IMG/VR virus record: IMGVR_UViG_3300003322_000356
Coordinates: 1-38,905 of that record
Length of the DNA: 38,905 nucleotides
Strand: one strand, 5' to 3'
Origin: a virus
Shown: one piece after another, positions 1 to 38,905 of the stretch
Numbering within the stretch: the stretch's first letter is position 1
How the letters are laid out: the number at the start of each line of letters is the position of its first letter
Made by a program: the position numbers and the translations under genes
The notes under the pieces: generated by a model
The model's database searches: none
Told to the model about the DNA's origin: nothing
Seen by the model: the letters and a program-made list of their open reading frames with translations, nothing else

Positions 1-32
1 ACATCGGGTTCCGCTGCACCAAAGGTCTCTGA
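1..32 (+). CDS. DGR variable protein VP3, 3' end (partial)
   Basis: These are the last codons of a variable protein, ending IGFRCTKGL and TGA at 30-32. The IGFRCT signature is the invariant C-terminal end shared with the variable proteins at 3372-4265 and 37141-37857. The gene body is almost certainly the open-ended gene at 38264-38905, because downstream and upstream contexts fit one circular map. If so, 91 nt covering template positions 9-99 are absent from the window. The first two bases complete a GAC codon whose G is missing. Seen: the C-terminal motif and stop. Inferred: identity with the right-end gene. Confidence 0.85.
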   Translation, partial: IGFRCTKGL

Positions 33-44
33 TCACTGGTCCCG

Positions 45-65
45 GGTCGCCGCATAGCGGTGACC
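45..65 (+). other. DGR target-site hairpin after VR3
   Basis: Two 9-nt arms, GGTCGCCGC (45-53) and GCGGTGACC (57-65), pair with one G-T wobble around the loop ATA. The same hairpin occurs after VR1 and VR2, but not after the template repeat. In the Bordetella phage DGR a hairpin just past the variable repeat strongly promotes retrohoming; here it begins 29 nt after the end of the repeat homology. Confidence 0.8.
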
Positions 66-243
66 AGCGGAGCGCGCTGCCCCGTAGCACAACGCAGCGC
101 TGGGCCTGGAGTCGGCTGAATGGATTGGACCCTGTGGGATCAGCATGCCCCGCTCGCTCTGCGTCAGGAGCCGCCAGCCTGAACGGCGCACAGGCCCATG
201 AAGGACATGGTCAAAGCCCCACAAGAACACACAGGAGAAGACG
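66..243. other. Intergenic stretch between VP3 and the recombination genes
   Basis: About 180 bases without a convincing gene. A 20-codon ORF (120-182) and an ORF from 199 that overlaps the next gene in another frame are both possible but unsupported. An AGGAGA ribosome site at the end serves the gene at 244. No terminator is seen, so readthrough from the VP genes into the recombination genes is expected. Confidence 0.5.
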
Positions 244-414
244 ATGGAAACCGTTATGTGGCAATGCAAGAAGCCGGAAGACACCCACTGGCTGAATGTC
301 CCCGGTCATATGGTCGTAGGCCTGAAGCTGCGGGGCTATCAGGTGCGCGAGCTCGTCGATCGGGTTGACGCACAGAAGGAAGTCGATGCAGCACGCGAAG
401 GGGCTCCAGCGTGA
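244..414 (+). CDS. Small hypothetical protein (56 aa)
   Basis: Begins METVMWQCKK and ends EGAPA. The ATG has an AGGAGA ribosome site just upstream, and the stop overlaps the next start as GTGA, so the two genes are probably translationally coupled. It is soluble and charged, with no recognised domain. Its position directly before the YqaJ/RecT genes suggests a role in the early recombination module, but no function can be assigned. Confidence 0.65.
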   Translation: METVMWQCKKPEDTHWLNVPGHMVVGLKLRGYQVRELVDRVDAQKEVDAAREGAPA

Positions 415-563
415 TTCGCGCACTGCGTCGCCTGGCGGCCGACCTTCTCTACGTGATCGACACATACGCCTGGGTTCCCATCGTGCTGTTCCTCGTGCTT
501 CTGGTGATTGCCGAGGCGGTCGATAGCCCAGCCCTCAACCCTCAGAATTTTGGTGTCCAATGA
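411..563 (+). CDS. Small single-span membrane protein (50 aa)
   Basis: GTG start inside a GTGA overlap with the previous stop; its own TGA overlaps the ATG of the exonuclease gene (ATGA at 560-563). The product has a basic N-terminus (RALRRLAADLL) and one hydrophobic segment, WVPIVLFLVLLVIAEA, so it is probably an inner-membrane protein with a short tail. No family recognised. Tight coupling on both sides argues that it is real despite its size. Confidence 0.65.
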   Translation: MIRALRRLAADLLYVIDTYAWVPIVLFLVLLVIAEAVDSPALNPQNFGVQ

Positions 564-1549
564 ATGCGATTACCGAACCCGTGCAGCACGACCGCAGCAA
601 GTTTATCGGCGGCTCGGATGCTGCAGCGATCCTCGGCGTGAGCCCATGGAATACGCCCGTCGAACTCTGGCTGCAGAAAACCGGCCAGGCGCCGAAGGAA
701 GAGATCGACCCGGTCCGCCAGAAGATGTTCGACCGCGGCCAGAAGCTGGAACCCTTCATCCGCGAGATGGTCATCGACAAGCTCACCGACCTGGGCATGC
801 AGGTCGAACTGCTGGCCTGCAATGCGCGCTATATCGATCCGGACTACCAGTTCATGTCCTGCGAGATCGACTTCGAGCTGCGCCTGTCCGGCGTGATAGA
901 GATCGGCGGGGAACTGGTGCAATTCAACGACGAAATCGTGAACGCTGACGCCAAGAGCGTGACGGGCTTCGCCCGCAAAAAGTGGGGCGAGGAAAACACC
1001 GAAGACGTGCCGATCGAATACGCCGCGCAGTTCATGCACGGCCTGATGGTCACGCCCGGCCAACGCCGTTTCTGCCTGGTCGCCGCGCTGCGCAGCTTCG
1101 ACGATGTGGACATCTACTGGACGCGCCGCGACGACGAAGTCATTGCCGCTATGCGCGCAAAGGAGATCGTCTTCTGGAACGAACACGTGCTCGGCGGCAC
1201 GGCGCCCGATACGCTGACCTTCGACGACGTCAAGCAGCTCTTCCCGCACGACAACGGCCTATCCATCGAAGCGACGGTGGAGATCGCCATCAAAGTGCGC
1301 GAACTGGCGCGCGTGAAGGCCGAGATCAAGGCGCTGGAGGAAGGCGAGGAGGTGCTGAAGCAGCAGATCGCCGACTTCATCAGTCCGCATGCAGTGCTGA
1401 CATTCGACAACCGTGAGATCGCCACCTGGAAGGGCCAAGGTCGCACCGATTTCCAAGAAAAGCTGTTCAAGGCCGATCACCCTGATCTGGCCGCCCGATA
1501 CCTGAAAACCAGCACGATCCGCGTGCTTCGCTTGAAAAAGGAGAAGTGA
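560..1549 (+). CDS. YqaJ-type phage exonuclease
   Basis: 329-residue member of the YqaJ viral recombinase family (lambda-exonuclease/PD-(D/E)XK fold). It should resect double-stranded DNA ends to give single strands for the partner annealase. The N-terminus FIGGSDAAAILGVSPW is the family signature. Acidic motifs follow around SCEIDFEL and NADAKSVTGFARKKWG, matching the usual catalytic D...(E/D)xK arrangement, then EYAAQFMHGLMV. A helical C-terminal region (about 235-275) is rich in Glu and Lys. The start overlaps the upstream stop (ATGA) and the RecT gene begins 3 nt after its stop, so the pair forms a two-gene recombination unit. Length is normal for phage YqaJ proteins. Confidence 0.93.
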   Translation: MNAITEPVQHDRSKFIGGSDAAAILGVSPWNTPVELWLQKTGQAPKEEIDPVRQKMFDRGQKLEPFIREMVIDKLTDLGMQVELLACNARYIDPDYQFMSCEIDFELRLSGVIEIGGELVQFNDEIVNADAKSVTGFARKKWGEENTEDVPIEYAAQFMHGLMVTPGQRRFCLVAALRSFDDVDIYWTRRDDEVIAAMRAKEIVFWNEHVLGGTAPDTLTFDDVKQLFPHDNGLSIEATVEIAIKVRELARVKAEIKALEEGEEVLKQQIADFISPHAVLTFDNREIATWKGQGRTDFQEKLFKADHPDLAARYLKTSTIRVLRLKKEK

Positions 1550-1552
1550 TCC

Positions 1553-2596
1553 ATGAGTACCGCATCCGCCCTGAAAGCAGCGGCAACCGGCCAACTGGCC
1601 AAGACTGACGAGCCGAAAGATCTGGCCCACCTGATGGCGAATCCCAAGGTGCAGGCACAGATCAAGGCTGCGCTGCCGCGCCACATGACGGCGGAGCGTA
1701 TGGCACGTATCGCAACCACTGAAATGCGCAAGGTACCGAAGCTGGCCCAGTGTGACCAGATGTCGTTCCTGGGCGCCGTGATCCAGTGCGCGCAGCTTGG
1801 CTTGGAGCCGGGCAACGCGCTTGGCCACGCCTACATCCTGCCGTTCGAGAAGCGCGCAAAGGTCGGCGGCCAGTGGCGCACTGAGCGCGTGGAAGCGCAG
1901 GTCATCATCGGCTATCGCGGCATGATCGACCTCGCGCGCCGCAGCGGCCAGATCGTCAGCATCGACGCCAGGGCCGTATACGAAGGCGACAAGTTCGACT
2001 GCCGCCTGGGTCTTGACGCCAAGCTTGAGCACGAACCGGACTGGCAGAACCCGAACCGTGCAGTGCCCGACAAGCTGCGCTTCGTATATGCGGTGGCGAA
2101 GCTGAAGGACGGCGGTATCCAGTTCGATGTGATGTCCCGTGCGGAAGTCGAAGGCGTGCGTGCCCGCAGCAAAGCCGCCGACAGCGGCCCCTGGGTGACC
2201 GACTACGGCGCGATGGCGCTGAAAACCGTCGTGCGCCGCCTGTTCAAGTTTCTCCCGGTGTCGATCGAGATCCAGCAGGCCGTGGGCATCGATGAGATGG
2301 CCGACGCCGGCATCAGCCAGCAGAACGGCGCGATTATCGACGGCTCGTTCACCGAAGTGGAAACGCCGCTGGAGATCAGCGAACCGGCGCCCGAAAGCGG
2401 CGCGGACGAAGGCGCTGCCCAGGCGGAATACACCGGTCCTGACAATGACACCATGTTCAAGCGCGTGCAGGCCTGCCAGGACGTCGATGTTCTGGATCTG
2501 GTCGCCGACGAAGTCCGCGAGATGCCCGACGAGACGCAGCGCAACAAGCTGAACGCCCTGGTGGCCGAGCGACGTGCTCAGCTGGAGCAGCAATAA
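1553..2596 (+). CDS. recT: RecT-family single-strand annealing protein
   Basis: 347-residue RecT homologue that anneals complementary single strands for phage recombination. Family features: an N-terminal helical part, then MSFLGAVIQCAQLGLEPG (about 65-82), AYILPFEKR, QVIIGYRGMIDLARRSG (about 118-134) and the core near VYAVAKLKDGG. The C-terminal 80 residues are acidic and end in a short coiled segment (DEVREMPDETQRNKLNALV). An AAAAGGAGAAG ribosome site overlaps the end of the exonuclease gene. It lies between two DGR target genes on the circular map, which makes a role in maturing template cDNA into the VRs conceivable, although that is inference only. Confidence 0.95.
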   Translation: MSTASALKAAATGQLAKTDEPKDLAHLMANPKVQAQIKAALPRHMTAERMARIATTEMRKVPKLAQCDQMSFLGAVIQCAQLGLEPGNALGHAYILPFEKRAKVGGQWRTERVEAQVIIGYRGMIDLARRSGQIVSIDARAVYEGDKFDCRLGLDAKLEHEPDWQNPNRAVPDKLRFVYAVAKLKDGGIQFDVMSRAEVEGVRARSKAADSGPWVTDYGAMALKTVVRRLFKFLPVSIEIQQAVGIDEMADAGISQQNGAIIDGSFTEVETPLEISEPAPESGADEGAAQAEYTGPDNDTMFKRVQACQDVDVLDLVADEVREMPDETQRNKLNALVAERRAQLEQQ

Positions 2597-2599
2597 CCG

Positions 2600-2839
2600 A
2601 TGGCGTCTCAACGCATCAGCCATTGGCTGGCCCTCCGGTGTAAGGAGCCGATGTTCTGGAAATGGCTCCGAGTACCGGACGAGGCCACTGCCATCAGCAG
2701 TGTGCGTGCCATCTGCGAAGTGAAGTCCAGGGGTGACATAGACCGCGACGAACGTGCACAGAAGCGCTTCCATGACTTCATCCGCAAGCCCTACATGCAA
2801 TTCAACCAAGACCAAGAAAGGAAGCAGAACCATGTTTGA
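2600..2839 (+). CDS. Hypothetical protein (79 aa)
   Basis: Starts 3 nt after the recT stop and reads MASQRISHWLALRC to QERKQNHV. Small, basic, Trp- and Arg-rich, with no recognised domain or membrane segment. The 3' end overlaps the next gene by 8 nt. The amino-acid composition suits a small nucleic-acid- or protein-binding factor of the recombination unit, but this is a guess. Confidence 0.65.
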   Translation: MASQRISHWLALRCKEPMFWKWLRVPDEATAISSVRAICEVKSRGDIDRDERAQKRFHDFIRKPYMQFNQDQERKQNHV

Positions 2840-3359
2840 ACTCCCGAAGCAGCAGGTGAAGCTGATCAAGGCATCCACCCCCATTGAGAACCACGGCAAC
2901 GATTACAAGCTGGCATGCGTGCTGACGGTGGAAGCTACCGTATCGAACAGCGCCTTGTCGTTCTTCTCGTCGAGCCTGCGGGATGCTCTGTATCGCATGG
3001 CTACGCCAGAAGACGGCGCTGACCTGGCCACCGATCCGGATTCCCCGAGCGTGCTGCGCTTCCCGAAGATGTCGCCTTTTGCGTGGGACTGGACCGGCGT
3101 CGGTTACAAGGCTGTCGTGGATTACGGCCTGGGCGGCGACAGCGACATCACGCTGGTGGACGCGAAGCTGGATGCGTTCATGGTCACCCCGATGGAGGGC
3201 GGTTCCGTGGTCCTAAAGTTCAACGTGATCGTGCACCCCAGCGCACTGGACACGGGGCGTCTGTGCGAGAAGCAGAAGCAGAACATCGATCTGACCCTGA
3301 TTGCGCCGGCACCGACCACCGTTCAGGAACTGTTTAACGAAGAGGCGAAAGCCGCTTAA
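2832..3359 (+). CDS. Hypothetical early phage protein (175 aa)
   Basis: The ATG at 2832 (MFELPKQQVKL) is preferred over an upstream in-frame ATG because it has an AAAGGAAG ribosome site and only a small overlap with the preceding gene. The product is mainly beta/alpha with hydrophobic core stretches (ITLVDAKLDAFMVTPM, VVLKFNVIVHPSALD). It occupies the position where many phages keep a single-strand-binding protein or Red accessory protein, but no signature of either is visible. It ends 12 nt before VP1. Confidence 0.7.
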   Translation: MFELPKQQVKLIKASTPIENHGNDYKLACVLTVEATVSNSALSFFSSSLRDALYRMATPEDGADLATDPDSPSVLRFPKMSPFAWDWTGVGYKAVVDYGLGGDSDITLVDAKLDAFMVTPMEGGSVVLKFNVIVHPSALDTGRLCEKQKQNIDLTLIAPAPTTVQELFNEEAKAA

Positions 3360-3371
3360 GGAGCACCGCCA

Positions 3372-4265
3372 ATGAAAAACGCAATGAAAATCGAGCTGGT
3401 GCCCGAGCAAACTTACTCGGCCCGGGCTGGCGACAAGATAGTGCATGGCCTGTCCGTGATCGACCAATGGGAAGGTTTGCGCAAGGTGATCGATGTGCAC
3501 GGCCGCCACATGATCGTGGACCAGGATGGCACGGTGCTGAAGGGCACCGACGGCCTGCTGCATGACCTGAACCTGACAGTTGGCGCCGGCGACTTCGTCA
3601 ACGTTGCGGAAACGACCCTGCCCAATGGCACCGTTGTGCCAGCCTTCCAGGTGGGCCGCTATGCCTGCAGCGAAGGAGCCGACGGCAAGGCCGTAGTGAG
3701 CAAGGGGGCTAAGCCCTGGGTGAATATCAATTTCAAGACCGCCAAGCAGGCATGCATCAATGCCGGCTTGGCGCTGATCACCGAGCTGCAGTGTCTGGCG
3801 ATCGCACACCAGATCTGGCACCAGGATGTGAACTGGACCGGCGGCGCGGTCGGCAGCGGCAAGCTGTACAGGGGCCTGCACAAAGGCACCGTCAACGGCC
3901 CGCAGGACGGCAATTACGAATCCCCACACGCAGAAGAGCGCCGCTGGCATGAGTTGGCGAACGGGGAGCGCATCTACGACTTCGCCGGCAATGTCTGGAC
4001 CTGGGTGTTTGATGACGTCCAGGGTAACGAAGACGGCATCATCGCCGGGAAGATCGACTCGGATTCGCCGACTCTCGCTACTGCACCAGATGACTGCGAG
4101 CAGCTGGGCGGTGGCTATGTCCCGAAAGGCCCTGTGAGCTGGTCGGGCTATGCGCTCTTCCGCGGCGGCGGCTGGTACTCCGGGTCGTATGCGGGCGTCT
4201 TCCGTGTCAGCAGCGGCTGGCCCGGCTACGGGTACGGCGACATCGGGTTCCGCTGCACCAAATAG
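3372..4265 (+). CDS. DGR variable protein VP1 (FGE/C-type-lectin-like fold)
   Basis: 297 residues. An N-terminal domain (about 1-75) is unique to this copy. A core shared with VP2 and VP3 starts at FVNVAETTLPNGTVVPAFQV and includes NWTGGAVGSG, VNGPQDGNYESP and WTWVFDDVQGNEDG. The C-terminal part, FRGGGWYSGSYAGVFRV to IGFRCTK, has the pattern of the FGE-sulfatase (C-type lectin) fold used by several DGR targets. Residues about 257-295 are encoded by VR1. The 21 differences from the template repeat are all at template adenines. No signal peptide or membrane segment is seen. It lies directly upstream of the Avd and RT genes on the same strand. Family function: a ligand-binding scaffold tolerating massive sequence variation; the ligand here is unknown. 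Confidence 0.9.
   Translation: MKNAMKIELVPEQTYSARAGDKIVHGLSVIDQWEGLRKVIDVHGRHMIVDQDGTVLKGTDGLLHDLNLTVGAGDFVNVAETTLPNGTVVPAFQVGRYACSEGADGKAVVSKGAKPWVNINFKTAKQACINAGLALITELQCLAIAHQIWHQDVNWTGGAVGSGKLYRGLHKGTVNGPQDGNYESPHAEERRWHELANGERIYDFAGNVWTWVFDDVQGNEDGIIAGKIDSDSPTLATAPDDCEQLGGGYVPKGPVSWSGYALFRGGGWYSGSYAGVFRVSSGWPGYGYGDIGFRCTK
4141..4255 (+). repeat. DGR variable repeat VR1
   Basis: Aligns without gaps to the template repeat at 5208-5322. There are 21 mismatches in 115 positions, all at the template's 30 adenines (15 to G, 5 to T, 1 to C), and no mismatch at C, G or T. The last 13 bases (TCGGGTTCCGCTG) are invariant, after which template and target differ (CACC in targets, ACCC in the template). 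This is the arrangement expected of an IMH/IMH* boundary marking the direction of retrohoming. Confidence 0.96.
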
Positions 4266-4290
4266 CGCGGGCATCTGGTTTCGGGTCACT

Positions 4291-4312
4291 GGTCGCCGCG
4301 TAAGCGGTGACC
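4291..4312 (+). other. DGR target-site hairpin after VR1
   Basis: Arms GGTCGCCGC (4291-4299) and GCGGTGACC (4304-4312), nine pairs with one wobble, closed by GTAA, a GNRA-type tetraloop. It starts 36 nt after the VR end, the same distance as after VR2. The stem sequence is identical to that after VR3. Confidence 0.85.
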
Positions 4313-4338
4313 GCTTCAACAGGAAATGAAAGTAAGAA

Positions 4339-5184
4339 ATGCAACAAATCGCACCAACCAAAGAGGAAATGTCGGACCTGTCGATTTCGTCGTTCAAGGG
4401 GATTGACGTAGGCCTAGGCAAAGCCGATCCGCTGGCTACAGCCGCGGCAAAGCTCGCTGAGAAGTACCCACACCACCTGGTGATGATGCAGGCCGGGAAA
4501 TTCCTTCACGCCTTCGATCGCAGCGCGCACGTTCTCGCCACGCTGAAGGGCTACCAGCTGAAGATGATCGGGACCACCGACGAGCCTCACCTGCGTGTGG
4601 GCTTCCCGGCGGTGAACTTCAAACGTCGCTTATGGAGCGTGGTCCAGGAATTCGGCATCCCCTACGTGGTAGCCCTCGGCACGCAGTCCGCCGGCTACAC
4701 CGTCTACATCTCGGAGCAGGGCGGCGACAGCACCGTGATGGCTGCAGTGACGGATGACATCGTGCACCAGGTGATTGAAGATCTGCGCCAGCGCGGCGCC
4801 CTCAATCAGGCAGCTGCCAAGAAGATGTTGGCTGAACCGGACACCGCCGGCTTCAAATTGAAATCGCAGGCGCAGGCTCTCGATACGCAGCTGCTGCAGG
4901 ACATCATCAAGATGCCGCGCGACCTGCGAGCCACATACGGTGAGAACCTGCGCGCGTGTATGGCTCGCCTGATGCCGGCCGTATTCGGCTATGGACTGGA
5001 TAGCCAGAAGATTGATGCTCTCCACTACATTTCCGCCGAGGTGGACCTGCTGAAGCACTACCTCGCGCAGGCCCCGCGCCTAAGCAAGCTCAAGTTCGCA
5101 TTCGAACACCGAGCTGGCTTAGCCGTCGAGCTTGGCCGCCTGGTGGGTGGACTGATCCGTTCGTCCGCCAAGGTGACGCCATGA
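4339..5184 (+). CDS. avd: DGR accessory protein: MutS-like domain fused to Avd
   Basis: 281 residues in two parts. Residues about 35-150 (HLVMMQAGKFLHAFD through KRRLWSVVQEFGIPYVVALG to YTVYISEQ) resemble the N-terminal mismatch-recognition domain of MutS, matching the MutS-like ('MSL') accessory class described for DGRs. Residues about 165-281 are helical, with DIIKMPRDLRATYGENLRACM and LKHYLAQAPRLSKLKFAFEH, the pattern of the Avd four-helix bundle that forms a pentamer and binds the RT and template RNA. The stop overlaps the RT ORF start (ATGA at 5181-5184), so the two are coupled. Seen: sequence patterns and coupling. Known: the role of Avd in Bordetella phage mutagenesis. Inferred: the domain boundary. 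Confidence 0.85.
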   Translation: MQQIAPTKEEMSDLSISSFKGIDVGLGKADPLATAAAKLAEKYPHHLVMMQAGKFLHAFDRSAHVLATLKGYQLKMIGTTDEPHLRVGFPAVNFKRRLWSVVQEFGIPYVVALGTQSAGYTVYISEQGGDSTVMAAVTDDIVHQVIEDLRQRGALNQAAAKKMLAEPDTAGFKLKSQAQALDTQLLQDIIKMPRDLRATYGENLRACMARLMPAVFGYGLDSQKIDALHYISAEVDLLKHYLAQAPRLSKLKFAFEHRAGLAVELGRLVGGLIRSSAKVTP

Positions 5185-6461
5185 TCGACAAAGGGGGATT
5201 TCTGGATAGTCGAGCAATGCGCTCATCCGCAGCAGCAACTGGAACTCCGAGTCGAATGCGGGCGTCTTCAATGTCAACAACGACTGGCCCGACTACGAGA
5301 ACGACAACATCGGGTTCCGCTGACCCAATCATTTTGCACCTGGACGCCGCGCCGCGCGCCGGCGGGAGGTCTATTCTTGGTCGAAATCCTCCTGGGGAAT
5401 CCCCGAAAGCAGGGCGTGTAGCCAAACCGAGAACCGCGCAGGGGCCCACCGCTGGCGCCTGCGCGGAACGAGGCGGAAGCGATTTCCAGCGCCTCACCGC
5501 GCTGCCAAACCTGTTCGCCTGCTGGCAGCGCGCGCGCCAGAACAAGGGCGCCAGCCTGCGCGTGCAGCGTTTCGAGCAGGACCCACTGCGTCACTTGATC
5601 ACGATTCAGCAGCGCCTGCGCACCGGCACATACAGCTTCGGTCCATACAAGGAATTTCTGGTCCGCGACAAGAAGTTTCGTAACGTGGTCGACGCGCCTA
5701 TGAAGGACCGCGTGGTGCACTGGATGATCTACCAGCACCTGTTGCCGATCTGGCAGCCACGCATGATCCACGACACCTACGGCAACCTGCCGGGCCGCGG
5801 CACGCATGCGGCAGTCAAACGCCTGGCGCAATTCACGCGCGCCGCCGGCGCCAGCTGGGCGCTGCACATGGACATTTCGAAGTACTTCTACTCGGTGAAC
5901 CACAGCCTGCTAAAGGCCCGCGCGCTGCGCTATGTAGGCGACCAGGCGCTGCGTCAGCTGCTTGTGAGCCTCGTCGACTCGTACCGTACCACTGGCATCT
6001 ACGATGATCTGTTCGCGCCGGATAGCGCGTATCGCCGCACGATGGCCAAGGGCATGCCGATCGGGAACCTGTCGTCTCAGCTCTTCGCGAACATCTTTCT
6101 GTGCGACTTCGACCACTGGGTGAAGCAGGATCTGGGCGTCAAGCGCTATATCCGCTACGTCGACGATCTGGTCTTCCTGGCTGACTCCGCCGACGAACTG
6201 CGCGCGGTGCGCGACACCGCCATCGGCAAGCTGGATGCCCTTGGGCTGGCGATCAACCCGCGCAAGATCCGGCTGACGCCGGCCCGCGCCGGCATCCCAT
6301 TCCTGGGCTATGTCGTGCATCCGAACCACATATCTGCGGGCGCCTACGTGCGCAGCCGCTACATCCGAAGACTGCGAGAGCACGAGCAGGACGGCTACGA
6401 CAGGTCCGAATCGCTGCTGGCGTATCAGGGAATCCTCTCGCACACCGGGTCAACGATTTGA
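5181..6461 (+). CDS. DGR reverse transcriptase
   Basis: 426-codon ORF. The RT domain proper begins near residue 98 (FQRLTALPNLFACWQ). Motifs: MDISKYFYSV with the first catalytic Asp at 231; GMPIGNLSSQLFAN (294-300 IGNLSSQ), the motif-4 form typical of DGR RTs; YVDD at 326-329; PFLGYVVHP after that. The domain aligns with Bordetella phage Brt over its whole length (FLVRDKKFRNVVDAPMKDRVVHW is another landmark). The first 97 codons are TR plus spacer. The ATG at 5181 is coupled to avd, and no ATG or GTG occurs in frame between the TR and the domain, so either the TR is translated or a rare start (for example TTG 5334) is used. The C-terminus is slightly shorter than Brt. Confidence 0.95.
   Translation: MIDKGGFLDSRAMRSSAAATGTPSRMRASSMSTTTGPTTRTTTSGSADPIILHLDAAPRAGGRSILGRNPPGESPKAGRVAKPRTAQGPTAGACAERGGSDFQRLTALPNLFACWQRARQNKGASLRVQRFEQDPLRHLITIQQRLRTGTYSFGPYKEFLVRDKKFRNVVDAPMKDRVVHWMIYQHLLPIWQPRMIHDTYGNLPGRGTHAAVKRLAQFTRAAGASWALHMDISKYFYSVNHSLLKARALRYVGDQALRQLLVSLVDSYRTTGIYDDLFAPDSAYRRTMAKGMPIGNLSSQLFANIFLCDFDHWVKQDLGVKRYIRYVDDLVFLADSADELRAVRDTAIGKLDALGLAINPRKIRLTPARAGIPFLGYVVHPNHISAGAYVRSRYIRRLREHEQDGYDRSESLLAYQGILSHTGSTI
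5207..5322 (+). repeat. DGR template repeat (TR)
   Basis: Template copied by the RT with adenine-specific mutagenesis. Read in the frame of the target genes it has nine AAY codons, the codon type that yields most amino acids after adenine change without giving stops. It matches VR1 and VR2 at every non-adenine position; 26 of its 30 adenines are changed in at least one target. It sits between avd and the RT core but inside the RT reading frame. No hairpin like those downstream of the VRs follows it. Confidence 0.96.
5434..5466 (+). other. Stem-loop in the TR-RT spacer
   Basis: Perfect 9-bp inverted repeat CCGCGCAGG (5434-5442) / CCTGCGCGG (5458-5466), with an inner GCC/GGC pairing inside the 15-nt loop. 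In Bordetella phage the RNA just 3' of the TR folds and primes cDNA synthesis; this stem lies in the equivalent interval, about 110 nt past the TR end. The role here is inferred from position only. Confidence 0.55.
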
Positions 6462-6472
6462 GCAATACCGCA

Positions 6473-6491
6473 GCCGGGTCGGTTACCCGGC
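6473..6491 (+). other. Short hairpin between RT and lipoprotein genes
   Basis: Arms GCCGGGT and ACCCGGC around CGGTT, followed by no T-run. Too weak for a terminator call. It may stabilise the RT message or moderate readthrough into the next gene. Confidence 0.35.
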
Positions 6492-6512
6492 AAACCATGA
6501 AGGAGTTAAACA

Positions 6513-6980
6513 ATGAAGAAGGTATTTTCGATGTTTGCAAGCATTGTCTGCTTCGCAGTTCTGGCGGCGTGCGGCGGTCAGGCCAACGCGGCGCCGCTGA
6601 ATGAAGTGTTCACTGCCAGCCCGGCCACCACGCTGTTCTCCGTGAAGGATGCTGCGATTGTAGAGAAGGCAGCCGGCGGCATCAACGTCAGCACAGCTGT
6701 CGCGGTCGCCAATCCGGATGGCAGCTTCGGCGGCTATGCCAAATCGACGATCGCGTACTCGGACTCGACCGGCACGACCTGGAACAATTTCGTAGCCCAG
6801 GCGGCAGCGAACGGGTTCTTCAAGATCGGCTCGGCTAACAAGTACTACTCGGCCAAGTCGGCCGCCAGCGTGAACTGCCTGTCCAGTTCCTACACACAGT
6901 TCGTCTACGCCTTCGGCGCGGATGGCGCTGCGGATGCTGGTTGCGCAACGTTCCAGGCAGTAAAGGCGGTTTCCAACTGA
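6513..6980 (+). CDS. Small secreted lipoprotein downstream of the RT
   Basis: 155 residues. The N-terminus MKKVFSMFASIVCFAVLAAC has a basic start, a hydrophobic core and a lipobox (VLAAC), so cleavage before the Cys and lipid attachment are expected, followed by GGQANAAPLNEVF. The mature part is small, polar and Ala/Ser-rich with two further Cys (VNCLSS, AGCATF) that could form a disulfide. Ribosome site AAGGAG. It is the last gene before a terminator at 7000. An envelope lipoprotein in an early operon could alter the host surface or exclude other phages, but no family is recognised. Confidence 0.8.
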   Translation: MKKVFSMFASIVCFAVLAACGGQANAAPLNEVFTASPATTLFSVKDAAIVEKAAGGINVSTAVAVANPDGSFGGYAKSTIAYSDSTGTTWNNFVAQAAANGFFKIGSANKYYSAKSAASVNCLSSSYTQFVYAFGADGAADAGCATFQAVKAVSN

Positions 6981-6999
6981 ACGCATAATCTGTGAAAGA

Positions 7000-7023
7000 G
7001 GGCCCGCTTCGGCGGGTCCTTTA
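7000..7023 (+). terminator. Terminator after the lipoprotein gene
   Basis: Eight-pair stem GGGCCCGC/GCGGGTCC (one wobble) with a TTCG tetraloop, followed by TTT. It ends the DGR transcript or partly separates it from the integration genes. Confidence 0.75.
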
Positions 7024-7045
7024 AGACACTGAAAGCCGAGGACAT

Positions 7046-7477
7046 ATGATCAACCCACACGATCCATTCAACCAGCTTGGCCGCAAGGCTGCTCCCCATG
7101 GTGAACCGACGAATGATCCGGAGCAGGACGGCAAAGGCGAGGAGCCCGCGCAAGACGCCGAGGCGCCACGCCAGAAGAGAAAGTACACGCGCCGCGTGCC
7201 CCCAGCCACGAATCCTCAGAAGCCGGTAGCAAAACCGGAAGAACAGGAGCCGGAGCTAGTGGCCGCGATCTTCACGACTGGCGAGCTAACCATTTACGTT
7301 GGTGAAGATGTCATGCACCTGACGGTCACGCAGCGCGAGAAGCTGGAGCAGTTCCTGGGCGTCACAGCGCCGCGTGTGGAAGCCAGCCGGCCGCGTCGCA
7401 AGTGCAGGGTATGCCAGCAGCGCCGCGACTTGGACAAATTCGAAGGCGACAGCACGGTCTGCAAGGACTGTGAGTGA
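7046..7477 (+). CDS. Hypothetical protein with C-terminal zinc ribbon
   Basis: 143 residues. The N-terminal half is disordered, charged and Pro-rich, with a basic patch (RQKRKYTRR). A middle segment FTTGELTIYVGEDVMHLTVTQREKLEQFLG looks folded. The C-terminus has CRVCQQRRDLDKF..CKDC, two CxxC pairs typical of a small zinc ribbon. Probably a nucleic-acid-binding protein. It lies just upstream of the excisionase-like gene. Confidence 0.65.
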   Translation: MINPHDPFNQLGRKAAPHGEPTNDPEQDGKGEEPAQDAEAPRQKRKYTRRVPPATNPQKPVAKPEEQEPELVAAIFTTGELTIYVGEDVMHLTVTQREKLEQFLGVTAPRVEASRPRRKCRVCQQRRDLDKFEGDSTVCKDCE

Positions 7478-7488
7478 AGGAGCGAAGC

Positions 7489-7818
7489 ATGATCGATGCA
7501 AAGGCCGCGGCTGAGATGCTTGGCGTTGACCGGCGTACAATGTACGATCTGGCTGCACCGACCGGCCCCATTCCATGCTATCGGATGGGAACAAAATGCA
7601 TCCGGTTCGAAGAACAAGATATCCTTGATTACAAAGCAAAATGCCGATCCGTTACGATAAGCGCAACCGTCGCTGGCGATTTGAATTTAACAAGGTCATC
7701 CACGGCGAGCGTGTCCGTGCCTCAAAACTGCTTCCAGAAGCTTGGGGTCGTGACGAAGCCCAAGCGTTCGACCAAGCCGAAAGCGCCCGGCTCTACGGCG
7801 TTGCAACTGGTGCGATAA
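7489..7818 (+). CDS. Excisionase-like MerR/HTH_17 protein
   Basis: The ATG at 7489 is chosen because AAGGAGCGAAGC precedes it; a GTG 15 nt upstream is less likely. The N-terminal 50 residues (IDAKAAAEMLGVDRRTMYDL .. YRMGTKCIRFEEQDILDY) are a winged-helix of the HTH_17 type seen in phage Xis and DNA-binding adaptors. The last 59 codons overlap the integrase gene in another frame and look low in complexity, so only the first 50 or so residues may be conserved. Expected role: directing the integrase to excision, or regulating it. Confidence 0.7.
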   Translation: MIDAKAAAEMLGVDRRTMYDLAAPTGPIPCYRMGTKCIRFEEQDILDYKAKCRSVTISATVAGDLNLTRSSTASVSVPQNCFQKLGVVTKPKRSTKPKAPGSTALQLVR

Positions 7819-8600
7819 AGCCGCGCATCCTAATTCAGTCTGCGGTCGATATCTACGTTTTTTACCGCTGTCCCCACCTCAAAACAGGTGACGCCACCAT
7901 CAAGGAACTGGCGCTGATCCACGGGTACTATGACGGCCGATATCTGGACGAGCTGGCCGACGTGGCGAAGGAAATCACCGACGCACATCCTGAGTGGGCG
8001 CCCGCCACGCTGAAAGCCCGGCTTTCCTATCTGCGCGCGGCATGTAATTACGCCAAGGACGATCATGGTCTGGGCGACCGAAATGCGCAGTATAGGATGC
8101 CGATGCCGGTTGTCCGCAACGAGCGGCATTTCTACGAGGGACGGGACGCCATGATCAAGATTGCGCGTGCATGTCCGGAACGCGAGGCACGCGCACTGAT
8201 CCGGCTGGCGTTCTACTCGGGGATGCGCTTGGCTGAATGTTTGAGTCTGGGCAGGGAGGGGCAGATTCACGAGGATGGCTTTATCCTGGCCGATACCAAG
8301 AATGGCGACCGCAGGTTCGTTCCAATGCACCCGCGCGCGCGACCGCTGCTGAATTACCTGCCGTTCAGCATGAGCCGATCCTGGCTGACGAAGAAGATAC
8401 GGAGCGCAATGGACGCGGCAGGTTTCGCTAATCTACATTTTCATGACCTACGGCACAGCACGGCCAGCGAGATGGTGAACAACGGCGTGGAGCTGTACAC
8501 GGTGGGCGGTATCCTCGGCCACAAGGATAAGAAGACGACGCAGAGATATGCGCACCTGGCCCGCGGGACGCTGGCCGATGCGATCAAAAAGGTGGGGTAA
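7641..8600 (+). CDS. int: Tyrosine-recombinase integrase
   Basis: 319 residues. N-terminal arm-type binding domain (RYDKRNRRWRFEFNKV), a SAM-like core-binding region, then the catalytic domain with Arg in FYSGMRLAECLSL, the HDLRHSTASE box (H-x-L-R-H) and the active Tyr in GHKDKKTTQRYAH. Normal length for phage integrases that lack the long AP2 arm domain. Directly followed by the attP. It overlaps the excisionase-like gene at its 5' end, so the two are translated from one message at the end of the rightward operon. Confidence 0.96.
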   Translation: MPIRYDKRNRRWRFEFNKVIHGERVRASKLLPEAWGRDEAQAFDQAESARLYGVATGAIKPRILIQSAVDIYVFYRCPHLKTGDATIKELALIHGYYDGRYLDELADVAKEITDAHPEWAPATLKARLSYLRAACNYAKDDHGLGDRNAQYRMPMPVVRNERHFYEGRDAMIKIARACPEREARALIRLAFYSGMRLAECLSLGREGQIHEDGFILADTKNGDRRFVPMHPRARPLLNYLPFSMSRSWLTKKIRSAMDAAGFANLHFHDLRHSTASEMVNNGVELYTVGGILGHKDKKTTQRYAHLARGTLADAIKKVG

Positions 8601-8603
8601 AAA

Positions 8604-8633
8604 TGTGCGGATATTTTTGCCAGATATGCCGCG
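8604..8633 (+). repeat. Direct repeat left of attP
   Basis: Thirty bases beginning TGTGCGGAT, matching 25 of 30 positions of a second copy at 8836-8865 in the same orientation. The pair brackets the attP core (8718-8776). Such flanking repeats are the expected form of integrase arm-type binding sites. Confidence 0.6.
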
Positions 8634-8717
8634 AAATGGGCAAAAACCGCTTCATGCGCGCAGGAAATTGAACGGAAATTCAAATACTTGCATGCTGTGT
8701 GGATAGCGTGTGTAGAA

Positions 8718-8776
<59 letters not shown>

Positions 8777-8802
8777 TGAATTCAATGACTTACGTCGCAA
8801 AG

Positions 8803-8830
8803 AAAGCCGCCTCAACAGGGCGGCTTTTTT
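8803..8830 (+). terminator. Terminator after attP
   Basis: Stem AGCCGCC (8805-8811)/GGCGGCT (8819-8825), extended by AA/TT, then six T. It ends rightward transcription of int and, once integrated, possibly that of the rebuilt host tRNA. The opposite strand reads TTTCTTT after the stem, so it may also stop the leftward gene at 8869. Confidence 0.8.
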
Positions 8831-8835
8831 GTTAT

Positions 8836-8865
8836 TGTGCGGATGATTTTGCCATCTATGCTGCG
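8836..8865 (+). repeat. Direct repeat right of attP
   Basis: Second copy of the 30-base repeat at 8604-8633 (25/30 identical, same orientation), 59 bp past the attP core. Candidate integrase arm site. Confidence 0.6.
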
Positions 8866-8868
8866 GGC

Positions 8869-9171
8869 TTAGATATCCGTGATGGCAGCATGCCCGGCCG
8901 GCGGCGCGGATGCCGACCAGTCGAAGGCGGAGAAGTCAGGGAGGGTAATGCCGAGGTCGCGGGCGATGCGGCGCGCCAGCGCTACCGCTTCCACGAACGC
9001 GTCATGGGCTTTCGAAGAAGCCGCCCGATCCAGCTGCCGGATCGTAGCCTGGGAGGCGTCCCACCACGCGCGCAGGAACTGCACCAGCTCGCACAGCTCC
9101 TGAATTTCCGATTGCGCCGTTGCGCGCAACATATTTTGTTGACCCGATTGCAGCCCGGTCGTACTATCCAT
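8869..9171 (-). CDS. Hypothetical helical protein (100 aa)
   Basis: Start MDSTTGLQSGQQ chosen because GAAAGGAAACC lies just upstream; longer in-frame starts have none and would run through a terminator. Mostly alpha-helical (EIQELCELVQFLRAWW, KAHDAFVEAVALARRIARDL), without membrane segments. Last leftward gene before attP, so in the prophage it sits next to the chromosome, a usual place for genes expressed in the lysogen. No family recognised. Confidence 0.6.
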   Translation of the reverse strand: MDSTTGLQSGQQNMLRATAQSEIQELCELVQFLRAWWDASQATIRQLDRAASSKAHDAFVEAVALARRIARDLGITLPDFSAFDWSASAPPAGHAAITDI

Positions 9172-9204
9172 AAAGGTTTCCTTTCTTTGACTGGTTTGGA
9201 ATCC

Positions 9205-9244
9205 AAACCCCACAGCCGCCCTGAGAAGTTGCTGTGGGGTTTTT
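9205..9244. terminator. Strong hairpin terminator, probably two-way
   Basis: Perfect 12-pair stem AAACCCCACAGC (9205-9216)/GCTGTGGGGTTT (9231-9242). The plus strand continues with a five-T run; the minus strand has three T. It lies between the lysis operon end and the gene at 8869-9171. Confidence 0.7.
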
Positions 9245-9500
9245 CATGCGTGTTTCCATCGCACCAATACAGAATATCCCCGATTACCTCACTCTGGCAA
9301 ATCAGAACATTTTTACATCACTCGACAAAACGTCGATTTGAGGTAAATGAAAACAAGTTTTTGTTTTCAAAGCATATTCTGAGTCGACGAATTGTAGATT
9401 TCATCCTATATTCCTGCGATTTGAATATGCGAAACAATGTAAATTGCATTTGCAAATCTCAGATTCACATGAATTGTTAAGTTGTTCCGGCGCAACAGTT
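9245..9500. other. AT-rich non-coding stretch
   Basis: About 250 bases, markedly richer in A+T than the genome. Contains TCGAC-AAAAC-GTCGA (9322-9336), an 8-bp palindrome GAAAACAA-GTTT-TTGTTTTC (9349-9368), a GTCGAC at about 9383-9388 and repeated GAATATGC/ATTTGCAAAT-like words. No gene with support. It may hold a promoter for the leftward gene at 8869, the end of the lysis transcript or host-factor bending sites near attP. Confidence 0.5.
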
Positions 9501-10019
9501 TCATTTAGACAGGTTCTTGATGGTGTCGTCCTTGACCTTGTTGGCGCGTGTGGTGCCGAATTCGAAGCTGAACACCTGCTCCACCCAGCCCAGCGCGCGG
9601 CCGCAGATAAGGGTGATGGTGCCCTTGGCGAACTCGTTCATCTCGGTTTTCCAGATAACCACCAGCAGGCAGAAGGTAACCAATAGCACAGCGCCGGCCG
9701 CCAGCACGTTGGCGCGGTAGTTGATCAGCCCGGCCTTGGCCAGATCGGTGTCGCGCTTGCGGGCGTCCTGGGTATCGACCAGATAGGCCTTCTCCAGCTC
9801 AACCTGCATCGCACCTATGGCCTGCCGGAACTCCAGTACCTTATTCGGGTCGGCGTCGATGGTGGCCAGCGCTTCCTCGCCGCTGCTGGTGCCGGTGACG
9901 GCCTGCGCGACGCTCACGACGCGGTCGGCGACTTCCGCCGCTTTATCGCTGCCACTCATAAGCTTTATGATGCCCGGCACGAACTTGGCCAGGCCCATGG
10001 CGATAGTGATCGGGTCCAT
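9501..10019 (-). CDS. Three-TM holin-like protein
   Basis: 172 residues starting MDPITIAMGLAKFVPGIIKLMSG; the ATG overlaps the endolysin stop (TAATG). Resembles the 'holin of 3TMs' (gene-transfer-agent release) family: an N-terminal hydrophobic helix, a charged helical middle (ELEKAYLVDTQDARKRDTDLAKAG) and a C-terminal membrane part (ANVLAAGAVLLVTFCLLVV, KGTITLICGRALGWVEQVF). Presumed to permit endolysin release or act with the other small membrane proteins of the cassette. Last gene of the leftward late operon. Confidence 0.8.
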   Translation of the reverse strand: MDPITIAMGLAKFVPGIIKLMSGSDKAAEVADRVVSVAQAVTGTSSGEEALATIDADPNKVLEFRQAIGAMQVELEKAYLVDTQDARKRDTDLAKAGLINYRANVLAAGAVLLVTFCLLVVIWKTEMNEFAKGTITLICGRALGWVEQVFSFEFGTTRANKVKDDTIKNLSK

Positions 10020-10576
10020 TACGCGATCTCCACTCGGTTGAGCAGCCAGCCGTAGAAGAAGACTTCGTTCGCCTGGCGCTGCTCGGTCAGTTCCAGGTAC
10101 CGCGCGCCCTGAAGGCTGTTCAGGCCGCGCAGCAGCACCTTCTCGCCGGCCGCGCCGCGGTCGAACAAGTAGGCGCGCAGAGCACCGATAGTCTGCGGCC
10201 CGATGCGGCCGTCCACGCTGATGTCGGGATAGGTCTTGCCGGCGCGGTTCAGCGCGTTCAGCAGGCGCTGCAGCCACGGCCCTGGTACCGACAGGCCCAT
10301 GTTCACACCAGTGTCGAACAGCTCCTCGCCGATCGCCTGCGACAGTGCATAGACCAGGCTGAAGCCGGGTTCCTCGAAATTTTCCCGGCGGTAGATCTGC
10401 GCGGCGGTCGCGCGCGGCATATCGCGCATGGCACCCTGGTAGCCGGCACGCCGGGCCCTGGCCACAGTGATGCCCCACATGGTCTCGCCGCCGGCATCGG
10501 CCGGGTTGTTGCTGTAGCCGCCCTCCCGGCCGATCAGCTCATCGATCATTTGTTCGACGCTCTTGGGCATGATCAT
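10019..10576 (-). CDS. Endolysin, GH108 N-acetylmuramidase
   Basis: 185 residues. The N-terminus carries the family motif REGGYSNNPADAGGETMWGIT with the catalytic Glu at residue 18. A C-terminal peptidoglycan-binding part (ISVDGRIGPQTIGAL) follows. No signal peptide or SAR segment, so export should need the holin. Start coupled to the upstream holin-like gene (ATGA). Length typical for the family. Confidence 0.93.
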   Translation of the reverse strand: MIMPKSVEQMIDELIGREGGYSNNPADAGGETMWGITVARARRAGYQGAMRDMPRATAAQIYRRENFEEPGFSLVYALSQAIGEELFDTGVNMGLSVPGPWLQRLLNALNRAGKTYPDISVDGRIGPQTIGALRAYLFDRGAAGEKVLLRGLNSLQGARYLELTEQRQANEVFFYGWLLNRVEIA

Positions 10577-10821
10577 TCCTCCCCGGGCTCATTGTTGCGG
10601 TACGCGCGCCAGGTGCGCAGCAGCTTGATGACCTGCACCAGCAGCACGACGCAGCCCGTCATGAGGCCGACGGCGAGCGACGCGGTGCTGAGCCAGTCCT
10701 GCAGCAAGCCGAGCTTGTAGGCCCCGCCAACCCCACCGGCGCCGGCGGCGACCGCCGTGGCGATCTTGGGGTTAGCCGCAGCGCCTTCGATGACCCGCCA
10801 CGTGTTTTCTTGATCGTTCAT
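10573..10821 (-). CDS. Small membrane protein, holin candidate
   Basis: 82 residues with a polar N-terminus, an Ala/Gly-rich helix (IATAVAAGAGGVGGAYKLG), a strong membrane helix (LAVGLMTGCVVLLVQVI) and a basic C-terminal tail (KLLRTWRAYRNN). The size and layout fit a class II/III holin, and it is coupled to the endolysin gene by an ATGA overlap. Because two other membrane proteins lie nearby, which one is the true holin cannot be decided. Confidence 0.7.
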   Translation of the reverse strand: MNDQENTWRVIEGAAANPKIATAVAAGAGGVGGAYKLGLLQDWLSTASLAVGLMTGCVVLLVQVIKLLRTWRAYRNNEPGEE

Positions 10822-10844
10822 GAATCCGCCTTTTCAGTGACTTG

Positions 10845-11240
10845 TCAATTGCGGCCACCAGCGCCGCCGCGAAGTAGAGAAACCCCGTAATAATCAGCAT
10901 CGTTGCGGTCAGGTGTAGACAGTCGAATAACTTGTACATAGCTCAATCCCCACGTGAAAGTGTCAAAAAACACTGGCGGGGCATAGGCCAGATAAAGCCC
11001 CCATCCGAGGGCATTTGCGACGATGGAGACAATGCATAGGGTCTCCATGTCGTCACAGACCCGGCCTGCAAGCAGGTTCGGGCACAGCAATATCAAAAAC
11101 AGCTCACAGGCTGCGGCGCTCCCGTGAAACACGAACATGCCGAAATCGGTGTTGCTGACATCGGCAGTCGCCAAGGCATGCAGTAACGCGACCGCGAGCG
11201 AGACTGCCCCGAAAAGGGCACGGGAGCGCCAGGAATTCAT
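10845..11240 (-). CDS. Membrane protein of the lysis cassette (131 aa)
   Basis: Three or four hydrophobic segments: RALFGAVSLAVALLHALA, FHGSAAACELFLILLC, LCIVSIVANALGWGLYLAY and a weaker one near FDTFTWGLSYVQV. Start overlaps the upstream stop (ATGA at 11237-11240). It resembles small phage holin/antiholin-like membrane proteins by topology, not by a recognised family. Confidence 0.65.
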   Translation of the reverse strand: MNSWRSRALFGAVSLAVALLHALATADVSNTDFGMFVFHGSAAACELFLILLCPNLLAGRVCDDMETLCIVSIVANALGWGLYLAYAPPVFFDTFTWGLSYVQVIRLSTPDRNDADYYGVSLLRGGAGGRN

Positions 11241-11332
11241 TTCTTCTGCTTCTTGGTCGGCATCGAGGACTTCTTCTCGGCCGGCTTCTGCTTGCCGCCG
11301 CCGGTGCCAACTGCGCGCAGTGGTTTTTTCAT
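11237..11332 (-). CDS. Very small Lys-rich protein (31 aa)
   Basis: Reads MKKPLRAVGTGGGKQKPAEK and ends PTKKQKK. A GGAAG ribosome site lies 6 nt upstream, and the stop overlaps the next start. Short basic proteins like this occur in phage head/lysis regions; the function is unknown. Confidence 0.6.
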   Translation of the reverse strand: MKKPLRAVGTGGGKQKPAEKKSSMPTKKQKK

Positions 11333-11351
11333 CTCAACTTCCTTTCAAAGT

Positions 11352-11373
11352 AAAAAGCCGCCCGCAGGCGGCT
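11352..11373 (-). terminator. Leftward terminator between virion and lysis genes
   Basis: Stem AGCCGCC/GGCGGCT with loop CGCA (11356-11373); on the minus strand it is followed by five T (11356-11352). Lysis genes downstream probably rely on Q antitermination or partial readthrough. Confidence 0.8.
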
Positions 11374-11429
11374 GGTGGAACTGCTGCTAGAATTAACAGC
11401 ACAACAATGACATCCCAGAGGGGATACCC

Positions 11430-11507
11430 ATGAAATTCGACCCGATCCAGCTTGGCTGGGCCCTGGCCATGATCATCAACTACTGGCTATGGAACCGGAA
11501 AAAGTAA
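11430..11507 (+). CDS. 25-aa membrane peptide on the opposite strand
   Basis: MKFDPIQLGWALAMIINYWL plus NRKK: a short N-terminus, one hydrophobic helix and a basic tail. An AGAGGGG ribosome site stands 7 nt before the ATG. It is the only rightward ORF inside the leftward late operon, in the gap left by the terminator. A -10-like TAGAAT (11388-11393) is upstream without a good -35. Plausible but unproven. Confidence 0.4.
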   Translation: MKFDPIQLGWALAMIINYWLWNRKK

Positions 11508-11510
11508 GGC

Positions 11511-13625
11511 TTAACGCTCCTCTTCTCCCGGCAGGATGAACGCCGCCGGCGAAAGCACCAGACTGCGCGGGGCCGTCGGTATTGGCTGAACCGGTGCGCC
11601 AATCAGCGCCCGTGGTGCGCTCAGTGCACGGCCGGCCTGCTGCCCGATCACGATGTTCTGCAGCGGTTCGCCGATGGCGGCGCGGCCGAACGGAACCTTG
11701 CCAAGCAGCGCACTGCCGCCAATACGCTCCAGCAGGCCGCCGACGGCGCCAGCCGTATTCGAATTGTTCACCGCTGCACCAACTGGCTGCACCTGCTCGT
11801 AGCTGGCCACCCGGCCGACAGCCTTCAGGCGTGCAATTTCCTCCGGGTCGAAGAACAGCTTCAGCTTCTGGTCGCCGATGCCGCGCAGAGCCTTGTTGAA
11901 CGCCGATTGGCTGAAGTTCGCCACTTCATCTGCCGCGCCGCCGGTGGCCTGGTTCTTCAGGTACGCCGTCACCTGATCCTTTACCACCTGCAGCGCTTCC
12001 GGGTTGTCGCGTATCGCAGCCTTCAGCTGCGCCACATCCATGATGCTGGCCTTACTACCGTTGCCAGTGATGTACTGCTGCACGAACTTGTCCGGCTCCA
12101 TGCCGTCTCGGACCGCCTGCAGCGCGGGCGTGCGCTCCACGGTCTGCGCCCAGGCCCGATTCAGCTGGCGCGCCTTGTTGAAGGCGTCGATCGATTGCTG
12201 CCCGATATCCTGCCCGGCCTGCAAAGGCGTGTTCTCCAGCGCCTGACGCACCAGGCCAACGGCCTTGGCGGTCGAGCCATCGCCAGCGCGAGAGGCATCA
12301 CGCGCGGCCTCGGCCAGCCGCGTCTTGAATTGCTCGGCCACATCAACAGTGAAAGGGATATCGCCGGCGGCAGTACCGTTCAGCAGCTGGCGGATATCGG
12401 ACGGAAGTTTGCCTTGCAGGAGCTGATGCTTCAGAAGGTCGTCAGCCTCACGCGTGAATGCAGCTGGATCGAGGAACGCAGCCCGTCCCTGGCTGTCGCG
12501 CGCGGCTGCATAGGCCGTGTCGATTGCCGTCTTTGCCTGCTGGTTCCGCGCCGACAGCGCGCCCATGATGCGCTGCGCGGCATCGACCTGGCCGCCGGCC
12601 TGGGCTGCGCCGAGGTCGTTCAGGTTCTGCACCAGCGCGCGGTTATTCTGGTTCTGCACCTCGGCCAGCTGCTGCGCGGCCGGGTCGGTGCTGTTCGCGC
12701 CCACCTTGGCCAGGTTCTTCTGGCGAGTGACATCGGCCGGATTCAGCGTTAGGCTGGCGCGCGTCGGCGTCAGGCCTGTGAGCCGGTAGTCCGCCAGCCG
12801 ACGCACGGCATCGTCCGACAGGTTCGGGCTGATCTGCAGTGCCTGCTGTACGTCGCCGCGGATGCTGCGCGCCACGTCAGCGGGCAGATCGGCTAGCTTC
12901 AGGCCGCTGTCCTGGAGAGCATTGTTGATGGTCACGTCGATCTGCACCGGCTGCTGGGCGGCTCGCGCGCTGGCAGCGCCGCGCACGGCATTGGCGGCAC
13001 GCTGAGCCCCCCCGACAGCGAACGGCGCGGCCACGCCGGCAATGAGCGACGCGGCCAACTGCGAACCTTCGTTGCCGCCAGTCTCGCGGGTGTAGCCGCC
13101 AGCCGCCCCAGCTGCGCCAGCGCTGGCCAGCTGCTGCCCAGGGTTCGATGCCAGCACGCGGCCCACGTTCGCTGCCGTCCCTGTGCCGCGCGTAGCCAGC
13201 GCAGCACCTGCGCCGATCGGAAGCGCGCCACTGGCCACCAGCCGCGCGGCATCGCCCACCAGGCGCTCCTGCGCGGTTTGCGGCTTCGGAAGGCCGACGA
13301 CATTCGCCAGCGCCTCGCCGGAACCGCCCTGGATGTTGGCGCCCAGCGCGTTCAGGCCGGCACGGAACGGAGCTGCCAGCGTATCCAGCGCGCCGCCCAC
13401 GCCCTCCAACGCATAGCGGCCAGCCAGTCCCACCTGGCGCGGAGCGTCCGAGATGAAGTCGTTCAGCTGCTGGCCGAACGGCTTTGCGGGGGCCTCGGTC
13501 TTCGGTGCGGCGGCCATCTTAAACGAACGCTGCGCATAGGCTAGTACCTCATCCTGGCTGGCGCCGTCTGGCGCGGTGACATCGTAGCTCTTGCCATCGG
13601 GAGCGGTGATTCGGTACGTTGGCAT
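11511..13625 (-). CDS. Internal virion/ejection protein (704 aa)
   Basis: The N-terminus PTYRITAPDGKSYDVTAPDG with EVLAYAQRSF is a module common at the start of large phage virion proteins. Next comes a Gly/Ala-rich hydrophobic region (about 80-210, LVASGALPIGAGAAL, SLIAGVAAPFAVGG) that could interact with membranes, then a long helical Gln/Ala-rich body. Layout and place (after tail nozzle and two other internal-protein-like genes) suit a DNA-ejection protein that crosses the envelope on infection. No enzymatic motif seen. Confidence 0.75.
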   Translation of the reverse strand: MPTYRITAPDGKSYDVTAPDGASQDEVLAYAQRSFKMAAAPKTEAPAKPFGQQLNDFISDAPRQVGLAGRYALEGVGGALDTLAAPFRAGLNALGANIQGGSGEALANVVGLPKPQTAQERLVGDAARLVASGALPIGAGAALATRGTGTAANVGRVLASNPGQQLASAGAAGAAGGYTRETGGNEGSQLAASLIAGVAAPFAVGGAQRAANAVRGAASARAAQQPVQIDVTINNALQDSGLKLADLPADVARSIRGDVQQALQISPNLSDDAVRRLADYRLTGLTPTRASLTLNPADVTRQKNLAKVGANSTDPAAQQLAEVQNQNNRALVQNLNDLGAAQAGGQVDAAQRIMGALSARNQQAKTAIDTAYAAARDSQGRAAFLDPAAFTREADDLLKHQLLQGKLPSDIRQLLNGTAAGDIPFTVDVAEQFKTRLAEAARDASRAGDGSTAKAVGLVRQALENTPLQAGQDIGQQSIDAFNKARQLNRAWAQTVERTPALQAVRDGMEPDKFVQQYITGNGSKASIMDVAQLKAAIRDNPEALQVVKDQVTAYLKNQATGGAADEVANFSQSAFNKALRGIGDQKLKLFFDPEEIARLKAVGRVASYEQVQPVGAAVNNSNTAGAVGGLLERIGGSALLGKVPFGRAAIGEPLQNIVIGQQAGRALSAPRALIGAPVQPIPTAPRSLVLSPAAFILPGEEER

Positions 13626-14921
13626 TTATTCCCCCACGCGTTGGATGGACCAGCCGCCAGAGCTGGCGGCAGCGGGAGCGGTCAGGCGCGCGCGGCCGGC
13701 GTTTGACTGCAGGCCCTGAATCGCCAGCTGCCGGTTGCGAGCCTTCTGCGCGATTACCGCGCCGCTGTCACCTGGTTGCGGGAAGTACTGCTTGCGGGCA
13801 TTGTCGAACTCCTGCGCGCCAATAGCGGCACCGGACTCTTGCCGAAGGATGGCATTCACGAAATCCCGCTGCGCCTGCTCTGCGCGCTGGTCAGTATCCG
13901 ACAATGCAAACTTGTTTGTGGCCGCGCCTGCCAGGCCCCCAATCAGTGGGAAATCCGACACTGTCAGCTTGCTGTTGATGGCAGAAGGGCTGTAGGAGCC
14001 CTGCAGATCGCGCAGCGTTTTGTCGGCTTCCTCGGCGCGCAGGCCGAAGGCGGCAGACTTGCCCTGGAACTCGGTGGGCGCCTTCTCGTTCGCGGCGCGC
14101 TGGGCGCGATCGAGGCCTGCAGTCTGAAAGGTCAGGTCCTGGCCTCGGCGAGTGGTGGCCGCCGTCAGCAGTTCGCCCGGAGTTGCAGTGCGCGCGGTAG
14201 AAGTGACCACCTGCCCTGTGAATGGATTCACCAGCTGCTGCGTGCCGCCCAGGTTCACCTGTTCCAGCTTCTCGGCTACATCGAGCGGCACAGGCGCTCC
14301 GCTGGTGCCGTCTTCGAAGAATGGGGCGAACAAAACGCGGCCGTTCTGGGTCACCTTCTCCCAACCCTTTACCTTCGGCTGGAATTTCAAGGCAGCGGCT
14401 TCGGCTGCATCGGCTTCCGGTCCGAATCCGGCCGAGCGCAGGGCCTGGGCCTCAGCAATGCGTTGCTGGAATAGGCCCGGCGCGCTGCCAGCGCCAGATG
14501 TTCCGCCGGAAGGTTGCGCAGGAGCCAGCCGAGAAGCATTTTCCACAGTAGGCGCGAGGTCGGCAGTCTGCCCGGTCGGAACCGCCGAAGCCAGATTTCC
14601 TCCGGCGCCACGGCTCTTGTAGAAGTTTGCCAGGTCGGCGGCTCGCTGGCGGGTGGCGGCCTGGTTGGCCAGATCGCTCTCGGCGTCCGAGATTTTAAGC
14701 CCCAGCAGGCGGGAATTCAGCGCCTGCTGCTCACGCTGCGCGCGGCGCTGCTCGGCGTCCGACAGGCCCTGCTGGAATGCCTGGATGCCGGCGCCGAAGG
14801 CTTGCCCGGTGCTGACGGGGCGCATGGATGGACCACCTGCCTGGAGCAGTGCGGCGGCGGCGGCCAGCAACCCCTGATTCTGGTCGGGGGTGAGATTGGT
14901 GAATGCGTCGAAGAGAGCCAT
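13626..14921 (-). CDS. Internal virion protein (431 aa)
   Basis: Starts MALFDAFTNLTPDQNQGLLA, with a GGAAAG ribosome site upstream; the longer in-frame start overlaps the previous gene and has no support. N-terminal hydrophobic stretch (LLAAAAALLQAGGPSM), then QAFGAGIQAFQQGLSDAEQR and a long Gln-rich helical region. The pattern, 'PS.RPVS.G.A.G.G...FQQG', is common in phage internal or ejection proteins. Next to two similar genes. Confidence 0.72.
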   Translation of the reverse strand: MALFDAFTNLTPDQNQGLLAAAAALLQAGGPSMRPVSTGQAFGAGIQAFQQGLSDAEQRRAQREQQALNSRLLGLKISDAESDLANQAATRQRAADLANFYKSRGAGGNLASAVPTGQTADLAPTVENASRLAPAQPSGGTSGAGSAPGLFQQRIAEAQALRSAGFGPEADAAEAAALKFQPKVKGWEKVTQNGRVLFAPFFEDGTSGAPVPLDVAEKLEQVNLGGTQQLVNPFTGQVVTSTARTATPGELLTAATTRRGQDLTFQTAGLDRAQRAANEKAPTEFQGKSAAFGLRAEEADKTLRDLQGSYSPSAINSKLTVSDFPLIGGLAGAATNKFALSDTDQRAEQAQRDFVNAILRQESGAAIGAQEFDNARKQYFPQPGDSGAVIAQKARNRQLAIQGLQSNAGRARLTAPAAASSGGWSIQRVGE

Positions 14922-14934
14922 GGTCTTTCCTTTT

Positions 14935-16251
14935 TCAATACTGCTGCCAGCCATAACCATCGTAGAAACTGCCGGCCGGGCCACCACCATACGATCCGGC
15001 ACCGGTCGTCACGCCTGATGTGGTATTAGAACCACCCAGCTTGGCGAATTGGTTGTACAGGCCGAGCGCCGAGCCGGCCGCCCCCAGGGCGTTCGCCGTC
15101 GGATTCGTGTAAATCGGCTGGCTGTTCGTGCCCGTATTGGTTCCAGAACTCGTATATGTCGAGCCCAGGTTCGTATAGGGCTGCAACAGCGAATTGACCT
15201 GCAGCGCGCGGTTGATGCCGGCATTGTTCGCGTTCTGGTTGTAGCCATAGAGCTGGGCCAGATTGCCGGACAGGAGGCCCGAACCGGCGATGGAGGCGGC
15301 GTTGTTCTGAGCCTGCGTCTGCAGGCCGGCGTTCACGTTCGTGTTGTCGGCCGCCTGGCGCAACTGCGCGTTCTGCAGTTCAGCCTGTTGGCGCAGCGCG
15401 GCGTTCTGCTGGGCGACGCCATATTGCTGACCACTCAGGCCTTGGAGAGCGGAGAGAGCACGGTCCTGACCCTGGCTGAATGCGTTCGATTGGGCGCCGG
15501 TGGTGGCCGCGATGTTCGCGAGCCCCAGCTGCTGCGCGGCATTGGTGGCCTGCTTCGAGTAGTCGGACAGCGCGAGACCCTCGGCGATGCCTTGGCGGGA
15601 ACTGCCGAACTGGCCGGCCGAGATTGCGTTGCCGCGTATTCCCGGCAGGATCTGGCGCTGCAGCGTGTCGGTGACATTGCCCAGATTTGTCCGGAAGGCC
15701 TGATTGCTCTGGTCGATGCCGCTTTGCAACGACGCCTTTAGGTAGGGATTTTCCGCCGCATTCCCGTAGATAAAGTTCTGATAGGCTGGCGAGAGATTGA
15801 TGTCGTTCTGGGACGGCGCGGCGATCTGTGCAGCGTTTGCCACGGCCGCGCCAATCGTCGGTGCCTGGTTCCCTTTCAGCAGGCCGTAGCCGGCATTCCG
15901 GATCGCATTCACATCGTCGCCGGCCCCGCCATTCAGGTAGTTGCTGGCCAGGTCACCGATGAATTGCGAGCCCTGGCTCTGTGGCTGACCCAGAAGCGAG
16001 CGATATCGATCCAGCAGACCCTGCTGTCCGTTCGCGCCGAAGAAAATCTCCTGAATACGTGGATCTAGCTGCTGCTGGGAGGTGGAACTGGTCGTGCCTG
16101 ATGTGGTGCCGGTCGAGGTCCCGCTTTGCTTCACGCCACTGCCACCGACCGCGCTACCCAGCGCCCCACCGATCGCGCCGCCGATCCCCGGCGCAATCGT
16201 ATTACCGATGATCGAGCCCGCGATCGGCAGCAAGCTGCTAAAAAGTCCCAT
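14935..16251 (-). CDS. Internal/ejection protein with Gly-rich N-terminus (438 aa)
   Basis: MGLFSSLLPIAGSIIGNTIA and a following GIGGAIGGALGSAVGG give a glycine-zipper-like membrane-active start. The rest is Asn/Gln/Ala-rich with heptad-like helices (QGIAEGLALSDYSKQATNAA) and a Gly/Ser/Tyr C-terminus. This fits an ejection protein. The leader carries a 21-base element identical to the one in front of the major capsid gene, with a CGCC-GTGA-GGCG hairpin next to the AGGAG site, hinting at similar translation control. Confidence 0.72.
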   Translation of the reverse strand: MGLFSSLLPIAGSIIGNTIAPGIGGAIGGALGSAVGGSGVKQSGTSTGTTSGTTSSTSQQQLDPRIQEIFFGANGQQGLLDRYRSLLGQPQSQGSQFIGDLASNYLNGGAGDDVNAIRNAGYGLLKGNQAPTIGAAVANAAQIAAPSQNDINLSPAYQNFIYGNAAENPYLKASLQSGIDQSNQAFRTNLGNVTDTLQRQILPGIRGNAISAGQFGSSRQGIAEGLALSDYSKQATNAAQQLGLANIAATTGAQSNAFSQGQDRALSALQGLSGQQYGVAQQNAALRQQAELQNAQLRQAADNTNVNAGLQTQAQNNAASIAGSGLLSGNLAQLYGYNQNANNAGINRALQVNSLLQPYTNLGSTYTSSGTNTGTNSQPIYTNPTANALGAAGSALGLYNQFAKLGGSNTTSGVTTGAGSYGGGPAGSFYDGYGWQQY

Positions 16252-16260
16252 GATGAAAAG

Positions 16261-16281
16261 CTCCTATCGCCTCACGGCGTA
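16261..16281 (-). promoter_or_regulatory. Repeated 5' leader with hairpin and ribosome site
   Basis: Exact 21-base match to 24337-24357. On the transcribed strand it contains CGCCGTGAGGCG (4-bp stem, GTGA tetraloop) then ATAGGAG, 9 nt before the ATG at 16251. Probably a translation or stability element for an abundant virion protein. Confidence 0.6.
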
Positions 16282-16292
16282 CAAAATCGAAA

Positions 16293-16574
16293 TCAGCCCA
16301 GCAGGATCCACAAGCCGGCCGTAGCGTTATACCAGTAAATGCCTTTCCCGGAGCCTGGGTTCCAGTGGGTGCCGTCGGCGTGGCGGATATCGCCGTCGCT
16401 GGGCTTCTCTGGCGGTGCATGCACGGCGTCCAGGTGCCCCTGCGCCAGCAAGAAGATAGCCGCGGCCACGCGCGACTCCAGCTCGCGCAGATAGCGCCCG
16501 ACATCATCGAAGGATTGGAACTGGCCAGGGTTGCCGACCGAGAACTGAATGGTGCCGAGAGTGGGAGTGCGCAT
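16293..16574 (-). CDS. Small virion-associated protein (93 aa)
   Basis: MRTPTLGTIQFSVGNPGQFQ then a helical part (VGRYLRELESRVAAAIFLLA) and a C-terminus HADGTHWNPGSGKGIYWYNATAG, a short beta motif frequent at the ends of phage fibre or fibre-anchoring proteins. Starts directly at the stop of the tail-nozzle gene. Likely a minor tail component. Confidence 0.65.
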   Translation of the reverse strand: MRTPTLGTIQFSVGNPGQFQSFDDVGRYLRELESRVAAAIFLLAQGHLDAVHAPPEKPSDGDIRHADGTHWNPGSGKGIYWYNATAGLWILLG

Positions 16575-18143
16575 TTACCATTCCCCCTCATTGTCCACAT
16601 CGATATCGAACGAATCCAGGCGCGCGAAATACGCGCTGCCACTTTCGATCCTGATCGCGATATAGCGGCCGGATGCAAACAGGTCGCAGGCGATCGTGGA
16701 GCCGATGATGTGCTCGACGGCCGGCCCATATTCCGGGTCAAGATATGGATCGTTGGATGCGCCCACCCGCACCATGACGGTGTCACCTTCGGCGCCACTC
16801 ACGCGCAGGCGAATGCCTTTCACCAGCTTGCGGGTTTCCGGCGAGCCGAAGTCCAGACCGACACGCTCGAGGAACCATTGCGGCTTCACGCCATCAAAGC
16901 TGGCTGACGTGTCCAACAGATACAAACGCTGGTTGTTCGATGCCGTCAGCACGCGCGTAGTATTCGGCGTGAAATCCGGGCCATTCCAGGCGGTCAAATC
17001 CGAGTTCCATGGGTCACTATCCGAATCCCAGGTGTCGCCCAGCGAGCTATCCACTGCGCCGTAGTTGGCATGATGTACGGCCGGAAGGTCACGGTACGAT
17101 ACCGTCCGGTCCTTGAAGTTCCATACCAGCGCCTTGTTCGGGATGCTGCTGCCTGCCTGCGGATAGCACACCCAGATCTCATTCAGGAACGGGTTCTTGA
17201 CCACGAAGGCCCGGTCGATGGCCGAGGCGTCGAAGTCCTGGAACAGCGCGCGGCGCGATTGCTTGTCCAAGATCGACTGCGCGTTCTGGCCATCGTGGAT
17301 GATCACATCCGAGCCGGTGAGGACAAAGTGATAGGTGTCGTTCTCCACGATGCAGTTGCGGTTCAGGGCGCCAGAGGTACCTGTCACCTGCTGGAAATCC
17401 ATCACGAAAGAGCTGCCGGTGTAGGTCATGCGCCAAATGGCGTCTTCCTTGTAGATCATGAACGAGTCCCGCAGCTGCAGGCCGTCGATAATCTCGCCCG
17501 GACTCGACGCAAGGTCATTTTCGCCAGCTTCCTGTGTCGGGTCAGATGGATCCCACGTGGCCGGCACGGATCCAGGCTCCGCGGCGCTGGACCATTTCAC
17601 CATATGGCGGAAATTTATTCCGGCCTTTGTTACGTTCAGCGCCACGAGGAAATTCCTGTAGGCGCGCAGCGACTTGCAGAAGGTGTTCGCAGGCCAGTTA
17701 TCCAGCTGAACGCAGCGGTTAGCGATGTTCAGGTCCCAACGCTGCGGCGGGTCGATAGTGTTACCCGCATTCAGGACAGGGATGCCGGAAAGAAGCGTGC
17801 TGGTCCACTGGTTCGGTGTGCCGGTGTAATCCACGTCGATACCGGCGTTCTGACGCGTCAGGTTCGTATGCACCGCCGCACCGCCGCTGATCGTAGTGGC
17901 GTAAATCTTCGCTGCACCAGCATACAACCAATAGCGAGTGGCGCCCGCTGATGCTGCGACCACGTGAAATGGGATTACCGATGGCACACCATATGCTGAT
18001 CCATGACCGAGAAACTGCTGCGCATAGCCATCGAGGAACCGAACGTTATTCGCGTCGGTCCAGGCCGGCAGCGGCAACTCATGCTTGGACAGGTCTTTGA
18101 TGACACCTGCACTGCCGCAATTCGGGACGCGCACATATGGCAT
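16575..18143 (-). CDS. P22 gp10/SU10-type tail nozzle (packaged-DNA stabilisation) protein
   Basis: 522 residues from ATG 18143 (MPYVRVPNCGSAGVIKDLS); an AAGGA site precedes it, whereas the TTG 6 nt upstream is unlikely. Features: WTDANNVRFLDGYAQQFLGH, KSLRAYRNFLVALNV, LQLRDSFMIYKEDAIWRM, a beta-propeller-like repeat region, VSYRDLPAVHHANYG, and a C-terminal beta domain. This is the family of short-tail nozzle proteins that plug the neck of podoviruses. Its presence with the adaptor and 777-aa portal identifies a podovirus-type virion. Confidence 0.85.
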   Translation of the reverse strand: MPYVRVPNCGSAGVIKDLSKHELPLPAWTDANNVRFLDGYAQQFLGHGSAYGVPSVIPFHVVAASAGATRYWLYAGAAKIYATTISGGAAVHTNLTRQNAGIDVDYTGTPNQWTSTLLSGIPVLNAGNTIDPPQRWDLNIANRCVQLDNWPANTFCKSLRAYRNFLVALNVTKAGINFRHMVKWSSAAEPGSVPATWDPSDPTQEAGENDLASSPGEIIDGLQLRDSFMIYKEDAIWRMTYTGSSFVMDFQQVTGTSGALNRNCIVENDTYHFVLTGSDVIIHDGQNAQSILDKQSRRALFQDFDASAIDRAFVVKNPFLNEIWVCYPQAGSSIPNKALVWNFKDRTVSYRDLPAVHHANYGAVDSSLGDTWDSDSDPWNSDLTAWNGPDFTPNTTRVLTASNNQRLYLLDTSASFDGVKPQWFLERVGLDFGSPETRKLVKGIRLRVSGAEGDTVMVRVGASNDPYLDPEYGPAVEHIIGSTIACDLFASGRYIAIRIESGSAYFARLDSFDIDVDNEGEW

Positions 18144-18145
18144 GG

Positions 18146-18394
18146 TCAATCCTTTACCAACTGTGCACGCAGCTCAGCCTGCCGTTCGTTCCACATAGAG
18201 ATGCGCTCTTGATCACCTTCAAGGATTGCGCGCACGGCCCGCGTATCGTTTTCACGAAGCTGGGCCAAAATCGGGGCATTCAGGACGGCAGCGGATGGCA
18301 GGCGCGAGTCGATCTCATCTTGTTCATCCGTCGTCGCCTCGCGCTCTTTCTGACATTGTTCCTTATCGTCCCAATAGAGAATTCTAGAGTTCAT
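18146..18394 (-). CDS. Small charged protein next to the tail fibre (82 aa)
   Basis: MNSRILYWDDKEQCQKEREA followed by a helical charged body ending RQAELRAQLVKD. Lies directly after the fibre gene, where fibre chaperones or assembly proteins usually sit, and its stop overlaps the region just before the nozzle start. The assignment as assembly factor is positional only. Confidence 0.6.
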   Translation of the reverse strand: MNSRILYWDDKEQCQKEREATTDEQDEIDSRLPSAAVLNAPILAQLRENDTRAVRAILEGDQERISMWNERQAELRAQLVKD

Positions 18395-18403
18395 ACACGT
18401 ACC

Positions 18404-19747
18404 CTATGTCTTAGAAATGCCGTAAACGCGAACTTGCCCGTTTGCCTGGAAATTCCCTGCACCCCATAACAACCGGAAACCAGAAATTGCATTCGCAGAT
18501 ACATAATCCGCTACGGAATACAGCCCCAGCATCGATCCAGCCGTTGGCGACATCACTCCGCTGACGACCACTACTTTGGGGCGAGATGCACTCACGTCGT
18601 TCACGTTGGCGACAAAAATTTGGAATGATCCACCAACACCGACCGCCCAATTACTTGAAGCAGACAAGTCAATCAATGAACTACTCGTAGAGGGAAAAGT
18701 AGTGCCCGCACTGAATTCCTGGAAACCATATTTGCTGCCGCTATCCACAACGCCAGCATTGGCAAACCGTAAATTTAGATGGCTCGCTGTACCAGGCGTG
18801 ATCTGGTCACCTATGATGAGATATTCATCGAATGTGGAACTGAAAACGTTAAGGAAATCAATGTTCGCAACGGCCGTTACATTTACGGTGGCAAGCAGCA
18901 CAAGTGCCGGCGGAGTTACCGTAACTGCAGCGCCGCTAGCCTTGTTGTAGCTGATGACTCGAACCGCACCGGAACCTTCGCCGCGCACAATCGCCCGATC
19001 TCCTACAGCGGTTGTGATGTTTGATGCACCGGGCAGGTCCAGGTTAGCGCTATGCGTCAGAGTCAGGATGCCATCGAACACCAGCGTGCGCTCGGCACCA
19101 GCGGGAAGGGTCATTGCGGTGATGGTCGTTGTGCCTGTGACATGTAGCAGGTTTCCCGTGACCACTGTGTTCTGCAGGTCAATGGTCGCCGCACTGGGGA
19201 CATTCGCTCCCTTGCTCTCGTCCACTGCATAACCGCTGAAAGTGCGCGTGAATGCTGCGACGGCACCGGTCGAGGCGAGAAAGCCTAAGCTCTGCGCTGG
19301 CAGCGCGGAGCTGAACGCCAGTTGGTCCACATAGTTCTTCGTGACCGAGAACAGCCGGAAGTTCGTGCCGTCGAATGTCGCGCGATATTTCTGACCAGGC
19401 ACCAGATCATTTGCAGCCAAGGCCTGCCCAGAAACGGAAAGAAGGCTCACGGCGCCAAGGCCCGAAACGTTCATCGTGGCTGCGCCTGTGTTCGCAATGA
19501 CAGGAGAAAACACAATGGACATGTTGTCCACGTAGGAGGGAAGCGGCGGAGTGGGTAGCAGCGTATATGCATTCGCGACACCACCGTTCGCACCGCCTAC
19601 GACCACCGCGCCCGTCAGGCCTGCAAAGCAGTTCTGCAGGACGGATTTCACCAGGCGAAGATGGTCATCACCTTGTAGCTTCCTATCCGACCCTGAAGGG
19701 TTCGCGGAAACAAGGTTGCCGATGTAATTGCCAGTTTCGAGTGCCAT
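18404..19747 (-). CDS. Tail fibre protein, likely receptor-binding (447 aa)
   Basis: Start MALETGNYIGNLVSANPSGS; this N-terminus with RKLQGDDHLRLVKSVLQNCF is a widespread virion-attachment module of podovirus tail fibres. The body is beta-rich (NTGAATMNVSGLGAVSLLS, DLQNTVVTGNLLHV) and the C-terminus (PTAGSMLGLYSVADYVSANA) looks like a globular tip. Notably this protein has no variable repeat, so the DGR does not diversify the apparent receptor-binding protein. Codon use toward the 3' end is less G+C-rich than in neighbouring genes, suggesting an exchanged tip. Confidence 0.82.
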   Translation of the reverse strand: MALETGNYIGNLVSANPSGSDRKLQGDDHLRLVKSVLQNCFAGLTGAVVVGGANGGVANAYTLLPTPPLPSYVDNMSIVFSPVIANTGAATMNVSGLGAVSLLSVSGQALAANDLVPGQKYRATFDGTNFRLFSVTKNYVDQLAFSSALPAQSLGFLASTGAVAAFTRTFSGYAVDESKGANVPSAATIDLQNTVVTGNLLHVTGTTTITAMTLPAGAERTLVFDGILTLTHSANLDLPGASNITTAVGDRAIVRGEGSGAVRVISYNKASGAAVTVTPPALVLLATVNVTAVANIDFLNVFSSTFDEYLIIGDQITPGTASHLNLRFANAGVVDSGSKYGFQEFSAGTTFPSTSSSLIDLSASSNWAVGVGGSFQIFVANVNDVSASRPKVVVVSGVMSPTAGSMLGLYSVADYVSANAISGFRLLWGAGNFQANGQVRVYGISKT

Positions 19748-19748
19748 A

Positions 19749-20387
19749 TCAGCATGTACCTCCATCGACGCGAACCCGCATCGGGCCGGTCTTGTTAAAT
19801 TCGACCAAGTTGGCGCCATCGATCGCATCGAGGAAGCGCAGATTGAAGCTGTCGCGTAATGGAAGGTTGCGGGAATAATCCGCCGCCTCTACCAGCGTCG
19901 CGAACAGGTAGACGTTCGGCCACTTCGCAAGGATGCTGTTCAGCGGTGCCAGATCGGTCAGATTCGGGACATCGGCGCGGTACATGGCGCTCAGGGTGTA
20001 GATGGCGTCCGGCGTCGGGCCCAGATAGAGCTGCTCGCCAATCACGGTGTAGCAGCGCGGACGCCCGGCACTTGCCGGCGAAAACGAATAGTTGAATTCG
20101 TCCGGGTCCATGTAGTCAAGATTGCGTTCGACGCCTGGAATCGACAGCGATTTGACGGCCAACAGATCAGTGGGCAGCGTCGCATATTCCTGGCCGGCGA
20201 CCGTGGTAATCGATCCCACGAAGTCGGAAACGCGCTCCTGAAGCCTTGTGCGGATGCGAATCTCTGCCAGGTAGATCAGGTCAGGAATCGTACCGGTCAG
20301 GTCATTTCGATGCATCCAGCTGGCCACGAGATCCTTCAACCAGGTATAGTCCCGCGTCGTCGAGACGCTCTGCACGACAATGGTCAT
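19749..20387 (-). CDS. Head-tail adaptor protein
   Basis: 212 residues. Helical N-terminus (TWLKDLVASWMHRNDL, IPDLIYLAEIRIRTRLQ), then ATLPTDLLAVKSLSI, RPRCYTVIGEQLYLGPTPDA and WPNVYLFATLVEAADY. This order matches the phage adaptor family (tail tubular protein A / SU10 adaptor type) binding under the portal. Start coupled to the previous stop (ATGA). Confidence 0.83.
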   Translation of the reverse strand: MTIVVQSVSTTRDYTWLKDLVASWMHRNDLTGTIPDLIYLAEIRIRTRLQERVSDFVGSITTVAGQEYATLPTDLLAVKSLSIPGVERNLDYMDPDEFNYSFSPASAGRPRCYTVIGEQLYLGPTPDAIYTLSAMYRADVPNLTDLAPLNSILAKWPNVYLFATLVEAADYSRNLPLRDSFNLRFLDAIDGANLVEFNKTGPMRVRVDGGTC

Positions 20388-21328
20388 GGCGCCGCCTCGA
20401 AGATTTCATAGGCAACGGTGGACGTGTCCGTGCCGCTGCTGCTGGTGATCGTGAAAGACACGCCGGCCGAGCGCGCCGACACGCGTAGGAATCCGGGAGT
20501 GCCTCCATCAGCATTGCTGGTCAGGAAAATGCGGCTCGTTGCCGTCACGCTGGTGTTCGCCACCACCGAGGAACCGGCTACCAGCGTTGCCGTGCCTTGC
20601 TTGGCATTCGCGCCCTCGCGCACGCGGAAGCCGAAGCCCAGCGTGTTCGCTACCACATTGCCGTTATTGAAGGCGTGTGGAGCAGAGCCCTTCGCGTTGT
20701 AATTGATGCCGATGTTCGTGTCGGCGCCCTGAGCGGTGAAGGATGGCGCCGCTGTGGCGATCGCGCCTGTGACGCCCAGGAAGTTCACAGCCGAAGCTGT
20801 GTGCGAAACACGGAACTGTTCCAGCGCGCCGCCGCCGGTAAGGAATCGAATCGAACCGACGCCCTTCGAATAGATCCCATAATTGATGTCAGTATCGCTT
20901 CCCTCGACGCCAGTGCGTGGTTCGCCCGCAGTGATCGCACCGACCGACTGCACGCGGTTCACCGAGTTCGTTGGGGCCTGGCTCACGCGGAGGGATTCCG
21001 CACCGGCTACGCCGCCCAGGGACACCTGGCCCGTCGCCACCAAGGTGGTTGTGGTAATCGGATTGCCGTCCTGCGGGTCTTCCAACAGCACGTCAGCGAT
21101 GGTGCGCGGCGAAATCCCCGTGCCGCTGATCTGCAGGGTGTAACGACCGTCCGCGGCGTAGAACTCGAAGTAGCCATTCGCGTCCGTCGTGATCGGGTTC
21201 GTGCGGGGCGTTGAACCGTTATCCGAATAGATCGTGACCGAGCCACCGCCGAAGGCAGTGACGAGTACCGAAACGCCGACGGCCGGCATGCCGCTGTCCA
21301 ACAGCACGCTATTGAAGTATTTCTGCAT
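20384..21328 (-). CDS. Fibre-like structural protein (314 aa)
   Basis: Begins MQKYFNSVLLDSGMPAVGVS; an Ig/carboxypeptidase-regulatory-like segment (YSDNGSTPRTNPITTDANGYFEFYAADGRYTLQI, read in parts) is followed by beta-repeat sequence and a C-terminal beta domain. The N-terminal pattern is common in head-fibre or tail-fibre proteins of podoviruses. Sits between the collagen-like gene and the neck adaptor. Confidence 0.72.
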   Translation of the reverse strand: MQKYFNSVLLDSGMPAVGVSVLVTAFGGGSVTIYSDNGSTPRTNPITTDANGYFEFYAADGRYTLQISGTGISPRTIADVLLEDPQDGNPITTTTLVATGQVSLGGVAGAESLRVSQAPTNSVNRVQSVGAITAGEPRTGVEGSDTDINYGIYSKGVGSIRFLTGGGALEQFRVSHTASAVNFLGVTGAIATAAPSFTAQGADTNIGINYNAKGSAPHAFNNGNVVANTLGFGFRVREGANAKQGTATLVAGSSVVANTSVTATSRIFLTSNADGGTPGFLRVSARSAGVSFTITSSSGTDTSTVAYEIFEAAP

Positions 21329-21654
21329 CAGATTCTCCCTGGCCAGATGCGGAAGGCTGCGTTGTCCGGGTTGTTCACCAGGCGCCGGATATGGTCCTCG
21401 TTGGCCATGAACTCGTGGAACGTGATGTTCTGCTCATTGCAGTAGCGCTCGATGATCACGTCCGGTATGCAGGCCGCATGACGCATCTCGCTACTGCCGT
21501 GGAAGCCCTCGTTATGGCGCGCCTTGGCGTAATCGACGATCGGCGTGCAGTCCTGAATGCGTTCGAACGTGATCAGGGCGCCATGCACATGGATGCGGGT
21601 ATGCACGGCGTCTTTCGCCCGCTTTTGCATCCGGGCTTGCAGGACTGGATTCAC
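21328..21654 (-). CDS. Hypothetical phage protein (108 aa)
   Basis: GTG start in a GTGA overlap with the collagen-like gene; its TGA overlaps the next ATG. Compact mixed protein with His/Cys residues (HVHGALITFERIQDC, MRHAACIPDVIIERYC). Metal binding is possible. Found inside the structural operon, but no family is recognised. Confidence 0.6.
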   Translation of the reverse strand: MNPVLQARMQKRAKDAVHTRIHVHGALITFERIQDCTPIVDYAKARHNEGFHGSSEMRHAACIPDVIIERYCNEQNITFHEFMANEDHIRRLVNNPDNAAFRIWPGRI

Positions 21655-22499
21655 AGCAGAACCTCCTGTCCTGGGCGTGCGGTGAAGGTCGGCGTGCCGG
21701 TGGTGTTCTCCGTAACCAGCTGCGCCCAGGCGCCGGCCGGGATGACGCCGGTCAGTACACTGGTGCCGTTGGCGTTGAGCGTGACAGTAAGTCCGAGCGC
21801 CTGCGTCAGGCCGTTCGACGCGCGGATAACTTCCTGCGTGCCAGTGGTGCAGCTGCTGTCCGTGTAGACACGCAGGTAGACAGTGCCAACCTGGCCGCTA
21901 GCGAGCGTGGAGCTGACAGCGATATCCACGCCATAGGCCACCATGGCATCGCGACTGGCCGACACCTGGAAGCATGTGTTCAGCGCACGCGTCTGATAGC
22001 TGAAACTGCGAGATGGTGCTGTACCGGCTGGGCCTTGCGGCCCCTGCGGGCCGATCAGCGTTGCCAACCATTGTGCTTCGGTACCGGGAAAACCATTGTC
22101 CACGGCAACCTGATAGGCGGATCGACCATCGTTTCCTTGAGCACCCATGCTGCCTTGGGGGCCGGCCGTGCCGTCGTTACCCTGCGGTCCTTGAATACCC
22201 TGTATGCCTTGTACACCCTGTGGTCCCTGTGGCCCTTGTGGACCAACAGTCAGCGGGACACTGAGCACGCCGCCAGAGAGCTGCAGGCCGGCACCGATGC
22301 GATGGCAGGCTGGGACTGCGCCCGTGCTGGTAGGCCCCATGGAAGCCAAGCAGTCATCCGAGCTATCCGGCTGCATGAACTTGCTCAGGTATGCAGTATT
22401 GGCGGCGTTACGCTGGTCCAAGCGCCATGCATAGGGTGTCTGGGCTTGCGCCGCGCAGCTTACGGCGAGTAGGAGCAGAGTGGTGATGAACTTCTTCAT
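21651..22499 (-). CDS. Collagen-like protein with signal peptide (282 aa)
   Basis: Start MKKFITTLLLLAVSCAAQAQ is preferred over a longer in-frame start since it gives a clear Sec signal peptide with an AQA cleavage site. Residues about 90-150 hold Gly-X-Y runs (GPQGPQGPQGVQGIQGIQGP, then GPQGSMGAQGNDG) and a later GPQGPQGPAG, separated by a short globular DNGFPGTEAQWLATL unit that is common between phage collagen repeats. The C-terminal about 110 residues are a beta domain with two Cys. Collagen-like fibres are common in phages, but an N-terminal signal peptide is odd for a virion protein assembled in the cytoplasm. Confidence 0.8.
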   Translation of the reverse strand: MKKFITTLLLLAVSCAAQAQTPYAWRLDQRNAANTAYLSKFMQPDSSDDCLASMGPTSTGAVPACHRIGAGLQLSGGVLSVPLTVGPQGPQGPQGVQGIQGIQGPQGNDGTAGPQGSMGAQGNDGRSAYQVAVDNGFPGTEAQWLATLIGPQGPQGPAGTAPSRSFSYQTRALNTCFQVSASRDAMVAYGVDIAVSSTLASGQVGTVYLRVYTDSSCTTGTQEVIRASNGLTQALGLTVTLNANGTSVLTGVIPAGAWAQLVTENTTGTPTFTARPGQEVLL

Positions 22500-22509
22500 G
22501 GTGGCTCCC

Positions 22510-22818
22510 TTAGCAGTCTTCCAGCGGCACCACGTTGACGGTGCCGGCGGCCGTGTCCTGAATGGCGGCCACATGGGTGACGTTGCGCGGCACGTCCAGG
22601 ATCAGATCGTCGCCCGGCACCACCATGGCGTCGGTAGCGAGTGCAGTCAGCCCAGCAATGCCGATGCGCACGTGGGCGTTGGCGGTAGCGGTGATTCGGA
22701 TATAGCGTGGTACTTCGCCGCTGGACGCGGGCGGAATGGGGGCACTCACGGAGGCCGCGCCGGTCGTCAGGTTGATGCCGGTGGCCGTGATCACCATGCT
22801 GGCTCGGTTGCGGTACAT
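22510..22818 (-). CDS. Small structural protein (102 aa)
   Basis: Beta-rich (MVITATGINLTTGAASVS, RYIRITATANAHVRIGIAGL, VNVVPLEDC) with an ATG preceded by GTAGGAGAG. Lies between the decoration-like gene and the collagen-like gene. It resembles small phage structural proteins of unknown role. Confidence 0.62.
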   Translation of the reverse strand: MYRNRASMVITATGINLTTGAASVSAPIPPASSGEVPRYIRITATANAHVRIGIAGLTALATDAMVVPGDDLILDVPRNVTHVAAIQDTAAGTVNVVPLEDC

Positions 22819-22839
22819 GATCTCTCCTACGGAATTCAG

Positions 22840-22865
22840 AAAAAAGAAACGGCCCCGAAGGGCCG
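22840..22865 (-). terminator. Leftward terminator/attenuator after the head genes
   Basis: CGGCCC-TTCG-GGGCCG on the minus strand (22865-22850), then TTTCTTTTTT. It lies between the head genes and the tail genes, so it may give more head than tail message. Confidence 0.75.
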
Positions 22866-22890
22866 CTCGCCTGCATGATCGAAAGGCAGA

Positions 22891-23358
22891 TCAGGTCAGG
22901 TAGTAATGGATGTAGACGAAGCCGGTCAGGCCGGCCGTGGTGGCGGAGCCTGTCCCGGTGATGAACTGGCTCGTCGTCATTTTTTGAACCGACTTACCGT
23001 TCGCACCCTTGTCGTCGATGTTGTTGACGACCTTTTCGGTACCGCCCAGAGCATAGGTGTCGATCAGGTTTGCGCTGGAGGTCGTGCCATTCGCCGCGGT
23101 ACCGAAGCTGCCGTTGGCCGCGCCGGTGGACTTCGTCAGCACATCGATTTCCAACCTGTCGACGATGATCGGCACATTCTCCGGGTTCTGCCAGGCGAAG
23201 AGAGCGCCACCGGTGGTGGCTGCTACCCCGGTAATCGCTACCTTGGCAATCTTGCAGTTCCGGTGACCGGTGCCACCGACTTTCAGCACTTCCGATGCAG
23301 TGGCATCTTCGACAAAGGCCACACCGCCATCGTTCCGCTGAACGAGGTTCGTTCCCAT
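22891..23358 (-). CDS. Putative capsid decoration protein (155 aa)
   Basis: MGTNLVQRNDGGVAFVEDAT; Gly/Ala/Thr-rich and beta-predicted throughout (VPIIVDRLEIDVLT, TAGLTGFVYIHYYLT). Follows the major capsid gene directly and is flanked by hairpins, which suggests high expression. Decoration (cement) protein is the likely role by size and position. No family match claimed. Confidence 0.65.
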   Translation of the reverse strand: MGTNLVQRNDGGVAFVEDATASEVLKVGGTGHRNCKIAKVAITGVAATTGGALFAWQNPENVPIIVDRLEIDVLTKSTGAANGSFGTAANGTTSSANLIDTYALGGTEKVVNNIDDKGANGKSVQKMTTSQFITGTGSATTAGLTGFVYIHYYLT

Positions 23359-23376
23359 AATTTTCTCCTTGAAGAA

Positions 23377-23394
23377 GCGGGGCCGAAGCCCCGC
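23377..23394 (-). other. Stable hairpin between capsid and decoration genes
   Basis: GCGGGGC-TTCG-GCCCCGC without a T-run. Seven G+C-rich pairs with a UUCG tetraloop, just upstream of the decoration ribosome site. Likely an mRNA-stabilising or processing element for abundant capsid messages. Confidence 0.55.
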
Positions 23395-23403
23395 GCAGAT
23401 TGA

Positions 23404-24330
23404 TTACAGGATGTCCACAACGGCGCCGTTGCCGTCTGGATTGGAGGCTTCCAGGCAGTATTCCGCCAGCAGCTGCTTACGGATGCTGTCGCCGGTCTTC
23501 GCCAGGTCGAATTGCTGCATCGGACGGTAGTAGGAGACTTCCCACAGGTCGGATTGCAGAACCCATACGTCGCGAGCACGCTGGAAGCGGTTCGGGACTG
23601 CCTTCAAGGTGCCGAAGTCGGACACGTAGATGTCCACGGCTGCCGTTACCTTCTTGTCCTCGGCTTCGTCCATCCGGGTGGCGTTGCCGGTGAAGGTGGA
23701 GAAGGTCTGCTTCGCGGCCGCGCCCAGCATCACCACGTTCGGGTTGCCGCCGGAGGTGAACGTCTTCTGCAGCGTGTCTTTCAGCAGAGCTTCGGTGAAA
23801 GCGCGCTGCGTGCCGTCAGTCTGCGCCACGTTGGTGACGAAGTTCGGCGCCACATAGCCGGCGCCGGCGTTCACGTTGGCAGAGGATACCCAGCCCACCA
23901 GGCCGCGGCTGCGACGTGGGGAGGTGGCCAGCACGTTGTTGTTGGTGAGGCCGACTTCGATGTCGCGCTTCAGCTCCAGCGACTTCAGCGACATCTGGTA
24001 GGCCATCTCGGACGAGCGGCCGGCGGAGACGGCAGCTTCCTGCGAGCCCGAGATGCTGACGGTCTTCGTGGAAATCTGCGTGCGGTTGTTCAGGCGCACG
24101 GGTACCGTGACGGCCACCGCCACGGCATCGTCGCCTTCGGCCGCTTCGTTGTTCGCCGCCGTGGCCAGCGTCTGGGTCTGCCATTCGTGCAGCGTGTTGG
24201 TGGCCTTGCCACGACGGGACATGCTCAGAAATGGGGTTTCAGTCGGCGACACGCGGTAGATGATGTCCGACAGGTCCTCACGGTTGCCGATAGTGGCAGT
24301 CGTGAGCTGGGTATTGGTTGGTGCTGGCAT
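23404..24330 (-). CDS. Major capsid protein, SU10/DUF5309 type
   Basis: 308 residues starting MPAPTNTQLTTATIGNREDL. Landmarks are IIYRVSPTETPFLSMSRRGK, LHEWQTQTL, the spine-helix region (AYQMSLKSLELKRDIEVGL), NVVMLGAAAKQTF and the C-terminal VWVLQSDLWEVSYYRPMQQF. This is the pattern of the SU10-type HK97-fold major capsid proteins. Follows the scaffold gene; no protease gene is seen nearby, in keeping with separate scaffold use. Confidence 0.9.
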   Translation of the reverse strand: MPAPTNTQLTTATIGNREDLSDIIYRVSPTETPFLSMSRRGKATNTLHEWQTQTLATAANNEAAEGDDAVAVAVTVPVRLNNRTQISTKTVSISGSQEAAVSAGRSSEMAYQMSLKSLELKRDIEVGLTNNNVLATSPRRSRGLVGWVSSANVNAGAGYVAPNFVTNVAQTDGTQRAFTEALLKDTLQKTFTSGGNPNVVMLGAAAKQTFSTFTGNATRMDEAEDKKVTAAVDIYVSDFGTLKAVPNRFQRARDVWVLQSDLWEVSYYRPMQQFDLAKTGDSIRKQLLAEYCLEASNPDGNGAVVDIL

Positions 24331-24336
24331 TGCGTT

Positions 24337-24357
24337 CTCCTATCGCCTCACGGCGTA
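24337..24357 (-). promoter_or_regulatory. Repeated 5' leader of the major capsid gene
   Basis: Identical over 21 bases to 16261-16281. Contains a CGCC-GTGA-GGCG hairpin and the ATAGGAG ribosome site of the capsid gene, 6 nt before its ATG. The scaffold gene upstream has a similar TCCC-GTGA-GGGA hairpin in its leader. Confidence 0.6.
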
Positions 24358-24371
24358 AAAGGGATGTTCAG

Positions 24372-25430
24372 TCAGGTGTAGTTGAGGAAGAGCGCCGCGG
24401 CGTCGCGCACGCTGCCGGTCTTCTCCAGCTGCTTCATGGCCGACGTACGGCCATCGGTGGGTTTCGTTGCGGCGACGCCCGGCCGCTCGACCTTCGGCGG
24501 CACCGCGGCCACCTTCTTGCCCGCCTCGGCGGCGCGCTTCATGAGGTCACGGTATTTCATGGCGTCATTGGCGAGCAGCAGAATGCGCGCGTCCAGCACG
24601 GTCAAGCCGTCCTGGGGCGTGAAGCCGCGTTCCTCCATGAAGGTTTCGATCAGGCCCATGCCAGCCTTCATCTTCGCCGGGTCCTTCCATTCCGGCAGCT
24701 TGTCAAGCAGCGCCTGGTGCTGGGTCTGGAGGAATTGGCGGTCGGCCTGGTCACGTTCCTGCTGCATTTCGCCGGCGATACGCTGCTGCTCCTGCTGGGC
24801 CTTCATCAGGTTCGCTTGTCGCTCTTGGAGGATGCGTTGCTGGGTCAGGTATTCAACGGGATCGCTGTTCAGCAGCTCCTGCGTCAGCACCTTCTCAGCC
24901 TCGGCGATGATCGCCTGCTGGGTCAGTGCAAACGCGTCAAGCTGCTTGGCGTAGTTTTCGCGGTCGGATCTGGCTTTCTGCGTCTCTGCTTCGGCCGCTT
25001 TACGCTGCTCGGCCGCTTCCATGGTCTTGCGGGTGTAATCCTGCTGGCGCAGGCCACCCTTGTGAAGCTCTGCCAGCTCGGCCTTTGTCAGCGTCACCGG
25101 CTTGCCGTCAACCTCGAAGGTGACGGTGTCGGCTTCGTTGCCCTGGGCCTGCTGTTGCTGCGGCTGATCGCCTTCTTCCCCGGTTTGCTGGGTGGCGCCA
25201 GCGGCCTCTTCGGCTGCCAGGCGTTCCGCCGCGGCTTCGGGCGATTCTGCCTGCTGTTCTTCACTCTCCGCTGGGGCCTCACCGCCCAGGAAAGAGGAAA
25301 AGGCGCTCACGCTGGAATCGACGTCCAGCGCGCCGGTGCTGCTGCCGCCGGAGGCGCCACCTTCCGAAGCGGATTCGCGGAACACACCGCCTCGGATCAA
25401 CAGGACTTTGAGCTGCTTATGGATGTTCAT
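24372..25430 (-). CDS. Capsid scaffolding protein (352 aa)
   Basis: Highly charged and helical, rich in Glu, Gln and Ala. The disordered acidic N-terminal third (SEEQQAESPEAAAERLAAEE) is followed by TVTFEVDGKPVTLTKAELAE, a long coiled-coil (about 140-240) and a C-terminal helix-turn with basic residues (AMKQLEKTGSVRDAAALFL). Directly upstream of the capsid gene. Typical of podovirus scaffolds removed after head assembly. Confidence 0.83.
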   Translation of the reverse strand: MNIHKQLKVLLIRGGVFRESASEGGASGGSSTGALDVDSSVSAFSSFLGGEAPAESEEQQAESPEAAAERLAAEEAAGATQQTGEEGDQPQQQQAQGNEADTVTFEVDGKPVTLTKAELAELHKGGLRQQDYTRKTMEAAEQRKAAEAETQKARSDRENYAKQLDAFALTQQAIIAEAEKVLTQELLNSDPVEYLTQQRILQERQANLMKAQQEQQRIAGEMQQERDQADRQFLQTQHQALLDKLPEWKDPAKMKAGMGLIETFMEERGFTPQDGLTVLDARILLLANDAMKYRDLMKRAAEAGKKVAAVPPKVERPGVAATKPTDGRTSAMKQLEKTGSVRDAAALFLNYT

Positions 25431-25475
25431 GATTACCTTTCTCGGGTTCCCTCACGGGATTGTCCGAACTGCTTG

Positions 25476-25652
25476 TTACACTTCGATGATTTGGCCGGTG
25501 GTCAGCTGGTAGGCTGGTTTGCCGGTCATGGCCTGGATGCTGGAGCCGTTCTTGGCCTGCACCAGCGTGCCGTCAGGCTCGGGATGCCAGCAGCGTGCCA
25601 CCTGCTCAGGGGATTCGCGCACGATGTCCACCAGTTCCGCGAAACTGATCAC
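25476..25652 (-). CDS. Small hypothetical head-region protein (58 aa)
   Basis: GTG start at 25652 in a GTGA overlap with the gene upstream (reads ISFAELVDIVRESPEQVARC). A longer ATG start at 25829 would overlap the upstream gene by 180 nt with a low-complexity peptide, so it is rejected. Contains one Cys/His pair (CWHPEP). Function unknown. Confidence 0.6.
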   Translation of the reverse strand: MISFAELVDIVRESPEQVARCWHPEPDGTLVQAKNGSSIQAMTGKPAYQLTTGQIIEV

Positions 25653-25939
25653 CAGCCCGCTATCTGCTTCAGGCGATCGCTGATCTTCTGCTTGTGCGCC
25701 AGATCCACCTTCGCCAGCTGCCCCGACTCCAGGCTGCTGCGCAGTGTCAGTTCCAGTTTGTTCGTCAGGCGCAGAAGCTGGTACAGATGCTCCCGCCCCA
25801 CCTTGTCTCTTGCCGGGCTGTTTTGCCATTGCTCTATCAACTCCATCTTGATGTCATCGAAAGCTTGAGAGAAAGCCGGGTTCTCAAGCACCAAACGCGC
25901 CTGGTCGGCGTCGTAAATCCGTTTGTCAAGGCTACTCAC
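25649..25939 (-). CDS. Small helical protein after the portal (96 aa)
   Basis: GTG start in a GTGA overlap with the portal stop. MSSLDKRIYDADQARLVLEN, then FDDIKMELIEQWQNSP and LYQLLRLTNKLELTLRSSLE. All-helical. Similar short helical proteins follow portals or terminases in many podoviruses, without a defined role. Confidence 0.65.
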   Translation of the reverse strand: MSSLDKRIYDADQARLVLENPAFSQAFDDIKMELIEQWQNSPARDKVGREHLYQLLRLTNKLELTLRSSLESGQLAKVDLAHKQKISDRLKQIAGW

Positions 25940-28269
25940 TGCGCTGCTCCACGGTTGGCGGCGTCTTCGGCCGCGGTCAGGCTCGGGTCATTGGTCTGCT
26001 TGGCGCTGATCTGCGCGGCGACGATCTTGCCCTGTTCGGAAATGTCGGCCTTGTAGCGCTCAACTTCGGCGCTGAGCTGGGCCTTGTACTCTTCGCTGGC
26101 GAGCTTTTGGCGGTCGAGCTCGATGCGGGCCATCTGCTGTTCGTGGGCATAGGCAGCCTGCTGGGCATCCAGCTCTGCCTGACGCCGGGCACGCAGTTCC
26201 TGCTGCTCGGCTTCCAGTTGCTGCCGGTTCTGGTCCACCTGCATCTGCGCCTGGGCTTTGATGGTGGCCTCGGCAATCATCGCCTGGCGCTCCAACTCGG
26301 CATTCTGCTGCTTGAACTGCAACTCCTGCTGGAAGCGCTGCTGGTCGAACTGCAGCTTGACCATGTTCGGGTCCGGCGCCGGCGGCCGCGGTGGGGCGTT
26401 GGCCGGATCGGTGAAGAACTGGCCGGCATCCTTGAACCCCAAGGCCTCAGCCAGCTTCGCGTTCGCGTTATAGACATTCTGCGGCGTGCTGATACCCAAT
26501 GCCAGGCCTTCCGCCTGCTTCTGGCCCAGCACAGCAAGGTGGCTCACCAGCTGGTCCTTGTTACCGGTACCCAGACCGACATTGATCGACAGCGAGAACT
26601 GGTTCGTCCAGGCGCGCGGGTCAATGTTCACCCATTTGCCGTTCAGCTTGATCTGTTCGGCCTTGTTCTGGTATTGCGTGACCAACTTCAGAATTATGTT
26701 GCCCAGATCGGTGAAGCCCGTTTCGGCCATGTGACGGCTGATCAGCTCAATACGCGAATCCGCGCGGTTGGTGATGATGTTCGCCTGGGTGGCGGTCTGC
26801 TGCAGCTGCAGGCCGTTGCCGCCCTGGGTCTGGCGCGTCCAGCCGGTGGCTTCCTCGGCGGCGCCCTCATACCATTCCAGCATCTGCATGGTGCTGCCGA
26901 CGTCGCCGGTGCCCTGGTCCAGCCGGCCGACGGCGTTGGGCTGCTTCACGCGCACGACGCCGCCCGGACGAGAATTCAGCAGGTCGTCCAAGTTCACCTG
27001 ATTGTCCACGGCGAAGTAGCGGCCGTTCACCTGCAGGTAGACATTGTCCAGCGTAGCGCGCAGCAGGCTCGTACGCACGCGCTGCGGCTCGATGGCCAAG
27101 TCGGCCGGGCACAGACCGAAGAACTGGTGCGGTAATGGGATAGAGCCCAGGTCGACGAACGGCTGACCGTCGCACTCGACGTTCTCGAAGATGTGCGTGC
27201 CGGCCTTGAGCACCTTGCGCCACTCGGGAATGCCGTCGCCGTCCCAGTCCACCTGCTGATAGCTCTCCAGCAGCCAGATCTCGCGCTGCGATGGATCCGT
27301 GCTCTCGGTCAGGTCGTACTGCGTGAACTGATCGTGCACAAACTGATCCGCCTCGATGCGCACCTGGTTGAATTCGGATGTGTCATCGTCGCTCGGCAGA
27401 TCATCCGGCACATCGTAGCCGGCGGATTTCAGGTAGCCGACGGTGCGCTTGAAGCGGTGGCCGCACCAGGGGGTATCCTTCAGCGACTTCGCGCGCTTGC
27501 TGATGAGGAATTCCCATGGTGGGACGTTCTCGATGCACAGCTTGCCGCCAGACTTCACGCGTTTGCACGTCACGTCGTAAAGCAGCGGCGCCGGCGTGGC
27601 CTGAAGCTGTTGGTATTGCTGCTGCAGCTGCGCGAGCGCTTGGGCGTCCTGCTGGTCCTGAATGCCGACGACTTGCGCCTGCTGCAGCTGGGCCTCGATC
27701 TGCGCCTTTGCCGCCGCCATCTGCTTCTGTGCGTCTGGGTCGGGGTAGGAGCGCTGTGCTATCACTTTGATTTCCGGGTCATCCATCAGGATGGCCAGCT
27801 GCACATCGGTCTGGCCGCGGTATTCCTCCTTCGTTTCGATATCGGAGTTATCCCACCAGACCTTGATGATGCCTTTCTTGAGCTGCAGCGCGTCGCGGAT
27901 CCAGGTGGAGATTATCTGATAGCCCGGATTGCGCTTGCGCAGCAGGTAGTTCACATAGTCGGAGACCAGTGGCGCCTGCTCGGCGTCTTCCGGTTTGGTT
28001 TCCTCGAATTCGAACACATTCTCGGTGCCGCAGAAGGTCTTGATCAGCGGCGCTTCCATGCCCAGCACCGTGTCGCGCACGGTGGTGTCCACGACGCTGG
28101 AGCGGCCGTCAATTTCTGGCGGCGCCAGATCACCTTCCGGGCGGGCATAGAAGTAGACCTCATTGCGCGTGCGGGCCGCTTCCAGCTCGCCGTCGCCGTA
28201 GCCATAGGCTTGGCGTGATTCGTTGTCGATCAGCGCGATCAGGTCGGCTTCGGTCAGTTTTTTCGTCAT
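25936..28269 (-). CDS. Portal protein (P22/SU10-like, 777 aa)
   Basis: Large portal. The N-terminal region MTKKLTEADLIALIDNESRQ is followed by VVDTTVRDTVLGMEAPLIKTFCG, ISTWIRDALQLKKGIIKVWWD, VPPWEFLISKRAKSLKDTPW, IPLPHQFFGLCPADLAIEPQ and a 180-residue Gln/Ala/Glu coiled-coil at the C-terminus (about 590-765), matching the barrel-forming end of P22-like portals. It forms the dodecameric DNA entry/exit ring. Length within the usual 700-800 range. Confidence 0.92.
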   Translation of the reverse strand: MTKKLTEADLIALIDNESRQAYGYGDGELEAARTRNEVYFYARPEGDLAPPEIDGRSSVVDTTVRDTVLGMEAPLIKTFCGTENVFEFEETKPEDAEQAPLVSDYVNYLLRKRNPGYQIISTWIRDALQLKKGIIKVWWDNSDIETKEEYRGQTDVQLAILMDDPEIKVIAQRSYPDPDAQKQMAAAKAQIEAQLQQAQVVGIQDQQDAQALAQLQQQYQQLQATPAPLLYDVTCKRVKSGGKLCIENVPPWEFLISKRAKSLKDTPWCGHRFKRTVGYLKSAGYDVPDDLPSDDDTSEFNQVRIEADQFVHDQFTQYDLTESTDPSQREIWLLESYQQVDWDGDGIPEWRKVLKAGTHIFENVECDGQPFVDLGSIPLPHQFFGLCPADLAIEPQRVRTSLLRATLDNVYLQVNGRYFAVDNQVNLDDLLNSRPGGVVRVKQPNAVGRLDQGTGDVGSTMQMLEWYEGAAEEATGWTRQTQGGNGLQLQQTATQANIITNRADSRIELISRHMAETGFTDLGNIILKLVTQYQNKAEQIKLNGKWVNIDPRAWTNQFSLSINVGLGTGNKDQLVSHLAVLGQKQAEGLALGISTPQNVYNANAKLAEALGFKDAGQFFTDPANAPPRPPAPDPNMVKLQFDQQRFQQELQFKQQNAELERQAMIAEATIKAQAQMQVDQNRQQLEAEQQELRARRQAELDAQQAAYAHEQQMARIELDRQKLASEEYKAQLSAEVERYKADISEQGKIVAAQISAKQTNDPSLTAAEDAANRGAAQ

Positions 28270-28321
28270 TGGCCTGCGGGACGTCTCACGACGGTGCCTC
28301 GATAATGATTCGGTTGTACTG

Positions 28322-29638
28322 CTATGCGTTGGAAACTTTCGGGTAGTTCAGTGAACTGCCCCAGGTGCTGCTCGGCGGCTCGTATGCCACCGCCATCAGG
28401 CCGAAGGCATCGGATCCATGGCTGGACCAGTCGTGGTCTGGGCCCAGGCCGATGCCGCGCACTTCGTCCTTCTTCTCGTGATACCAGCCCAGCGCCTCGC
28501 GGCCGCCTTCGGTGGTGTCGGCGTTGAACCAGATGGCGGGGAACAGTCGGCGTACAGCCTCGATGCGGGCCGCCGCCGCGCCTTTGCCCTGGTTTGGCAC
28601 CACGGTCACGGTATAGCCGACCTGCTGCAGCGCCGACTCATACGACACGTCATACACCTTGTCCTGCGTGCTGCCATCGTGCGGCAGCCATATCTGCGCA
28701 TTCTTCGGCGTGTAATCGCGCTCGCGCATCCAGGCAAGGTGCGTCGCCAGCGGCTGGCCGACGGCTTCGTAGTAGTCGATCACGTGCACGGCCTTGCCGA
28801 CGAATTGCACCGCCCAGATCGCCATCGCGTCCGCGCGCGCGCCGGTTCCCCCGATGTCGAAGAACAGCCGGATGGTCATCAGCGGGTCGAGCGGCACCCT
28901 GCAGATGCGGCCTTGGGCCCGAGCGGTGGCCAGATGCTGCGCGAAGTACGCGCCCTCCATCAGGGTGACGTAACCGCCTTCCCAGATGTGGTCGTACTGG
29001 TCCGGCTGCATGCGCAGGCAGTCCAGGCGCTCCTGCTCCAGCTCCTTCGTGAACCACGGATTGTCGCGCCAGTTGGCGACCACCACCTTCGCATCAGTGG
29101 GCAGTTCAGGGCCGCTCAGCATCTGTTCGATGGGGTCTTTCTTCCGGCGCGGATTCCAGCTGAACCACAGCTGCGAACCGGGCGCGCGAATCGTCGGGCG
29201 AAGCAGGTTCAGCGAGTGCAGGGTTGCAGTCTGCGCTTCCTCCCACCAGGCGCGCTTGAAGCCCTCCAACGACTTGATGCTATCCGCCGTGTAGTCATTC
29301 ATGCCCTTGAAGGCAATCATGCCGTCGCCGGGCGTCGCGATCACGTCGCGGTAGACCTTGAAGCCTTGCGACTCATTCAGGCCCATGGCCGCCAGTTTCG
29401 ATTCCAACAGCAGCTTCGATGACTGCGCCAGATCCTTCTGCACCTCGCGGATGCAGATTGCCCGCATGCCTTCGCCGCCGCTGTTGCCCGGCTCAGCCAT
29501 GCAGTCCTCGACCATCAGGTCACCGAAGAACTGCGACTTGCCCGATCCGCGGCCGCCTTTCGCGCCCTTGTAGCGCGATGGCTCCAGAAGGGGCACGAAG
29601 ACGCGCGCGGTCGGGATATCAAGCGCCCGGGCCGACAT
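28322..29638 (-). CDS. terL: Terminase large subunit
   Basis: 438 residues. Walker A GAKGGRGSGKS at about 25-35, Walker B region FKRAWWEEAQTATLHSL, motif III-like LWFSWNPRRKKDP, then the nuclease domain with Asp in IRLFFDIGGTGARADAMAIW and a C-terminal Asp in HGSDAFGLMAVAY. ATP-driven DNA packaging and cutting. Overlaps the small-subunit gene by 20 nt. Confidence 0.95.
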   Translation of the reverse strand: MSARALDIPTARVFVPLLEPSRYKGAKGGRGSGKSQFFGDLMVEDCMAEPGNSGGEGMRAICIREVQKDLAQSSKLLLESKLAAMGLNESQGFKVYRDVIATPGDGMIAFKGMNDYTADSIKSLEGFKRAWWEEAQTATLHSLNLLRPTIRAPGSQLWFSWNPRRKKDPIEQMLSGPELPTDAKVVVANWRDNPWFTKELEQERLDCLRMQPDQYDHIWEGGYVTLMEGAYFAQHLATARAQGRICRVPLDPLMTIRLFFDIGGTGARADAMAIWAVQFVGKAVHVIDYYEAVGQPLATHLAWMRERDYTPKNAQIWLPHDGSTQDKVYDVSYESALQQVGYTVTVVPNQGKGAAAARIEAVRRLFPAIWFNADTTEGGREALGWYHEKKDEVRGIGLGPDHDWSSHGSDAFGLMAVAYEPPSSTWGSSLNYPKVSNA

Positions 29639-29909
29639 CTTTCGGGTCGATGATAGTGCGGGTCAGCGAGTGCACAATGTGTTCGCCGCCGGGGCCGGGG
29701 CCGGTTACCTGCAGCGGCAGCACGCGGCCCAGCAGGGCGAGGAAAGCCTTTGGGTTCTTCTTCGCCTGGGTCGTAAGGTACGATACGCCGCCGGCCTGCT
29801 CCAGGGCCAGTATGACCATTTCCTTGATCGCGGCCGTGTTCTTGTTCGGCACGCCCTTTGGCCTGCCGGGCGATTTCGGCATTACCTTTTTCGGTTTTAC
29901 AGTTTCCAT
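29619..29909 (-). CDS. Probable terminase small subunit (96 aa)
   Basis: Basic N-terminus KPKKVMPKSPGRPKGVPNKN resembling the DNA-binding start of DUF5681-like small terminases, then a helical segment (IKEMVILALEQAGGVSYL, KAFLALLGRVLPLQV). Shorter than most small subunits, so it could be a reduced version. Position directly before terL supports the call. Confidence 0.7.
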   Translation of the reverse strand: METVKPKKVMPKSPGRPKGVPNKNTAAIKEMVILALEQAGGVSYLTTQAKKNPKAFLALLGRVLPLQVTGPGPGGEHIVHSLTRTIIDPKDVGPGA

Positions 29910-29954
29910 GCTTGCACTGGGTTCCTTTCGGATTATCCAGCCTCGGTTGGTTGC

Positions 29955-30155
29955 TTATTTCTTCAAGACTTTGTTCGCCTTCGCGCGAATCTTGTCGGCC
30001 TGCGAAGGGCTCAGGTTACCGGCACGCTCCTGCTGCGTGGCCCGGGCCTTGGCATTCGCTGCGTGCGATCGGTCGTTCACCGGATAGCTGCGGCCGGCGC
30101 CGGCGAAGGCGGATTTCGGCAGCGCGTTGCGCTTCTTGCTGGTCAGAGTTGCCAT
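29955..30155 (-). CDS. Conserved small basic phage protein (66 aa)
   Basis: MATLTSKKRNALPKSAFAGA then GRSYPVNDRSHAANAKARAT: a conserved motif found as a stand-alone protein, or near the ends of larger virion proteins, in many phages. Very basic and Ala/Lys-rich. No defined function; nucleic-acid contact in the head is possible. Confidence 0.72.
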   Translation of the reverse strand: MATLTSKKRNALPKSAFAGAGRSYPVNDRSHAANAKARATQQERAGNLSPSQADKIRAKANKVLKK

Positions 30156-30164
30156 GCCTGCTCC

Positions 30165-30980
30165 TCAAGGAATGCGGCGATACAGCGTTCCCTCCCACGA
30201 TCCGGAGAGGATGATGCCGGCCGTGCTGGTGTACGAGCAGCGCAGCTGGAAATCCGTGCCGCCGGGCACCGGGATCGGCGTTTTCGGATCGAGGCTCTTG
30301 CCGCTGCCGCTGTCAGTGCAGGTGATCGCACGCGGCAGCCGGATTGGTGCCGTGGAGGCAGATCCGCGGAAGTAGAACAGGACGTCGGCGCCCTTGACCG
30401 TCCCGCCACCACCGCCAGCCGACGAATTGATCTGGATGTCGATATCATCGATCAACAGGATGTGGCCAGTCGGCACGGTGTACTGGCTGCCCTTGCTGAC
30501 AGCCGGCGTGAGGTCAATGACGCTCGAAATCGGGATGACAGCGCGGACCGGTCCGGCACCCACATCCCTGACGCGGATTTCCCCTGCGTTGCGACCACCT
30601 GCGCCGACGGCGCCAAGCGTTACCGAGTTGACGCGGTAGAACTGCGTCGAGAGCGCCACAGGCGTGGCGCCGTTGGTGGCCTTCGTCTCCGAAATCTCGT
30701 TCAGGCTGATGTCCAGGCCGCTCACGGTCACGCTCTGCGCGCCAGAGCCAGCCGCGGTGTCGTTCACTGCGTTCGCGCCAATCGATACGATTTCGAGGCT
30801 CGTCGCGCCAGTCATCCACGGGTAGATGCCGGCCAGCGGCCAGATGTCGTTGGCAGCCACACCGGTACTTGCAATCGTCACCTGGCCCAGGCCTGTCACC
30901 CGGCGCACGATGTTGCCGTACAGGCCAAGCGAAACGTCGTCGCGCAGCTCGCTCCCCTGGTGCGTCACGTAGGCAGTCAT
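30165..30980 (-). CDS. First late-operon protein, probably structural (271 aa)
   Basis: Start MTAYVTHQGSELRDDVSLGL follows the strong terminator region; a longer in-frame start would run through the terminator and is rejected. Beta-rich with repeated Val/Thr/Gly strands (TLGAVGAGGRNAGEIRVRDV, PVPGGTDFQLRCSYT). No family recognised. As the first gene under Q control it is likely a virion protein. Confidence 0.65.
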   Translation of the reverse strand: MTAYVTHQGSELRDDVSLGLYGNIVRRVTGLGQVTIASTGVAANDIWPLAGIYPWMTGATSLEIVSIGANAVNDTAAGSGAQSVTVSGLDISLNEISETKATNGATPVALSTQFYRVNSVTLGAVGAGGRNAGEIRVRDVGAGPVRAVIPISSVIDLTPAVSKGSQYTVPTGHILLIDDIDIQINSSAGGGGGTVKGADVLFYFRGSASTAPIRLPRAITCTDSGSGKSLDPKTPIPVPGGTDFQLRCSYTSTAGIILSGSWEGTLYRRIP

Positions 30981-30990
30981 GCAAAGCTCC

Positions 30991-31026
30991 AAAAAAACGC
31001 CGCCCCGACGCAATTGCCGGGGCGGC
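30991..31026 (-). terminator. tR'-like terminator before the late genes
   Basis: Nine-pair stem GCCGCCCCG/CGGGGCGGC (30999-31007 with 31018-31026) followed by seven T on the minus strand. It stands just ahead of the first late gene and just after the Q-like gene, the classic place of a terminator overridden by Q. Confidence 0.85.
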
Positions 31027-31070
31027 CAAGGCCACACACGAAGGTGGTAGAGGAGACAGCGGGTGGTGCA

Positions 31071-31106
31071 AAAGCAAAAGCCCCGGAGCATTTCTGCACC
31101 AGGGCT
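31071..31106 (-). terminator. Second hairpin terminator after Q
   Basis: Minus-strand stem AGCCCTGG/CCGGGGCT (with a wobble) around a 12-nt loop, followed by TTTTGCTTTT. Together with the one at 30991-31026 it forms a tandem stop between early and late genes. Confidence 0.6.
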
Positions 31107-31163
31107 TCGAATTTCTTCCGGGGACGCCGCGGGCTCCCACTGGGAACCCGGACGCGTCGCACT

Positions 31164-31577
31164 TCAGACGGAGATAAGTTGTTGGTGCGGAATGTACGCC
31201 GTTCTGTTCCCGCTGTCAACCGCATCCTCGATCGCATGCTGGGCATCGTGGAAGGCGGCGACAAAGATGCTGATCGGCCGCACCGGCAGCTTCGTCATCC
31301 GGCACACCACTTCCGGCCTGGCCTGCTCGATGTAGCACCAGTGCAGGATCATGCGCTGCTGCAGCGTGACCTCCGCCATGGCGCGCTGGATGGCCCAGGC
31401 GTCACGGTCGTCCAGCTCCTCGCGCACGTCGTGTCCGGACCACACATTGCCCAGGGCCGCCTTGCGCATGCGCTCGCACACGGCTCCCGTCATCGAGTCA
31501 GCACCGCCATGGCTCGTCGCGGTCGCCCACCGAGCCCAGTTCTCCAGCCTCACGCCGATGTCCTTCGGTCTCGTCAC
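31164..31577 (-). CDS. Q-type late antiterminator (137 aa)
   Basis: GTG start in a GTGA overlap with the upstream gene. RPKDIGVRLENWARWA at the N-terminus and WSGHDVREELDDRDAWAIQR .. QRMILHWCYIEQARPEVVCR follow the layout of phage-82-like antitermination Q proteins, ending with a helix-turn-helix-like FVAAFHDAQHAIEDAV. Last gene of the early leftward operon, followed by terminators and the late genes, exactly where Q belongs. It would let RNA polymerase read through into 30 to 9.5 kb. Confidence 0.78.
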   Translation of the reverse strand: MTRPKDIGVRLENWARWATATSHGGADSMTGAVCERMRKAALGNVWSGHDVREELDDRDAWAIQRAMAEVTLQQRMILHWCYIEQARPEVVCRMTKLPVRPISIFVAAFHDAQHAIEDAVDSGNRTAYIPHQQLISV

Positions 31578-31756
31578 TCGCGCTCCTCGTAGGCGGTGCA
31601 GCGGATCTGCTTCAGCGGATCGGCGGTGCTCGGGTGCGTGCATTGCAGCGCGCCCTCGATCATCTTGCGGTAGCGGCAGCCCTTGCATGTCTGTTCCTCC
31701 TCGTGCAGCAGCACGTCCAGTGGGTCGCCGTAATGGCTTTGCGGCAGCGTGTTCAT
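31574..31756 (-). CDS. Small four-Cys protein (60 aa)
   Basis: MNTLPQSHYGDPLDVLLHEE, then CKGCRYRK ... LQCTHPS ... IRCTAYEE: a CxxC-x(n)-C-x(n)-C pattern that could bind zinc. Similar proteins occur beside Q in Burkholderiales phages. Both ends overlap neighbours (ATGA and GTGA). Confidence 0.68.
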   Translation of the reverse strand: MNTLPQSHYGDPLDVLLHEEEQTCKGCRYRKMIEGALQCTHPSTADPLKQIRCTAYEERE

Positions 31757-31866
31757 TCGCCCTCCAGCTCGTTCGCTCGGCTCAGGAGCGCGATGAAGGC
31801 CATGATGCCCAGCAGCCCGACAACGGCCACCAGCCCGTACAGCAGCAACGTGAAAATCGTCTCCAT
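31753..31866 (-). CDS. 37-aa membrane peptide
   Basis: METIFTLLLYGLVAVVGLLG with further IMAFIALL, then a charged tail (SRANELEGE). One membrane helix. ATGA overlap with the next gene and a start just downstream of the RuvC-like gene (GGAGGAATGC upstream). Function unknown. Confidence 0.62.
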   Translation of the reverse strand: METIFTLLLYGLVAVVGLLGIMAFIALLSRANELEGE

Positions 31867-31877
31867 GCATTCCTCCG

Positions 31878-32357
31878 TCAGAATGGCGCTTCGTTGGCGG
31901 CCAGCTCAAGCGAGCGGCCGAGGGAAAGGATTGCCAAGGCATCGGCATGGTTGTCATCGATTGGCGCGAAGCCTTTGCCGCGCGCCGCTGCGATCATCGC
32001 CGCCTTGTCGGCGTTTCCCTTGCCGGTCCAGTGCTGCTTCACGGTGCCTACGCCCAGGCCGATCATTCGCACGTTGTTCGCCGCACACCAGGCCTCCAGC
32101 ATCGCCCGAAAGCCGCCGTAGACGTGCGCCGCAATCGTGCCGGCATGCTGCTTCACGTCCTCGAAGTAGACCGCGTGGATCTCGCCGCCCGCCTGCTGCC
32201 GCTGCTCGCTCAGGAAGGCCCGGAACTTGAGCCAACGCTGGCCGGCCTGCTCCATGCGTTTCGGCGCAAATTTCTCGCTGCCGCCGACGATCGAGCCGTC
32301 GCGCGAGCTGCGCGCCCATCCGGTTGTGGTCCCGAGATCAATGGCCAAGATGTTCAT
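31878..32357 (-). CDS. RuvC-like Holliday-junction resolvase (159 aa)
   Basis: Start MNILAIDLGTTTGWA with an AGGGAAA site; it has the RNase-H-like core: first Asp in AIDLG, Glu in AVYFEDVK, then the final D/H cluster DDNHADALAILSL. Family role: resolving branched DNA before packaging. A longer ORF upstream in frame overlaps the preceding gene and is not used. Confidence 0.87.
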   Translation of the reverse strand: MNILAIDLGTTTGWARSSRDGSIVGGSEKFAPKRMEQAGQRWLKFRAFLSEQRQQAGGEIHAVYFEDVKQHAGTIAAHVYGGFRAMLEAWCAANNVRMIGLGVGTVKQHWTGKGNADKAAMIAAARGKGFAPIDDNHADALAILSLGRSLELAANEAPF

Positions 32358-32389
32358 AAATTTCCCTTTGTTTAACGTTTTTTGTAAAT

Positions 32390-32850
32390 TCAAGCGAAAT
32401 TCGGGACACAATCGCTGATCTTGGTCCACGTGTCGCCCTTCTTCGCCGGCTGCTGCTGCATGCGCGCCGGCATGGCCTCGGCCAGTATCGTGGCGAACTC
32501 GGGCTCGATGCGGTTGATCCACTGGCGCACGTTCTCGGGGTGGCCGCGCCAGAACAGGTCGGGGCGACCGTTGTGCTCGAAGTCGTGCTTGACGCGCTCC
32601 ATGATCGCGACGCGATCCGATGCCGGCTTGATCGGCAGCTGGCGGATCATGGTCAGGGCTTCTGCCAGCCAGTTCATCGATCGAATGGCGCTGGTGATGG
32701 CCTGCATGCTGCCGCTGTCGGCGCCGTAGTGCAGCGAGCAGAACCAGTCGCCGCCGGTGGTCGATGCGCACATCACGCCCATGAGCGGGCAGCCGTAGGC
32801 GGTGCAGAGGTACGCCGGCCGGTCGGCAACGCGGTCTTCGTGGGAATGGC

Positions 32851-32854
<4 letters not shown>
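32390..32854 (-). CDS. Hypothetical early protein (154 aa)
   Basis: The N-terminal half has Cys/His residues (YLCTAYGCPLMGVMCAST, WFCSLHYG) in a possible zinc site; the C-terminal half is helical (PENVRQWINRIEPEFATILA). Common in replication modules of Burkholderiales phages, without assigned function. ATGA overlap with the replication gene. Confidence 0.65.
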
Positions 32855-33896
<1,042 letters not shown>

Positions 33897-33900
<4 letters not shown>

Positions 33901-34478
33901 GCGTGATTGGCCTCGCATCGTTCCGCCAACTGAACTAGCCAGTTCGCCAGCCGGGTAGGGGTTTGCTCGCGCTCTGCCTTCGATCTCGAAGGCAGTCTCG
34001 GGTAAGACTTCGAAGGCCTGACGCAATGACTGGGAGAGCCTTCACGATGCGGCAGCAATGGGATTTTGTCGGGATGGACGCCGACAATGTACAGCCATGT
34101 GCGTTTTTCGGCGCGATGGCCGAAGTGAAACTGCTGAATCACCATAGTCCACCCGCCATAAGCATCAGGGGCACGACCTGGCAGAGGAAGCATCTGATCC
34201 GCCCATAGAGTAGATTCGGCGGGATGTTCCAGAACACCGCCATGGCCTCTGACCATGGCCACGGCAAAGCGTGCAAGGTCTTTCTCATCATCCCTTGGCA
34301 ATGCGAATTGACGTAGGCGGCCCCACGCTCTGCATGGAGGGTGGGCCACCACAGGAATGCCACCTGGGAATTTCCTCGCATCTCGCTCGGCGTCCCAAGC
34401 ATCGACACGCAACATCCGCTTGTAGACCGAATCAGGACGGACAAAGAGCGCAGCGACCAGAGGGGGGAGATCAGTCAT
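33897..34478 (-). CDS. Conserved phage protein, possibly methyltransferase-like (193 aa)
   Basis: Contains VVAHPPCRAWGRLRQFA, HGGVLEHPAESTLW, GGWTMVIQQFHFGHRAEKRT and WLYIVGV. This set is found in a family of phage proteins of unknown role; PPC.xW recalls the Cys-containing motif IV of cytosine-C5 methyltransferases, and GH.A.K.TWLYI recalls a target-binding part, but no SAM motif I is evident. DNA modification is therefore only a possibility. Confidence 0.65.
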
Positions 34479-34912
34479 GCCGCCCTCCAGTCGCCATAGA
34501 AGGCCTGGAGCAGTGGATCGCGCGTGACGCCCAGCTGCACGGCCGGCACATAGTTCACGCGGCGCATCATGCGGTCTTCTTCACCGGGGAATTTCAGGCG
34601 CGGGCGGCCGCGGGTGGAACCAGGCTTGGCGCGACTCTTGCGCGGGCCAAAGACGGGGACAGGCACCGGCAGCGGCTGGGCGCCCGGCAGCAGCTGATAG
34701 AGCTTCGGCGCGTTGCCTTTCTCGCGTGGAAGCACTTCCATCAGATGCATATCGGTGAGCCGGTGCAGGTACATCACCGAGCTCTTCTCGTTCAGGTTCA
34801 GCTGGTCACACACGAAGCGCACGGCCAGGGGCCCATGCTCGCGCGCCAGGTCGATGATCTTGTTCATGCGGCTGATGCCCAGATTGGCGCCGGAGTAAGT
34901 ACGGCCTTTCAT
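34475..34912 (-). CDS. Winged-helix-like DNA-binding protein (145 aa)
   Basis: Start MKGRTYSGANLGISRMNKII at 34912 in an ATGA overlap. Residues 15-65 (IIDLAREHGPLAVRFVCDQL, EKSSVMYLHRLTDMHLMEVL) form a winged helix-turn-helix. A Pro-rich linker and a basic stretch (RKSRAKPGSTRGRPR) follow. Probable early regulator or replication accessory protein. Confidence 0.68.
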   Translation of the reverse strand: MKGRTYSGANLGISRMNKIIDLAREHGPLAVRFVCDQLNLNEKSSVMYLHRLTDMHLMEVLPREKGNAPKLYQLLPGAQPLPVPVPVFGPRKSRAKPGSTRGRPRLKFPGEEDRMMRRVNYVPAVQLGVTRDPLLQAFYGDWRAA

Positions 34913-35097
34913 ATCCGTTCCTCCAGCGATTGCACTTCTAGCCGGGCCACTTCGCAGCGGTCCCATTCTTCCTGCCAGGTGGGCAGCGCTGCAGCGTGCC
35001 AGTTCATGCCGTGGTCGTCACGGCTGCGGCCGGCGGCGTGGGCTGCGCGCGCCTTGGCGCGGATGATGTCGATGGTGATGATCGATTGCACGGTCAC
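34909..35097 (-). CDS. Small hypothetical protein (62 aa)
   Basis: GTG start at 35097 inside a GTGA overlap with the frameshifted HTH gene; reads TVQSIITIDIIRAKARAAHA and ends VQSLEERI. Contains a short Trp-rich segment (LPTWQEEWDRCEVA). Coupled on both sides. Unknown role. Confidence 0.6.
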   Translation of the reverse strand: MTVQSIITIDIIRAKARAAHAAGRSRDDHGMNWHAAALPTWQEEWDRCEVARLEVQSLEERI

Positions 35098-35307
35098 GCC
35101 TCCAGCTGCTGGCGGATGAAGGCAACCGGGAACAGCACCGGCTCCAGTTCGTGCACGCGCAAGATCATGGCCGGGCCCATCGTCAAGCGGCCGTGACGCA
35201 GCTTGCTGACCACCGGCGGCGCAACGCGCAACAGACGGGCCAGATGCGCGTCTGTTCTTGCACACCATCTGTGCAGACACTTCGTCAAGCAGGGTATTGG
35301 CTGACAT
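35094..35307 (-). pseudogene. HTH regulator gene with a one-base insertion
   Basis: The start MSANTLLDEVSAQMVCKN at 35307 has a GAGGAG site. Translation then leaves frame, while the rest, DAHLARLLRVAPPVVSKLRH to PVAFIRQQLEA, is open in the next frame up to 35094. Removing one A on the minus strand at about 35253 joins them as ..CKNDAHLARLL.., the normal sequence of this small phage HTH family. Either a real mutation, a sequencing error or an expression switch. The intact protein would be 70 residues, Cro-like in size, third in the leftward early operon. Confidence 0.75.
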
Positions 35308-35365
35308 GTACTTCTCCTCTTTTTATGCTCCGGGGATGGGGGAGCGGGTTCGTGTGTGGTGGAAA

Positions 35366-35668
35366 TCAGTCGAAAGACAGCTGCTCGGGGGTTTCAAGCT
35401 GATTCAGGTGATCGCGGGTCAGATTGAGCAGCGCGCTGATCGTGTCCGACGAGTAGCACTTCATTTCAGCCGGCACGATCTTCAGTCCGAGTGCGGAGAC
35501 AGCCGCGCAGAACTTCTCCAGGTCCGTGTTCACGAACCGCGACACCGTCGATTCCGATGTCTCCAGCCGCTCGGCCAGCGTCTTCTGCCCCAGCGACGCA
35601 ATGCGCTGCAACATGAGACTGTGATATTTGCGTGATTTTTCAGCGTCAGCAGCCGATAGTGGATTCAT
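35366..35668 (-). CDS. CII-like transcription activator (100 aa)
   Basis: Residues 18-55, LMLQRIASLGQKTLAERLET then SESTVSRFV, match the helix-turn-helix of lambda CII-type regulators, followed by an oligomerising helical end. In the CII position directly after cro. It would control establishment of lysogeny by activating repressor or integrase promoters. The weak ribosome site upstream may allow sensitive control. Confidence 0.75.
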   Translation of the reverse strand: MNPLSAADAEKSRKYHSLMLQRIASLGQKTLAERLETSESTVSRFVNTDLEKFCAAVSALGLKIVPAEMKCYSSDTISALLNLTRDHLNQLETPEQLSFD

Positions 35669-35700
35669 GGCATCACCAGTTTTGTTTTGGTTAAGGATGT

Positions 35701-35919
35701 TTAAGCAGCATGGGCGCGCGGCCGGTACATTTCCGCGCAGTCTTTGGGAGTGACGGCGCCGGCACTGGCCCTTTCGATCTCAAGGGCGTAGTCGAGCGTG
35801 ACCCGAGTGACCCCGCGAACCCACTGGCTGACAAGGGCCTGGCTTGCTGGTGGGATCAGACTTTGACCAAATTCGCCCTGGCTGCTGCCGGACTGCTTCA
35901 GGTGTTCTTCGAGATGCAT
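35701..35919 (-). CDS. Cro/YdaS-like repressor (72 aa)
   Basis: MHLEEHLKQSGSSQGEFGQS then ALVSQWVRGVTRVTLDYALE: a small HTH of the Cro/YdaS antitoxin-like type. First gene leftward from the immunity region, divergent to the S24 repressor, with three operator-like palindromes between them. Expected to turn down the repressor and early promoters during lytic growth. Confidence 0.8.
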   Translation of the reverse strand: MHLEEHLKQSGSSQGEFGQSLIPPASQALVSQWVRGVTRVTLDYALEIERASAGAVTPKDCAEMYRPRAHAA

Positions 35920-35938
35920 GGGGGAACCTTTCGGATAT

Positions 35939-36016
35939 GAGCAATGCTTCTATTATCTGGATTCTACAGCATGAGCAATGCTTTTCAAGATGTTGCCACC
36001 AAAAAAAGTAATGCTT
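35939..36016. promoter_or_regulatory. Immunity operators O1, O2 and O3
   Basis: Three 11-bp near-palindromes: GAGCAATGCTT (35939-35949), GAGCAATGCTT (35973-35983) and AAGTAATGCTT (36006-36016), spaced 34 and 33 bp apart (AAGCA-N-TGCTT consensus). Their place between the divergent cro-like and repressor genes is typical for a CI operator set. Two more copies (37063-37073 and 37087-37097) lie on the VP promoter. Confidence 0.8.
35961..35988 (-). promoter_or_regulatory. Leftward early promoter (pR-like)
   Basis: Minus-strand -35 TTGAAA (35988-35983), 16-bp spacer, -10 TAGAAT (35966-35961). Operator O2 fills most of the spacer and O1 lies just past the start site, so bound repressor would block it. 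It drives the cro-cII-replication-Q operon. Confidence 0.68.
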
Positions 36017-36023
36017 TTAGAAT
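35993..36023 (+). promoter_or_regulatory. Repressor promoter (pRM-like), possibly giving leaderless mRNA
   Basis: -35-like TTGCCA (35993-35998), 19-bp spacer with O3 inside, -10 TAGAAT (36018-36023). Start would fall at or next to the ATG at 36031, which has no ribosome site. Lambda cI from pRM is leaderless in the same way. Confidence 0.5.
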
Positions 36024-36030
36024 GGCAAAT

Positions 36031-36747
36031 ATGAAACGACGTGAACTTGATGACATCGAACTGGCGGAGGCGGCGCGATTACGCGCAGCCTGGGAGGCAT
36101 ATAAGGCGGCTAACGCGGGTGCTACTCAGGGCTGGCTTGCGGCCGAATCGGGTTTGGGAACCCAGGGCGCCGTGAGTCAATATCTGCGGGGCGTCATCCC
36201 TCTGAACCTCGAAAGTCTCATGGCTATCTCTCGGGTGCTCGGCATCGATCCGGCCACGATAAGCAGCCGCTTGGCAGCAAGAGTTCACGGCGTGCGCGCT
36301 GTCGAAATAGCGGATCCTGAAAACCCGGAACTGATAAAGATTCAAAAAGTGAAACTCAAGCTCTCAGCCGGCATCATGGGCTTCCAGACCGAGCCTGATC
36401 GCCACGAAGGCGGCATTGCGACCGTACCCAGGCGTTGGGTCGAAAAAAATGAATACATTCCGGAGCGGCTACTGGCCCTAGAAATTAAAGGGGAGAGCAT
36501 GGAGCCAGCTCTGTACGCCGGCGACACGGTGATCGTCAATACAGCAGATACGAGGCCGATAGATGGTGGCGTCTATGCGGTGAACTATGAGGGCGAAGCT
36601 GTAATCAAGCGCCTGGTTCGTGACCATGGTATGTGGTGGCTTTCCTCGGACCATTTCGACCAGCGCAAATACTCTCGGAAACGCTGCGAAGGCGACATGT
36701 GCATCATTGTTGGTAGGGTTGTACGAAAGGAAAGCGAGAAGATATGA
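36031..36747 (+). CDS. CI-type repressor with S24 peptidase domain (238 aa)
   Basis: ATG 36031 (MKRRELDDIELAEAARLRAA) is chosen since upstream in-frame starts would overlap the operators. N-terminal HTH: GATQGWLAAESGLGTQGAVS. Cleavage site Ala113-Gly114 in LSAGIMG. Catalytic Ser156 in KGESMEPAL and Lys193 in AVIKRL. It should maintain lysogeny and undergo RecA-stimulated self-cleavage on DNA damage. Operators of the same sequence flank this gene and sit on the VP/DGR promoter. Confidence 0.92.
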   Translation: MKRRELDDIELAEAARLRAAWEAYKAANAGATQGWLAAESGLGTQGAVSQYLRGVIPLNLESLMAISRVLGIDPATISSRLAARVHGVRAVEIADPENPELIKIQKVKLKLSAGIMGFQTEPDRHEGGIATVPRRWVEKNEYIPERLLALEIKGESMEPALYAGDTVIVNTADTRPIDGGVYAVNYEGEAVIKRLVRDHGMWWLSSDHFDQRKYSRKRCEGDMCIIVGRVVRKESEKI

Positions 36748-37007
36748 ATTACTTAAAGCACTGGAAAGAGCTCCTCTGGATGCTATTGGCATGGCAAATC
36801 ACGGCCTTCTTTATACTTGCCATCACTGGGTTCGATACGGCGGTAGGTGAGCTGGTTGCATTGGGACTGGTCTATGGCCAGCAGATACTGAGCGAGCTAA
36901 CGGCCATCAGGAAGCAACTGAACGACCTTGAATTTGATCTTAAGGATCAGGCCAAGGCAACTTCACGCACAGAGGATGCAGTCTACCGACTGCACAACAT
37001 CGAGTAA
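36744..37007 (+). CDS. Membrane protein co-expressed with the repressor (87 aa)
   Basis: ATGA overlap with the repressor stop. MNYLKHWKELLWMLLAWQIT, one or two hydrophobic helices (LLAWQITAFFILAI, ELVALGLVYGQQI), then a charged coiled tail (LTAIRKQLNDLEFDLKDQ). Being in the lysogenic operon it should be present in lysogens: a candidate superinfection-exclusion protein. Confidence 0.7.
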   Translation: MNYLKHWKELLWMLLAWQITAFFILAITGFDTAVGELVALGLVYGQQILSELTAIRKQLNDLEFDLKDQAKATSRTEDAVYRLHNIE

Positions 37008-37026
37008 AAGAGCTTCATCCAACTGC

Positions 37027-37050
37027 AACCCGCTTCGGCGGGTTTTTTTT
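37027..37050 (+). terminator. Strong terminator after the immunity genes
   Basis: AACCCGC-TTCG-GCGGGTT followed by six further T. It insulates the repressor operon from the VP/DGR promoter immediately downstream. Confidence 0.93.
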
Positions 37051-37062
37051 CGACAAAAATAT

Positions 37063-37102
37063 AAGCAATGCTCTTGACAGAATAAAAAGCAACGCTAATA
37101 AT
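37063..37102 (+). promoter_or_regulatory. VP/DGR operon promoter with two repressor operators
   Basis: -35 TTGACA (37074-37079), 17-bp spacer, -10 AATAAT (37097-37102): near-consensus sigma-70. Operator-like AAGCAATGCTC (37063-37073) touches the -35 and AAGCAACGCTA (37087-37097) covers the spacer and the first -10 base. They match the immunity operators, so CI binding should silence this pL-like promoter in the lysogen. VP2 starts about 30 nt after the presumed start site. Confidence 0.8.
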
Positions 37103-37140
37103 ACATCCATCGCCGCACCAAACCCCAACGAGGAGCCCAG

Positions 37141-37857
37141 ATGGACACCGCAGAAAAAATCGAGAGCACGGCCGTAGCGCAAGACGAGTTCGTGACCGTT
37201 CCCGCCACCACGCTGCCGACCGGCCAGCACGTGCCTGAATTCCGCGTCAGCCGCTTCCTGTGCGCGCTGGGCGCCGACGGCAAAGCCGTGAGCCAGCGCG
37301 ACCTGGTTCCGGCGAACCGCATCAACTACGCGAATGCTCGCCGCGCTGCTGAAGCCGCCGGCTACAAGCTGCTGACGCTGACCCAGTCGCAAGCGCTGGC
37401 CCTGAACATCGCCAGCGTGGGCGCCAACTGGACCGGCGGCGAAGTTGGTAAAGGCGACCTGATCCAAGGCATCCGCAAGTGGCGCGTGAACGGCCCGCAA
37501 GACGGCAACTTCGTTCCGCCGGAAGACGAGCGTCGCGTGTTCACGCTGACCAATGGCGAAACGATCCTCGACGCCGCCGGCAACCTGTACTCGTGGATCT
37601 TCGATGACGTTCAAGGCGATGAGAACGGCATCGTTGCCCGCGCCTTCGCTGCTGATTCCCCAGCGGTGTCCGGGGCCCCTTTCCCCAGCATGGAGAGCGG
37701 CGTCGGCTGGTATCCAGATGCTGGAGATGACTGGTCGAGCCGTGCGCTCATCCGCGGCGGCTACTGGTGCTCCGGGTCGGCTGCGGGCGTCTTCGGTGTC
37801 GACAGCGGCTGGCCCGACTGCGGGTACGTCGACATCGGGTTCCGCTGCACCAACTAA
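37141..37857 (+). CDS. DGR variable protein VP2 (238 aa)
   Basis: First gene of the rightward operon; GAGGAG site upstream. A short N-terminus (MDTAEKIESTAVAQDE) then the shared core FVTVPATTLPTGQHVPEFRV, NWTGGEVGKGDLIQGIRKW, VNGPQDGNFVPPEDERRVF, YSWIFDDVQGDENG. The variable C-terminus (ALIRGGYWCSGSAAGVFGV to VDIGFRCTN) has the FGE/C-type-lectin form. It lacks the long N-terminal domain of VP1. No signal peptide, membrane helix or fibre-anchor motif. VR2 codes for about residues 198-236. Confidence 0.9.
   Translation: MDTAEKIESTAVAQDEFVTVPATTLPTGQHVPEFRVSRFLCALGADGKAVSQRDLVPANRINYANARRAAEAAGYKLLTLTQSQALALNIASVGANWTGGEVGKGDLIQGIRKWRVNGPQDGNFVPPEDERRVFTLTNGETILDAAGNLYSWIFDDVQGDENGIVARAFAADSPAVSGAPFPSMESGVGWYPDAGDDWSSRALIRGGYWCSGSAAGVFGVDSGWPDCGYVDIGFRCTN
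37733..37847 (+). repeat. DGR variable repeat VR2
   Basis: Gapless match to TR 5208-5322 with 21 mismatches, all at adenines (15 to G, 4 to T, 2 to C). The set of changed sites differs from VR1, showing independent mutagenesis events. The same 13-base invariant 3' end and CACC boundary follow. Confidence 0.96.
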
Positions 37858-37882
37858 TTCGGGACTCTGGACTCAGGTCCCC

Positions 37883-37903
37883 GGCCGCCGCAGGGCGGTG
37901 GCC
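37883..37903 (+). other. DGR target-site hairpin after VR2
   Basis: Arms GGCCGCCGC (37883-37891) and GCGGTGGCC (37895-37903), loop AGG. Relative to the hairpin after VR1, one stem pair has changed from T-A to C-G on both sides, a compensating change that supports selection on the structure. Confidence 0.85.
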
Positions 37904-37928
37904 AGCATCAACCATCAGGAGAAAAACC

Positions 37929-38225
37929 ATGTTCACCCTCAGCCGCCAACCGCAAATCAAGAGTCAGCACTTCGTGGGCCAATACGACCATGGCGAGCTG
38001 CTGCTGAACGTGTACGGCACCTTCGATGGCGACGGCAATTTCCACATCGAAGCTGTGGGCTTGGCCGGCACCACCGTGGACATCAGCAACGCGATTTCCG
38101 ACGAACTGGACCAGACCATCATTGGCTGGGCCGAGTTCATGGCACCGACCTGGAAGCGCGAGAGCAAAGAGCAGCACAGCATCGATCAGCACCTGTGGGC
38201 GCGCGAAATGGCCGTCGCCTACTGA
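37929..38225 (+). CDS. Small protein between VP2 and VP3 (98 aa)
   Basis: MFTLSRQPQIKSQHFVGQYD, then HGELLLNVYGTFDGDGNFHI and a helical acidic end (AISDELDQTIIGWAEFMAP). CAGGAGAA ribosome site. Soluble, no recognised domain. Between two DGR targets; a partner or chaperone of the VPs is possible but unproven. Confidence 0.65.
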   Translation: MFTLSRQPQIKSQHFVGQYDHGELLLNVYGTFDGDGNFHIEAVGLAGTTVDISNAISDELDQTIIGWAEFMAPTWKRESKEQHSIDQHLWAREMAVAY

Positions 38226-38263
38226 GTCATCCACACCATCCACCACCCGAAGGAGAGCAGAAC

Positions 38264-38905
38264 ATGCAAGACGAACAAAAACGCAGCGTGGCGCCGGCAG
38301 CGGCCTGGCCGTTCCCCACCAAGACCGACAGCGCGGCAGCAGCTGCGCCAGCCGCTGGCTTCGTCGTCGTCCCGGAAACCACGCTGCCGAATGGCCTGGT
38401 CGTTCCCGCATTCCAGGTCAGCCAGTACCACATTTCGAAAGGCGCCAACGGCGAGCCTGTGGTGGATCCTCAGCTGGTGCCATGGACCGACATCAACTTC
38501 GCTGACGCGAAGGCGCAATGCGAAGCCATGGGCGGCCAGCTGATCCGCGAAACGCAGGCGCTGGCCGTGGCCTGGAACGTGTTCAACGTCGCGGCGAACT
38601 GGTCCGGCGGCGCTGTCGGCGAGGGCACCCTGAACATGGGCCTGCACGACGACTACGACCTCGACGAAGCCCCGACCGGTGTCTACGAGCAGCAGAAGCG
38701 GGGTTTCAGGCTGTCCAACGGCGAGACCGTGTTCGACGTCGCCGGCCTGGTCTACAGCTGGGTCTTCGATGATGTGCAGGGCGACGATCAAGGTCTGATC
38801 GCCAAAGCCTTTGCCGAAGACTCGCCATCGATCGCCAACATCCCCTACGCATCGATGGAGAAAGGTATGGGCTGGCGTCCGCGTGCCGGTGCCGACTGGT
38901 CGGGC
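38264..38905 (+). CDS. DGR variable protein VP3, 5' part (partial)
   Basis: AAGGAG ribosome site. An Ala/Pro-rich N-terminus (VAPAAAWPFPTKTDSAAAAA), then the core FVVVPETTLPNGLVVPAFQV, NWSGGAVGEGTLNMGLHDDY and YSWVFDDVQGDDQG. The window ends eight bases into the TR-homologous repeat (38898-38905, already two adenine-site changes to G). The missing end is expected at 1-32 after a 91-nt gap, giving about 250 residues in total. Confidence 0.88.
   Translation, partial: MQDEQKRSVAPAAAWPFPTKTDSAAAAAPAAGFVVVPETTLPNGLVVPAFQVSQYHISKGANGEPVVDPQLVPWTDINFADAKAQCEAMGGQLIRETQALAVAWNVFNVAANWSGGAVGEGTLNMGLHDDYDLDEAPTGVYEQQKRGFRLSNGETVFDVAGLVYSWVFDDVQGDDQGLIAKAFAEDSPSIANIPYASMEKGMGWRPRAGADWSG
38898..38905 (+). 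repeat. Left end of variable repeat VR3 (cut)
   Basis: GGTCGGGC aligns with TR positions 1-8, changed at adenine positions 1 and 6 only. The window stops just before TR position 9, an adenine; the other side of the window begins at TR position 100, right after adenine 99. Confidence 0.8.

Follow-up and report, generated by a model that had tools for sequence, protein, structure and literature searches.

Template RNAs of DGRs are usually described as non-coding (e.g. PMC8867640). The locus described here raises the question whether a template RNA can also be the 5' coding part of a protein gene. The analysed window is a virus record of IMG/VR with 38,905 bases; it is classed as linear, and the parts of the DGR located below lie on its plus strand. 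A reading frame enters the template repeat (TR) from an ATG that overlaps the stop codon of the Avd gene and continues through a structured RNA spacer into the reverse transcriptase (RT). The DGR itself is real, and we consider it highly probable that this temperate phage carries it in an active form, with a translated TR leader and a MutS-Avd fusion. For comparison, 17 loci were collected by an RT search and 55 loci by a MutS-Avd search, all on viral contigs and partly on the same ones. Bacterial genomes gave 12 further loci, mostly of Betaproteobacteria (for instance Duganella, Pseudoduganella, Solimicrobium, Aromatoleum and Pseudothauera). Strains with a relative of the element include Pseudoduganella rivuli FT92W, Duganella guangzhouensis FT80W and Aromatoleum toluclasticum ATCC 700605.

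The RT core is located at 5502–6461 (Pfam RVT_1, E = 3.5e-22; PHROG 1423, E = 9e-98). The first-pass annotation had noted an RT with IGNLSSQ and YVDD motifs, and these are found at 6060–6080 and 6156–6167. They correspond to the xGxxxSQ and YxDD features of DGR-type RTs, and DGR RTs were recovered among the phage relatives. The same annotation had extended the element to 6980. The DGR part of that span stands, and the lipoprotein-like gene at 6513–6980 does not: it has no match in the relatives L004–L020, so that it probably lies outside the DGR, and it was dropped as a component.

The TR lies at 5211–5322, VR1 at 4144–4255 and VR2 at 37736–37847. Along the 112-nt repeat, 20 of the 29 TR adenines are changed in each VR and none of the 83 other bases is, so the single template with two adenine-diversified VRs is borne out. 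Previously, 21 differences in 115 positions had been counted for each VR. The confinement to adenines holds, and the 21st site (5323) has to be removed. The changes A>C at 5323 and C>A at 5324 are both present in VR1 and in VR2 (GCTGACC in the TR, GCTGCACC in the VRs). As the pair is common to both VRs, it is a fixed difference between IMH* and IMH and not a result of mutagenesis. Without this boundary site, the earlier tally of 42 changes (30 G, 9 T and 3 C) is corrected to 28 G, 9 T and 3 C. The IMH GCTGCACC is found in VR1, in VR2 and at the 3' end of target gene 3; the TR has the IMH* GCTGACCC, with the boundary TGACC at 5321–5325.

Target gene 1 (3372–4265, 297 aa) encodes a putative FGE/C-type-lectin-like protein matching PHROG 2889 (E = 8e-28). 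It is the only target with a Pfam FGE-sulfatase match, which is slightly below the cut-off (E = 5e-4). Target gene 2 (37141–37857, 238 aa) is an open reading frame for a putative FGE/C-type-lectin-like variable protein; it contains VR2 and matches PHROGs 2889 and 9572, which are the sulfatase-modifying-factor family. PHROGs of this family are matched by all three targets. One TR diversifies at least two of these paralogous, putatively FGE/C-type-lectin-like genes, only at template adenines.

The third target had been described as split by the window ends. The 5' part (38264–38905, 214 aa) reaches the end of the record at the 5' border of VR3, where the last bases are ...GACTGGTCGGGC. The end of the gene, with the 3' end of VR3, the IMH and the stop codon, is located at 1–33 (ACATCGGGTTCCGCTGCACC...). 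It is a genuine target, but it is not merely split. Alignment with VR2 shows that the two halves lack 91 nt of VR3 between them, so that a score for VR3 is not obtainable from the window. The 5' part is 83% identical to an intact orthologue in the nearest relative (L004, identical to L033), whose intact VR has 21 adenine changes and no others. Its position and this orthology indicate that the third target is diversified by the same TR. The complete one-template DGR of the first-pass annotation is thus retained, with two targets whose VRs can be scored and a third paralogous target whose VR was lost at the record ends. The contigs L042 (38 kb) and L012 (31 kb) also begin inside a VR, like the break in the record, and we infer that assembly fails at sites where numerous VR haplotypes occur together. 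The start of L062 inside a VR was rejected as a contig end, being the edge of the retrieved locus.

The targets, cI, RecE/RecT, the DGR and the integrase are on one strand, and the virion genes are on the other. Relatives with longer flanks have one to four targets in the same early/lysogeny region. This placement argues against virion proteins as the products of the targets, and does not exclude them. DGRs with several targets are already known: 24 are listed in DiGReF (PMC3521204), and 271 of 948 DGRs in another survey are of this kind (PMC6642488). In these, as here, one template serves several paralogous targets, and there is no essential difference in this respect.

Stems of 9–10 bp are present 3' of all three targets, at a distance of about 35 nt and with the loops GTAA, AGG and ATA. 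The 10-bp hairpin downstream of VR1 (4290–4313) has the loop GTAA, and 9-bp hairpins are found downstream of VR2 (37883–37903) and VR3 (45–65). No hairpin was found after the TR. The published hairpin or cruciform, required in BPP-1, lies 4–34 bp 3' of the VR and has the loop GRNA (PMC3240598); the distance and loops observed here are slightly different from this consensus.

The gene at 4339–5184 (281 aa) had been annotated as a MutS-like/Avd partner, and fold matches to MutS domain I and to Avd agree with that annotation. Pfam detects MutS_I above the cut-off (residues 37–106) and bAvd weakly (residues 191–275), and the PHROGs assign the C-terminal half to Avd (E = 2.6e-5). An AlphaFold model from 54 sequences (pLDDT 79) superseded an earlier poor model from nine sequences (pLDDT 58). 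Residues 27–130 of the model match MutS domain I (Taq MutS, Z 12.1, 23% identity; human MutSbeta, Z 12.7), and residues 168–279 match the Avd of a DGR ribonucleoprotein (8ub8, Z 14.9, 2.0 Å, 110 residues). Middling Z values are easily reached by helical bundles; yet the Avd entries are at the top of the list, in accord with the PHROGs. The MutS-Avd profile gave only insignificant matches against the sequences of solved structures. According to the model, the Avd gene is shown to be a fusion of a MutS mismatch-recognition domain and Avd, and the predicted fusion is conserved across all 54 aligned sequences. No tblastn match to the fusion protein was obtained in 50,697 phage records. A literature search for MutS and DGRs gave no relevant paper in a limited collection. 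Wu et al. (2018, in NAR) are said to have described a MutS-like DGR accessory, 'MSL'. 'MSL' DGRs would resemble the present element in having a MutS-domain-I accessory. The first-pass annotation was silent on the meaning of the fusion, and also on the in-frame template.

What the MutS domain does is the point at which an alternative survives best. The domain may engage the mismatch-rich cDNA/VR heteroduplex. Alternatively, it would be a nucleic-acid-binding scaffold that steers Avd and RT to the template RNA or to the VR hairpin, with no relation to mismatches. The scaffold is quite possible, and we rate it just short of probable. The Phe-x-Glu motif of MutS corresponds to FxH in the fusion (F55, H57), according to an alignment with MutS of the host genomes; the HHalign score was weak, and it served only for placing the motif. 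The Glu is replaced by His in 52 of the 54 sequences and by Gln in two, and domain I is present alone: only MutS_I and Avd are detected in the 281 residues, with no clamp or ATPase domain. Both features favour a scaffold. The stacking Phe is invariant (54 of 54), and mismatch-bound entries are among the MutS domain I structures that the fold matches, which speaks for contact with mismatches.

The leader occupies 5181–5501. In the window, its ATG at 5181 is preceded by AAGGTG and overlaps the Avd stop codon as ATGA, and the frame is open across the TR and the spacer into the RT. Since the frame runs from the ATGA through the TR and the spacer to the RT, the template RNA would form the first coding stretch of the RT gene, at its 5' end. 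The ATGA overlap is present in 55 of 55 distinct elements, the window included. The last codon of MutS-Avd encodes six different residues in these elements and always ends in A, a base found at 12% of the other third positions of the gene. The frame continues uninterrupted into the RT in 48 of the 55 elements. In these 48, the distances from the ATG to the RT core are 306, 315, 318, 321, 324, 327 and 333 nt, each of them divisible by three, and 12 of the 48 have no ATG, GTG or TTG between the TR and the core. An RT start at TTG 5334, the only in-frame start after the TR in the window, was considered and rejected; it is not conserved, and those 12 elements lack any such codon.

Among 24 independent pairs, the spacer has a pN/pS of 0.72 (0.60–0.83) when read in the RT frame, against 0.93 and 0.90 when read in the other two. 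The leader peptide is only weakly conserved: the confidence limits touch those of the remaining frames, and part of the signal could come from constraint on the RNA structure. The pN/pS of the TR follows the frame of the target gene (0.36), which validates the method.

The element could still be an ordinary DGR, in which the open frame is incidental, owing to GC-rich composition, shared ancestry and a structured RNA, and in which translation of the RT begins beside its core, at a start codon that is weak or non-standard. From composition, an open spacer has a chance of about 0.3 in each element, and the elements have a common ancestry. The frame is also open through the TR in BPP-1, Magia and phiARM81mr. 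As these are GC-rich DGRs too, openness alone proves little, and the open frame was dropped as a sufficient proof of translation. In BPP-1, moreover, the RT is annotated from a downstream ATG in spite of the open frame. Near-cognate CTG or ATT codons before the core in many relatives, and the weak peptide constraint, also suit an incidental frame. Such a frame does not account for the ATGA in all 55 elements despite the varying last Avd residue, for spacer lengths that are all multiples of three, or for the 12 elements devoid of ATG, GTG and TTG past the TR. It is also at odds with the in-frame fusion of the leader to four kinds of foreign gene; in the PAPS-reductase-like gene at least, the junction is at the place where free-standing homologues start. 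We regard an ordinary DGR as clearly improbable, and translation from the ATGA overlap in frame through the TR and the folded spacer is strongly supported by the comparative sequence evidence.

These foreign genes provide the strongest evidence that the leader would be translated. In five elements (L023, L024, L063, L066 and L077), the leader enters a non-RT gene in frame; in addition, the RT of L048 is frameshifted, and L065 is cut by the contig end. The passenger shared by L023 and L024 has an H-NS C-terminal domain in L024; that of L063 is a Dam-type adenine methylase, that of L066 has no Pfam match, and that of L077 has phage homologues with the annotation PAPS reductase. In free-standing homologues of the L077 gene, the start codon precedes the matched part by 3 to 6 codons, and in those of the L066 gene by 8 to 9 codons. 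Starts so close to the matched part indicate that the passenger in L077, and probably that in L066, lost its own start. The L063 passenger keeps an in-frame ATG near the expected start. With all four kinds of passenger, the RT has its own ATG, which overlaps the passenger stop codon as ATGA and is placed at the point where the leader joins the RT in the other elements. In the RT tree, the passenger elements belong to a single group of 12 members (support 92/87), which also contains ordinary elements; L063 and L077 are sisters and yet have different passengers. The comparison shows that in some relatives the template RNA would supply the 5' coding sequence for a swapped-in gene devoid of its own start. 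L028 was not counted as a gene swap; the Bro-N gene entered by its leader has its own ATG, and no RT is adjacent.

That the spacer RNA has a conserved fold is also strongly supported by comparison. A consensus from 45 aligned spacers, covering the TR 3' end and the spacer (5306–5501), has 38 pairs, 24 of them with compensatory changes. Paired cells amount to 96.7%, against 87.6% in shuffled alignments, and none of 500 shuffles reaches the observed value. When the partners are slid by one to three columns, at most 10 compensatory pairs are obtained. The IMH* bases TGACC (5321–5325) are predicted to pair with an almost invariant GGTCG (5379–5383). As the VRs have no TGACC, this pairing would be specific to the template. 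The Rfam search of the window gave no match. In BPP-1, the spacer recruits bRT-Avd, and an internal adenine primes cDNA synthesis (PMC12875486); by analogy, the present spacer may have the same roles in recruitment and priming.

The BPP-1 DGR (mtd-avd-TR-brt) is similar to the present element in the order Avd-TR-spacer-RT, in adenine-specific TR/VR differences, in IMH and IMH*, in the hairpin 3' of the VR and in a structured spacer, which in BPP-1 binds RT-Avd (PMC3240598, PMC12875486). It differs in that its RT is about 32% identical, a MutS domain is lacking from its Avd, and the annotated brt begins with an ATG past the TR and the spacer. Three FGE-like targets are found here in the early/lysogeny region, not next to tail genes. 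A precedent for the layout is 'group 3' of DiGReF, in which the TR overlaps the RT open reading frame (PMC3521204). There the TR likewise lies inside the RT reading frame, but the overlap was noted as layout only, whereas ATGA coupling, frame-preserving indels and gene swaps are observed here. Distant DGRs in IMG/VR (L015–L018) share the ATGA overlap at the RT start and a TR open in the RT frame. In them, the open reading frame at the Avd position is of ordinary length (142–144 aa) and gave no match with the MutS-Avd query, the RT is 32–36% identical, and the TR almost abuts the RT core. As the ATGA is directly 5' of an open TR in these loci too, the ATGA-coupled arrangement may extend beyond the present clade.

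Variation among relatives is almost confined to TR-adenine sites. In 99 distinct VRs of relatives, 1,525 of 2,471 TR adenines are changed (882 to G, 425 to T and 218 to C), whereas the remaining 8,617 positions show 16 changes, and these counts exclude chance. The near-identical contigs L036 and L083, from different metagenomes, have 8 differences in 18,768 positions, every one at a TR-adenine site of a single VR, with no difference in the 18,544 positions elsewhere. Two further contig pairs differ at 30 and 23 TR-adenine sites of the VRs and at no other VR site. Equally frequent variation at non-adenine positions had been named as the observation that would speak against the DGR; as the differences between the contig pairs are confined to TR-adenine sites, the DGR passes this test at the level of contigs. 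VR haplotypes of the relatives differ in nature only at TR-adenine sites. A relic, with VRs diversified in the past and a DGR no longer functional in the window, agrees with the window being a single consensus sequence, but it is very improbable, given that the RT, Avd, TR and spacer are all intact, that VR1 and VR2 have accumulated no non-adenine differences, that close relatives differ in VR haplotype only, and that the window record, like two other contigs, is interrupted within a VR, which a mixture of VR haplotypes in the sample would lead one to expect.

In the proposed mechanism, RT-Avd would bind the spacer of its own mRNA, cDNA would be primed at the TR/spacer junction, the TR would be copied mutagenically, and the mutagenic cDNA would convert the VRs. 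As ribosomes must clear the template before reverse transcription, translation and templating would compete on one transcript. A bolder form of this mechanism, which we hold rather doubtful, makes the template an obligatorily translated piece of mRNA, with the TR read out of frame as an N-terminal extension of the RT or the passenger. Ribosome transit and RT-Avd binding would then switch the transcript between enzyme and mutagenic cDNA, and the MutS domain would shield or steer the hypermutated heteroduplex against host mismatch repair.

Beyond the known multi-target DGRs, it is the in-frame, gene-swapping template leader and the MutS-Avd fusion that set this element apart. With the fusion, hypermutation would be physically tied to a mismatch-recognition fold that normally guards against it. 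With the leader, one RNA would satisfy four demands: it would encode a protein, carry the code of the target in another frame, serve as the template of reverse transcription, and fold into the structure that binds the RT. The division of one transcript between translation and reverse transcription thereby becomes a directly testable question.

Immediately 3' of the reverse transcriptase (RT) gene of the window, a 155-aa lipoprotein-like gene with a lipobox-like sequence (LAACGG) is located at 6513-6980, and tblastn against the relatives L004-L020 detected no match to it. In the distant DGRs L017 and L018, the template repeat (TR) upstream of the RT (8001) is read by the RT frame in the target's own frame. 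Therefore, the variable stretch would recur, in its unmutated form, at the N-terminus of the RT. In the relative L048, a frameshift breaks the RT reading frame (approximately 10149-11065), and the rest of the element is intact. An 84-kb contig contains a second DGR-like RT (L010 12006-12806, minus strand; also L064), which is unrelated to the first RT (31% identical) and lies about 4 kb from it on the opposite strand.

The starts of the L042 and L012 contigs and the ends of the window are located within variable repeats (VRs), as if the assembly had been broken by hypervariability. Contig ends within VRs may be useful as an activity indicator.

The TR search matched only the TR itself and two VRs, and according to this search the collagen-like and other tail-fibre genes of the window (21651-22574 and 18404-19828, minus strand) carry no VR. 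Thus, the object of diversification by the DGR of the window may be other than host recognition.
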